A DNA stretch of 64,000 nt. Origin: Micractinium sp. NFX-FRZ. Lineage: Eukaryota > Chlorophyta > Trebouxiophyceae > Chlorellales > Chlorellaceae. The stretch lies in NCBI GenBank assembly GCA_029339195.1, contig JAPTJF010000008.1, positions 124,001 through 188,000 of the forward strand, given 5' to 3'. Below are positions 1-64,000 of this stretch, one piece after another (position 1 is the stretch's first letter; the number at the start of each line of letters is the position of its first letter). The translations under genes were made by a program, and so were the position numbers. The notes under the pieces were generated by a model. That model had not been told where the DNA came from. It did not search any database and was given only the letters and a program-made list of their open reading frames with translations.

Positions 1-3000
1 GCATACCTACCTGGGTCATGCCCTCAGTTGGGTCCTTCTCCTTCTTTGCGCCGCCCCCACCGCCGCCAGCCGGCCGGTCGCTGCACCTCGACAACAGCAC
101 CGTCTGCACCGCCCTGCGGGCAGCGAGCAGCAGCGCAGGCAGCAGGGAAGCTTGGGAGGTAAGTAATGCAGGGGGGCTCTGGGGCAGAGATCTGTTTCTG
201 CACTGCTGCAGCACGGAGGGAAAGTCGGCGGCAGCAGAGTCACACCCGAGCACCAGAACAAGCACCCGCTCAATGCATCACGCCGTCCAGGCAGCCAGGG
301 CACCCTGCCTGCTTGCCTGAGCAGCGGCTTGGCCAGCTGCTGCCACTCGGGCACCGCAAACAGGCGGCGCACTGTGGCCCCATCCTCCTCGCTGCCGGCT
401 GCAGGGGGGGGGAAGTGCGGCATTGAGCGGACGCAGCGCAGGAGGTGCAGGGACGAGCGGCACCGCCCCGCTAGCGGCCAGACTGCTCCCATCTGCCCGT
501 GCCTCTGGCTACTCCATTCCTGCAAGCACTTGACTACGGTTTCAACCACTCAAAGGGCTCCGCCTGCCTCTTACCACCCCCTAGCCCTTCTTTACCGATG
601 CGTCCGACATCAGCCAGGGCTCTTCCCACGCCTGCCCTGCCCACCTCCCTCTCCTCCGCACATCCTCCCCACCTGTGCCGGTGACGATTGCAGCGGTCAG
701 CTCGCTGGCCTCGCAGGCCGCCAGCTGGCGGTGCGCAGCGGTGAACACAAACGTGGCAAACGCGGGGTCGCCGCACAGCGTGGAGCTCACAGCGGTGGCG
801 GCGCCCGAGGCGCTCTGCAGCACGGCGGCAAGGCGCCGCAGGGTTTGGTGGGCGGTGGGATGAGGTGGCATCGGGGGCGGCAGGTGCTGCTTGTGAGCAT
901 GCACGTTCGTCCAGGCAGCGGCGGGCCACGCAGAAGGCGAGCGGGCACTGCAGCAAACCCCTTGAGCCCGCCCCCCACCTGGCACCCCGATTGCCTCTCA
1001 TGCTGCAGCAGTGCCCATTGTGCCGCTTGTCCCTGCCTGCCCACTCAGCCGGATCTCACCTCTGGCACCTGGAAGGCGCCAAACGCCACGGCATCCAGCA
1101 TCCTGCCCAGGCAGTCCAGGCTGCAGCAAGGCAGGACGGAGGCATTGCACACTAGCGCGGTACCAACACCATTGTTTTTGTGCCAGGACAGCTGGGCGCT
1201 AAACGGCGCGTGAGCATGTGCCAGGGCTGGCATCTGGCGGGCCTTTGCAGGTGCCTGGCACTGAAAAGCTGCCGCTTCCACTGCACCCAGACCAGCGCCC
1301 CGCACCCCAGCCTCACCCTTCCCTTCCAAGCACAACAGCTCAGCGCACCTGAGCACCGGCATGCGCTTGTCAACCGTGGTCACACCCGCCTGCTGCCCGC
1401 CCACGGCAGCGGCCGCCATGGTGCCGCCCGGCGGGCGCCCCGGCGCGCGCCGCGTGCCGCCCATCGCCTGCGTCAGCCCCTCCCCCCTCTTCCCCTTGCC
1501 GCCCTTGAGGCCGTCCAATGCCAGGTCTGTCAGCCGGCGGTGCTGCTCCCACAGCTTAGCCAGCGCGTTTTCCAATTCCTCCGCATCGGGGCCCTCATCC
1601 TCCTCCCCTTCCCCCGCCGCCTCCTGCCCCACGCAGCTGCCGCCTGCACGGGGCAGGCAGGTAAGGGGGCATGCGCTGAGAGGGGGGGCGGCCCATGGTG
1701 TCAGATTGAGCTCCGCACCGCACGCGGCTGGGGTGCCCCCTCCACTTCCCTGAGCACCCTCGCTGCTGCCGCCACATGTGCAGCTGCGGGGCTTTAGCGC
1801 TCAGTGCAGCGCTGCCCCAACCTGCCAGCACTGACACAGACAGAACCTCTTCTCGCACGTACAACCATTGCCTGCCTGTGCCCTCCACTATCATTGTCAC
1901 CAATCACCACCTCCACGCACCCCAGCACCACAACTGCGCATGAACCTAACCACCACACACAACATCTCGCACACTCTTCACCCGTGAGCTCCGCTATCAA
2001 GTCATCCATCACCACCTCCATGCACCCCAGCAGCACGTCCGCCTGGGCATGGCTCTGCTGCCCAGCGGGGTTGGCGGGGCTGTAGTCTGCAGCGGGGATT
2101 GATTGCGTGCGGCAAGGCTGACGGTGGGTGTGTGTGGGAGGGGCCGCAAGGTAGGCGGGAGGCTAGCAGCAGATCGTGGCAGCATGCACAGCATGAGTCA
2201 GCTGCTGTGCCCAACCGTGCCACCCCGCAACAGCCACTGGAAGCCAGTGCTGACCACATGCACTCTTTCATAGCAGCTGCTGCAGAAAGCACTGCCCCCG
2301 AGCAGCTAGCAAAGGAGTGCGTACCGCAGGAGGCGTCTATGAGGAAGTTCTCGATCGTGGCACCCGCCACCCGGCCGCGCAGCGAAGCAAAGCGCGCGCG
2401 CAGCGCAGCTGTGGCGGTGCCGCTGTCCCCGCTGCCACGCCTGCTGCCTCCGCCCAGCAGCTCTGCAGGGGCGGGGCACAGTGGGGCCACACCGTGGGGG
2501 GATGGGGGGAGAAGCAGACAGGCGGGGCATATCATGCATGATGTTGTGGCTGGAGCAAACGACGGCAAAACAGGCAGAGGCTGCCGCGCCTGCTGCACTC
2601 CAACGGCCCTGCAGAGTCGAGGGCAGGCGGGGGGATCCAACCAAATAGTTGTGGCTGGATGCAGAGTATACCACCTTCCCGTCGACACACACGGCCCCAT
2701 TCCAACCTGTGTCGAGCAGTTGGAAGTTGCCGGCATCCGTCTCCCCTGGCGGGTTGCCCGCCGCCGCGGCCTGCAGCACGCGGCGCACGCCCGCCAGCAG
2801 GTGCTGCAGCGGCTCCACCAGGCGCACCCCCTCGCCCTGCACAGCAGCACAGACGGTGACGTGGCATATGACGTGATGGGAGATCCACAGAGAGGGAAGG
2901 AAGAGGGTGCCAATGGTTGTGCTGATGCCAAAAGAAATCCAAGGTTGACTGTTCACCCCCGGGCCCACTTATGCCGCACCGCCACTCCCAAGTGACTGGA

Positions 3001-4770
3001 TGCCTGATTCGGGAGGCAATCAATCCACAGCAACAATCAATCCTGACTCAGAAGCAACCACTCCTTGCTCAGAAGCGCTCGACCACCACACCCACGTCCC
3101 ACCTGCATGCGGCAGCAGGCCTCGATCTTCAGTGGCGGCATCAGATTCTCGTCTGCCTCATAAAACTTCATGAAGTGGGGCAGCAGCGGCTCCACCACAG
3201 AGTCCTGCGGGGGTGACAACAGGACAAGAGGGAACGGAACGAACAGGCTGCTGGGGGCCCAAAAGGTCAACAGAACAAGAAGGCTGCTGGGGGGCCAAAA
3301 GTCAACAGAACAAGAAGGAAGCTTTCTGTTGGGGGGCTGGAAGTTGGCACGGCCTCGTGTGAAGCGGGAGAACAGCACCGTGGAATGCTACAAAGAGGCG
3401 GGGAAAACAATGGAATCTGTTCATGGCTTGACGCACAGCATGCTCCTTGGCGGGGTGCTGCGGGGGAGCAGGCAGCCGCAAGGAAACAATGCTGGTGAGC
3501 GCACCTACTTGCCAGGCATCGCGCTGCCCAGACACACACAGGCAGGCCTGCTGCCCCCCTTTCTCCCTGGTTGCCCACAAACGTAACCCAACCACAAACG
3601 TAACCCAACCGATTGTGTTCAAGTTGCAGAGCCAACCCACCTGCACAGAGGGGTCTGCTGCCAGGAGGGCCGGCATGCCTTCGTACACGGCCCGCCGCAC
3701 CTCGGGTTGCTGCAGGCGGGGGCGGCGCAGGGGCGAGGGGCGCAGGCGGGGGCGGCAAAGCTGAGAGGACCGGGTACAGGAGGACTTAACAAGTTTGACA
3801 GCGCCTGAACACGCGGCCAGGGCAACCCAGCAGGTGACAGCTCAGCCTGCCGTGGGACACGTGAGCGGTTGCCAGGTTGGCAGGCCATCTCACAATGACC
3901 AACTGCCTTGCAGCACGGCAGCACGCCGGCACTGCTCCACCCACCTGGGAAGCCCGTCACTGCCTTGCATAATCCCCAGTCCTAAGTGTCAGGCAGGCTT
4001 CGTAAACTCTACGTGACTGACGTCGAGCAATACTTACTGGCAGCAGTCTCAGCCCGCCTTGACAGTGGCGGGCAACCAACCCTTCACCCCCCCGCCAGCC
4101 CACCTGCCCAGCGACAGTCGACCCCCACCCACCTGCGTGAGGCAGCGCCTCAGGAAGCTCATCACCTCGTGCAGCAGCGTGGCCCCGCCGCCGCTGCCGC
4201 CGCTCAGCGAGCCCAGCTGGCTCATGCTGATCTGCATTGCAGCAGCAGCGCAGCGCAGCACAGCGTGAGGAGGCGGCGGAGGCTTTACCAAACGATAGAC
4301 AAGCAGAATGACAGCGCCGCTGGTGATTGGGTGCGCGAGCTGATCCAGGCACGCCGCCATGCACGGAAGCTTCCCAGGGCACACAAAACAACGTCCCCAA
4401 TCCTCAAGAGACTCACACCTAACACGTTTTGAGACATACCAAGAGAGGCGGCCGGCTCACCTGGCTGGGGCCTGGCTCGCTGGCCTCTAGGGCAGCAGCC
4501 CCGGCGCCGTTCTGCAGCTCTTGTGTGATGAGGTAGAGGAAGCCGCGGGCGGCGAGCAGGCGCGCGTGCAGCTCGCGGCTGCGGGGCGGGGGCAAGGGCG
4601 GGGGCAGCAGGGCAGGGAGGGGCGTGCGGGCGTGAGGGCAACGGCGGGGAACCAACGGGTAATTTTGACACCCAAAGCACAGTTGTGAGCAAATGCACAC
4701 TCGAGGCCGGACACGCCCAACCTGCAGCAGCAATACAACTAAAGCCTGCAGCTTTTGGTTGCATCCCTAC

Positions 4771-4818
<48 letters not shown>

Positions 4819-7800
4819 ATCCCCCCACCTGAACATGGCCTTGCGCAGCAGCATCACCACATAGTCCTGCGTGTCCCGCCTGGCCCTGCACAGCCACGTG
4901 GCAGGCAGGCAGGCAGGCAGGCAGGCAGGTGAGCAGCCAGGCAGGCAGGCAGGGTGGGCGGACAGGCAGCTTGGCAGGTAGCCCAGGACGGCAGGTAGGC
5001 TGGCGGCAGGCCAGGGGGCAGGGGCAGAAGCAGGGGCAGCAAGGGGAAGTGAGCTGGTGGGGCCTTCAGGAGGCGAGCAGGCACCCCAGGTGGGCCGGCG
5101 GAGCAGGAAGGTGCAGCAGGGCAGGGAGGCAGGCAGGCAGGTGCGCAGGCAGGCAGGCGCAAGGTGCACAGCAGGCAGGCAGGCGCAGCACGCAAGCAGC
5201 AGCCACCCCTCTGTCCACCACACCTGCAGATCGGCCACACCGCCAGCAGCAGCGCCAGCGCAGAGTTGGGCGGCAGGAAGGCCAGGTGCTCCAGGGACAG
5301 CCGCATCTCGCTAAAATAGTCTGCAGGTGTGTGCATGCGGGGAAGATGTGTATGTGTGTGGGTGTGTGGCGCCAAGTTGATGCAAGGCGGTGAGGGCCGG
5401 CGGAATGCGCTCGGGTAGCCAGCAAATACCCTCACAACCAGGAGGTGTCTCACCCCCAATGGTGGCCTGGTTGCGCCGCACCAGCAGCGCCAGCACGCGC
5501 ACATACGGCGCTGCCACCTCCTCCTGCGAGCAATACCCGAGATTGGTGGGGGGGGGGGGGGGGGGGGGGGGGGAGGCATGCAGGGATTGGCACAGGCAAG
5601 ACGACATAGGCACAGGCAAGCAGGGGTGGGCATTGTCCAGTTGGAAAGAAGGCTGCGTGAGCAGCCCGGGCCGCCCACCTGTGCTGGCACATCCTGTCGC
5701 ATTCCCTCGTAGGCCCCTGGCAGGCCCAGGCAGTGCCATTGGCAACTACCAGGCTAACGCCTTGCTGTGCCCACCCCACCAGACTTCAATCCAGTCCAGC
5801 TGAGGCGTGCATGGCGTGCACGCTGTGCCCACCTTGGCGCCGATGAGGCGGTTGTGGCACAGGCACACAATGTCCTTCCGGAAGTCGCGGTGCGCCCGGA
5901 ACAGCTCCAGCAGCAGCGAGGTGCCAAGCGCGGCGGCATGCTGAGCTGGCGACGCCGAGCTGGCGCCGACCTCGGTGCCATCGCCGTCGCCGTCCCCACC
6001 ACCCTCGGCCGCCGCCGCCGCCGCCGCCGCTGCGGCCATAGCAGCGCTGCCCCCCGCTGCCTTGGCTGCACCAAAAGCAGTGCTGCTGCCGCCCCCTGCC
6101 TCAACGAGACTCACAGCCAGCTGCGCCATCGGCTGCACAATGCCGGCCTGGTTGTGCTCGCTGTTGCGTGCGCACTGCAGCAGCGCGGCGCGCAGGGCCG
6201 CGGCCTGGGCGGCGCCGCAGGCGCTGCTGGCGCTGCTGCTGCTGGTGGCGCTGGGCTGCGGCAGCCAGGGGGAAGCTGCCTGCAGCGCTGCGTCCTTGAA
6301 AGCCGTCATGACAAGCGATTTGAGGGCATCTGCAGCAGGGGTGCAGGGCAGGGCGGGGCGCAGGCGAGCACAGGCGGCGTCACAGCATGGCGGCGCACGG
6401 CCACCCAGCAGCCAGCACGGCCGAACCTGCCGCCCCCCAAGGCTAGTAACAACAACACGTCCGATCACGTGCTCTATGCAGCACTGACCTGTGACGGGCT
6501 GCTCGAAGCGCTGTATGCCGGCCATCATGAATGAGACGGCCAGGGCAAAGGCAGAGAGCCGAGGGGGCGCATCGCTGCGCAGCTGGCGCAGCCAGGCCTG
6601 CAGTGTATGATGATGGCCAGGGGGTCCGTTGAAGGGAGTCGGATGGGCAGAGCAGCATAATGGCACGCCTCCAGGCAAGCGCGCACGTGGGCGGCTGGGC
6701 AGGCGAGGGGCAAGCAGCCGTCGCAGGTGCGCAGCAGCACAGCACAGCGGCACGCCACGGCAGCAGGGCTCGGGCACGGCACAGCGCAGACCGCCACCAC
6801 GCCGTCACCACGCCGTCAGCACACCACATTCGACATCAAACCCAGCACAGCATGCAAAGCACCTGGCCCAGCTCAGCATCGTGCTTCACTGCCATGTCCA
6901 TATGCAGCAGCACTGCAGGAGCGCGGGGGAGACGGGCGGTGGGCAGGGAAGAGGGGGTCACATCCAAGACAGGCCCACCCACTCATGCGTGGCGCGCAGC
7001 ACAAGCTAATCTGCACAAACGAACAGCGCCTTGACAACATGAGCAAGCACGAAGCACACTGACAGGAGGGCAAGCTGCAGCAGGGCTTGCAAATTTCACA
7101 TACACCACAGCCCCATAGGCTTCTGAAGACACAGAGACGCTTGAGGGCGCCTGTGGTCGAGCAGGAGCAGGCAGCTGCGCCTGCCGAGCAGAACCAGCAG
7201 CAGCAGAGCAGCGGCAGCAACAGCACCTGCCTAGAAGCACCTTCCTAGCAGCACAACCTCCAGCAGCAGCATGCATCACTGGCGCTGCAGGCGGTCCCGC
7301 AGCCTCATCATTCGGCTCACCAGACCCCTGCACCTCCAGCAGGCGGCGCCGCTGGTTGGCGTCGTCGGCTGCCGCGCCCTCCTTGTGCTCAAACAGCCGC
7401 ATGATCTCCTGCGAGGGCAGCAGACACAGAAATTTTGTGTGTGTAATGCAGCAAGTCCACCATCTGTTGCAGGGCAGGGCAACAGCCAGCTGCCAAACTT
7501 GTGCAGGGGCAGCGGGAGCACGCACAGAAGAAAGTGGTCCGTCGGGGGCCGCACCCTTGCTGCACCGCTGTCCTCCTTGCACACACACCCATGTGATACC
7601 ACACTGCCCTTGCTGCACTGTGGGCCCCCGCCCCACCCCCCCCCCACCCCCACCCCACCCCACCGTGAGCACGAGCTCGCGGCAGCCGGCGGTGGACAGC
7701 ATGAGCAGCTGGTGCACGATGGCCGGCAGGTCCTGGGCATCCGCCTGGCGGGCGCGGTGGCAGGCGCGCCGCACCGCCGTGGCCAGGCTCTCCTGGGTGC

Positions 7801-9515
7801 TGCAGCCGGTGGTGCCATAAGTGAGGTTTTCAGGGGAGAGGAGAGGTGTGGGTGCTCAGTGGTGCCCGGGGTGGTTTCATCAGGTGTGGAGGAACGGGCG
7901 GGAGACAGAGGGGTGCAGGCGCGGGTGCGGGCAGGCAACGCCAGATTTCCAGGATGCGTGCCCTGTCCTGCCCTGCAGGCTGCTGCCACGGCCCATTCCG
8001 CACAACAAAAAGGGCAGGTCCCAGGATGAGCGCATGCATGCCAGGACTTGCGCTGCAGGCCAGGTCAGCACCCTCGATTTCCGCCCCCGCTCCCTCATCT
8101 GTTGGGCAGCACAGTGCGTGTGCTGCAAGACATGCAACACATCCACGGCACAGTCAACGTCAGCGTCCCGCAGCCTTACTCACAGTGGGAAGGAGCGCAG
8201 CGCCGACAGGATCTTGCCCACGCTGCCCAGCGGCCAGCTGTGCTGGCACACCTTGTTGATGTATCCCTTGCACACATCCGACACCGGGCAGGCCGTCGCC
8301 TCGCCCTGCTCATTCGGCATGTCTGCCGTGCCACCCGCTGCCTGCGAGGCGGGCGGGGCGGGCAGGAGTGGGCGGGACACGGGTGGACGCTGGCGCCGAG
8401 GACCCGTTAGGTTTGGCCCGCACTGCAGCCAGCACCACCATTCTGCATGCCCCGGCTGCCTACTTGCAGCAGCACCACCATTCAACCAGCCCCGGCTGCC
8501 CACCTGCAGCAGCACCAGCGCCTGGGGCAGCAGCTCCAGCGCCACGCAGCCCAGGGGGGAGTCGCTCTCAAAAGCATCCATAGCAGCCTCCGCAATCTGC
8601 AGTGTGGCATGGGGAGCGGAAGCTTAGCAAGTTGATGCACAGTAGAAGGGCATTGGGAAGAACAGACTCCAGGAAAGGTCCGAGTTGCCCGCAAACGCTT
8701 CTACGGCTGACTTCGCAAACTTTGCAAGGCTGCAGTTGCATGGCGGTGTAAGAAGGTGAGGCTGCACGCGAGGAATGGAGCAGGCACACGCAGCAAAACG
8801 AGAGCACAGCGGTGCCAGTGTGCCGTCAGTACGCACGCATTGGGTTGCACAGCAGCACCTGCGGGTCCTGCCATCCACTCTCCTGCTATCCCGACCACCG
8901 CCCCTGCCGCCCCAGCCCAACCGTTAGCACCCACCTCGGAAAGATCCGTGGTGCACGTGTTGCTGGCCAGTTCTGTGTTCAGCACAGACACGAGCAGCTG
9001 CGCCTGCTTCTCGCTCATCTCTGCAGCACCCACGTCGCCAGCTGCAGCACCCGCGTCGCTTGCCTGGCCCAGCAGTGCCAGGCTGGCCTTGTACACCGCC
9101 AGGCGCAGCGCGGTCAGGTGGCTGCCTTGCACGTTGTTTGGCGGCACGGCAGTCAGCCCTGGGCGCACCGCCACCAGCAACGCACGCACATAGTCCTGAA
9201 GAATGAGAATATTGGCGGGGATGGGGAGGAATGATGCATAAATGGTGGGAGACGAGGGGCTGCAGCAGGCAGCGCCAGACGGCGGCAGGCGGCGGCAGGC
9301 GGCAGCAGAGGCACTGCTTGGCAGCGCGTACTAACTGGGCCCCGATCGCTCTCTGGGCTCACCGCCGGATCGGGGAGGGCTTTACGGATGCCGGCACGCA
9401 CTGCCTCTGGCGAGGTGTCCAGTGCTAGAGCCTGGAGGCGCTGGGCTGCGGCCAGCTTCTCCTCAAGGCCCGACTGAGCTGCGTAATCGCGCGCCGCAGA
9501 CAGCAGCGGGTCCAT
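1..9515 (-). CDS. FANCI: Fanconi anaemia complementation group I (FANCI)-like protein, 3'-incomplete
   Basis: FANCI pairs with FANCD2 as the monoubiquitinated ID2 clamp on DNA during interstrand-crosslink repair in the nucleus. The start is an ATG at 9515 (MDPLLSAARDY). Exons phased exactly are 9363-9515, 8935-9195, 8504-8596, 8184-8341, 7664-7799 and 7258-7408. Further exons lie near 6872-6915, 6490-6600, 5836-6328, 5456-5526, 5225-5321, 4830-4885, 4462-4578, 4126-4230, 3642-3705, 3103-3205, 2711-2838, 2325-2467, 1990-2085, 1375-1635, 1060-1145 and 684-861. Blocks matching human FANCI include LPAIVHQLLMLS, GIQRFEQPVT, VVMLLRKAMF (the conserved monoubiquitinated lysine), VYEGMPALL, LMPPLKIEAC and LLGCMEVVMDDLI, in collinear order. 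An Ala/Gly/Asp-rich low-complexity insert sits in the 5836-6328 exon. The C-terminus lies beyond position 1. Family assignment is confident; the distal exon borders are approximate. Confidence 0.86.
3224..3350 (-). repeat. Tandem repeat in a FANCI intron
   Basis: The unit ggctgctgggggcccaaaag plus gtcaacagaacaagaa occurs twice (from about 3245 and 3289), with a third partial copy (gttggggggctggaa) near 3329. The unit is about 45 bp. Confidence 0.85.
4773..4816. repeat. 44-nt homopolymer (C on +, G in FANCI pre-mRNA)
   Basis: An uninterrupted run of 44 C on the + strand. In the FANCI transcript it is a G tract that begins within about 15 nt of a 5' splice site. Confidence 0.95.
4898..5175. 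repeat. (CAGG)n-rich tetranucleotide tract in a FANCI intron
   Basis: Dense GCAGGCAGGCAGG words at 4898-4935, 4938-4955 and 5122-5175 with looser copies between, filling most of the intron between exons at 4830-4885 and 5225-5321. Confidence 0.9.
5548..5573. repeat. 26-nt homopolymer (G on +, C in FANCI pre-mRNA)
   Basis: A run of about 26 G on the + strand inside the intron next to the exon at 5456-5526. It is the complement type of the tract at 4773-4816. Confidence 0.95.
8440..8510 (-). repeat. Copy of exon 3 edge inside intron 3 of the FANCI gene
   Basis: The segment ccccggctgcctacttgcag at 8449-8468 followed by cagcaccacca repeats at 8490-8520, where it forms the end of exon 3 and its donor. 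The unit is about 43 bp. Confidence 0.75.
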
Positions 9516-10448
9516 TGCTGCTGCTTCACTGAAAGCGAGTGCTCTGCCGTGGGCCTCTCGGAGCTCAATGAGTCATGGCAGGGAGCGATCACAAGGTGTT
9601 TTAGATCAGCACTTTCAAAGGCAACACTCAATGCGCGGCGAGCAGGCCAGGCACTCCCCGCGGCGTGCGCGCTGTGCAGGCGGAGGCGGCGGCCGCCAGT
9701 GGCCGTGAGCAAGAGCAGTCGATGCCAAGCACGCATGCTTCCGTGAACTAGTAGTTTAAACTATGGGATGTGGGTTTGGGTGAATAAACATGGATGTGGG
9801 GAGTGCTTTGCAAGCAGAGCGTTGAGCCCGTCATCGTGCCCCACAAGCTTGTGCGCCTCAGGCATCCTTCCCAGGCAGTTTCTGTTGTGGGCGCTAACCA
9901 GCAGACTGTAGGATGTGTCCATGAAGGGTCATGGAAGTCCGTGGTTTCAGATATCCAATGCGTTCAGCGCTCATGTTCGACACTACCATCGTTCAGTGAA
10001 GCTCCGAGAGGCAAACGGGGCCCACGCACACGTCAGCGCAGTGAGCAGCCTAGCGAGTGAGCTTGGCGACAGGTACAGGTGCTTGCCTTCGACTTAGTAT
10101 ATTCACATTTGCAAATGACACAATAAAGTCATCCCACCAGGCCCCCACCACCCAACCCCATGTGGCCAGCAGCAGCGGCAGCGCCGCCAGGTTGCCAAGG
10201 GGCACATGGGCTCTGGCAGCCCTGGCGCTCCATCGAAACTCAGATCAAAGCTGGCAGTGTTTACATGCAATAAGCGGCCCGGGGTGCCAAGAACAGCCCC
10301 GCCTCTCTCGCCTGGTTGACGCCCGTTCTGGCGCCACCTCCTGTGGGGCATCCGGCGTGAACATCGTTCAAACAGAACAAATTACAAGCTATTCGTCGAG
10401 CTTTTCCAGAAGGCGAGACAGCAAGCAAGCGTTCGACAGCAGGCCGCT
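9516..10448. promoter_or_regulatory. Divergent intergenic region, FANCI / nucleotide-sugar transporter
   Basis: About 930 bp between two outward-facing start codons. It must hold both promoters and both 5' UTRs. The stretch around 9750-10130 is noticeably richer in A/T than the genes. I see no TATA box at a convincing position and no credible coding exon; the short open frames have no conserved blocks. Confidence 0.5.
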
Positions 10449-13400
10449 ATGCAAGGAGGGCCAGGCATGCCGCCCAGGCCGCCATTGACGCGCTATGGAG
10501 GCCTCGATCCAGTGGCAGCGCCATACCACAGAGGCGGTCCAGATGCGGGGCCGTCGCCGCCGCCGCCGCTGCCGCCGCTGCCACCCGGGGTGAGCGGAGA
10601 AGTTGCCCTGCTGCAATGTTTTGCGCTGGTGCGACCGCGTCTGCGCATGCTTTGCAACACTGGTTGGTGTGAAACCCGCCCATCTGTCCGCTGCCTATGT
10701 GCCATTTGGCTGCTGCTGCCAGTACACGTGCTGCTGTGCCACCGACGCGCTGCCGCCCCTTGGCACGCCACGCCGCTGCCGCTGCTGCCCCGTTCTCTCC
10801 CTCCCTGCCCTGGCAGGGCCAACCAGTAGCGCTGGCCTATCAAGAGCCCAAGAAGCGGCCAGCACCCCTCAAAGGCAATGCTTGGAAGGTGTGCCTGCCG
10901 AGAGCCAGCCAACTGCCTGCGTGCGGTGCTGAGAGGGGCCCCTGGCTGGCTGGACAGTCGTTGAATACCAGTGGCAGCGCCCCGCCATCACCCAACTGCC
11001 GTGTCTGCCCTGACACGGGCCGTCCTCACTACTCCCAGTATCGGGCACTGCTGCCTGTCCTGCTCACCTGCTTCCGCTCTCACCAAGCGTTCCTTCCCCC
11101 CTCCCTTCCCATCTCTGCATCCCTGCCGCCCGTGCCTCAGGTGTGGCTGGTGCTGGGCGATTGCACGCTCATAGGGCTGGCGCCGGTGCTGGTTCAAGCG
11201 GCCAAGGACTCTGGCGGGCACTACGCCTTCAGCCCGGTATCAGTCAACCTACTAGTAGAGTTAGCCAAGACGCTGTTTGCGCTGGGCACGCTCATAGCCT
11301 ACGTGGGTGCTGCCCCGCGCTGTGCATGGCGTGCTGTACTGTGCTGTGCTGGGATGTGCACGGGGTGCTATGCTGGCAAAGGCAGCCTTGCTGCTGTTTG
11401 TGTTGGCCAAGATGTGGGGCTCAGCCCTGAGAGTTCTGTGCTGCGCTTTGTGCCGTAGCGTGCTGTGTCGTGATGTCAAGTGGCATGCTGTGATGTGACT
11501 GCTGTCATCTGCTGTGGGCACATGCCCTGAATCTTGCTTCAAAGGGAACCGCACTCCAGGCAGCTACGCCTGCACCTGTGCTGAGCTGGCGCTGCCGCGC
11601 TTGCCTTTCCGCTGCTGCAGGGCACGGGGCGGCCGGGGCCGCCCATGTACCGCAGCTGGCGCGCGTTCCTGCGGGACGCGCACCACAACCGGCTGCTGGT
11701 CATCCCCGCGGCACTCTACGCGGTGAGGGCGCGCCGAGGCAGGGACCTGGGGGACGGTAGCAGCAGCGCGGCTGCGCTCAAGAGACAGAGACGGCGATGT
11801 GCAGCCACCTAGCGCGTTGACCCAAAGACTGAAGAAAGGATACTTTTGACACAATACCAAATGCACGCTCTGCGCTGCCCCTCCATGGGAGAACCACCAC
11901 CTCCCGTATTCACCTCTCCCCCCAGACAACAAGCCTCAACCTTGCAACTGCGTGTGCAACTGTGCGCCCCCTGGTGCAGGTCAACAACTACCTCAAGTTT
12001 GCCATGCAGCTGTTCTTCAAGCCCACCACTGCCAAGATGCTGGGCAACCTCAAGGTGGGGGGCGGCTGGGGTGGGGGAGGGAGGCAGGGTAGCAGGGCGC
12101 AGGGTGGGGTGGGGGGCGGTGCAGGGGAGGGGTACCCTAGATGCAGGGCGGCTATGGGATGGGGGTGGTTAAGAGGGGAAGGGAGGCAGGGCAGCAATGC
12201 CTAGGGTGAAACGGGGTGAGCTGGGGGACGGAGCAAGGTAGGGGCAGCCTAGTCGTCGGAGCTCCTGCACTCCGCCCCACACCCAACCGTCCTGCCTCTC
12301 CACCTCGGCAGGTGCTGGTGATTGCAGTGCTCATACCTTTGTCACACGCCACTCCCTTCATCCCACCCTGGTTGGTGATCATCTGCCGCTCCCACACTTC
12401 TCGTTCCTGCCACCCTGCAGATCCTGGTGATATTGCAGTGCCTGCTGGATGCGCCCCCCGCTCCATCAGTCCAATCTACTGATCGGGTCTGTATCGCAAG
12501 TTTCATTGCGGAGAAACGGACTGTAAACACAACCAAGCAAGATCATCTGTCACCCCCACGCCCCTCCCCCATGCCACCCTGCAGATCCTGGTGATTGCCG
12601 TGCTCATGCGCTTTGTGATGCGCCGCTCCTTCAACATCTATCAGTGGGAGGCACTCTTCTTGCTGGTGGCAGGCATCACAGGTGGGCCTCCCCCTGCTGG
12701 GCGCTGTTCATTGCTGGCTGATTTCATGTGTGTTTCTGGTGAGGTGAGGTGGGCGGGCGGGTGGGCACAGGCCGAGGTGCACTGCTTGCCAATTGTGGCC
12801 ACTATCTGTGGGAAGGAAGGGGAGGGAGTATCTGGTGCTCCTGTTGGGGATGGGTGGAAAAGTGGAGTGCCATGCTGCATGCGACGGGTGGATGCCCTGG
12901 TTGCCAGGTGCAGCTCGCTTATCAATTCGCGCCTGTGTGACACACGTGCCATTCCTGTGCCCTTCCCCCACTCGCATGGGACTGCAACTCGCACATGTGC
13001 CCCTCCCTTCCTGGCCGCTGCAGTCAACCAGCTCAACTACTGCAGCAAGGGGGCGGGGGGCGACGTCTTTGCCCCGGCAGCCATCATGTACACGCTAGGT
13101 GGGGGCTGTTGCGCATGCTGTGCACGTACCCGGCGTGCTTCCCAGCAAGCCTGGGGTTGGGTGCTGTGCTGTGCTGTACGGTGTACACTAGCTTTGTCAG
13201 ACCAAGTGTGGAGCAAGAGCACAGGCCGGATGGGCAAAGGGCGGCGACCGCTTTCAACCTGCCGCCCGTACACGCCGCCCCCGCTCTGCACTTCCCGGCG
13301 TGTTACACCGGCTGTTCTTTCCCACTCCTTCTGCTATGCACATATGATGTCATCTGATTCCCTTCCCCGCAGGCAGCATCATCGCCCTCTCCCTGGGCAG

Positions 13401-15193
13401 CTTACACACCGACTGTTCTTCTCACTCACTCTGCTATGCACATGTTATGTCATCTGATGCCCTTCCCCGCAGGCAGCATCACCATCCCCTCCCTGGCCAG
13501 CGTTTACAACGAGTTTGCGCTGAAGAAGCACATGGACACCAGCGTGCTGCTGCAGGTGCGGGGCGCCATTGCATTACTCTCTGGGATGTGCGGTTTCAGC
13601 TGGTGTGGGGCTGGCTTGCGCTGAAGAAGCACATGGACACTAGCATGCTTGCTGCTGCAGGTGCAGCGCACGGCTTACTTGCTGTTGTGTGTGTGTGTGG
13701 TGCACGGGCTGCTTCTATGCGTGGAAGACGCACTTTAGACACCAGCGTGCTGCTGCAGGTGCGGCTGTCAAGGCCTGGGCAGCGGGGCGGGGGGACCCAG
13801 AGATTGCTGCTGCTTCAGAAGCAGATGTAGAAGAATATACATCTGCAGGCCCTCAGCTCGTTTGTGATGGCTCCACTTTCTGTCCACACTCTGCCTGCCG
13901 GCCCGCCCCTCCTCCCCCGCCCTTACCGCCCTCACCCCCACCACTACCCCCCACCCCCCATGCAGAACTTCTTCCTCTACTTCTTCGGCCTGTGCTTCAA
14001 CGCCATGGGCCTGCTGTTTGTGATGGCGGTGGACAGCACCATGCGCCCCTCCACCATGCTGCACGGCTTCAGAGGGGTGAGGCGGGGCGTGGCGGGGTGG
14101 GCGGGGGGCAAGGGGGCTGGTGCTGGCAGCAAGCGCACGTCCACACCAATCGTCCACCTGTCCCGTTCCTTAGGGTGTCCCTTCCGCTTTGTCCGCCTTG
14201 TTGCCTCCTCCAAAACCCAAACCGGCCAGCTCACCCGCCATTTGGTGGCATTCAGCGCGCTGCGCGGCATCCCGCCCTCCTTCTCCATGATACAAAGCGC
14301 CTCCCATCCTGCTGCCCTCCTGCCCTGCCCGCCAGTCACCCGCCTTCTCATGGCAAACAGTGCGCTGCAAGACACATGCTCCTTCCTCCCAACTCGAAAC
14401 ACCTCCCCCGCTGCTCCCCTCCTTCCCTGCCTTGCCAGGTCACCTGCCTGCTGGTGGTGAACAACGCGATGCAGGGCATCCTGTCCTCCTTCTTCTTCAA
14501 GTACGCCGACTCCATCCTCAAGAAGCAGAGCTCCACCATCGCTACAATCTTCACCGGTGGGTGTGTGGGAACGCCCCCATCAAGCGGTGCCATTGCTTGC
14601 ACGCTACCTGCCATCGTGAGCACCTCTCCGGCTGCACCTGCCGGCCCACCTCCTCCCCGCCCGCCCTCCCCCGCTCTGCGCCGCGCCGCAGGCCTGATGA
14701 GCGCATTCCTGTTTGGCCACACCCTCACGCTTAACTTTGCCATCGGCGTCTCCATCGTGTTCATATCCATGTGAGTCTGCCAGGCCAGGCGGTGCTGTGC
14801 TGGTTTGAGTCTGCCTTTCTTTTGTGTTTGGGGGTTGACAGCACTGGTGATTGGGGCACTCAGTGGTGCATCGAGTGCGCATTCCGTGTTGGAGCCTGCA
14901 ACGTGCCTTTGGTACGTCCTTTGCTGTTTTCCCCATGCGATTACACACCACCCGCCTGCATGCCACTTGCTGGCTGGTGCTGCCTCGCTGAGGGATGTGC
15001 CGGCTCCTGGCTGGCTGGCGAGCCTGGTGGCTGGCAGGGTCCCCCATGCCTGCTGGGTGCGCTGTGCTCCTGGTGCTGACACATGGGCGCCTGCTCTCTG
15101 CCCTCCCCTGCTGCCCTTCCTGCAGGCATCTCTTCTTCTCTATGGGTGAGTGCTCACTGTCTTTTAGCATGCAGGCATGCAGCGGCAGCGGCG

Positions 15194-15224
<31 letters not shown>

Positions 15225-15599
15225 AGCTCTGCGCAGCGCCGCCTGCCTGCCTGCCTGCCCATCTGCTTGCTCACAGCCTGCCCCTCATCTTGCCATTTGT
15301 TCCGCTGAGCCCTTCCCCGCATGCCCTCCCCCCGCGCCCCCCGCGCCCCCGCAGGCAGCCTCAAGGGCGCGACGCCGCCGGCTGGCAAGGACCACCGCCC
15401 CGCACACCCCGCCAAGCTGTCGGTCAGCCCCAGCATGGAGCACATGCAGTCTCTCAGCACGGTGCAGTCCAGCGCATCGGTTGCCAGCCTGGCGACAGCT
15501 GGCGGAGGGGGCGCCATGCTGGTGTTGGACGGCGAGGGGGCGGCGCTGCTGGGCGGGGCCGGGGGCATGGCACGGCCACCCGGGCTGCTGCCACGATGA
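10449..15599 (+). CDS. Nucleotide-sugar transporter, CMP-sialic acid / UDP-galactose transporter (SLC35A) family
   Basis: A Golgi or ER membrane antiporter of the drug/metabolite transporter fold that exchanges a nucleotide sugar for the nucleoside monophosphate. Thirteen exons: 10449-10589, 10817-10888, 11141-11302, 11621-11722, 11980-12054, 12585-12681, 13024-13098, 13473-13555, 13966-14076, 14439-14556, 14692-14770, 15126-15145 and 15355-15599. They sum to 1380 nt (459 aa) in one frame. The first 47 residues are Pro/Gly-rich. The core has about ten hydrophobic helices with family blocks such as [73 protein letters not shown] and the last helix [11 protein letters not shown]. The tail is Ser-rich and soluble. 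Plant CSTLP-type members are the closest match by eye. The substrate cannot be told from sequence alone. Four introns contain decayed copies of neighbouring exon edges. Confidence 0.9.
12308..12465 (+). repeat. Two decayed copies of exon 6 start inside intron 5
   Basis: The true exon 6 begins at 12585 (CAG then ATCCTGGTGATTGCC). Related text occurs at 12308-12345 (caggtgctggtgattgcag) and at 12416-12440 (gcagatcctggtgat), each preceded by a pyrimidine tract and an AG. Confidence 0.7.
13301..13400 (+). repeat. Decayed copy of intron 7 end plus exon 8 start
   Basis: About 100 bp at 13301-13400 (ctctgctatgcacat, then ttccccgcaggcagcatca) is repeated at 13400-13500, where the second copy is the real acceptor and exon 8. 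The upstream copy keeps a usable-looking pyrimidine tract and CAG. Confidence 0.8.
13618..13765 (+). repeat. Two decayed copies of exon 8 end inside intron 8
   Basis: Exon 8 ends with the word for [11 protein letters not shown] followed by gtgcgg (to about 13560). The same word recurs at 13618-13663 and, more decayed, at 13720-13763. The last copy again ends ctgctgcaggtgcgg, an intact donor-like site. Confidence 0.8.
14228..14390 (+). repeat. Two decayed copies of exon 10 start inside intron 9
   Basis: Exon 10 starts at 14439 ([18 protein letters not shown]). Copies begin near 14228 (ctcacccgccatttggtgg) and 14333 (agtcacccgccttctcatgg), spaced about 105 bp, and both run on into a word like ccctccttctcc. 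Confidence 0.75.
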
Positions 15600-17375
15600 C
15601 CGGCACTGGGCGGCAGCATCTTGGGGACGAGAGTGCGGCAGTGCCAGCAGTGCTCGTGCCAGCCTGGCCACCCAGACTAGGTGCTTGTGAGGTACGAGTA
15701 GGCTGCGTCGCAAACAGCATTCCCTGGGGCACACCGCCCTTCCTCCTGTGCAAATGCATGCAGCCTGTCCTCACATGGCACCCGGGCCGGTATGCCCCGG
15801 GAGCAGCCAGCAGTGGGGTTCAAACAGCGCAACATGGGGTGCTTGCTGTGCGCCATGAGCTGCTGCTCGGGCTGCGGGGGCCCTCCTCTCCTGGCTGGTA
15901 CGGATGGGCTTGCCCACGTTTCAGAGTTTGTCCGGTACGGCGCCGACAGCTGAGCGGGCGTGGCAGGTGCAGGCCGGCGGTGGGCGAAGGCACACCTGTG
16001 CAGGGGGGATTTTTGGTACTCGCAAAGCCATTCTGCAGTCCCCAAAACCAAGCAACACCTCTTCAGGATGGGTCGTGGGTGGCTGGATTGCTGGCCGCCC
16101 TCGGGCGTGCGGCGCGAGCCGCTGCAGCCCTGTGCCAGAGAGCTGACCAACGTGAGCCAGTTTCTTGACTGTGAGGCGTCTCCAAGATGCACATGGTTGC
16201 AGTTGCATACTTGCAATGCCCAGCTGAGAGGCCCTGGCAGTGCCCAAGGGCAGCAAAGCGGGGGAATGGGCGGGGCCGAGCGGCGGCGCCGGCGGGAAGA
16301 GGGATGGCGGGACTGAACCGCACGGTAGCCGCACCCCTTAGCTTGTTGATATCGCCATGAGCGAGAGATGTTCCTCCTAATAAAAAACAGCCCCATCCGC
16401 CGGATGGGCCAATATGTGCTGCGCCGTGCTGTCGCATTAGCAACACAAACGCAAGGGGGCAACGCACCGCGCAGGCAATTGCGCTGCCGGGAAGCGCTCA
16501 TACACTTTCCTTTTCCCAAAGCACCAAGCCGGGACGCACTGCCACTTTGCAGGGCACGCAGCCTCAGCCCCTGAGCACCGGAACCGCTAGAATTTCGGGG
16601 CCCTCGTTGTCCCATTTGACCTTGCACCTACAAAAGAGCTTCTTGGCGCGGCCTGCTGGCGCCTGGCGCTCAGGTGCGGAGCGGGAGCTCCTCGGTAGCC
16701 AGCTTCACTTTGACGGCCCGCCCAACGCCGCGCTTGCTCCTCTGCCAATGGGCTGGTGGGGTTGAGTTGCATGTATCACTGGGGTTTGTTAGCGGCAACT
16801 TGAGTCATCGCAGGCAGGGTGGGCATGTGGGCACTCCCGGCTGCGAGCGGGCGGCCAGTGCCCCACCGATGCCTGCGGCTGCCATTTGCCAGCCATCACG
16901 CTGCACCGCCCATGCTGGTGCTTCTGAGGAGCGCTGCTGCACGACAGCCGGCCTCGTGACAAGTTGCTCTTTGCTCACGTCACCTAGTGTCCGCACTGAG
17001 GCGCACCCTGACTTCCCGGCGTTGTGCAATGCTCACAACGTCCTGCTGTTGAAGTAACAGAGGACAAAAGCGCCTCGTGCGTCCAAAGCAGCGCTAGGCG
17101 TCACCGCTTGCGGTGCCGCCGCGGTGCCGCCGCTGCCGCAGCAGCAGCACTTGCCCTCCGCTCTGCCCCTTTGTGCAGCAAATTTGTGCAGCAAATTTGT
17201 GCAGCAAACCAACGGCCTCGTTACCTTTTCCGTGTGTGCAGTGTCTTCTTCCGAGTGCGTAAGACGGCCTCTGACACACGCCCGTGCCGTTGTCTTCTTT
17301 TCCCCCCACCGGGACAACTGCGAGCGCCGTACCAGCAGCGGCGACAGGCTCGGGCCCGGCCCTGTGCAGCATTGA
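15600..17375. other. Intergenic: transporter 3' UTR and UBP1-like gene promoter
   Basis: No coding exon is supported in these 1.8 kb. An AATAAA lies at 16379-16384 in a locally A-rich patch, but I found no TGTAA motif. The 3' part, from about 17060, is rich in GCCGC and GCAGCA words and is probably the 5' UTR of the next gene. A tandem word ttgtgcagcaaat occurs near 17173-17200. Confidence 0.4.
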
Positions 17376-20300
17376 ATGAAAGTGGGGCTCCCAGAGGCGA
17401 ACATCCCCCACCCCGCAGCAACAGCACAGCTGGCAGGTTCGGCGGAAGACGGTGCAAGCGGCAGCATGACTGCAGCCAGCCCCGCGCAGCCCGAGAACCC
17501 CGCGGGCGAGTCGGCACCGGCGGTGCCTGCCACACTGCAGCCCAATGCACCGCAGCTGTCTGAGCAGCAGGCAGCAGCAGCGGCGCAGCAGCAGCAGCAG
17601 CAGCAGCAGCAAATAGCAGGGGCAGGAGCCCCGCCCCCTCTGCCGCTCCCGCAGAATGGCAGCAAGCAGCCGCTCCTAACGCTGCCGCCGCAAGGTGGGT
17701 GCCGCCTCTGCCTGCCCGCCTGCCGCATGTCGCTACGCTGGGGAGCGGGGGCAGCCAGGGGTTGAGGGCCGTGGGGCTGCTGCTGCACATGTGCGCATGC
17801 ACGGTAGCTGGGCGATGGGACTGCCACTGCCGTTGCTGGCGCTGGCACAGCGGCGGCGGCATGCGCTTGGGGCGCAGTGGCAAGGGTGCAGCGTGCCGCT
17901 GTGCCTCCTGCCTGTAGTGCCTGCCGAATGGCAGCAGGATCCACCAGACCTCTGCTCCCGCGGTCAATCTCCCTAACACTACCTGCATATTGTGCAATGC
18001 TCTCGTGGGGCCGCCGCCGCGCGCCCACCTGCGTGCCGCACTCACCCCCGCTGCCCTGTCCATCGCTCTTTGCAGGCCCCAGCGGCCTGCCCGCCGGCGT
18101 GGTGGGCGTGGACAGCGCTGCCTCGGTGCTGCTGGGCAACTCTCCAGAGACCGGCCTCATCGCCGTCTCCTCCTCCGCCTCCCTCGCCTCCTCCGCCGCC
18201 GCCGGCGCGCCCAGCAGCAGCGTGGGCGGGGGCAGCGCCGAGAACAACAAGACCCTTTACCTGGGAAACCTGCACCCATTTGTCACAGAGGCCACGCTGC
18301 AGGAGGTCTTTGCCGGGCTGGGAGGAATCACGGAGCTCAAGGTGCGCTGCGCTGCGCTGTGCTGCTGGTACAGCTTATGTGAGGGCCGGGGCTGGGCGGG
18401 GGCTGCGGGAATCCCTGCGGGCGGCGTGCTGTGCCTGCTGTGCCTGCCACGACCTGTGGCACGAGCGCTGGGTGGGAACGCTGGTGGGGAGCACACTGAG
18501 AAGTCAGGGACAGAGGCAGCGAGTCGCAGCGCCCCTCTGCCTCATTCCTCCTTTCTTCCCTGCCCTCCTCCCGCCCGCCCGCCTGGTGCCAGGTCATCAA
18601 GGACAAGGCCACCGGCGTGTCTGCTGGCTATGGCTTTGCCAAGTTCTCTGGTGAGTGCTTCTCTCTTATAAATGCTTGCACATGAATGTGTGTCTGTGTG
18701 TGTGTGTGTGTCCTTGAGTCGTGTCTCCCGACTTCATGTGTGAGCCGTCCCCTTCCATCCGCCGGCCTGCGCTGCCGCCCCCAGTTCATGCGCTCTGCCA
18801 TGCTTGCGCCTCGCGTCTCGTGGCCGCCTGCCCTGCCGCGCTGCCCGCACCCTCCGCCCGCCGCGCCACCACGCCGCTGCTGCCCGCACGCAACACGCCC
18901 ATGCCCGCCCCCCTCCGCCTCCCTGCAAGCTCCTCGCTCCCCCACCTTTGCCCCGCTGGCCGCCTCCTGCCCCCGTTCTTCACTGCCCCACCCTTTCCCT
19001 CTGCCTCTGCCTGGCTGCGTCCCGCCCGCCTGCCCGCAGACGGCGTGAGTGCGCAGGCGGCCCTGGACAAGGTTGCCAAGACGGTGCTGTTTGGCCAGGA
19101 GGCGCGCATCAACTGGGCCTTCCAGAAGGAGCAGAAGGAGGAGGTGGCCAACCACTTCCACGTCTTTGTGGGCGATCTGAGCTCAGGTGGGTGGGGGCAT
19201 CAAGGGTTAGCGGCATGGCTTCCTTTTGGGGGTGGGTGCTGTGGTTGTGTGGGCACGGAAGGAGGAGGCGCCCAACCACTGTCACGTCTGTGTGGGGGGC
19301 CTGAGCTCAGGCAAGGCTTATTTTTAGTTCAGGTGTGAAGGCTGGGGAATTGCTAGGTTTGGACGCCGGCTGTTGGGCAGATGGGGGTGGCAAACCACTT
19401 CCACTTCCTTGTGGGCGATCTGAGCTCAGGCAAGCTCGCACATTATGTTCATTGTTGCACCACGCCCTTCTGTTTGTTGTGCTTGTGTGTGGCGGGTTGG
19501 AAGCAGCCAGGTGGAAGCACGCGACCGACCGTGCACTGCCCTGGTTGTGCGGCACGCCGTGCTGCTGCTGCCCGCCTTCCTGCACGCCCAACTCTCACTG
19601 CACCACCATGTGCAGGAGCAGCATACCATTCCCTCCACCCACTCATCCTAACCACCACCGCCGCACCCCCGCACCCTGCAGACGTGACGGATGCGATGCT
19701 GCACGCGGCCTTTGTAAACTGCCCCGGGTGCAGCGACGCGCGGGTGATGTGGGACCACGCCACCGGCCGCTCCCGGGGGTATGGCTTTGTGTCCTTCCGG
19801 CAGCGGGAGGAGGCGGAGGCGGCGATCCAGGTGAGAGCACTGGGTTGCAAATTGGGCAGCGGCTGGAGAAGGGGTGGGGAAGGGGCGGGGTGCAGGAGGG
19901 CAGCAGGGGCAGCAGGCTCGGGTCGTGAGGATGAGGAGAGAGGCGGCGGATGGTGTGCCACGCGCCGTGTGTGCATTCGCGCTGGGCCGGGCTTGGGCTG
20001 GCTGGCGTGCCGGCGCCCGGCCCCCAAGCAAGCAAACATGTCTCAACCTGTGTTGCTGCCCGCGCCTTGGCCGCAGATGATGCACGGCCAATTCATCGGC
20101 GCGCGGCGCGTGCGCTGCGGCTGGGCGCAGCACAAGACCGACGGCATTGTGGCCATGGACCCTCAGGTGGGTGGGAAGCTGGGGAGGCACAGACGCCGGC
20201 AGTTAGATACAGTTGGGAGAGTTTGCTTGTGCAAGTAGGTCACCCACATCGAGCGTGGCGCACATCGACACCCTCTCAATGCCTCCTCAAGCACAGCCCG

Positions 20301-22432
20301 TTCAGTGCTCGTTCAGTGCTCGTTCAGTGCTCCTTCAAGTGCCCTTCACAAGATGTGCCCCTATCACCTCTGAGGCACACCCTCCAGCACACATCAGCAC
20401 AGAGCCTGGGTGTGCCAACTCCCTGCCACACACGCCGGCTCCCTAGTTGCCCTGCCCTGTCCTGCCATGCTTCCCTCGAACCTGGTCTCCCGCTCTTCTT
20501 TCTTCCCTGCAGATCCTGGACCGTGCAGACCCCACCAACACAAACGTGTATGTCGGCAACTTGGCGCCCGGGCTCTCGGGTGAGTGAAGGGACGTGCGCC
20601 TGCCTGCCTGCCAGCGCTGCGCGGCCTCAAACAAAATAGAGCGTGCCGGGGCGCTGTGCAGCTGCTGACCGTTGGGTTTCACGGCGCTGCTCCGGCAGAT
20701 GCTGCCGGCTGGCTGCACGCCGCTGCCCTGCCCTGCCCTGCATTGCCTGCCATGGCCACTCCCTGCTTTGTGAAACACTGCCTGCTGCTGCCGTCCTCCG
20801 CTTGCCCCAGCTGCAACCCTCACTAACCACTACTGCTTCCTCCATGCCTGGCCCCCTGTCTGCCCACAGATGCCGAGGTGCGGCGCCACTTTGGGGCGTT
20901 TGGCCCCATTGCCGAGGTGAAGCTGTACCGCAAGGGCAGCTATGGGTTTGTGCGGTACAAGAACCACCAGGACGCGGTGCGCGCCATCGTGGGCATGAAT
21001 GGCCAGGTGAGCTAGCCACTTGACGAAGAGGCACAGGAGGGATGCCTTGTGTTGGGCGGGCGGTTGGGCGTGCCCCTCCCCCCTACTGCTACCCCCATGG
21101 ATGTGTGAACCACAGCCTGCCCCTCGCCCTGCTCTCTATCCCTGAAACCGCACGGCACGATCTTCCTTTGTTAGGGCCTGCAGGGCCTAGGCGGCAAGGT
21201 GATGAAGTGCTCGTGGGGGCGGCACCCCAGCACGCCGCCCTCGGGCGTGCAGACCAGCCTCATGCTGGCGGCGGCGGCGGGGCTCAACCCTCTCGCCATG
21301 GGATCAGCGGGTGCGCACAGGGGGAAGGGGCAGGGAGGGAGGGAGGGAGGAAGAAGGTGCAGAGGTGGCAAGGCAGGGCGTGCCTGGCCGCAGGGAGTGC
21401 ATCCGTCTAATCTAGTTGGGCTCCTGGCTTGCCTGGCTTGCCTGGCTCTAGCGCTTGCAATCCCTGCTAAGCCGCAAGGGCACCCCCGCATGGGTCGCCG
21501 TTGACGTTGCGCAAACGGCAGTCCCGCGCCCTTGCACCCCCTACCTCCCACCTGCACACCCCGCCCTGCCTCACCACCCCGCCCTCTGCCCTCCCATCCT
21601 GCAGGCATGCTGGGCCACAACGGCATGGGCGGGCACGGCGGCATGGGTAGCCATGGCGGCATGGGCGGGCACGGCGGCATGGGCGGCCACGGCGGCATGG
21701 GCGGCCACATGGGGATGATGGGTGGCGGCATGATGGGAGGCATGATGGCGGCTGCGGGTGCCCAGTCCCTGATCCACGGCGGACAGGTAGGCTATGCTAG
21801 AAGGGAGCAGGGGAAGAAAACCGACAGGCTAGAGGGGGACACCATTGTCGCTGCCGTTGTTGCCCAGCGACAGCAACGACAGCAGCAACGCTTGTGCCAG
21901 CACAGCGGCAGACCGGGGTGCTTGCAGGCGGGCTGATCAGGGCTATGGAGCTCAGCTGGTGCTGCCCAGCCAGCCTCCCTGCCCGCTGCTGACATGCCTC
22001 TCCTTCCCCACCCCGCCTCCCTCGCTGCCTTGCCGTGCCTTGCCCGCCTGCAGGGAGGCATGGGCGGCGCGGGCGTGGTGGGCCAGTCGGGGGGCAGCAA
22101 CCACAGCATGCTCAGCGGGGGCGTCGGCGGGCTGCAAGTCGACCACAGCCAGGTGATTTCAAGGTTCACTCAGGGACATTGTTCAAGGAGGGTGGTTGCC
22201 TGTTGCTGCAGCACAGCTCCGTCTGGACTCTGAAGTGCGCTCTCCAACACCCGCGTCGATTGATGCCTTGTGTGGAAGTCTGTTGCCGCTCACCGCCGCC
22301 CCGCCGCCCGCCCCCGCCCCTCCTTGCCAGCAGCTCCAACAGATGGCAGGCATGTCCCCCTATGGCATGCCCTATGGCAACTCGGCCATGCACTCCAACA
22401 TGGCATTCTTCGGCGCCGGTGGCGTCAACTGA
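17376..22432 (+). CDS. UBP1: UBP1/TIA-1-like RNA-binding protein with three RRMs
   Basis: A nuclear-cytoplasmic protein of the plant oligouridylate-binding (UBP1/RBP45/TIA-1) family, which binds U-rich RNA and acts in splicing, mRNA stability and stress granules. Twelve exons: 17376-17694, 18076-18341, 18593-18650, 19040-19186, 19682-19830, 20077-20166, 20513-20579, 20870-21006, 21175-21310, 21605-21786, 22054-22152 and 22331-22432. They sum to 583 aa in frame. The N-terminus is Gln-rich. RRM1 (about 166-242) has LYLGNL and GYGFAKF; RRM2 (about 256-345) has VFVGDL and [11 protein letters not shown]3 (about 355-430) has VYVGNL and SYGFVRY. The C-terminus has a GHGGMG repeat and a Met/Gly-rich tail. 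An in-frame ATG at 17466 is an equally possible start. The exon 9 acceptor is TTAG. Confidence 0.93.
19261..19435 (+). repeat. Two decayed copies of exon 4 end inside intron 4 of the UBP1-like gene
   Basis: The exon 4 end, coding [12 protein letters not shown], lies at 19139-19187. Clear relatives are at 19261-19314 (cccaaccactgtcacgtctg) and 19383-19435 (caaaccacttccacttcctt). All three finish with gagctcagg. The spacing is about 122 bp. Confidence 0.85.
20296..20336 (+). repeat. Short tandem repeat in intron 6 of the UBP1-like gene
   Basis: The word cgttcagtgct is repeated about three times in a row, with small changes in the last unit. Confidence 0.7.
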
Positions 22433-24472
22433 TTGAGCACTGCCTGCCGCCAGCCTGGCTGGCAGCGGCGTGCAGGCTGGCCCAGCCTTGCCGCATGCTG
22501 CCATCGAGCCAGGGCGCAGCGCAGCGCTCTATTCAGGCGTTGTGCAGCGCACTGCTCAGCTGGCCTGGCTGGCACCCACCGCCAGCCGGCTGCCCGCCGG
22601 CGCCCAATTGATACCCAACAAGCAGCACAGCACAGCACATCACATTGCATCACATTACGTCACACAACACACCTGCACGGACATCAAACGAGTGAGCCCC
22701 TCTGGCGGCGCAGCAGGCAAAGGCCACGCGGCTCCCAACACCGCCCGCCAGCCCCGCTGCTGAGCCGCGCCCCGGCACCCGTGCCACCCCACCCCCGCCC
22801 CCGCTCCCGCGGAGAAATTCTATCCCACCACCGCATGAGCCCAAAATTCCTCCGGCAATTTCGTTCCCCTGCGGCGCCACAGCCCCAGCCAACCGGTCCG
22901 CCCCGACCGCCCGGCGCGCCGCCCTCCCCGGGCCGCCGCCGCTCAGTTTTGTGGCAGCCCCTCCCCACAACCCCCCAACCCAAACACCCAGCACCCGCCC
23001 TCGTGCCCGCACCCCCCAACACCAACGAGCGATGCCAGCAGTTGTGTGCGTCTCGTGCCTCGTCCCCGTGCCGTCCCTACTTGCCTCCCGCCCAGCGCTG
23101 CCTCTCCTCCGCACCGCTTGTTCCCCCCACCCCGCCCTAAGCAGTGGGCCGCCTTCCCTGCCAGCTGGCACAGCCAGAAGCGCCCGGTCGTTCCGGGAGG
23201 CAGCCGCACCGAGCGGCCCTGCTCCCGCTACCCCTCGCCCCACACGCTTGCGAAGCCACCTCTCTCCAGACTGTTTGCCGCACACCTCCCACTGTTGGCC
23301 TCCCACTGTTGGCCTCCTCCTGCCCCACCCACTGTTGGCCCCTCCCACTCACTCAAAACATTCTCACGTCATTTGCTCTCGTTTGCGCTTGCCCTCCTGC
23401 TGGACCACCCGATGCCCGCCCCCCTCCCCGGTGCATCAGTTGCCAGACCAGACCAAACCCCCCCTTTGATTTGCTGCCCTGCCGGGCAGGGCGCGGCGCC
23501 GATCTCTCACATGACCCATCCCCATTCCACACAGAGCCACCTGCGGGCCCGCCGCTTTTCCACGCACCCCCTTCCCACGGCCACCCCCCGGCCTCCCTCC
23601 TGCGGCGTGCCACCCGCCAGGCTCTTCCCACCCCCTCCCCTATGCGCGTACCTACCTGCCCCCGATACACGTTATTACGCTCCCCCTTAGCTTGCATCTG
23701 CTTGCCTGCCGATAGAAACGAGCCCCCTTCTCCTCCCCCTTTTCCCCCCTTTTTGCCACATTCTTTTCCATCCTGCTCTGCCATGCCCCGTCAGCGCCAG
23801 CGCAGCGGCGGCGGCCAGCAGAGGCCCGGCCGGCCCTCGCCGCCAGCCGGGCTCGGCAGCCGCTCCCCCACCCCCCCGGCCCGCTACAACGCAACCGCCC
23901 CAAACACCACCATCCATTCTCATTGGCACATACTTACAAAAGTAGGCCCCGAGTACCGCTTTTTCGCCCTTTCAATCCACGCTGTCACCCCCACCCGGGC
24001 TGCGCTCAGCCTTGTACCCGCCGCGGTGTGCGGCCGGCTGCACGCGCCCCACCCTTGCCCCGCCCCCCATCCCCACTCTTCAGCCCCCGCCATGCCCGGC
24101 CTCCCCCCACCCGCGCCCCGCATGTGCCCCCCGCCCGCCCAAGATTTCTCCGCACTGCACCGCACTGCTTGCGCCCCCCCCGCCCCTTTCGTTCGCCCCT
24201 GGCTTGCTGCTGTGAGCGCCCCCCGGCAGGCGCGCCACCCCGCCCAACCCAATTCCTTGAGGACTTGGTTCGATCACGCACACAACACACGCACAGACAT
24301 CTGCCCTGCATGCCTCCTCGCCTCCTCCTCCCCCCGTTGCCCCCCGGGCGGCAGCCACATGCGCTAGCCGGGCTGCGCCGCATGAGAGCGCCCCCCGGAC
24401 TTGCTGCTGGGGTCTGCTGCCAGGGGCAATGTCTTCCCCCCCTTATCTTTTCTCCCCCCCCCCCACGCCTGA

Positions 24473-24531
24473 TGTAATGCAACCACAACACCACACCCGA
24501 GAGCAGAGGGTTCCTTGTTCCCCTGATGTAA
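24473..24531 (+). terminator. Paired TGTAA polyadenylation signals
   Basis: TGTAA at 24473-24477 and again at 24527-24531, each inside the same word cctgatgtaatgc, so the signal itself is tandemly duplicated. TGTAA is the usual green-algal polyadenylation signal. It would end the UBP1-like transcript about 2 kb after its stop codon. Confidence 0.6.
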
Positions 24532-24692
24532 TGCTACAAATGCTACAGCACCGCCCAGCGGCTGTGCGCCCAATCGGCAGGGGAACGGGCATGCAAAATG
24601 GCAGCGAGAGGCGAGCAGTCTCCCTCCAGGAGGAAAGAAGCGTCATTGGGAGAGTGCAACCAGGGAGCAGCACAGCAGGGAGGGCGGGGGTG

Positions 24693-24697
24693 TTACA
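24693..24697 (-). terminator. TGTAA polyadenylation signal of the CRM gene
   Basis: TTACA on the + strand is TGTAA on the - strand, 232 bp beyond the stop codon of the CRM-domain gene. Confidence 0.5.
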
Positions 24698-24928
24698 GCA
24701 GCGGGGGCGGCAAGCAAGAAGGCAGGCAAGCACCCAGCAAGCACGGCAGTGCCGGCGTGGCCAGCTCACGCCACAGGGAGGGGACAGCAGGGAGGAGCAT
24801 GGGACAGGCGGGGGGCACAAGCACACAAGCAGCGCTTGGGGGCTGGCACACGGCGGGCAGCGTTGTGGTGCGAGCCGGGCAGCGGCGGAGGGCGCATGCA
24901 AGCGGCGCCAGCACAGGCCTGGCCTGGC

Positions 24929-26387
24929 CTAGCCGATGACTCGGAACTCTGGCGGCGGCGGGGGGCGGTTTGCCTTGGCCTGGCGCGCCGTCGCCGCCTG
25001 CCGCTTGGAGCTGTTGGGCCGCCCCAAGCCATCTCCCTCCTCCTCCTCCTCCTCCTCCTCGACAAATTCCTCCTCCCCCTCGCTGTCGCTGTCCGAAAAG
25101 GCGTCCTCGTTTTCGAACAGGTAGGCCGCCAGCTCAGCATCAATCTCCTGCACACCCTCCAAGTCCGCCGCCACCTCATCGCCCTCATCCCAGCTGGCGC
25201 CGGCCTCATCAGTGCATGCGCTGTCCTCGCTGCCCGCGCTGCCCGCGCTGCCCTCCTTGCCGCTGCTGGCGCTGCTGCCAGGCGTGGCTGCCGCCGTAGC
25301 TGCCACCGCCGCCGCCGCCGCGGGTGCGGCGGGTGCCGCCGCCGCTGCCGCCGCCTTCTGCAGCCTTCTCTGCAGTTTGGCCGCGCTGACGGGCGGCAGC
25401 GCCGGCAGCCCCGGCTCGCGGTAGAAGGTGAGGGCAAACCCGATTTTGTGGACCAGCACGCAGTCAAAGGCGGCGGTCAACGCCTGCCCAACCTCCTCGG
25501 CGCTCTCGTCGCACGACCCCACGCGCACCTGCAGGGGCGGGCAGCGAAGGCAAGGGGGGAAGGAAGGGCGGGACAGTGAAGTAAGGGAGGGGTGGGGGGA
25601 GGAGGGGCAGGGAGGGTGGGGCGGGCAGAAGGCGGGCGGTGTGGTTTGGGGTCCTAGGGCGGGGCAGTGGGGCGGCGAGGCGGAGGCAACAGGACAATGG
25701 CCTGCCACCTAATCACCCAGCAGCACAGAAGCCAGCAGCAGACAGGGCCGCAGCATGCCGCAGCACGGCACCCGCGTCGTCCAAACTCGTCGGCAGCACA
25801 GCACAGCACAGCACAGCACAGCACAGCAGAAGGTGCACATAATCCTATGAGAGCCGCACCCAACTTGACAAGCTCTCTGCTCGCACGGCAAGGCTTCGAC
25901 AGGGGAAGAACGTCCCCCACACAAGGCCCAGCACTCAGGCAGACTGCAGCACCACACAACACAGCACCCTCGGTGACGACCTGCCCCCCCCGGCCTGGCG
26001 CATCGTGCGGCAGAGGGCCACATCACATCCCATCACAGCACAGCACACCAGCGTAGCACGGCAGTACACAGCACCCACCTTGACGATTCCGTTGCCTCCC
26101 AGGGCCAGGCGGAACCCCTCCAGGAAGCTGTCAGTCATCCCCTTCTGGCCGAGGTTGACCGTGCAGACGTTGCGCCCCAGGCGCTGCGCCTCCGCCCGCT
26201 TCGCCTTGCGCTCCTGGTTGGTCAGCGGGCGCTGGTAGGTGGCTGCCATAACTGCCACGCTGAGGCGCCGAGCGCCGCGGGGTGCAGCAGTGCGTGCCAG
26301 CAGCGGCGCGACGACCCGCCTGGCAGCGGCGGCGGCGGCGGGGGCACTGGGGCCGGCCCCCAGGCAGGTGGCCCGCGCTGCATGCAT
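24929..26387 (-). CDS. Plastid-targeted CRM (CRS1/YhbY) domain protein
   Basis: CRM domains bind RNA. Bacterial YhbY associates with pre-50S ribosomes, and plant relatives act in organelle intron splicing or ribosome assembly. Two exons, 26079-26387 and 24929-25528, give 302 aa in frame. Residues 1-50 are Ala/Arg-rich without acidic residues, a typical plastid or mitochondrial transit peptide. The CRM fold spans about 57-150, with VNLGQKGMTDSFLEG carrying the GxxG-type loop, then NGIVKVRVGSCDES and the terminal strand LTFYREPG. After it come an Ala-rich linker and a very acidic segment (Glu/Asp/Ser runs) ending at VIG. A single CRM copy points to the YhbY-like or small CFM type rather than CRS1. 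The acidic tail is unusual for YhbY. Confidence 0.86.
25797..25829. repeat. Pentanucleotide microsatellite (CACAG)n in the CRM gene intron
   Basis: About six CACAG units in a row. A looser copy of the same word family recurs near 26035-26050 in the same intron. Confidence 0.8.
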
Positions 26388-26990
26388 GATGCCACGACGT
26401 TGTGTGCTTTGCTGGTGCGAGAGACGGTACTTGCACGGGCGCTTATGGCACGGTGCAGCAGCGGAGCTTGGTGGGGTGCGGCCAGGAGACGCGCGGCTGC
26501 GCTGCGGGACTGATGCTTGAGATGCTCGAGAGGTTGCAAGTGCTATACCTTGAAATGCGCGGTCTGTTTTGGCACCTCCGGTAGCCACGTCAGCAGCCAA
26601 AGGTGGACTTGCTGCATCTGTAGACCCTAGCCAAAGCTTAGCTATGTTCCAAGGGACCTGAAAACTCTGTGTAGTCTGATTCTACCTTGTCACTGGATCA
26701 AGCATCTGCTGGCCAATTGCAATGCAGCATCTGCTGGCCTCTGCCATGGCTGGCAACCATCGACCATCGGCCGCTCCTCCACTTGATGCCCTGGTAGCAC
26801 CCAAGTGCTTAACGCTTCCGAAACATACCCCTGTGCACCACCCATCGTCACCGGCCCCTCCAAGCACTTTCATGAAAGCCTAGGTTACACTTGGTACCAT
26901 GTGCACATGACGTAAGAGAGTGGCCCAATCCCCCCTGCGAGAGCCTACGAGGGCAGGCCCGCGGCGTGCACAGCAATGCTTCTGGCCGCC
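26388..26990. other. Intergenic: CRM gene promoter and membrane-protein 3' UTR
   Basis: No coding exon seen. The sequence is less GC-rich than the genes. The word agcatctgctggcc occurs twice, near 26700 and 26727. TTACA at 26885-26889 (TGTAA on the - strand) lies about 100 bp past the stop of the membrane protein and is its likely polyadenylation signal. Confidence 0.5.
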
Positions 26991-28891
26991 TCAGGCCTGC
27001 AGCATCGGGTCGAGAGCGAGCGCCTGCGCCAGCATGTACAGCACCCCGAGCAGCACCCAGGTCAGCACCACACCGAAAATCCAGTCCAGTTCCAGCAGCA
27101 GGGCGCCCAGCCAGGGCTGCCAGCCCCGCTCAGGCGGCAGCCCGCAGCGCCGCCGCTCCTCCGCATGCCGCAGGAACAGCCGCGTCTCCACCACCGTCGC
27201 CACCAGAGCAGGGCCCGCCAGCCCCAGGGTGAGCTGGAGGTAGGTCAGGATGACGTGGCACTCTTGGGCCGCCGTCAGGGGGCTGGGCAGGGGCGGGGTG
27301 AGGGAGCCGAATTGGAGGGCGCGCAGGGCGCGCGCCACGGCACGGGTGGCCTGCTCTGCTGCGGGGCCGTCGGCCAGCGCGGGGGTGGCGCAGGCAATGT
27401 GGTTGGTGCGAATGAACTGGGAGACCATGAGCAGGTGGACGGGCAGGGCCCACCTGCGGGCCAGGCAGGGAGGAGGAGGGGAAGGAATGGATGTGAGCGG
27501 GCACCATGCGCTGGTGCCAGCACGTGGAACGGGGCAGGCAGGCAGGCAGCACACCAGGGCACAACACCTTCCCACCCCCCGGGGCCCCCCCTCCCCTGCA
27601 CGCCCGCACCTCAAGCGCTGGCACTGCCCCCACAGCACGCAGTTCGTGAGGAAGCGGGAGCCGAGGGCCAGCAGGGTGGCGTGGCGCGCCAGGCCCAGGG
27701 GGCCGGGGGGGCCGGGGCCAAACCGATCAAACACCACCTCCACCACCCGAGAGTGGCTCATGCATATGTCTGAGAGGGCCTGCACACAAGGTGGGATGAA
27801 TGTTTATTTTAGTGAGTGGAGTTTAGTGAGTGCCTCATGCATATGTCGGGGAGGGCCTGCACACAGGGTGGGATGAATGTTTAGGAGGGGATGAAAGGGA
27901 GGGAAGAACGTTGGCAAACAGGGGCAGGGGCCGTGCAGGGCGCGCAGGGAAGGCGTGAGGGGACGATGCAGGGGAGATGCTGGAGCGCTTGATACCAGGG
28001 TGCGCACCAACCAGCAGCACCCGCCTGGCATCCCCTCAACTCGCCAGGGGTGGCAGCACGGGCCTGGCGCAACGTCACCCACCACCCCAACCACCACCCC
28101 ACCCGGCACCCAAGTCACCAGGAGGGGCAGCACGAGCTGGCGCCAGCGCGCGCGGCTGCCGCCGTCGGGGCGCCCCCGGCAGGCGCGCGCCCATGCGATG
28201 TCGAAAATGTTGACGCAGGCGGTGCAGCGCAGCGCGACCGACAGCGCGGTGTGGCCGGGGGGGAGGCGCAGCACAATGGCTGCGACGATGCCCTGCAGGC
28301 GTGGGCACGGTGAGAAGCGGGATGAGCGGGGGGCGGGTGGGGGGAACAAGTTGTGTGATGTGTATGTGTGTATGTGTGTGCGTGTGTCTGCAGTGCTACA
28401 ATTGAGGTGCTGTTGCGTCTGTTTTCGGTTGTAGTGCTGGTGCTCATTTGGTGCCCACGAGGGCGGGGGGCGCAAGGGTGGGGAGAGTGAGCCGGGGGCC
28501 TGGCCCCTGCTAATCACTCTGCGGCGACTGCCGCCTGCACCCACCTTGCAAAGGGGACCTGCACATGCATACATGCATGCCCTAGGCTGCCCTCGCAAAG
28601 CGCTCCATCAAGGAAAGGCCATCAACCGCTCACACGCCCAAGGCTCAGTCCACTCGATCAACTCAAGACACCCGCTCTGTCCCTCACCAGGCACATCCAG
28701 CTGGCCAGGCTGGAGGCTGCAGCAAAGGTCAGGTTGAACCGCGTGGAGAATGGGAGGCAGGGGGAGCCCAGCAGGTGAAGGGAGTCTGGGGTGCCACGTG
28801 GGGAGCCTTCAAGGGGCGGGGACGCGGCGGCCGGCGGCAGTGGCAGCGGGACCGCGGCGCCGCCGGCTGCCCCTGGCGGCGGCCCGGGCAT
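26991..28891 (-). CDS. Unrecognised multi-pass membrane protein
   Basis: I do not recognise this protein. Four exons, 28688-28891, 28119-28292, 27610-27779 and 26991-27453, join in one frame to 336 aa. The start is the first in-frame ATG (28891); an in-frame TAG lies near 28980 upstream. After a Pro/Gly-rich N-terminus there are about six hydrophobic segments: around LTFAAASSLASWMCL, GIVAAIVLRLPPGHTAL, ALRCTACVNIF, LALGSRFLTNCVLW, VILTYLQLTLGLAGPALVATVV and the strongly hydrophobic end LDWIFGVVLTWVLLGVLYML. There is a His/Arg-containing loop (LFLRHAEERRRCGL) between the last two. It resembles the many lineage-specific polytopic proteins of chlorellalean algae. No transporter signature is visible. 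The consistent phase of all junctions argues that it is a real gene. Confidence 0.65.
27832..27882 (-). repeat. Decayed copy of exon 3 acceptor region inside intron 2 of the membrane-protein gene
   Basis: The segment 27760-27810 (cyclic word ctcatgcatatgtctgag then gggcctgcacac) is repeated almost exactly at 27832-27882. The copy nearer the gene end contains the true acceptor of exon 3; the other lies in the intron. Confidence 0.85.
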
Positions 28892-29656
28892 CGGCTGCGT
28901 ACCGCGCCCCCGAGGTCGCGAACGTAGTGCCGCTTCGGCGCGGCCGTTGCAAGGGCAGGCCAAAACCGCCGAGGCGGCCTACTGAAAGCCTGAGCCCGCT
29001 GCGCACTCCTGCCCGCCTCCTGTGCGGCCTTGAGCTCGATTGCGATGTATGAGGGCCAAGCGCACGTGAATTGACTTCCCACTGTGCATCCGAAGGGGCT
29101 TTGTGACAAGTTGTATCCACAAGGCCACCCCACATGTACAAGGCTCTGCGGCCATGCCAGAGCAGGTGCGCAGGTGCACCACCCATGCTTTCAACTGTGT
29201 TGGGGACGGTGTGGTCTTTCCACCAAGGTACATGGACAGCCAGATGAGCCGGGCCTTGGGACACACAAGGATGGCGTGTACCAGCGCCCGCCCACTGCCG
29301 CTGCCCCACTGCCGTTGCTCTGTACCTGAAGCCCGCCACCAGGCAGGCATTCTTGCCGGCTGCATTAAAGTCACGAGCAGAGTACGGGAAGAGAAGCAGG
29401 CCGGCATGCATAGGTCGCCAGGGGGGAGGGGGGTCCGGGGAGCGCGCACAACGCTCACTCTCAAAGCCTTCCAAACACGGTGCAAAGGAAACCAGTGAGA
29501 TGACCACGCCACGCCGGTCTTGCCCAGCAGGCGGCTCCGGCGGGCAGGCACCATCATCACCAAGGGCTGAAGGCGGAGGAGCGAGTTCAGAGCAGTTTGC
29601 CTGGGGGGAGGGGCGATCAATTCGGGGTCGCCCGGGCGTGCAGCGGTGGTGTGGCA
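28892..29656. other. Intergenic: membrane-protein promoter and SOUL gene 3' UTR
   Basis: Both flanking genes point left. A 213-codon open frame crosses this interval on the - strand but has no recognisable domain and no splice support, so I leave it out. No TGTAA motif was found for the SOUL gene here. Confidence 0.4.
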
Positions 29657-32600
29657 TCACCACAGGGTGAAGGAGGCCAGAGGGATGAGCACTTCATTCT
29701 TGCGCAGCAGCTCTGGCACCGCCCCGGGCGCGGCAACCACCCAGCCTCCGCCTGCGGGCTGCTCGCCGTCCTCCAAAAGGGAGCGCCTGCAGGCCGGCAG
29801 GCAGGCACCAAAAAAGGGGGACGAACAGGTGGGAGGGCACTCACAAAAACAGTTTGATGGGCAGGCGGGCGGGCAGGCACTGGAGGGCTGGCGGAGAGGG
29901 CAGGCAGCAACAGGGTGAAGCAGGTGGGGGGGAAGGGATCCAGGGGCGGGGCTCTCAACATCATGTAATGCATGGCAAAGGGCATACCTGCGCAGCTGTT
30001 GCAGGAGCCAGAGCGTGCAAGGCTGCCACGCCAGCAGCAGGAGCAGCAGGAGCAGCAGCAGCAGCAGCAGGAGCAGCAGGAGCAGCAGCGGCAGCAGGAG
30101 CAGGAGCAGCAGGAGCAGCAGCGGCAGCAGCAGGAGCAGCAGCAGCAGGAGCAGCAGCAGAAGCAGCGTGCCTGCCTGCTTGCCATCTCACCTCAATGCC
30201 TGCTCTGCCTGCTGTGCCGCCGCGGTGCTCGCCGCTCCACCAAACTCGGCAGCTGCATACACCCCGCCTGCCGCGCCTGCTGCGCTTCCATTGCCGGCCG
30301 CGCCAGTGCTGCCGCCAGGGAGCGTGGCGGCCGCAGATGGGAGGCTGCTGTACCGCCGCACCTCGTACTGCCGCCGCTTGAGCAGTACCTCGTACTGCCC
30401 GCCGGAAGCGGCACCTGTGCTGCTGCTGCCGCTGCTGCTAGTGTCGCCACTGGCTCCTGCTGCCGCTGCCTCTGGGCCCCGCCGCAGGTCCATCACCTAT
30501 GTCACAAAAAATGCCACAGTTGGAGGTAGGTGAGAGCTTAACACACACACACAGATTGGGTAGCACAAATCGCAGCCAAAGGTCGACAGAGTCGGGTGCC
30601 AAAGTGCTGGCGGAGGTGTGGGCGCAGCCCTTGCAACGGTGGCGGAGGTGGTGGGTGTGGGTGGGCAGGCAAGGCCGGCCGCACAGGTGGAGGCAAGGTG
30701 GGGCAGGCGGCAGGCAGGGCAGGCATGCGCCGTGCATGCTGCGGCAGTGCAGTGCATTGGGTAAGCGGCGGGGAGCAAGCACGTGATACGAGGGCATCTT
30801 GATCCACCCTGCTTTGGGAGGGGGGCACGTGGCTTGGCGTGCTGGCAGGATGTTTTGGGTGACATAGTGGGGAAGTGCACGTGCATGTGAAGCGGAAGGC
30901 AGGGAACCGCGCACCTGGGCCAGCCAACCAACCAACAGCAATCAGCCAACAAGCCAACAAGCCAACCAGCCACCCAAGCAGCCGATCAACCAGCCACCTG
31001 AGCCAGGCAGCCACCTGAGCCAGCCAGCCAACCAGCCAGCCAGCCAGCCAAGCAGGCGACCAGCCAGCCACCTGAGCCAGGCCGCCAGGCAGGCCAAGCG
31101 CCTCACCTGGGAGAGCATGTGGATGAACGCCTCCACACTGAAGAAGCCCTGCTGCTGCACAGCATCCCACGTGTCCTTGTGCGAGTTGAACCGCCCTGCG
31201 GTCAGCCGACACGGGCCAGGGAATGTGCGTTGGGTGGGTGCGAGGCCCAGAACGTGCGCAGCTGCAAGCCTGTCGGCTGCTCTCCGTCAAGTGGACGCGG
31301 GGCACCCCCCCGTGTTTTGTGTTCAAGGCGGACTGCGCAGCAGCAGAGCAGTGCCAGGAGTGGGGATGCAGGGAGCGCCCACCCGCTCACCGTGCCCCAC
31401 ACACTCCCACCCACCCACCCACCCACCCACCTATGTCCACACGCTCCCACCCACCCACCCACCTGTCTGTGGGTTGATGCCCATGATGGAGGTGCCAGTG
31501 AAGGTGAGCTTGGGATCAAACACCTTCTGCAGAGGGCTGGCCCTGCGCAGCAGGCACAGCAAGCGGGCACAGCAGGCGCGCCAGGTGAGCAGGCAGGGCG
31601 GGCACGGGGGGCAGGCGGGCAGGCCCGGCGGGCGGGGTGCACACAGAGGGCCAGCAGCTGAGTGCGGCAGGCAGAGGAGTGCAGGTGGCATGGAGCACCA
31701 GAGTCGTGCACCGCCAACTGGGCAAAGCTGAGCAACATACCTGAGCAGGCGCTGTGGCGGCAGGCAGGCAAGCAAGCCAGGGTGGGCGGGCAGGCAGGCT
31801 GGCAGGCAGGCGGACAGGGTATAGCACAGGCAGAGCAGGATGGCACAGGCGGCACACCACATCAAAAAGCCAGCTCAGCAACAGGCCGCCCCTCACTTGG
31901 CCACGCTGAGGCACATGGTCCTGCGGGGAGGCCAGGCAGGCAAGGAGGCAGGGAGGCGGGGGGAGAGGGGAGTTGGGCGGGGCAGCAGGGGGGCAGGGCA
32001 GCAGGGAGGGAGGCACCGAGGTGCATGGACTTGCCGGGAGGACGCATACACATAGAGGGGGAGCAGGGCAGGCGTGGGGCTCAAGCACTGCACCCTCACT
32101 TCCTCCAAAGCCCCCAACATTAGACCACACAACCGTGAATCACGCACACGTTCTATACCAGGCGTGCCTTGTCCATCGCCTCCAGCGGCCCCCCACCTGC
32201 CCTCTTCCCCAGCCCCCCTCCAGCTTCCCCCCCCAATACACGGCCGCCAAACGACACGGTGGTTCACGCATTGGACTGGAAGGCTCACATGGTCCAGCGG
32301 GTGGTCAGCTCCAGCGGGCCCCCATCCTTCCTGCTTCCCCACCCCCTGCAAGTTGACCCCTTCGACACGGTTACCACTCATGAATGACATGGTAATCTAG
32401 TACCACCAAAAATAGCAAGGTCAAAAGGGCTCACATGGTCCAGCGGGTGGTCAGTTCCAGCGGGGCGGTGCGCCTCACGTCGTGCAGGATGAAGGTGGGA
32501 GAGAAGACGCGGCGCAGCATGCCGATGTTGAACATGTAGCCTGCGGTGGAGGCGGTGCACACAGGTGGGTAGAGACCCAGCACCCACCTTGGATGCTGTC

Positions 32601-33665
32601 TAGCGCGTGATGGGGCCCTCAAAATGTGGCGACGGCATCATCACATGACTACCACCCATGCTGTACACCCGCCGTCCTGCCCCCGCCTTGGGTGCTGTCG
32701 TAGCGCGTGATGGGGCCTTTCAGCGCTGAGCCAACCAGGGGCAGCACGTAGCAGAGGGGCATTGCCAGCGCAAGCGCACGCATGAAGCGGTGACGCCAGC
32801 ACAGCACCCACCTTGGATGCTGCCGTAGCGCGTGATGGGGTCCTCAAACCTGGACGGCCTCAACACAACAATACCAACCGTGCACTGATATCATTCATAC
32901 ATCAATACAACCGCCGCCCAGCACCCACCTTGGATGCTGTTGTAACTCGTGAATGGGGCCCTGTGTTAAGCCGACAGCCTCATCTCATGCCCATGACTGC
33001 CCACACAGCACCCACCTTGGATGCTGTCGTAGCGCGTGATGGGGTCCTCAAAGTTGACGGCCTCGTCGTACTTGGAGGCGTCAATCCCCTGGTCATCAAA
33101 CAGGTGCAGCAGGTCCTGCCGCAGGAACGCCGCCATGTCCTGCACAGCAGATGCGCTTGCTTCATTGTGAGCCACGGGGGACCCCAGTGCCAACCGCCGC
33201 ACACACAGCCACCCCTGGACAAGTGGGGCGTGCAGGCAGGCCGACAGGGACTGCCCTCGCCACGCCTGGCGCTGCCTACAAAGGGCCAACTTGATGACCA
33301 CATGAGGACCCGCCTCTGGCTGGTTGGGATGTATCGAATACACGCATCCACAGGCTCACCTCACAAAGCTTGTCTTGCTCCTCGAGGCTCAGTGCAGCAC
33401 CCATCCCACTACTACCGCCAGCAGGGCGCATGGATGCCTTCACGGCACCGCCCGCTGGTGCCGTGCGCGCCGTTTGGCGCGGCGGCAGAGGCAGCCGCTG
33501 GAGCGGAGACTGCTGCCGGGCTGCAGCTGCAGCACGGCGGGATGCAGGCCGCGGGCGGCTGGCGGCAAGCGAGGCGGCGGGGCGGGTGCCCGCTGCGCTG
33601 CTGCTGGCGGCGCCGCTGCAGGCCGCTGCCGTGAGAGCAGGGGCGCTAGCTCTGATCGCGTGCAT
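29657..33665 (-). CDS. DUF2358-SOUL protein (Arabidopsis HBP5/At5g20140 type)
   Basis: A probable plastid protein. The family joins an NTF2-like DUF2358 domain to a SOUL haem-binding domain. Eight exons: 33360-33665, 33016-33139, 32435-32540, about 31899-31922 (24 nt), 31463-31542, 31107-31195, 30192-30496 and 29657-29786, giving 387 aa in frame. Residues 1-80 are Ala/Ser/Arg-rich (transit peptide). The DUF2358 blocks are FLRQDLLHLFDDQGID, DEAVNFEDPITRYDSIQGYMFNI, LELTTRWTMTMCL, LTFTGTSIMGINPQTGRFNSH and DTWDAVQQQGFFSVEAF. SOUL starts at YEVLLKRRQYEVRRY and ends with RRSLLEDG and LLRKNEVLIPLASF. The middle of the SOUL domain is missing and replaced by an Ala/Gly-rich linker. Several introns hold exon-edge copies. 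Confidence 0.87.
30028..30170. repeat. (GCAGCAGGA)n minisatellite in the last intron of the SOUL gene
   Basis: About 140 bp of interspersed GCAGCA and GGAGCAG words (CTGCTGCTCC on the gene strand), starting a few tens of bases after the donor of exon 7. Confidence 0.85.
30912..31090. repeat. (CCAA/CCAG)n tetranucleotide tract in a SOUL gene intron
   Basis: A run of ccaaccaaccagcc-type words ending just before the exon at 31107-31195. On the gene strand it reads TTGG and CTGG repeats immediately downstream of the donor. Confidence 0.85.
32278..32325 (-). repeat. Copy of exon 3 end inside intron 3 of the SOUL gene
   Basis: The 48 bp around ctcacatggtccagcggg at 32278-32325 match the real exon 3 end and donor at 32428-32476 with few differences. 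The copy keeps the full donor-like CATGTGAGCC on the gene strand. Confidence 0.9.
32579..32965 (-). repeat. Four decayed copies of exon 2 end inside intron 2 of the SOUL gene
   Basis: The true exon end (coding DPITRYDSIQ) and donor lie at 33006-33060. Copies are at 32579-32630, 32684-32735, 32803-32860 and 32918-32965. Each begins with caccttgg-like text (donor on the - strand) and continues to gcgtgatgggg or a relative. Spacing is about 90-120 bp. Confidence 0.92.
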
Positions 33666-34942
33666 TGTCAGATCCGGATCTCGTCGTAGAAGAGGGCGGG
33701 CGGGGGGAGGTGAACGGCAGGCGGGCGCTGGTGACAACAAGAAGCGGCGGGCTTTGCCGGCAGACAGTCCAACTTGCAGCAGTTGTGCTTGGGATACAGA
33801 TTGGCTGACAATGGTGTGCAATGTGTGGCCACGGTGCAAGTTTCATCGCGCCAACGTGGCCGCATGGCCCGCTTGTCTCTTCCTTCCACAAGCGTTGCAA
33901 GTTCGTCAGTGGCTGTGGCACTAGGCTCACAATGAGTCGGCCCCCGCTCCGAGAAAGCATCGCTCCGAGCCTTCATGTGAACATGTGAATGTCGCTGCTT
34001 CCCACAAGTGCCGCTCCCAGCAGCGCTCCGGGACCGCCTGCAGTGAATTAGTGCTGCAGTGAGGGACAGACGCCAGACAGCGGCAGCTCCAGCATTACAT
34101 GCTGCTTCCGCCGCTGCAGTACCTTGCTGAGGGTGGCAGCCAGGGGTGGGGTTGCCCCCCGTAGGAATGGTCCTCTCCTCTCCTCTCCTCTCGGGCACTG
34201 ATATCGCGCTCCGTAGCAGCTGCTGATGCGGGGTTGGTTGGGTGCGCGCGAGTTGCACACAGCGAGTCGCAGCAGCATTTGCACGGGGTGTGGGCCCCCT
34301 GCTGCACTGCTGCCGCACCACTGCTGAGGCCCAGTTGTGCCCATTGCCCTCGGATGGCGGTGGGCAATCTCGGCAACAACCTCGGCAGCAACTGTCACTG
34401 ACGCCCTTCTTACTCTACTGAACATCCCCGCGTGCATGAAGCTAAACCTGTCGCTGTGGGGATGTGCTGCCGAGGTCACACCGTGGAGGGGTGGCAGCAC
34501 CGCTGCCGCGTGGAGCGTGTCCCTGGCCACATCGATGCTGTGCCTGCCGTGATGCACAGCCTGCCTGGACTCACCTGGGTGTGCAGAGTCAAAAGTGCGA
34601 AAAGAGTGCTTTAACTTGTGCCTGTCAACTTGCGGATGGTGTGGTACGGCAGGCGCCGCAAAAAGTGGCGAGGTGGCCAGACCTCCCTGACAGTACACCC
34701 CTGCAGGCGAGCCTGGCTAAGAAACCTTTCAGCAGGTGTTGCGACCCCGAATTGGCACAAGAGTGCCGTGGTTGCCGCAACCACCCGCGCGCGCCCAGGC
34801 GGCGCGGAGCTGGGCCCGACTTCTCCAAGCCCGCCCGGCGGCGCCTGACTGCGCCATCCCCCCACAGTGTTTGCTAAAGTCATTCCGCACATGCTCCCCT
34901 CGTGTTGACAGTTCCACCAGCAGCAGCGGCGGCGTCCACGCC
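33666..34942. promoter_or_regulatory. Divergent intergenic region, SOUL gene / FAS1 gene
   Basis: 1.28 kb between two outward-facing starts. It contains a short repeat of ctctc at about 34170-34193. Open frames on either strand lack conserved blocks. I see no gene in it. Confidence 0.45.
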
Positions 34943-37530
34943 ATGTGGTGGCCCCGCGTCCTCCTTCTGGGGCTTGCGCTGCACTGTCTTCAGGTACATG
35001 CAGGGGAACATGTGCATGCCGCCAGGGGGTGCGGAGGCTCTGGAAGCCAACGGCGCCCAGCAGATCGCTCACTTGCTGTTGGCTGCTGGACGCGCCGCTT
35101 GCAAGCGCCCAGGGGGACTGCAGGAGTACTGGCAGTGCACGGACTGCAGGATGCCCACGTTGCCGCGCTCCCCTTTGTGGTGCAGGTCCATGCAGCAGCG
35201 GTGGCGCTCCCCTCCGGGGCGGCGGTCGCGCCGGCAGCAGCTGCAGCGGCGCCGTTGCCAAGAGGAGCAGCAGCCGGCGAAGCGGGAGGCGGGGGAGGAG
35301 CAGGCCTGGCAGCAGCAGCAGCAGCAGCAGGAGTGGCGCAGCCGCAGCTGCGCCGCTTAACCGCCGCCACCGGCAGCGGTGCCAACAGCAGCGGCAGCGG
35401 GGCGACGCCTGCGCCCTGCACACCCACCCTGCGGGCGGTGGCGCGGCAGCATCCGGAGCTGCGCCAGCTGCTGGCGCTGGCGCATGCAGGCTACGACGCT
35501 TTCGTGGTGGATGGAGGGAAGCCATTCACGCTGCTGGCACCCACGGACGCCGCACTGCAGCAGCTGGCGGCAGGTGCGGGCACCGGGGGGTCCGTCCGGA
35601 GGAGGGCTTCAAGATGAGGGGCACTGCAAGGGTGGCAGCGTGCAGGGGGCAGGGCATGGCGGCCTGCAGAGGGGATGCTGGAGGCGACCTGGTTCGCGCT
35701 GTGCACAGCGCTGCCTGCCATTCCACGCCATGCCCCCACCGTGCGCCCTCGCCGCCGCTGCCTGCCGCCTGCCCGCCGCCCCTTCGCTGCAGGCATTGTG
35801 GATGGCGACGAGCGGATGCTGCTGCAGGATGGCTTTTACAGTGTGGTGCTGTACCACCAGCTGCCAGAGGGGTGAGTGTGCATGTGCTGCGCTGCGCTGT
35901 GCATGTCCCGCGCTGCGCTGAGCGTGGCGCCGCACCACCAGCTGTCGGGGCACGTCAGTCCCCTGGCCCTCCCTGCCACGCAAGCGAGCGTCGGCCAGCT
36001 CAGCTGGCTCCCGCTCTCATCCGTGCCACCCCGCCCGACCTCACTCGGCACACAACCCCATGCACACACCGCCTTGCATGCCGCCCAGCTAGAATGGATA
36101 GCCCACAACACTAGCTTGCCATTGAGCTAGGAGGCGGACTCGGTTCCTGATGATAGCAACCCCCTGATGATGCATCTGCCCTACTCCACGCACGCCTGCC
36201 CCCGCTGCCGCATCCAGCTATCCTATTTCACACGCCTGCCCCCGCTGCCTCATCCAGCTGTCCTATTTCACACGCCTGCACACGCTGCCTGACGTGCTGC
36301 CATCCTAACCTCCACACAACACGCCTGCCCCCGCTGCTGGTGCAGTGCCATGGACATGAGCCAGCTACTGGACGCTCAAGAGCCTGACGGCGTGCTGACG
36401 TCTCTGGGGCGGGCCCTGCGGAAGGACAAGTATGGGGTGACCTTTGATAACAGCACCAGCCCGGTGAGAGGGCACATGGGCACTGGTTGCCTCGCCTGTT
36501 GCCAGCTGCCTGCCTGCCTGCCCGGCCTCTTGCAAATTGGCTTCATTTTTGCTCCCTCAAGCCTCCCGGCCGTGCATGCCGCGCAGTGGAATGCTGCCAA
36601 AGACTGGACTGGACTAACCGCCCGCCCGCCCGCCCGCCTCTCCACCCCCGCAGGTGGTTGCCACCGGCGGCTGGCCTGCCAACAATGCCCCGCTCGTCTC
36701 CTCCCACAAGGCCTGCAACGGGTGGCTGCACATCATTGATGCCGTGCTGCTGCCGACGCAGAAGCTGAGGTGGGGGTAGTGGGGTAAGGGTGGGGAGAGC
36801 GGGTGTGTACACCCACCCGCCCCCAGCTGCGTACGCTGCATAGTGCTGCTCCCTGCCTGCCTGCCTGCCTGCCTGTTTGCCTGCCTGCCTCCCTGGCCGC
36901 TCCTGGCTGTGCGCTCCACCCGCCGCCGCCCCGCCCCATCCTACCTTGATGCCTGCCCCCTCCCCCTTTTTCGGCGGCTTCTGGGCGTTGCTCTCCTCCT
37001 TGCAGCAGCAACGGCTGATACGAATGTTTTGTCCACCCCCCCGCCCCCTCTGTGCCTGCAGCAACCTGCCCCGCTTGGTGGACGATGTCCCAGACCTGCC
37101 CAGCAACAAGTTCTGGGCGCTGCTGGATGGCAGCGCCCTGCTCAGCGGCAACGGCAGCGCAGCAGAGCCGCCGGCAGCAGCCGAGGACGCCGCCGGCGCG
37201 CCCCCGCTGCCCGCCCACTCAAACGGCACAGGCATCGTCGTCAGCGGCGGCAACGGGACCGAGGTGGGGCAGGGCGGCATGGCAGCAGGCGGCAGCAGCA
37301 GCAGCAGCGGCGACAGCAACGTGCTCGTGGTGGCGGCGTCTGTTGCAGGCGGTGCCGTCGCGCTGTGCGCTGCGCTGGTCGCGGGGGTGCTGCTGCGCAA
37401 GCGGCAGCTGCGGCGCCGCCGGGCGGCACACAGCCGGCTGGATGTGCGGGAGGAGGAGGAGGAGGAGGAGGACCGAGTCTTTGAGTCCAAAGCCAGTGCA
37501 CGGCCGGTGCAGGTGCACGTGGATGCGTAA
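34943..37530 (+). CDS. Single-pass membrane protein with one FAS1 (fasciclin) domain
   Basis: FAS1 proteins act at the cell surface in adhesion and wall interactions. Six exons, 34943-34993, 35186-35573, 35793-35871, 36346-36463, 36654-36769 and 37062-37530, give 406 aa in frame. Exon 1 encodes only a signal peptide (MWWPRVLLLGLALHCLQ). An Ala/Gly-rich stretch follows to about residue 95. The FAS1 domain covers about 96-250, with LRAVARQHPELRQLLALA, the conserved FTLLAPTDAAL (H1 box), YSVVLYHQL and the terminal NGWLHIIDAVLLP (H2 box). A Ser/Gly/Asn stalk leads to a helix at about 337-362 (VLVVAASVAGGAVALCAALV). The cytoplasmic tail is Arg-rich, then Glu-rich. A transmembrane helix with a charged tail, instead of a GPI signal, differs from typical plant fasciclin-like proteins. 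Confidence 0.83.
36188..36345 (+). repeat. 45-bp tandem repeats in intron 3 of the FAS1 gene
   Basis: Units containing cacgcctgcccccgctgc start near 36190, 36229, 36270 and 36318. The last copy forms the pyrimidine tract just before the true acceptor of exon 4. Confidence 0.85.
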
Positions 37531-38809
37531 GCGCCGGCCGACCCCAGCCAGCATGGCGCCGCGCAGCGTGCGTGTCGGCCGTGCAGCGTGCACCCCGGCC
37601 GCCACACGCCACCCGTCTTGCCGGTTCATCCAACTCCCGCCCACCGCCCTGGTACCAACCACCTCTTCAATCTGCACACTGCCCATGTTCACTGCTGTAC
37701 CTTCATCCTCACATGTCCCTCTGCTTCCAACGGCGTCGGCTGCGGCCGAGCGTTGCGCCGCCCCCATTCTGGCGCTCGGATGCTCACCCGCCCCTGCAGT
37801 GCCCGACACCCGCCGTGGACGTTTGCACCCCACACACAGCACTTGCTTGCACATTGTTGATCGCTCCCTCCCTCCGCCACATCCGGCATTACCTCCCTGC
37901 ACAATAACCACCGCCCAGCTGCGCCGCCGCCGAAACTGGCGGGTTTACCAGCCCACTCCCCCACCGTCAGTCCCCAGCGGCTGACCCTCTTGACAGCAAC
38001 AGCGTACCCGCCAACCCATTTCTTACCTGCGCATTCCTTCTGTCCCGTACCGCCCTTCCTCTCTCTTGATGGTACTTTTTGTTTGTATACATCCCAACCT
38101 TCCACTTATGTCTGGTTGCACACTATCCTTCTTACAGCATATCGTATGGCCTCTCGCACACACACCTGTAAGCTAGCATCTCACTGCACAGGGGGCCGTG
38201 GAACAGTGGAAACGGGTCCTGCCTAGGAGTAGCATAAGATGGCTGGGTGACCAGGGAGGCAGCCCATGCACGCACGGGTCAGCAGGGGCAGGCAGGCGGC
38301 GGGAGGCAGCGCATCAGCCGCCAGCCAGCCCGCAGAGTCAGTAGGGAGGCAGAGAGTGCGGCGCAGAATGAGAGAGGTGTTGCGGTAGGGAGGAGAAGAT
38401 TTGAGCAGCGCCTGTCTGCGAACTGCTGCCCCATGTGTGAGGGCTGCTAGGCTGGCCCATAACCCCACAGTGCTGGAACAAAAGAGGGAAGAAAGCGGAG
38501 GACAAGATAAGCAAGTCAAAAGTCATGTTTGTGCGTGCACAAGGAGCCCCGCCTGGGATGGCTGGCGCGTCGGCTGCCGCTGCAGGCAGGCAGGGCCGGT
38601 GAGGAGCGAGCTCCTGCCTCCCGCCAGCGCAGCAGCTGCCAACACATCAGCCAGCGCCCTGGCCTGTCTTCTCGTCTTCTACATCTGCGGGGCGCTCGGC
38701 GGCTGCAGCGCAGCAGGGGCGGCCTCCGCCTCCTGCTCGCTGCTGCTGCCAGCTGCACCCGCCACCGGGGGCTCTGGAACCACCTTGCCGGCACGCGTGG
38801 CACGGTGGT
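37531..38809. other. Convergent 3' UTR interval, FAS1 gene / CDC50 gene
   Basis: No coding exon seen. TGTAA at 38167-38171 is the likely polyadenylation signal of the FAS1 gene, giving a 3' UTR of about 640 nt. A TTACA near 38134 (TGTAA on the - strand) could serve the CDC50 gene; if both are used the two 3' UTRs overlap slightly. Confidence 0.45.
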
Positions 38810-41800
38810 TTACAAGTTTTTTGGCGGCTGCCCGTGGGTGTTGGACACCGCTGCCACACCATCGTCCGTAGCATCCTGCGACACGGGGAGGGCAGGTGGC
38901 AGGCCGGGAAAGAGGTCGTGATATGGTGCGTATTTAAACAAACACGAAACACAGCGCAGGCAAACGGGAGCCATGCACCGCTGGTAAGCAAGCAGGTGCA
39001 GGAGCAGGAGCAGGCAGAGCACAGCCGGGCTGCATGCTCATGGTGCCAGCGAAGGGCCGACCCAGCACCGCAGAGCCCGGAAAGCCTCTACACCAACCTG
39101 CAGCGTCACCATGCCGTTCCCTCCACCGCCGCTGCCGGCAGCCATGAACTGCTGCTGCTGCGACAGCTCCTTTGCATGCTCCTTCAGCCACGACAGATTG
39201 GCCAGGTCAGCATACTGCCGCTTCTCAATCCAGCCTGCGCACAGACATAAGGCAGGAGGGGTGAAGAGAGTGTGAAGGAATGGTGTAAGGCATGCCAGGT
39301 TGGCCAGTGTCTCAACTTGTTGCCGCTTCCTGATCCTGCCAGAAGCACATGTGATAGAAAGAGGAGGGCAGGCAGTGGCGCAATGCCAAAGGGAGGGAGA
39401 GGCACGATGCAAGGTCCCCCATCAGTGCCTCCCCAGGAATGCACCCCGGAGCTCTGCCCGCTGCACCCGCCTGTCAAGCTAGCTGCCTGAAGGTGCAAGC
39501 CATGCATGCCTGGCCTGGCTGTGCATGCGCTGTAGGTCGACAGTCACCAAAGAAGGAGAGGCTGTGGGAAGTAGGCACACGCCCCTGCTCTCAAGGAGCC
39601 CGGCCCACAACCCGAACCAGGCGCGCAAAAGGGCAGACCCACAAGCAGGTGGACTGCCCCAGCCTGCCCACCTAAGTCGTAGCCGAAGAAGAAACACAGG
39701 GCCAGGAGCAGGCAGGCTCCGCCGGTGGCCAGGTAGCAGGCGCCCAGGAAGATGTTCTTGCCGCCCACCCAACTGTTGGTGGTCAGGATGACTGCAGCAG
39801 GGCGTGTTGGGGACAGGTCAGGTAAGGTGATGCGCTTGCTAAGGCAGGGCAGGCAAGATACAAGGCGCTTCAGAGTAAGTTCGTGCCGCCCGCCCGCCAG
39901 GCTGGTGCGCGTCAAGGACGACGGCATGGGTATGGTGGCGGGGCAGCGGGGGATGGGTTATCGCTCTTGTTGAGGTAGCCGTGGCCTGTGTGTGGACACC
40001 ACCGCATGCGCCCCCTCTTGCCCCGCCTACTTCCTCTCACGCCTGCACGCTTAGCCTTGTTGGTTTACTCACTCGACTTGGCTCCACTGTACTCGTAGGT
40101 GTTGTACCGGTTGGTCACCGTCACCACCACCTCCTGCCCCGCCTCGATGGGCGTGTCGATGCGCCCATACAGCTTCTGCGCCGCCACCATGCTGTGCGGC
40201 CGCATCCACACCTGCGGGAGCGGTAGTGTGGGTGGGGCAGGGAGCATGCGAAGCAGCAACATGAGGAGGGCAACAGCGGGGTGCACAGCAGGCATGAAGG
40301 GTTGGGGTGTGGGTGTGCAGTGGCTTCGGCAGAACAGCAGCAGGCCTGGGCATGGCAGCTGTGGGCATGCTGGCCTGGCACCCGCTGCGCCTCCTGCTGC
40401 CGCCAGGGTCACGCAATGCCCGCCCGCTGCCTCCACCGGACCACCCTCTGCTTGCCTCAAACACACACACACAAATGCACCCTCGAGGCTCACCATCCAG
40501 TGCTCGTTCTGGTTCAGCACCACCTCGGTGGTGTTGCCGCCGCGCCGCGACTCAAAGGTGCCGCCCGGGTTGTAGTTCTTTGCAGGCACGCTGCCATACA
40601 GGTCCTTGCGGTCGGAGGGCCAGGCGATGCTGCTGTCGTCCAGCGCCAGCTGCGCGCCGCCCTTGATGGCCAGGGAGAAGGTGTCGTTGAAGAAGCTGTG
40701 CGCGATCTGGCCGCAGGGCGTGATGGGCGCGCTGCCGTTGTCGCTGCCGTCGGGGTCTGGGAGGTACTGGAAGGGCGCGCAGGCGGCGAGCGGCGAGTCC
40801 CCGCCGTCGTGCATCTGGGCGGGGTCGTAGCTGCGCACGTAGCGGCGGAAGTTCTGAAAGAAGGTGCCCAGCTCAAATACCACATAGATCTGCAGGCGGG
40901 AGGTAGGGCACGCGGGAGGGGTCAGCGGGGGATGCCCCACAGCAAAACCAGCGCCTGCATCCAACTGCCTGCTGCACGCAGCGCAGCACCCAGCAAGCAA
41001 CCGCCACTTCGACGGGCCGCAAATTGCACCCAGCAGGTCGCCGTCTTGCCAGCAGCACAAGCCACGCCGCCAGCACAGCACAGCACAGCACCCAGTTGAC
41101 CCAGCACCCAGCTTCCTCACCGGCGGCTCCATGCGCTTCTCCACCAGTATGCTGACGTCGTAGGTGACGCCGCTGCCCGAACGCTCCCACAGCAGCTGCT
41201 GGCGCTCCGCAGGGCCCTTCCCAGCCATCACGCCTTCAAAAGCATACGGCACCTGCACAGTGGGGCAGCCGTCGCGTTGGCAACCTGGCACCCGCATGGC
41301 GGTCAACCAGCTCTGCCGATTCACTCGTGAATCATGGGTGCATGAGGCACGCAGGGCGCCGCAGGGCCTACTCTCCCCCAGAAAGCTGGCAGGCACCTTG
41401 TACTCCACCACGTTGAGCGAGGCGATCAGGATGGGCACCCCCAGCGCGATGAGCAGGACGCCGCAGGCCACGAAGAAGAACTCTGAGGGAGAGGAGGGAG
41501 GCATGCAGCAGGGGGGGGGTACGTGAGGGTTGTGTCGGCAGCGCAGCTCCACCTAGAGCCAGGCATGCAGGCGGGTGCTGCTGCGGTTTGCGTTCAGCGC
41601 GTGCTGACGGCCATGCAAGCAGCGTCGCTGCTCCCAAGCCTACCCCAAGCCCCGCACTTGCGGGCAGAGGCACGCCCGCGCACCCGCATTGTGGGGCGAG
41701 AGGATGGGCCGCCAGCCCTTGAACTTCTGGTACGCAAACTTCTTGTGCCAGCGGTACGTCTTGTTCCCCCGCTTGTCCAGCTCTACAGTGGCGGCTGTGT

Positions 41801-41855
41801 CCTCAGTGGTGAACGACTGCACCGAGGTGTCAACGCTCAGCTCGCTGCGCGGCAT
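38810..41855 (-). CDS. ALIS: CDC50/LEM3/ALIS family, P4-ATPase (flippase) beta subunit
   Basis: CDC50 proteins bind P4-ATPases and are needed for their ER exit and phospholipid flipping in Golgi, endosomal and plasma membranes. Eight exons, 41684-41855, 41397-41482, 41121-41252, 40494-40889, 40073-40211, 39672-39791, 39098-39234 and 38810-38875, give 415 aa in frame. The N-terminal block has KKFAYQKFKGWRPILSP. Helix 1 (about 59-80) is FFFVACGVLLIALGVPILIAS. A large lumenal domain holds family blocks IYVVFELGTFFQNFRRYVRSYD, CGQIAHSFFNDTF, WPSDRKDLYG, NQNEHWMVWMRP and YGRIDTPIEAGQ. Helix 2 (about 322-344) sits in the TTNSWVGGKNIFLGACYLATG block. The tail is Gln- and Gly-rich. The length is slightly above the 340-400 aa usual for the family because of the tail. 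Confidence 0.95.
39297..39340 (-). repeat. Decayed copy of exon 7 start inside intron 6 of the CDC50 gene
   Basis: The exon 7 start at 39194-39240 (ggccaggtcagcatactgcc) has a relative at 39297-39340 (ggccagtgtctcaacttgttgcc). Both end with an atcc-agcc-type acceptor word. Confidence 0.6.
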
Positions 41856-42293
41856 ACTGGCAGCGGCGGCGGGCACCCGCTGTAGCGGCCGCCGCCCCCT
41901 GACAGGGTGGGCGGTGGCGGGGCGGCACGCCCCTTGGCCGCGACTGGGCGCTGCGCAGCTGCGGCTGGGCTGTTCTGGGGCGCTTGGGGGCTGCGCTTAT
42001 CAGAGTCAGAGTTGGAGTCAGAGTTGGAGCCCGACTCGCGGCCCGGAGCGTTGAAAGACTGCGTTGAGCGGTTTCTCCCAGCGAACAGGACGCCTGGAGA
42101 GTGAACAGGACACAGGTGAGCGAACCAGCACGCGTGCTGTGCTGTGGCCCGCTGTTTGATTGAGCTCGCTGTGAGCATCTGTAAGCCGCTACAACCCGCT
42201 GCGCTACCCCAGAACAGCCCTGCACGCGGGATGTGCAGCTGAGGGCAGAGCCGGCGCAGGCAGCGACAGACCGCGTGGGTGCAGCAACAAAAC
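41856..42293. promoter_or_regulatory. Divergent promoter region, CDC50 gene / kinesin-5
   Basis: 438 bp between two outward-facing ATGs. It includes the repeated word gagtcagagttg near 42002-42030. It must contain both promoters. Confidence 0.5.
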
Positions 42294-45200
42294 ATGAGCA
42301 AGCCCCTCAGCCGCGCCAACAGCACCATGACTGGCGCCGCCGCCGCCACCGCCGGGACCAGCGGCGCCAGCGACGCCGTCAACGTGCAGGTCATCCTGCG
42401 CTGCAGGTGCGACGGCGGGCGACAGCCAGCCGTCGACAGGCAGCGAGGTGCCCGCCCTGGCCCGAAGGCTCTATGCAGGCCACCCCCTGCCTCCTTATCC
42501 CTGACCACACCTCGCCTCCCAAAACAACACGCAGGCCGCCCTCCAAGGAGGAGCTGGCAGACCGGAAGCTGCAGGTGGTCAAGTGCGACGAGGCGATGCG
42601 CGCCGTGACGCTCACGCAGAGCGTGGCTGGCGGCGGAAAGCAGTCCACCACACGCACCTACCATTTTGACAAGGCACGCAGCTGATGGCGTGCTGATCAG
42701 GGAGGGTGTTGGCGTGGAGCAGCAGCAGCGGCGACAGCTGCGCTTGGCAGCTCTGCCGCCCGCCAGCCACTGATGCGTCGGGAGCTTGCACCCTCCCACT
42801 TGTCTCTGTCCCGCAGGTGTTTGGCCCTGATACCACCCAGGAGCGGCTGTACAGCACGGCGGTGTCCAGCATAGTGCAGGAGGTGCTGGAAGGCTTTAAC
42901 TGCACCATCTTCGCATGTGCGCTGGGGGCGGCTTGGAGAGGGGCAGCTGTGTGAGGGACGCCAGGGCATGGAGTGCCGCAGCGGACAGTGTGCCAGCAGC
43001 AGAAGCACTGGGAGCCGCTGCAGCAATCGTGGCATGACAACGGCTGCCCTGCGCCACGCTGCATGTGCGGTTGCTCACTGTCTCCCCCTTGCCTGCCATG
43101 GCACCTGATCCGCGCGTGGTTATCTCCCCCAATATCACTTTTGGCAGACGGCCAGACGGGCACAGGTAAGACGCACACCATGACGGGTGACATCGCTGAC
43201 GACCTGACCTCAGGGGCGGGTGTCATCCCTCGCGCCATCCACCAGATTTTCTCGCACCTTGAGAGTGAGCAGCGGGGGTGGCGAGGGCTGTATAAGGGGC
43301 CCTAGTGCGTTTGGGGACGCTGCGCTGTTGCTGCATTGGGCGCGGCTGGTCAATGCCAGCCCCAGACGGCGTCAACCGTGGGGAGCGTGCAAGCAGGTGT
43401 TGTGCAGGCACTCTGTCACAGGCGTCTGCATGTGTGCACTCCTTGCAGCCGCCCTGCTGCACCCTCCCCACTGCTGCCTGCTGCTCTGCGCTGTGCAGGC
43501 ATTGCCAGCGAGTACAGCGTCAAGTGCTCCTACCTGGAGCTGTACAACGAGGAGATCACAGACCTGCTGACCGTGGGCAACGAGGTGCCCAAGGTGAGCG
43601 GGCGGGCAGTGACGGCACACGTGCACGAGGGCAGCAATGCTGCAGGCAGGGCAGCCGGGCCCTTGTTGACGCATCGAACAAGTGGATGCGCGCATGCAGC
43701 CGGCATGTACTGCGGAGCTGCAGCTGCCTGCCCAGCTCCCTGCGCTTGCCCTCCCCACCGCTGCTCGCCTGCCTCTGCTCAGCCGCTGCCCCCTGCCCCA
43801 CCCACTTGCAGGTGCGCATCATGGAGGACCGCAGCGGCGTGGTGCTGGCGGGGATTGAGGAGTCATGTGTGAAGAACAGCACCGAGATTTTTGCTCTGTT
43901 GGAGCAGGGCATGGGGAAGCGGCGCACTGCGGAGACGCTGCTGAACAAGCAGTCTTCGCGCTCGCACTCGGGTGAGTGAGGAAGGATGGAGGGGCGGAGA
44001 ATAGGCAGGGCTGGGGCGCTCGTAGCCTGGCCGTGTAGTGCAGGCAGGCAGGCGGGCACCTCCACGGACGGCGTGCTACCAACAGCGCTGCCCACAGCAG
44101 CGCAGCCCATGCACCAAGGGCGACTGCTGCAACCCATCCCCTTCTTAGCTCCTACACACCACCACCACCACATTCCCCTGCTCACCCCCACCCGCCCTTG
44201 TGCTGCTCCCTGCCGCCTGCAGTGTTCATCGTGACTGTGAGCGTGCGCGAGGTGACCCCCGAGGGTGACGAGTACATCCGCGTGGGCAAGCTGTACCTGG
44301 TGGACCTGGCGGGGTCTGAGAACATCACCAGGTGCGGGGGCGGGCATGCGGCAGGGGTGCCAGGCGGGTGCTACAAGCATCACACCGGATACGGTGGCCT
44401 TTGCGCAGGCTGGCTGGTAGCGGGTTGAGCTTGAGAGCTGCGTTTTCGGACACGTGGCAAAAGCGCCTGCTCTGCCCTGTTGCCTGCATGCCTGCATGCC
44501 TTCCTGCATGCCTTGTCTGCACACACGTTTGTGAGGCATCCATACATCCGCAGGTCTGGTGCTGTGGAGCAGCGCGCCAAGGAGGCGGGCAACATCAACA
44601 AGAGTCTGCTGACGCTGGGCCGCGTCATCACCGCGCTGGTGGGTGGGTGGGTGGGTGGGGTGCCTGCGTGGCTTCAGCCAGGTTGCAGGCCCCAGGCTGC
44701 CCTGCCCTGCCCTGCCTCAAAGTCAGCCTGCCTCACCCTGTCTTCCTGCTGGGTCCGTGCCTCTCCCTGGCCGCCTGCCCCCTTACCTGCCAGTGCGCAC
44801 TGACCTCACCGCTCTCTTCCCCACTCGTTGCCTGCAGGTGGAGGGCCAGGGCCACGTGCCGTACCGTGACTCCAAGCTCACCCGCCTGCTGCGCGACTCG
44901 CTGGGCGGCAAGACCAAGACGTGCATCATCGCCACCATCGCGCCCACGGTGCAGTGCCAGGAGGAGACCATGTCCACGCTGGATTATGCGCACCGCGCCA
45001 AGAACATCAAGAACAAGCCAGAGGTGGGTGGGGGCAGAAACACGTGGATGGGCGCTGTGGAGCAGTGCCCGGCTGGATATTGGTTGGAGCGCAGCGCCGG
45101 GCAGGCGCTCGGCATTCGTGCTCTGTGACTGGCTGTGTGCATGCAAGCCTGCCTGCCGTCCGCCGACAGGCTGCCGTCCATGCCCCGCCCTGCCTGCCTG

Positions 45201-48200
45201 CCTGCTTGCTGATGCCTGCAGATCAATGCCAAGATCTCCAAGACCACGCACCTCAAGGAGATGAACTTTGAAATCGACAAGCTGAAGCAGATGCTGATTG
45301 CGACGCGCGAGAAGAATGGTGCGCAAGCCTGCTGCAGTTGGTACGGGCTGGGTGGCAGGGTCAATATGCATTGCTGGCTAGCCGGGCATTGCTTGCAGCA
45401 GATGGAATTTCCTGGGGAACCTGCATTTGAAGCGTAGTGACCTTCCCTCCTCTGCTGCCCGCTGGCCTGTCTGTCAGCCCGCCAGCAGCTGATGTGCTTC
45501 CAGCTGGCGGCCTGCCCCGTGCCGTGCAGGCGTCTACGTACCAGTGCAGCAGTACGAGCAGGAGTGCGAGGAGCGGCGGCAGCTGGGTGCCCGTGTGGAG
45601 GAGATGGAGGCGGAGGCAGAGGCGGTAGCGGCGCAGCATGAGCTGGCCAAGCAGGAGTGGCAGGCGGAAATGACGGCGCAGGCGGCAGCGCACGAGAAGC
45701 AGCTGGGCAAGGTGTGCGCTTGGGGGTCGTGTGTCTTTTTGCTCTGACGTGTGTCAACTGCTTTTTGCCGGCCTCAGGGTGCAGGGCAACCTCCACTGGC
45801 AGCCTAACTTTGCTGACACCGCACCGCCTCTGCCAGAGTTGAGCCACGGCTGTCCCGCTGTGCCCACTGATCATCCCCTCCGGGCCTGCCGCTTCTGCTC
45901 CCCGCCACTTTGCAACTGGGCAGGTGCGCAGCGAGCTGGAGGCTACGCAGGAGGAGCTGCGCCAGGCGCAGGTGGCCATCCAAGAGCGCGACTTTGCCAT
46001 CGCCACGCAGCAGCGCTGTGAGGCGGCGCTGGCGGGGCATGCAGGCGCGCTGAACGAGGCGCTGGCAGGCGCCGCTGCTGACGTGGCGCTGCTGTTCCAA
46101 CGCTGGGATGAGAAGAATGAGCTGGAGGACGCCAATGCGGCGCTGGTGCAGGTGCGCTGGTGCTGGCGCTCCCCATGCTGTGCATGCTGTGAGTGCTGCC
46201 GTTGGGGGTTAAGGCACGTGGCCTGGCTGCGGCAGGTGAATCGCAATGGCGGCGGCTGGTGGCTCTGGGGGCCGCACCCATGGCTCACGTAGCCGCTGGG
46301 CCCTGTCTGCTCTTTGCTGCAGGAGCTGCGTGGCGCGGTTGTGGAGCGGCTGAGCACAATCGAGGCAGCTGTGGCGAGCACGGCGGCTGCCCAGGCTGAG
46401 CGGTTTGCGGGCGCGCAGCAGCTGCTGGCGGGCCTGGCTGAGCGCAAGGCAGCCGAGGCGGCGCGCCTGCAGACCGACATGGCAGCGCTGCAGGCGCAGC
46501 TTGACGGCATCGGTGCTGCAGCGGCGGGCGCGGCGGCTGCGCTGGAGCAGGCAGGCGCAGCAGGGCTTGCTGCCGTGGGCGAGCAGCAGGCCGCGTACCT
46601 GGCTGGGGTGCAGGAGGCCGCGGCCTCTGCAGCGGCCAGCCTGGGTGCTGCCTATTCTGCGCTCAGCGACAGCCTTGCAGCAGAACAGCGCCAGCTGGGT
46701 GACCTGCTGGCAGCGCAGGATGCCAAGGGCCAGGCCACGGCAGCTGCCCTGCAGACGGTGGCTGACACCGTGCGCCAGCAGCTGTCCGCTGCGAAGGAGG
46801 CCGCCGGCGCGGCTCGTGCCAGCGTAGTGCAGCGCCTGGGCGCGCAGGCGGGGGCGGTGGAGGCTTTTGAGGCAGCCTTTGTGGCCAAAACGCGGGCAGA
46901 GCAGTCGGCGCTGCTGGACCAGATTGGCGGCATGCTTAGCAGGTGGGTTGTGTTGACAAGGGGCAGAGCAGTGTGTGGGACAGCCAGTGTGTGTAGGCAG
47001 GCAGGCAGGATGCCGGCACGTGCAGCTGCTGCCCTTGTGCCTCAAGGAGCCTGATGCCTTTAGCCCTGCCTGCCTCAAGCCGTTGCCTCCGTTTGGAACC
47101 CACCTGACTGGCATAGTTGCCCTGCCCTGCGGCTCCTCATTGCAGCTTTGTGGCCAAGGCGGAGCAGGAGGTGAAGACCGCGGTGTGTGTGCTGAAGAGC
47201 CAGATCGTGGCAGACCAGGCCAGCCTGGAGGGCTCTCTGACCGCCATGGAGGCCGATGCCGACGGCTCCCTTGCTGAGCTGGCAACCAACGCCGGTGCAG
47301 CCAGCGCGGCACAATGCGCAGCTGCGGCAGCGCTGCAGGAGGGCGGCGCTGCGCTGGGCGCCGCGCTGCAAGCGTCGGTACAGAAGGGCAGCGAGCTGCA
47401 GGCAGCGGTGACGGCATCAGCTGCGCAGGCAGCTTCCAAGCTGGAAGGGCACAGCGCTGAGCTGGCGGCAGCGGTGGCCACCCAGAGTGCTGAGCTGGCG
47501 CAGCTGGCGGCGGGCGAGCGTGAGAAGTGCAGCAGTGCTGTGGGGGCTGCTGGCACCGCCCGGGCAGCCATGCAGGAGGCTGCCGATGCCGGATTTGCTG
47601 CGGACACAGCGGCAGGCAGCTCGCTGGACGAGCTGGTGCAGGCAGGCGGCACCAGCCTGGCTGCCTTTGCCACTGAGCAGGCGGCGGCTGTGACGGGCCT
47701 CTCTGCACTCGTGCAGCACCGGGTGGATGAGCAGTACCGCACCGACACCAACCGGGGTGAGTGGCGCTGTTGTAGCACACCTGGCGGTGGCATGGCAGCT
47801 CGCCTTCCATCTCGAGCTGCCGGGCGGGCAGCTGCGGTGCTGTGCCGCGCTGCGTGCGTGCCTGCTGGCTTGGGTTGGACCTGTGTTCAGCACAGCATTG
47901 CATCCCTGCCTGCCTGCTGACTGCCTGCCCCGCTGCCCTGCCCGCCTGCCCCGGTGCAGGCAAGGTCCCGCAGGAGCGGGAGCGGGAGGTGCCGGCCCCC
48001 AGCGAGATCAATGCGCTGCGCGCGCCGGCGGTGGAGGCCGTGTTTGCTCAGTTCCGCTCGCAGCTGGCAGGAGGTGCGGGGCTTATGAAGTTTGCGGGCT
48101 GCTGATTGGGTTGGCCTGGTTGTGGGCTGGCTGTGCGCCCACACACTGGGATGGGATTAATGCACTGTGGGTGCTGCAGCGGGGCGTCACTTTACATGGC

Positions 48201-48885
48201 TGCCTGCAAAACCTGTTGGAGCGCCGCCATGCCTGTTGGGCTCTCCAGCGCTCTTCTTGCACCAGCCCTGGCACATTCTGCACAACCTGCCGTGGGAACG
48301 GCAGCTCAATCCTGCTAGCCGCTGCTGAACTCTGTCCACCAGCAATGCCTGCAACCGCAGGTGGCGACGATGCGGCAACCGACTCTGGCTCTGGGGAGGA
48401 GGAGGAGATGCCGGAGGCAGCAGAGGCGGAGCAGGAGACGGCAGCAGAGGAGCAGCAGGAAAACGCTGCCGATGCAGGTGCACAGATTTGTGTGGGCTGT
48501 GCATGCAGAGCAGATGCTGGGCACACCACAGCCGTTGCAGGCGTCACAGGGAGGCGAGGGGGACTGGCCGCCACCCTGCCATGCAGCACGCCTGCTCTGC
48601 TGTGCTGCCGCCTGAACCTGTGCTTCCGATGCCCTCCACCCTTGTGCAGCCAACGCGGCGGCAGCGCCCCGGGTGCCTGCGCTCTCCCTGGACACGTCTG
48701 CCCTGCCGCAGCCTTCCAAGGCGCAGCGCGTGCCCAGCCCCTCTGCTCTGGGCAAGCGCACGCGTGCGGCAGCAGCCGACGGCGAGCAGCCCGTGTCGGG
48801 CCGCGGCTCGCCCAGCAAGCTGCGGGGCGCGTTCCAGCGGAACCAGCGGCAGACGCGCAGCACAGCTAGCGGCGGCGGGCAGTAA
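42294..48885 (+). CDS. Kinesin-5 (BimC/Eg5 family) motor protein
   Basis: Kinesin-5 is a plus-end motor that forms bipolar tetramers and slides spindle microtubules apart. Seventeen exons (42294-42406, 42535-42673, 42817-42916, 43148-43264, 43499-43593, 43812-43971, 44223-44331, 44554-44638, 44838-45023, 45222-45318, 45530-45711, 45924-46151, 46323-46942, 47146-47756, 47960-48073, 48361-48477 and 48650-48885) sum to 1102 aa in frame. The motor is N-terminal: P-loop GQTGTGKT at 119-126, switch [10 protein letters not shown] at 233-241 and switch II DLAGSE at 269-274. The kinesin-5 diagnostic neck region follows ([18 protein letters not shown], then REKNGVYVP). The stalk is very Ala-rich coiled coil. 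The tail has an acidic segment and a basic, Ser/Arg-rich end with [11 protein letters not shown]. The intron after exon 2 starts with GC, not GT. Confidence 0.95.
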
Positions 48886-49305
48886 GGCCGAGCAGCAGGC
48901 ACGGGCACCATGACCGTACACATCTCCCAAGCCGGACGTCTGGGGTGGCACTGTGCCAGCATACTATGCTAGAATGCAGTGCCTGGGTGTGAGCAGCGCT
49001 GCAAGACATGTGCACCGCCTGGAGGGTGCCAGGGCGGCGGCAGCAGCCAGACTTGACTGACTGGGGCAGCAGAGCCCCATGTGATGCGCTTGTGCACTCC
49101 TCGGCAGGCTGTACCTACACTGAAACTGCCAGTGAACCTCCCATTCTCTGCCACCATTCTCTGTGCCACTCGTCAGTTGTGTGCCGAGGCGCTATGATAA
49201 ACTTACATCCCGCTCAGAAAACACGGGCCAGCTGCAGAAACGAAATGCCGACAGGGCCAAGCAAAGCGGTGACCGCTTCCACTTGTGCTTGGCACCGAGA
49301 GGAGC
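48886..49305. other. Convergent 3' UTR interval, kinesin-5 / bL31c
   Basis: No coding exon seen. TTACA at 49203-49207 is TGTAA on the - strand, about 100 bp past the bL31c stop, and is its likely polyadenylation signal. I found no TGTAA for the kinesin transcript here. Confidence 0.5.
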
Positions 49306-50349
49306 TCACTTGTTCTTGAGCGCATCCGCCGCCGCCCGCTGGCTGCTGATGGTCTCAATGGTGGCCAGGCTGTCCAGGCCCGCAAAGCGCCGCTTGAAGC
49401 TGCAGGCAGGGGCAGGCAGGTGGTGGGGGCAGGCATTCAGGGGCCAAGGCCGCAGGTCGGTGGCCCACAGGACTTGGCCCCAAGGCAGCGAGCGCCGCAG
49501 CCTGTGCAGGGCAGCACATGCATGTGGAAAGATGCCATGCCAGGCAGGAAGGAGTCGGCCAGCTTGGCAGCACACTCACCGGTTGACGCGGCCCTCATCG
49601 GTCACAACGGTGCTGGTGGCACCCTGGAAGAAGGGGTGGTTGCCGCTCCAGATATCCACTGCATGGCACAGCCAGCACAAAAGCATGCGTTGAAGTTTGA
49701 TGGCATGGGGGCGGCTGCAGGCGGCACGCAGGCGGCACGAAAACGCCTCGGCTGGGCTGCACAGCAGATGCATGCTCAGTTCTGTTGCCGCTCCTGCATG
49801 TTCATGTCCCTGCCCTGCTAATGCAGCAGGGCAACGCAGCCGCAGCAATCGTGGGTGCTGCCACAACCGGCGCCACGCCGCACGCACCGGTGTAGCTGCC
49901 CTGGGTGCCGCTGGTGGTCAGCACCTCCTCGCCGTTGCACATGACCTTGGCCTCGTTGTGCCACTCGGGGTGGAGGCCCTTCTTGGCCATGGCCACCACC
50001 TGAAGCAATCAGATAGGTAGCAGCACGCATGAGTAAGGCAGTGCAGCACGGCGGCAACGGCAGCGGCGGAGTGCGCGAGGGAGGCTGGCCGTGAGGCGCC
50101 CGAGCCTTGCCAGAGGCTGCGCCACGCCGACGCCAGCCGCTCGCGTACATTTGATGTATACCCTGCTCCAGTCGCAATGCAACGGGAGCAGCCGGCAAAG
50201 AGAGCGCCCCGCGACAATGCAGGCGGGGTGGCGCTTTGGGCCACCACGCCACCCCGCACCTGGCGTTGGCTGCTGGCAGGACGCTGCACGCTGCACTGCT
50301 TGCTGCTAGTGAACGCCGGAGCGGCGCGCACGCTGAAAGCGGCCTGCAT
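49306..50349 (-). CDS. RPL31: Plastid ribosomal protein bL31c
   Basis: A nucleus-encoded protein of the large subunit of the chloroplast ribosome. Four exons, 50260-50349, 49888-49999, 49580-49658 and 49306-49399, give 124 aa in frame. Exon 1 encodes a 30-residue transit peptide rich in Ser/Arg/Gln without acidic residues, and VVAMA at the start of exon 2 fits a processing site. The mature part matches bL31 throughout: [21 protein letters not shown], the TTSGT strand, [13 protein letters not shown] and FKRRFAG. Only one Cys is left in the region that binds zinc in C+ L31, as in other plastid C- forms. The C-terminal tail ([14 protein letters not shown]) extends a little beyond bacterial L31. 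Confidence 0.95.
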
Positions 50350-50633
50350 GTTTGCCAGCTCCTGCTTCCTCCGTGCGGGCCCTTGCTGGCGACTAATGGG
50401 AGCTGCACAAGCGGCGTGACGGCGACAGGGGGGCCAATGCGCCGCTGGGGCCGCACCATCATCAGGTTGCCGTGCTTTCTTCAGCGCATTTTTTCACTCC
50501 AGGCGCCAAACGACCTGTCTGCACGTCTGCGGTGTCTTTCGCGCCGTTATTCTGGCTTCCTGGTCTCGTATCTACACCGTCAAGGGCATCCGAAGCCCAA
50601 ATGGCGCTGTGAGCGGAGGCTGGCTGAACAGCT
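50350..50633. promoter_or_regulatory. Short divergent promoter, bL31c / G-patch protein
   Basis: 284 bp between two outward-facing ATGs, the tightest head-to-head pair in the window. A bidirectional promoter is likely. The G-patch proximal half is locally A/T-richer (around 50465-50560). Confidence 0.55.
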
Positions 50634-53600
50634 ATGCAACACAACGTTCAGGACCCTCGTCTGGCCGCTGGCCGCGGCGAAGAATATAGAATCGAAGCTA
50701 TTAGGCAGCGTGAAGCGGAGGAGCTCGAGCTGCAGCGCTTAGACGACGGCGACTTTCGGTGCGCGGGCGGGCGGGCGGGCGGCAGCGGGCGTGTGGCGGG
50801 CCGGCCACGTGCAGCTGCTTTCGTAAAGCAGTATCTGCATGCCTGCCAGAGCGCAGCTACTTGTCGAATGAAAAATGCAAGTCTTTCCGCCTGCCGGCCT
50901 GCTGCATGGCGGTGCACCCAGCTGCCGCCCACCGCCTGCGGCCCACCGCCTGCGGCCACTCTTGTCCGCCTTCCACACAGGCTGCCTGCATACGGGTCCA
51001 CTTCAAAAATGTAGCCCTGGATGAGATGAAAGGTGCCTGCTTTGCACCAGCCCGCATCAAACTCTTCCTATTCCCCCGCCCGCCCCCACCCCACGTGCAG
51101 GCTGCCCCTCCAGCGGTTCATCGAGGAGAATGTGGACCTGGATGAAACTGAGTGCGCCAGCATCGACACAGCCATCCCCCCCAGCAACGTGGGCTACCAG
51201 CTGCTGCAGAAGCTGGGGTGGCGCCCTGGCGGCGGGCTGGGCCGCGAGCAGCAGGGTGAGTGCCTTGTCGCTCCCCATGTGCAGCCAGAGTGTGGTGCGC
51301 GTGCGCAAAGCAGGCAGGCCAGGGTGCGGGCAGCAGGGTGGGTGTGCCTGTGGTGGGGCGAGCAGGCAGGCAATGTCCAGCCCCGAAGGATAGCAGAGGC
51401 CGTGCTGCCTGGAGGCGGCTGCCTGCCGGGAGGCAGTTCTGCCACAGCCGCTCTTTCCATCCCGCCTGCTTCTGCCGGCAAGCCTGCCAGGCTGCCCCCC
51501 ACCCTGCCCTGCCCCCAGCGGCAGTGCACTGCCGGCTGCCATGAGCCCAAGAACGCTGAAAGGTTGCAGAATATGTGTGCATCTTCTGTTGATTTGATGT
51601 GTGATGTGTTCCACCTGCTGTGCCACTCCTGCAGGCATCTGCGAGCCTGTGAGGCTGGATGCAAATGACACTGGCACACGCATCGGCGTGGGGCGCGCGC
51701 AGGTAGGGCCGGGCGGGGCTGGGGGCGGCCATGCAGGCGGGGCGTGGGCGTGGTCCCAGGGACATGTGGAATGGCATGATGCCGCCCCACGCGATCACAT
51801 CACTCCCACCTGCCTTTGTGCTTTCCCTGCCGCCCCTGCCTTATTCACTCCTTCCCCCACGCTCACGCCTCGGCTGAAGCAATGCACTGCGACAGACAAC
51901 GTGTAGAGGCAGGCGCTGGAGGTGGAAATGTATGCTCACCTCCCTGCCCCGCTTGCCTCTTCCACTTCCCCACCTGCCAGGTGGAGAGGCAGTACACGGC
52001 AGCAAAGGCATTGGAGCGCGCCCTGAGTTCCGAGGCGTGCCAGTATGTCGACCCACTAGGAAGTGGCCCCACCTCCTCCTCACCGCCGTACCGCGCACTG
52101 CTTCCCCGTGCCCGCCCGCCTCCCGCAGGTGGAGAGGCAGTACACGGCGGCGGAAAACGTGGAGCGGCGGGCGCTAGAGGTGGAGATCCAAGCAGACGAA
52201 GACGAGGAGCGCAAGCGGAAGCGGGAGGTCAGCACCGCCAGCTTGAGCAGGCCAGACGGCAGCAGTGCCAGGGGCAGCAGCAGCAGCGGCAGCTGGGGCT
52301 GCAATGACCTCAGCCGCGGCGGCGGCAGCAGCCGCACCGCCGCCGCGCGTGCAGCGTGACGCGTCGTCCGGTCGGCTGCTTGCCACCCAGGCAGCAGCGG
52401 CCGCAGCTACTGCACGCTCCCCAGGGCCCATGCTCTTGGGGCTAGGAGCACGGCCGGCCTCGCCCAGCTGGCAGGCAGCCCTGGCCCGCCCAGGCCCCCT
52501 CCCGGTCCCCCGCCGCCGGCCCCTGTCTACCGTTCCGCCGCCCCTGTGCCGCTTCCTGGCTGCAGTTGGAGGCTGAGCGGCAGCAGAAGATACGGGAGGA
52601 AGTCAAGCACGAGCTGCGCGTGTTCTACTGCGAGGTGTGCGCATGCTTTCGTGCGAGGTGTGGGGCACGCATGTGTGTGCTTGGTCGGTAAAGATGTTTG
52701 TGGGTGGGGGGGCCGGAGGAGGGCGCATGGCTGGTGGGGCACGAGGCAAGGCTGCCCCTGTTTTGCTGCAAGGTGGGGCGCAAAGACGGGGGCCTGGGGT
52801 GCCTCTCTCAAGTGTGCCGCTTGTGCCTCTTGTTCCAGGACCGGAACGGGAGTGTTGGCGGTGCATGTGCACAGCGGGAAGTGTTTAATTTGGTTCCTCA
52901 TTCTGATTCGTCTATTGGTCCTCTTGTTTTCTTTCTGATGCTGGTGACTCGTCCTTCCCCCGTGACAGGTGTGCCGCAAGCAGTACCAGTTTGCCCACGA
53001 AATGGAGGAGCACCTGTCCTCCTACGACCACCACCACCGCAAGCGGCTGGCAGAGACGCGCGCCATGCTCAGCGAGCGCAGGTGGGGCCCCTGGTGCACA
53101 ACGGGCGGAGCTTGGTTTGGTGAGTTTGTGGGGCAGGGGTGGGGGCGGATTATTATGGCACACCGCAGCAGCAAGGGCAGGGCGGGGCGGGCGGAGAGTA
53201 CGTTGCCAGTTTTGCGGGTCCGGGGCGGGGAAGGGGAGTGCAGTGCAGCAGCGAGCGCAGGCGGGGCCCTCATGGGGACCAGCCGTCCGTAGGTTGCGCC
53301 AGCTGGCATGATGTGCGTGGCATACGTGCCCCGGGCGGGTCTGGCAAAGACCCGCTGCCGACTGCTTGCTGCCGACTGCTTGCAACCATGTCACCTGGCC
53401 CTGCTCTGCGCAGCCAGCCGCAGGACTGCAGCAAGCGCACATGGTCACGTGCTTGGAGCCCACATCAACTGTTGCCACATCAACAAACGTTTTTGTGTTG
53501 TGTGCAGCCGCAAGGACCGCAGCAAGAAGGAGAAGAAGGCGGCAGAGAGGGAGGCTGCACGCATGGCAGCGCAGTGAGCGGGGTGCTGCGTATGCTGCAT

Positions 53601-54834
53601 TCCTTCCTCAAGGCTGTTGTGGGTTGAGCAGCTGTGGTGCTGCCCTGCTGCCGCAGCAGACAGCTGCCGTGGCTGCTGGCGGCAGATGCCATCGAAGGGC
53701 AGGGGACGGCAGTGCCGGGGTTGGTGGCAGGGGTTCAGGAGCACGCCAGCTGGCGCCGCACACCGCCGCCAGCTCACGCCCCCTTCAGCATGTGATGCCC
53801 CCTTTAGCATCATCCATATTCCCTGGCCGTCCATCCGCGCTCTCTGCAGGGTTCGAGCCGCCCAAGCGGCAGCCGGGATTGTGGACCTGCCGCCGCCGCC
53901 GCCGCCGCCGCCCGGGGGGGCTGATGGGGAGGCACCACCACCGCCGCCTGCAGAGGATGCAGAGGGGGCGCCACCCCTGCCCGAGGGGGCGCCCCCCTTG
54001 CCCCCAGCAGAGGAGGGTGAGGCTGACATGGGAGAGGGCAACGGCGGAGGCGGCTGGCAGGCAGATGCTGACAGCAGCGGCGGCGGTGGCTGGCAGAGCG
54101 CAGACACAGGCGGCGGCTGGCAGGGCGCTGACGACCAAGCGGCGGGCGGAGGCGGAGGCGGTGGGTGGCAGGCAGCGGGCGGCAGCGAGGATAAGCGCGG
54201 CGGGTGGGGCGGCGGTGTGCAGCAGCCCGATGCCCAGCAGCAGCAGCAGGAGCAGCAGCAGCAGCAGCGAGGGCCTGCCAAGTCGCTGTTTGTGTCGGGT
54301 GGCTGGCAGGCGGGGACAATGAGCGGTGAGGCGCAGCCGCTGCCGCCGGCCCCTGTGCAGCAGCAGCAGCAGCAGTGGGCAGCAGCGTCACCGCCAGGAG
54401 CGGGGGTACCCGCGCCTGCAGCAGCAGCAGCAGCAGCTTACGACCCGTTTGCACCAGAAGCAGCAGCAGACCAGCCAGCGGCAGCAGGGGAGGCCGGTGG
54501 CGCGCCCCTCCCCCCGCCACTGCCGCCGCCCCTCCCAGACGCAGCAGCGGCGGCGGCGGCGGCAGCATTGCCACGACCGCCCCCGGCCGCCGCACCCTTT
54601 CTGCCTCCACCACCGCTGCCGCCGCCGCCCCCGCCAGCAGCAGCAGCAGCGCCACCACCACCACCAGCACGCCCGACGGGCGGTGTGTCAATTAGCCTGG
54701 GGGGCGGCGCTGCGGCCAAGAAGCCTTTGCTGGGCGGCTTCTCTCTGGGGGCCGCCAAGAAGGGCAAGCCGGCGGCAGCGGCAAAGCGGCCAGCTGTGTT
54801 TGGGAGCGACAGCGAGGATGAGGAAGGGGGCTGA
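50634..54834 (+). CDS. G-patch and C2H2 zinc-finger protein (GPATCH8/ZNF804-like)
   Basis: A nuclear protein; G-patches bind and activate DEAH-box helicases, so a role in splicing is likely. Eight exons, 50634-50758, 51101-51255, 51635-51702, 52129-52227, 52566-52634, 52969-53081, 53508-53573 and 53850-54834, give 559 aa in frame. The N-terminal helix YRIEAIRQREAEELELQRL is followed by the G-patch (about 67-110: GYQLLQKLGWRPGGGLGREQQG, then the GTRIGVG end). A charged helix with TAAENVERRALEVEI leads to one C2H2 finger, FYCEVCRKQYQFAHEMEEHLSSYDHH, spaced C-x2-C-x12-H-x5-H. A Lys-rich stretch follows. The last 328 residues come from one exon and are Pro/Ala/Gly/Gln-rich with repeated GGGW-Q motifs, ending in an acidic DSEDEE. 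Plant G-patch/zinc-finger orthologues share the order of these blocks. Confidence 0.93.
51980..52040 (+). repeat. Decayed copy of exon 4 start inside intron 3 of the G-patch gene
   Basis: Exon 4 starts at 52129 with gtggagaggcagtacacgg. The same word opens at 51980, also directly after a pyrimidine-rich stretch ending in CAG, and decays over about 60 bp. The spacing is about 149 bp. Confidence 0.9.
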
Positions 54835-54944
54835 AGGGTGCCCGCTGCCCTGCTCTGCTGTGCCTGCCCAGCTTGCGTTGGAAAGCACTGTGCAAGGCCT
54901 CCCCTTGTCGTGGGCGCCTCATCGCATCCCGTTGCGACCCTTCC

Positions 54945-54949
54945 TGTAA
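54945..54949 (+). terminator. TGTAA polyadenylation signal of the G-patch gene
   Basis: TGTAA lies 111 bp past the stop codon, the expected distance for a green-algal transcript. Confidence 0.6.
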
Positions 54950-56004
54950 GGCACCGCTGCATCTCCTTGCTGGGAAGGCCTGAAAGGCAGCGAGCACTCG
55001 AGTTGCACACCAACCGACGGCCTGTGGGCCACCCGCCTGCAGTGGCAACACACCGGCAGCGGCTCACGTCTCTGCTGACCGCCCCCTTCTGAGATAGCCC
55101 TGGCCCCTATAACCTTGTTTGACTTGCAGAATGACTTGCAGAACAGTGCGGTTTGAGGCTGAAACCTGAAGTCGGTGCCATGTTGCATTCCTGCTTGTGC
55201 CGCCACCTCCCTACAATCAGCCCGGCGGCTTCCACTTGGTCCGCTTGTGCTCTATCTCTCGCCGAGCGCCCGAGCGTCACGCTATAATTTGTCTGCATCA
55301 GGCACGCGCGGCGCTCATGGCGCACAGTTTAAACTCTAGTGAGTCGTCTCTCGGGGAGTGAACACAGGAGGCTGTCTGGCGGCAGGCTGGCATGCCAGCA
55401 CACCGGCCTCAGAACCTGTCCGTGCCCCACAGTTCCCACTGGATTCTCCAGTGGAGACCTACCTGCTTGCACACTGGGACTCTGGTGCAGGAAGACGTGT
55501 GTACAGGTAAGGTTGCGGTGGTGCACTGCCCGCTGTGCCGGGTCCTTGCATCCTAGGCGGCAGGTGGGGCGGGGACGATGCGGCTGCATCCTGGGACGGA
55601 ATTGCATGTTGGGAAGCTTTGGGTGTGGGTGGGCACAGAGCACAAGTTGCACGCAGTGGAACCGCAGCTCAATAGCCGAGCGGCATTCTATCCTGGAAAG
55701 TGGCGGCAGCGCTGCCAGGAGGGCAGCGTGCGGCACTGCTGGCAGGCGTGCAGCGCTTCGCTGCGTGACACACATTGCAGAGAGGGAGCAACTGCAGAGA
55801 GGGGAGGGTGTGAGGGACAGTGCATAGTGGAGGTCCCTCCCCTTCTTCTGCAGACAAGGTCCCTCTGCCCACTCCACGGGTTTGCGCCACTGCCACCTCA
55901 GCGGGGAGGTGCCCTGCTGGGCAAAACGTGGTGTCGGACGCCTCTCGGTGCGCACTCTCCCCTCACTGCTGCCATCCCGACATGTCCTGAAGTCCCCTCG
56001 CGGA
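54950..56004. other. Intergenic and SDP1-like gene promoter/5' UTR
   Basis: Just over 1 kb between two + strand genes. Open frames exist (for example 55339-55827) but carry no conserved block. An upstream non-coding exon or an extended N-terminus of the lipase cannot be excluded, because the frame of its exon 1 stays open upstream of the chosen ATG. Confidence 0.4.
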
Positions 56005-59000
56005 ATGACAAAGCCCGTTGTTCGGCGGGGCGGGGCGGCAAGACCCCTCTCAGTCACGCAGCTCCTGCTCGACTTGAGCTTGGCCCGACTTTTGCTCACT
56101 GTGCTGGGCACCTTTCTGAGGCCCTTCCAGGTCTCCTTCCGCTGGTGCGCATGGGCCTGGAGCTTGGCGGTGGCCCTCCGCCGCTTGGTGCTGCGAGCCG
56201 TGGGCTACTTCGCGGCGCCGCCACGCAGCCCAACACTGCGGCAGCTGGGACGCGGCGTGCTGGAAGTGCGGCGGTGGCATTTAGCGGCAGGTGAGGCGGC
56301 GGGCAAGCGGCGGGCGGCGGGCAGGGTGGTCCCATGGGCGGCGGGTTGGCGGCCGCGACGAGGGGAGCGCGCTTGCTTTCCGCACCAAGTTCCACAGGAA
56401 TCTCATTCTTACGAGCAGCCCTCCAGGACCGGGCGACATTGCATTCGCAGGCTGGCGGCACCCCGCCCTGTGCCGTAGAGAACTCAGCCCGCCCACGTGC
56501 GCCGCCTCGCCGCCACGCCACGCCCGCCTTTCCGTGCACCCACCCTGCCCTGCACCCGTGCTGTGCTGTGCTGTGCTGTGCAGCGAGCATCGTGGTGGCC
56601 TCGGCGCTGTCCTCGGCGGCGCGCTACGCTCGCGAGCTCAAGGATGAGGCGGTGCAGCAGAAGCGGCGGCTGCTGGCCAAGATGGCCAATAGCAGGTGTT
56701 TGGTGGGGGGGGTGTTGGGGGCAAGATTCCAAGTGTTGAGTACCAGAGACTGCTACCAACTGCTTCCATTAGCAACCATTCACCATTCCACCGCTCTTCT
56801 GGGTGGGTGTGAGCCATTGCCTATGTTGTGTTGTCACTTGCCTCCTCCACAGCTCCTGTTTTGAGTGGGCATCACCGCCGCCACCTCGTCCATCGTTATA
56901 GCTTTTGCTTGCTTTCCTGAAATCTCCCCAATTGCAGGACCTGCTTTGGGTGGGGCCACTCCACCCACACCGCCACCTCGCCCCGTCGTTATAGCGTCTG
57001 TCTGTTCTGTTTATGACTCCCCCCCCGCAGGTCCTACTTTGAGTGGGGCATCCACGCCGCCAAGCTGGACGCCCTCGAGGGGGTGGACCAGGCGGAGCGC
57101 TGGCGCGCCGAGACGCGCCTGTACGACCGCAAGCTGCTGCGGTGAGCGGCGGGCTCAGCGCTGAGCACTGCACTGTATCCAGGAGCTTCCCAGGCAGGGC
57201 TGAAAGCCCACCTGCGCAAGGTGCCCAGTCCTTCCACAACTTGAAACGCCTCTGGCCCCACACCGTCCCCACCTCACCCACCCCACCTCTCCTTTCACCC
57301 CACCTCTCCTCCCGCAGCGAGAAGGTGGCCCACCTGCGCAAGGTGCGGGAGGGCGGCAGCATGGCGGACCAAATGTTTGCGCTGCGCGCCGACCTGCTGC
57401 GCAACCTGGGCAACATCACAAACAGGTGGGCGAGGGCAATGCAGCAGTGTAGTGGGCAGCACATCGCATTTACAGGGTAGCACGCTTTGCCGATCAGCCT
57501 GGGCAGCATCACAAACAGGTGGGCGAGGGATGAGAGAGTGCAACATTGGGGCTGGGTGGGCTGGGATAGTGAAACAATGGGGCAGGCAGTGGGCAGCACA
57601 CTGCATCGTTACAGGGTAACATGCTTTGCCGATCAGCCTGGGCAGCATCATACGCAGGGCATGCGTGCAGGCAAGGGCGGTGTGGGCAAACCTGGGATGC
57701 AGCGATGCTGTGGGGAAAGAGGCGTGCGGTTGCCTGGTCTGGGCGCAGCACCCAACACTCTTCTCAGTGTGTCTGTGCCTGTTCCACGGCACAAACCGGC
57801 CCCTACGGCCCCTGTCCCCTCGCCCCCCCTCCCCACACCGCCGGCGGCCCCTCTCCCCACCGCATCTCCCCTGCCCCGCAGCGCGCTGCACGAGCACTTC
57901 CCGGTGATCCCGGAGCCGATTCGTGAGTACATTGAGGAGGTGAAGACGCAGCTGGAGGAGGTGACCAGCTCGCCAGGTAGGCGGGCGCCAGGCGGGCATG
58001 AGGGCGGCCAGGCAAGGCGCCAGGCGGAGGTCCAGGCTGGCGGGGCAGGCGGCCCCGCCTGAGCCGTCAAGGGCACACCGCTCCTGTGTCAGCCACCACA
58101 GTCTATTTCTGTGGGCGCCAGGCGGGCGAGGGGCGTGGGCTCTTGAAGGGGTCTCAGGGGTTTGGAGTCTCGAAGGGAGCCAGCCTGCATAACCCAGACA
58201 GTATCATCATCGTCGTCGTTTCTTATGATGCTTGCCACTCCCCCTGCTGTGTGTGGCGCAGACCTGCCGCTGGAGGAGAAGGCGGCCTTCCTGAAGGAGA
58301 CGCGGCACGCCTTTGGGCGCACGGCGCTGGTGCTGAGGTGAGGCTATGCGCGGCGGGGTGGGGCCGGCGTCGGGCTGGGCGTGCCGCCCTGGAACATCTG
58401 TGCGCTGTGTGTGTGGGGAGCGGCGGATGCTGGCAGGCGTGCGTGCGCTCCTTCCCGCTCTGTGATTCCCAGACGTCCCACCAGTCTCCGTGCGCCCTGA
58501 TCCCGGCCGGCTCTTGGCGTCCGCTTGGTGGTGTGTGTGCAGTGGCTCCCTGGGTCCCCCCCCTGACCACCCGCTTGCTGCCCTTTTCCTGCCAACAACC
58601 CACACCCCTGCCTCCCCCGGCCGCCTGCTCTTCCCTCCCCCCCTCCCTCCCTGCGCAGCGGCGGCGGCTCCCTGGCCGCCTTCCACCTGGGCGTGGTCAA
58701 GGCGCTGCTGGAGCACCAGATGCTGCCGCGCGTGCTGGCCGGCAGCAGCGTCGGCTCTATGGGTGCGCGGGTGGGGCCTGTGCTGTGCCTGTGCCGGCTG
58801 TGTTCACTTGCGGGTGCCGGTTGCCACGACTGGGGGGGTGCCACGGCGAGGGTGCAACAATCTTTGCATGTCCAACGCACCTCTCCTTGTTGCAAAGTTG
58901 CCTATCTGGTCCTCGGCGTGCCGAACCTGCAGTATGCGCGCTGGTGGCGACGCGCACCGACAGCGAGCTGTCGAGCATGCTGAGCGGCGCCAGCCTGGAG

Positions 59001-62000
59001 GGCATGGACCTCTCCTTCTTCTCATCGGCCACCGCACCCCAGCTGGTGGCGCACCTGCTGGCGCAGGTGGGCTAGGGCGAGTGGGCTGGCGGGTGGGCGG
59101 GGCGCTGGCAGGCGCTGGGTTGGTGGGGGCGGCTTGGGCTGGGGCGCTGGCGAGTTCTGGTGCAGCCGGTGCTTGCGCTGCTTCCGCCCCCCAGCTGATG
59201 GCGGCACCTGCTGGCACTGGCAAACAGGTTGCGGGCCTGCGGAGGTGCCATTGGGCAGAGGGCTGAGGGCTGCGGTGCTGTGGCTCGGGGCGCTGACATG
59301 TTGGGCCCCTCTGCTGGATCCCAGGCTCTCAATCCAAGCCACCACTCCCAAGCACCGCTCCTCCCACTGTCGTAACTGTCAATTCTCCCGCCCCACCCCC
59401 TGCAGGGCGCCCCCGCCGACCAGGATGTGGTGGTCAAGCGCCTGCGCCACCTGCTGGGCGACCTGACCTTCATGGAGGCCTTCCAGCACACGGGTGGGCG
59501 GGTGAAGGAGGGGTTCTTCTTTGTGTCTTCTTTGTGTGCTCTTCTTTGTGTGTTCTTTGTGTGTTCTTTGTGTGTTCTTCTTTGTGTGTTGTTTGTGTCT
59601 TCTTTGTGTGCTCTGCATGTCCCGTGGCGTCTCCTTTGTGTCTGCCCCCTCTTGTGGAGGCCCCCTCCGGCACACGGGTGGGTGGGGAGGAGGGAAGGGG
59701 TGATGGTATTGGTGTGGCCGTATCTTGGCGGTGTCGGCGCGGCAGCATCTTCCCCCCAGCCCCTGCACCCCTCTGCCCTGTTTCCCACCCCTCCCTTCCA
59801 CCCCCACCCCCGCCCCCTCCGCTGCTCAGGCCGCGTGCTCAACATCTCGGTCACCGCCGACGACTCGCATGAGCCACCCCGCCTGCTCAACTACCTCACA
59901 GGTGCGCCAGCCGGGCGGGCCCACACACGCATTGTTATCATCCTTCTGTTGGCATCATTTTCTACCGCGCAATGTGGGGGCGGCTGCTGGCGCAACGCTG
60001 TGTTGTGCAGCGTGAGGCGGCGCGGCGGTGCTGCACCCGCACGGTACTGCCCCACCTGCCTGCTTGCTCGAGCGCCTCACAAGCGGTTGCCGGTGGGCAT
60101 GCCGGAGGTGAAGCGGACTGTGCTGCTGCACAAGGCCCCCGCCGCATCGCACGTGATCCTCTGGAGCGCCGTGGCGTGCAGCACCGCCTGCCCCACCCGC
60201 CTCCCCTCATCTCCCAACCCCCCACCATCGTTCCACCCACCACGTATCTGTATTTGGCCCCTCTTGCCCCTGCAGCGCCCCACGTCGTCATCTGGAGCGC
60301 AGTGGCATGCAGCACCGCCTTCCCCGGCGCAACAGAGGCGCAGGAGCTGCTGGCACGCAATGCAGCGGGCACCCTGGTCAAGTGAGTGTTTCGTGCGTAT
60401 GTGTATGCGTTTGTGTCCTCTCCCTAGAAATATGTTTTTTGTTTGTCTGCTTTCCTCTGCTTTCCTCTCCCTCGACCCCCCTTGTTGCGGCTGTCCCCGT
60501 TGTGGAGCTGCTGCCACATGGCGGCTGCGGCCTATGTTGACCAGCCGGCAGGCTTGATCTGCTGGCACAATGGCGCCGACCCCGCCGGCTGCCCACATGT
60601 TGCGCCCTCCCCCCCTTTTTGTGTGCCAGTGCCTGCGCCTGGCCCGCTGCGCTGTGCGCCAGCCTCATCTGTCACCATCTGCCGCCCAACCCTGCCCCAC
60701 CCCGCCCTTGCCCACTGGCGCAGGTTTAGCAGCGAGGCGGCGGGCGGCGGCGCCGAGAGCTGCTGCCCGGGCGGCGGGGGCGGCGGGCACGCCAACAAGC
60801 CTGTGCGGCACTGGCGCAGCGGAGGGATGGAGCAGGACCTGTCGATGCGGGGCCTCAGGTGGCTGGGGGGGCTGGTTGTTCAGCTGGCAGGCTGTGCAGC
60901 TGGTGGAGCGGGGTGGGGCGGGGGCGGAACAGGGCCTTCAGTTTCGCGGCCTCAGGCAACCACCTGGCTGCCTGAAGCGCCTGATTGTGACCCCCCAGGC
61001 GTTGGAGGGGGGTGGCCAGGCATGCCTTGCTGGCTGGCTGGGCAGTCGGGCGTTGCACAGTGTGGCATTGTGGAGAGAGGGCGGGGTTGAGGATGCGCGC
61101 AATGCCACGACCCGACCCTCATATATCTCACCTGCACTGCTGCTCCCACCCCCCTCCCCCTCCCTCGCCCCCACCCACCCCCGCAGCGAGATGTTTTCGG
61201 TCAATCACTTTATCGTGAGCCAAACCCACCCCAAGATCGTGCCCCTCCTCAACCTGAAGCGCCGCCTGGGCACGGCCGGCGCGGTGGCGGAGACGGAGCT
61301 CAAGCACAGGTGCGGGCTGGCGGCGTTGCGTGTTGTGCTTGATTGAAAAGGTTTCAGTTCCAAGCTGGGACAGGTGGGTGGGCCTCATGCGCGGTGGCAG
61401 AGGCAGTGCAGCTGAAGCACAGGTGCCGGTTGGTGCCCTTCGGTGCCGAGCATGCCAATTCAAGTCACACAAGGGGATTGCCCCCCGGTGGCCCCCGACC
61501 TGCAAGGCGTTTTGTGTCTCCCACAGGCTGACCCCCTGGCTCCCTCAAACCCCATCACACCCTCGCCCGCTCCCCCTCCTGCCCCCGCCCCCCCGGCCCG
61601 CCCCGCAGGTGCCGGCAGCTGCAGGAGGTGATGCCCTCCTGGCTGCCCTCCCGCTGGCTGCGCGTGTTCTGCCAGCAGTGGGAGGGTGACGTGACCATCG
61701 TGCTGCCCGACACGCTGCGCCAGCTGTACAAGTCGATTGTGCACCCCAGCAACGCGGGTGGGTGGGAGGGTTGGTGCCGCGGTGCATGCGCCTGTGTGTG
61801 GTGGGCATGGTGGGAGGCCCTCTGCCAGCTGTACAGGGCAAGGGTGCGCCCCGGCAACGCGGGCGGGTGCCCAGTATTAGTGTGTGCCTCTTTGTGGGGC
61901 ATGCAAGGTGAGAACCGGCAGGCAGGCGCAGCGGCCTTTCCATGCCCTCCCATCTCCGCCGCCCCCCTCGTGCGCCTACTCAGCCCCTCCTCCGGCGCCT

Positions 62001-63829
62001 GCCTGCCCCCTCCCCACACCTGCTGGCCGCTAGTGTACAGCCGACGTGCTGCAGCCTTCCTCACCCCGCCCCTGCTCCGCATCTCCAACCCCCGCTTGCC
62101 CCCCCACCCCACCCCACCCCACCCCGCAGACCTGCTGGCCGCTGTGCGCCAGGGCGAGCTGTGCACGTGGGCCAAGCTGAGCGCCATCCACTGCAACTGC
62201 GGCATTGAGGCCACGCTGGACGCGTGCATCCAGCAGGTGAGGTTCGATTCTGCACACGAGGTGTGGGGCACAGTTGGGGCAGGGCACAGTGCGGTACATG
62301 ATTGGTCTTCAAATTGCTGGGCGCGTGCATCCAGCAGGTGCGGTGAGTTGTGCTCACAGAGGTCTGGGGCACAGCGGGGCACATGGTTCGTCTTCAAGGG
62401 GCGCTGGATGCGTGCACTCAACGCACACGACGCGTGGGGTGAAGTGGGGCCGCCACGCAGAGCTTTGCTCTTCTGTTTCTGCCCCTTGATGCGGCTCTTA
62501 ACGCCCACCTCCCATCTCCCCCCGGCAGGTGTCCACCTGGGAGCGGCAGGAGCGGCGCAAAGCGGCTCTAGAGAACCCGCACCCCCCCACACACATACAC
62601 ACGCCCACCAACTGCCCCACCCTCTCACTCTCCCATCCTTCTCCCCCTCCCCCCGCAGGTGTCCACCTGGGAGCGTCAGGAGCGGCGCAAGGCTGCCAGC
62701 ACGCTGCTGCCCATGAAGAGCCGCATCCCCTCGTGGATGCACCTCCCCTCGGCCACCTCCGGCAACTTTGGCGGCGCCTCCATGCGGGGCAGCCCCAGCC
62801 AGGACTCGTTGGCAGGGTGAGCGGGGGGCGGGGGCGGCGGTGGGGGCCAGAGTGTGTGTGGTGTATGCTGTGTGGGGTATGCGCCGACGGATGTCCGTCG
62901 CGCGCCTGCCCTCCCTGCCAGTCACTCGTCTGCACCCCACACACCTGTTTCCCCGGCGACTAAGGTGCTGGATCCCTGGTGCAGGTTTGAGAACGACGGG
63001 GTGTGCATGGATGACGACCACCTGCCCTTCTACCCAAACCACGTGATCTTACATTACCGCCCCTTGTGTGCAGGTTTGAGAACGACGGTGTGTACATGGA
63101 TGACGACCACCTGCCGCTGCCCGAGGAGCGCGCTGTGGGCGCCTACAAGGTGCGCGCTGCCTTTGCTCAGTGCTTGAACACGGGGGGTGACGGTGTGGGT
63201 GCTGCCGTGTTGTGCTTGAACACGGGAGGTCACAGGGTGGGCGCTGCGCTTGCTTAGGACTTCAAAATCATGGGGGCCTGCAAGGTGGTGCTGCCATTGG
63301 TGCTTGTGCATGGCATGTGGTGGGGCACGATGGAAGGCACTGCGGGCAGGCATGGGTGAGGGAGGGGGGTGGGGGTGGGGGTCGAGGAAAGACAGATGGG
63401 AGGAGGTGCGTCGCGCAAAAGTGCGATGCACCTGCTCGCCTGCCCACCTGCTCCCGCCTGTTCCCCCTTCCTGGCACCCATCCGCCGCCGGTCTGCCTGC
63501 CTGCCTGCCCGCCGACGCGCCTGGCTGGCTGGATCCTCATCAAGTCACCCCCATCTGCACCCCATCAAGGCACCACCACCACACACCTGCTGTGCGTTCG
63601 CGCCCCGCCCGCACGTCTACCTGCCCGCCGACGCACTTGGCTGCATCAAGTTCTAAGTGTGTTGCCTGTGCTCCACCCGCAGGTCTACTTGCCCGCCGAC
63701 GCATTCGAGTGCATTGATGCCTCTGCCAACCTGTGGGCAGGCGGCGCCAGCCCGGCGGGCGGCGGCGCTGACAAGGCGCGCGCTCGCGGGCACCCCAGCA
63801 CTGACCGACTGGACGTCATTGCGCCCTGA
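56005..63829 (+). CDS. SDP1: SDP1/Tgl3-5-type patatin-like triacylglycerol lipase, catalytic Asp replaced by Ser
   Basis: SDP1 starts oil breakdown by cleaving triacylglycerol on lipid droplets. Eighteen exons (56005-56290, 56584-56695, 57031-57141, 57318-57425, 57882-57976, 58262-58337, 58659-58762, 58933-59066, 59406-59493, 59830-59901, 60276-60381, 60724-60858, 61187-61309, 61609-61757, 62130-62236, 62659-62816, 63074-63149 and 63683-63829) give 728 aa in frame. Exon 1 encodes a hydrophobic N-terminal region, as in SDP1. Family blocks follow: [50 protein letters not shown] (oxyanion hole, about 264-267), [16 protein letters not shown] (nucleophile Ser about 293), [43 protein letters not shown] and [17 protein letters not shown]. 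The conserved WRDG catalytic motif reads WRSG (Ser about 463). The start codon is the least certain part. Many introns carry exon-edge copies. Confidence 0.91.
56840..57000 (+). repeat. Two decayed copies of the exon 3 acceptor region in intron 2 of the lipase gene
   Basis: The real exon 3 start is gtcctactttgagtggggc at 57031. Relatives are at about 56852 (ctcctgttttgagtggg) and 56937 (gacctgctttgggtggggc), each right after CAG. The flanking word cgttatagc also repeats at 56894 and 56989, so each unit is about 90 bp. Confidence 0.85.
57480..57660 (+). repeat. Two copies of exon 4 end inside intron 4 of the lipase gene
   Basis: Exon 4 ends aacatcacaaacag then gtgggcgaggg (to about 57436). 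Copies lie at 57499-57532 (nearly exact, donor intact) and 57639-57660 (decayed). Between them gtgggcagcacactgcat and ttgccgatcagcctgggc also repeat. Confidence 0.9.
59517..59640 (+). repeat. TTTGTGTG-rich minisatellite in intron 9 of the lipase gene
   Basis: About ten units of tctttgtgtgt with small variations, followed near 59668 by cggcacacgggtgggtgggg, a relative of the exon 9 end and donor at 59485-59505. Confidence 0.85.
60135..60195 (+). repeat. Copy of exon 11 start inside intron 10 of the lipase gene
   Basis: Exon 11 opens cgccccacgtcgtcatctgg at 60276. A close relative at 60137-60190 reads cccgccgcatcgcacgtgat and then ctggagcgccgtggcgtgc, about 131 bp upstream. The copy could still encode [13 protein letters not shown]. 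Confidence 0.88.
62310..62425 (+). repeat. Two copies of exon 15 end inside intron 15 of the lipase gene
   Basis: Exon 15 ends gcgtgcatccagcag then gtgag (62222-62240). The word recurs at 62321-62340 with an intact donor and decayed at 62405-62420. The intervening text (gtgtggggcacagttggg and relatives) repeats too. Confidence 0.9.
62525..62575 (+). repeat. Near-perfect copy of exon 16 start with intact acceptor, intron 15 of the lipase gene
   Basis: The text after CAG at 62529 (gtgtccacctgggagcgg) matches the exon 16 start at 62659 almost base for base for about 35 bp. Splicing to the upstream acceptor would shift the frame, because the offset of 130 is not a multiple of three. Confidence 0.93.
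62981..63035 (+). repeat. Near-perfect copy of exon 17 start with intact acceptor, intron 16 of the lipase gene
   Basis: The word gcaggtttgagaacgacgg occurs at 62981 and at 63070; only the second leads into the rest of exon 17. The offset is 89 bp, so use of the first acceptor would shift the frame. Confidence 0.93.
63480..63660 (+). repeat. Two decayed copies of exon 18 start in intron 17 of the lipase gene
   Basis: Exon 18 opens gtctacttgcccgccgacgc at 63683. Relatives are at about 63503 (ctgcctgcccgccgacgcgc) and 63616 (gtctacctgcccgccgacgc). Confidence 0.9.
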
Positions 63830-64000
63830 ATTCCTACCAACTACTATCTGCGGCTGGCTGGCCGGCCGGCTGGCTGTGCTGTCACGGCGCCTGCCTGCCG
63901 GCCGGCCTGCTGGCGGCTCCCTGCTCGCCAGGCAAGCCAGGCAGGCCAGGCTAGCCCTCCCTCGCGGGCCGGGCCAACCCAGCCAGCCGCCCACAGCCAG
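63830..64000. other. 3' UTR start of the lipase gene
   Basis: After the stop codon there is a stretch rich in ggctggc, ccggccgg and ccaggc words that can form hairpins. No TGTAA is seen before the window ends. Confidence 0.4.

What the first reader, a model, noticed from the sequence alone, without database searches (positions are those of the whole stretch)
12300..63710. Exon-edge echoes: introns across many unrelated genes contain decayed tandem copies of the neighbouring exon boundary
In at least nine of twelve genes I see one to four degenerate copies of 30-60 bp spanning an exon end or start, including the splice site, inside the adjoining intron. Clear cases lie in the FANCI, transporter, UBP1-like, membrane-protein, SOUL, CDC50, FAS1, G-patch and lipase genes. 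Spacing is regular within one intron (about 45, 90, 105, 120 or 150 bp). The copies at different loci share no sequence, so they are not a mobile introner family. They look like successive local tandem duplications of a boundary-containing segment followed by decay, which would lengthen introns and supply decoy splice sites. Kinesin-5 has the fewest, so the process is uneven. I know of no standard feature type that names this.
Basis: partly seen in the sequence, partly recalled or inferred. Interest (0 to 1): 0.88.

Follow-up and report, generated by a model that had tools for sequence, protein, structure and literature searches.

The report
Exon-edge copies inside algal introns
In this green alga many introns carry old, damaged copies of the neighbouring exon's end or start, probably left by repeated short local duplications that lengthen introns; the copies are real and far above chance, but how many of them arose is not settled.

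Summary
With self-trained gene models over 264 kb around the window, 74 of 482 introns contain a direct copy of the exonic 60 bp at their own splice boundary (score >=28), against 0.7 expected from other genes' introns and none inverted at that score. It recurs on another contig (5 of 83) and in a lipase paralog (12 of 16). In the window, 20 of 135 introns and 7 of 12 gene models qualify; CDC50, kinesin and L31 do not. Of 112 pairs, 81 have lags of 70-165 bp; introns with 0, 1 or 2 echoes have medians of 245, 362 and 426 bp. Echoes mutate evenly over codon positions, have weaker splice sites than authentic ones, and mostly carry this lineage's residues (7 of 11). "Tandem duplication, then decay" is only partly supported: the rest of the unit is still homologous in 28 of 76 boundary pairs, but in many others, even above 92% exonic identity, homology stops about 5 nt into the intron, which simulated substitution decay does not give. 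Heavy block-indel turnover comes near; splice-boundary-anchored copying is not excluded. New variant of a known kind.

The parts
1875..2036 (-). FANCI gene: donor-side edge 1981-2036, echo 1875-1931, lag 105, id 0.82
13305..13512 (+). Nucleotide-sugar transporter: acceptor-side edge 13406-13512, echo 13305-13412, lag 101, id 0.84, whole-unit duplication (67 bp intronic)
13515..13764 (+). Transporter: donor edge 13515-13561 with two echoes 13616-13664 and 13718-13764 (lags 101, 202), homology ends 4-6 nt into the intron
14225..14493 (+). Transporter: acceptor edge 14434-14493, echo 14225-14284, lag 209, id 0.75
19134..19430 (+). UBP1-like RRM gene: donor edge 19134-19187 with echoes 19258-19311 (id 0.85) and 19383-19430 (id 0.92), lags 124, 243
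27757..27882 (-). Membrane-protein part of merged model: acceptor edge 27757-27805, echo 27834-27882, lag 77, id 0.94
32282..32464 (-). DUF2358 part of merged model: donor edge 32428-32464, echo 32282-32318, lag 146, id 0.97; spacer 32319-32428 unique in genome, yet the spacer keeps distal homology to the echo's flank (98th null percentile)
32679..32840 (-). DUF2358 part: donor edge 32804-32840 with echo 32679-32715 (lag 125); further copies 32575-33052 (exon models here unreliable)
35840..35944 (+). Fasciclin (FAS1) gene: weak donor-side echo 35921-35944, score 28, at the threshold
51876..52187 (+). G-patch gene: acceptor edge 52127-52187, echoes 51979-52003 (id 0.96, lag 148) and 51876-51929 (id 0.78, lag 258); spacer unique
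53070..53526 (+). G-patch gene: donor edge 53070-53090 echo 53249-53269; acceptor edge 53505-53526 echo 53415-53435 (weak; not among the 20 introns)
57318..57658 (+). Lipase SDP1: repeated LGNITNS exon end; 57498-57518 was called an exon but is an echo (absent in five relatives); further echo 57637-57658
59032..59215 (+). Lipase: donor-side exonic segment 59032-59062 (stops 4 nt short of the boundary), echo 59184-59215, lag 152, id 0.91
60135..60325 (+). Lipase: acceptor edge 60266-60325, echo 60135-60194, lag 131; echo keeps the own residue T387
61279..61433 (+). Lipase: donor edge 61279-61320, echo 61389-61433, lag 110; echo keeps own L492, but differs at T490
61719..61869 (+). Lipase: donor edge 61719-61764, echo 61824-61869, lag 105; at S537 the echo has the relatives' residue A
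62215..62381 (+). Lipase: donor edge 62215-62281, echo 62316-62381, lag 101, whole unit (45 bp intronic)
62526..62696 (+). Lipase: acceptor edge 62656-62696, echo 62526-62566, lag 130, id 0.93
62979..63115 (+). Lipase: acceptor edge 63068-63115, echo 62979-63026, lag 89, id 0.96; flanks unrelated; echo keeps own V639, M641
63602..63714 (+). Lipase: acceptor edge 63670-63714, echo 63602-63646, lag 68; echo keeps own L661, D664, differs at F666

Best explanation
Introns of this Micractinium/Chlorella-like alga grow by recurrent local direct duplication of units of about 70-165 bp. A duplication that spans a splice junction is tolerated, because the outer copy of the splice site stays in place and the mRNA is unchanged; purely exonic ones are mostly purged, and purely intronic ones also occur. 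Afterwards the inner copy and the intronic part of the unit erode, by substitution and by frequent block insertions and deletions, while the exon and the splice-site core (GTGNG at donors, about CAG or GCAG at acceptors) are held fixed by selection. What remains recognisable is therefore an exon-edge 'echo' at about one unit length. Decoy sites in echoes are weaker than the authentic sites, which are slightly stronger than in other introns. Shown: direct local copies, longer introns, even codon-position mismatches, mostly lineage-young residues, weak decoys, homology of the remaining unit in a minority of pairs. Inferred: tandem birth for pairs without flank homology, the high block-indel rate, the selection steps, and replication slippage or repair as the molecular cause.
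For: 74 of 482 introns vs 0.7 expected, 0 inverted at score >=28. Intron medians 245/362/426/458 bp for 0/1/2/3 echoes (334/71/17/1 introns; the 0 class excludes introns with intron-internal repeats); length minus lag of one-echo introns (224) does not differ from echo-free introns (p=0.13); within genes +144 bp, n=83. Intronic remainder of the unit at or beyond the 95th null percentile in 28 of 76 pairs, 3.8 expected. Whole-unit cases such as 13305-13501. Mismatches even over codon positions: donor .108/.148/.146, acceptor .145/.148/.157. Echo site weaker than authentic in 28 of 43 donors (9 equal, 6 stronger) and 32 of 42 acceptors (3 equal, 7 stronger); authentic sites of echo introns score higher than others (p=0.04, 0.005). 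Of 11 aligned lipase residues at which the own exon differs from all 4-5 relatives compared, the echo has the own residue at 7, another at 3, the relatives' at 1. Between two diverged paralogs an echo follows its own gene's exon and no such echo was found in the other. Simulated duplication with 0.4-0.7 block indels per substitution gives a similar loss of flank and a drop after +5.
Against: The block-indel rate needed is high and not measured directly; simulated no-flank shares at exonic identity >=.90 are 44/135 and 45/86, against 45 no-flank, 8 intermediate and 20 flank in all boundary pairs. 15 of the 22 no-flank pairs with exonic identity >=.90 do not reach the 95th percentile anywhere in the spacer. 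Observed match after +5 (.40 .47 .27) lies below the simulation (.54 .52 .46). Nearly equal lags in several multi-echo introns fit poorly with heavy block turnover. Exonic parts exceed 55 bp in only 3 of 82 boundary pairs, fewer than units with a median lag of 113 bp lead me to expect. The first 5-10 exonic bases are better kept than the next 20, unexplained. One residue of 11 shows the relatives' state. No relative genome or RNA-seq was available.
Confidence: 0.55

Rival explanations
1. Templated insertion: a repair or replication fork switches template at a short shared word (GTGNG or GCAG) to the splice site, copies 20-50 bp of exon, and returns, leaving a sharp exon-edge copy in an otherwise unchanged intron.
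For: Many high-identity copies end 4-7 nt inside the intron: 29 of 49 boundary copies carry 2-8 intronic bases; match .80-.93 at +1..+5, then about background, in 15 no-flank donors. Aligned length is 0.09-0.64 of the lag in the 20 best edge pairs. Short sharp intron-intron copies exist too.
Against: Introns gain about a lag, not about 35 bp (although length-weighted choice plus 35 bp gives 316-373 and covers 362). No inverted copies at score >=28, whereas templated insertions are, from recall, often inverted. Exon-interior copies are fewer (12) than boundary copies (49).
Confidence: 0.2
2. Splice-site- or RNA-anchored copying: the process itself recognises the exon end plus splice core, for example through an RNA template or an R-loop edge.
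For: Similar limits at donors (+5) and acceptors (-3/-4; position -4 is not informative, null .74); echo-rich genes differ strongly from echo-poor ones and both lipase paralogs are rich (9/21, 12/16); weak positive correlation of echo share with GC3 (rho .41, p .012).
Against: 28 of 76 pairs keep homology in the rest of the unit; part of the +5 edge is reproduced by simulation; I know of no mechanism that makes such copies in direct orientation only.
Confidence: 0.1
3. Old duplications whose exonic part is refreshed by gene conversion from the exon.
For: Best exonic identity goes with unrelated flanks; mismatches are clumped (z 1.04, n=78, vs -0.11 to 0.29 simulated); nearer echoes are not always the more similar.
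Against: Conversion should also have kept the flanks alike at first; intron-intron pairs are clumped too (z 0.70, n=35); mismatches do not rise toward the boundary end of the block.
Confidence: 0.08
4. Functional decoys, alternative exons or mutually exclusive exons kept by selection.
For: The first exonic bases next to the boundary are better conserved.
Against: Even codon-position mismatches; echo splice sites weaker; GT kept in 19 of 33 and AG in 28 of 40; lags without frame preference (31/39/42 for remainder 0/1/2); no second splice site at the inner end of the few copies that I looked at by eye.
Confidence: 0.05
5. Chance similarity or assembly artefact.
For: None found.
Against: Null 0.7 against 74 introns; most echoes are several to 25% diverged from their exons, which an assembly duplicate would not be. 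Reads were not available, so single cases could still be misassembled.
Confidence: 0.01

Closest known systems
Intron gain by tandem genomic duplication of an AGGT-containing exon segment (review PMC3443670, passages read; Hellsten 2011 and Gao & Lynch 2009 known from its reference list and recall, texts not held)
   Same: Local tandem duplication involving exon sequence and splice-site copies, tolerated because splicing removes the extra copy.
   Different: Here existing introns are lengthened; echoes sit inside the intron, not at its far splice site, and AG|..|GT contexts are not enriched.
Tandem duplication of coding sequence with a proto-splice site in Drosophila (Lehmann 2010, PMC2891723, abstract and outline read)
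   Same: Duplicated exonic sequence ends up inside an intron.
   Different: There a novel intron position arises; here I infer that intron positions are old (not tested against relatives' genomes), and the copies are decaying by-products in about 15% of introns.
Tandem exon duplication (e.g. PMC9013439, start of abstract in listing)
   Same: Exon-derived copies in a neighbouring intron.
   Different: Only 12-64 exonic nt and one splice site are copied; no coding constraint seen.
Introners / introner-like elements (recalled; PMC4457414 seen in listing)
   Same: Sequence gain in introns.
   Different: No shared sequence between loci.

Membership tests
Intron gain by tandem genomic duplication | Copy of the upstream exon end abuts the acceptor, or copy of the downstream exon start abuts the donor | tested here: not met
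   2 of 56 donor-side pairs end within 10 bp of the acceptor and 1 of 56 acceptor-side pairs starts within 10 bp of the donor (read)
Intron gain by tandem genomic duplication | AG|intron|GT proto-splice context | tested here: not met
   9/89 echo introns vs 39/393 others, p=1
Introner elements | Many near-identical copies at unrelated loci | tested here: not met
   Cross-intron null 0.7 of 482; 21 spacers match only themselves or the same intron in 264 kb, 2 of 2 unique genome-wide
Minisatellite / adjacent tandem repeat | Head-to-tail copies filling the period | tested here: not met
   Aligned length over lag: medians 0.30 (donor) and 0.31 (acceptor); a minority such as 13305-13501 does fill it
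Tandem exon duplication / mutually exclusive exons | Whole exon with both splice sites, coding constraint | tested here: not met
   Copies of 12-64 exonic nt (search limited to 80 bp of exon), even codon-position mismatches
Local tandem duplication | Whole unit, exonic and intronic part, duplicated | tested here: inconclusive
   28 of 76 pairs with significant homology in the intronic remainder, 48 without; length gain fits a whole unit
Templated insertion | Junctions and an empty site in a relative | not testable with these tools
   No relative genome held; one scan each of viral and prokaryote contigs with a relative's lipase found none

The most novel reading that the evidence does not exclude
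Exon edges together with the 5-nt donor core or 3-4-nt acceptor core are themselves the unit that is copied, by a process that recognises the exon-intron boundary (splice-site-anchored or RNA-linked DNA synthesis), so that spliceosomal signals seed local duplications and introns grow from their own splice sites.
Probability: 0.12. Interest if true: 0.88.

Novelty: new variant of a known kind. Interest (0 to 1): 0.52.

Why it matters
It gives a readable record of how introns lengthen: exons are a frozen reference against which local duplications in the neighbouring intron can be recognised and roughly dated. In the 264 kb examined about one intron in six or seven carries such a record, introns with more echoes are longer by about one unit each, and decoy splice sites are born and weakened in numbers. 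That makes intron growth, cryptic-site evolution and gene-to-gene variation in duplication directly testable in algae with several sequenced relatives. It also warns annotators: echoes look like coding exon ends and can be called as micro-exons.

Tried and rejected
Decay of tandem duplications by substitution and small indels alone: rejected by simulation, kept only with block indels. Chance or composition: rejected. Inverted copies: none at score >=28. Mobile element or captured filler: 21 spacers match only themselves, or copies in the same intron, in 264 kb; two of two unique in the genome. AGGT intron gain and a recursive-splicing idea: no enrichment of AG| or |GT. Micro-exon or mutually exclusive exon: no coding constraint seen. 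Paralogs as dated comparison: g59/g62 are too old except to show that an echo follows its own exon; the zinc-finger-like paralogs have no edge echoes listed. A gene-model-free motif test at copy ends was weak (56 of 87 vs 48.8 expected). Relatives in viral and prokaryote contigs: none (one scan each). Literature: eight searches listed no paper whose title or shown start of abstract describes exon-edge echoes in introns; subscription papers (e.g. the Chlorella NC64A genome, recalled; Gao & Lynch) are not held or were not found, so prior reports may exist.

Selection effects to bear in mind: pairs need 12 or more exonic bases and score 28; low-complexity sequence was masked (11.5%); the no-flank class is defined by low identity beyond +6 (donor) or -8 (acceptor), which by itself sharpens the apparent edge (seen in the simulation). 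Rows dropped: boundary profiles used pairs with 18 or more or 16 or more exonic columns and a boundary inside the alignment; one search used 54 pairs with 25 or more exonic bases; one search left uncounted as edge copies 18 intron-intron pairs, 17 with exon called in both copies, 5 'other' and 1 intergenic; one search also found 11 upstream-exon/downstream-exon pairs and 1 within the upstream exon, which were set aside. A first hand count of lineage-specific residues (all own-state) was replaced by the script, which also found one residue in the relatives' state.

Full report
Setting. The window is contig C8:124001-188000 of an unnamed 66-Mb, 838-contig assembly, GC about 65%. The lipase gene's best relatives are Micractinium and Chlorella proteins (80, 78, 75, 71 and 74% identity), so I take the genome to be chlorellalean. 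I read C8:4001-268000 (264 kb; and the window), 40 kb of C1 and 7 kb of C31.

Gene models. A self-trained hidden Markov gene finder converged on 63 genes and 482 introns in 264 kb, median intron about 262 bp, donors mostly GTGNG, acceptors mostly GCAG. The lipase model aligns with five relatives along nearly its whole length; small misfits include a micro-exon (LGSITNS) that is an echo mistaken for an exon, a TCFG insert and a few short stretches. The model 26991-33404 is a poor merge.

Is it there? The exonic 60 bp at each splice boundary was compared with its own intron after masking low complexity. At score 28 or more: 39 donor and 40 acceptor hits, 74 of 482 introns (61 at score 32); reverse-complemented introns give 0, introns of other genes 0.7. 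Independent DNA: 5 of 83 introns on C1 (null 0.10) and 12 of 16 in the C31 lipase paralog (with one gene there no cross-gene null was possible). In the window 20 of 135 introns and 7 of 12 gene models. Heterogeneity among 37 genes exceeds all 5000 permutations; the kinesin and CDC50 genes have none, lipase 9 of 21.

Anatomy. Self-alignment of introns with up to 80 bp of flanking exon gives 56 donor-side, 56 acceptor-side, 84 intron-intron and 11 upstream-exon/downstream-exon pairs, plus 1 within an exon; the 11 include likely micro-exon miscalls and one minisatellite. Of the 112 edge pairs, 81 have lags of 70-165 bp. Introns with 0, 1, 2 and 3 echoes have medians of 245, 362, 426 and 458 bp (334, 71, 17 and 1 introns), and one-echo introns minus their lag (224 bp) match echo-free ones. 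So an event seems to add a whole unit, although a length-weighted insertion of 35 bp would also reach a median of 316-373.

What happened to the copies. Mismatches fall evenly on codon positions: no coding constraint seen in the echo. Echo splice sites are weaker than authentic ones in 28 of 43 donors and 32 of 42 acceptors, and authentic sites of echo introns are somewhat stronger than others, as expected if decoys are harmful. At 11 lipase residues where this species differs from all 4-5 relatives compared, the echo shows the own residue at 7, another at 3 and the relatives' at 1; in a paralog pair an echo follows its own gene's exon and none was found in the other gene. Most of these echoes are therefore younger than those divergences, or were refreshed since.

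Does tandem duplication with decay suffice? With exon and splice core frozen and the rest mutating, simulation predicts intronic flanks of about 0.80-0.82 identity when the exonic part is at or above 0.92; the 16 observed pairs have 0.55, about the background level (0.52-0.54), and 94% extend 8 bp or less into the intron against 4-7% predicted. Among 73 boundary pairs 20 keep flank homology, 8 are intermediate and 45 keep none, with similar lags. Position by position, 15 no-flank donors match at +1 to +5 (.87 .87 .87 .93 .80) and fall to near background at +6 (.40); 13 no-flank acceptors match to about -3 or -4. Counted from sharp ungapped repeats, 29 of 49 boundary copies carry 2-8 intronic bases.

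Two findings pull back toward duplication. Searching the whole spacer rather than its first bases finds homology at or beyond the 95th null percentile in 28 of 76 pairs (3.8 expected), including 7 of 22 no-flank pairs with exonic identity at or above 0.90. And when block insertions and deletions of 15-60 bp are added at 0.4-0.7 per substitution, simulated duplications lose their flanks in a third to a half of well-preserved cases, keep distal homology in 19 of 42 and 18 of 43, and show a drop after +5, partly because the class is defined by missing flank. The fit is not complete: the needed turnover is high, the observed drop is sharper, and 15 of 22 well-preserved no-flank pairs have no significant trace of a shared spacer.

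Judgement. The pattern is real and I did not see it described in the titles and abstract starts that my eight searches listed. The best-supported account is recurrent local duplication with rapid erosion of everything that selection does not hold, which makes exon edges the visible residue. It is a variant of known duplication-driven intron evolution rather than a new kind of element. A copying process anchored on splice sites remains open and would be striking; strain comparison would decide.

Noticed in passing
L032 (G000:C31:185501-192500): A paralog of the window's SDP1 lipase has echoes in 12 of 16 introns, including one at 96% over 55 bp; both paralogs are echo-rich, so echo density may be a property of the gene.
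   Followed up: partly
L003, about C8:19980-20353 and C8:23415-23788: Neighbouring paralogous genes share a block of several hundred bp at 100% identity with sharp edges in otherwise about 74% similar sequence, as after recent gene conversion.
   Followed up: no
L004, about C8:33267-33407 (intron 39, gene model 12): An upstream exon end plus intron start resembles the downstream exon start (lag 149, intron 140 bp); possibly an intron born by tandem duplication.
   Followed up: no
62817-63073: The deposited protein of Micractinium sp. CCAP 211/92 (P0002) has a 7-residue insertion just before the exon that carries an acceptor echo here; perhaps use of a decoy acceptor, or misannotation.
   Followed up: no
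30032-30168: CAG-type repeat array; most of the 109 genome matches listed for 26991-41855 fall on it.
   Followed up: no
59515-59614: TCTTCTTTGTG minisatellite in the lipase gene, in the intron after 59493.
   Followed up: no
4773-4816: Run of 44 C.
   Followed up: no
C8 264 kb: Exonic bases 1-10 next to the boundary are less mutated in echoes (0.09-0.12) than bases 10-30 (0.14-0.18), although the splice dinucleotide itself is often lost; unexplained.
   Followed up: partly
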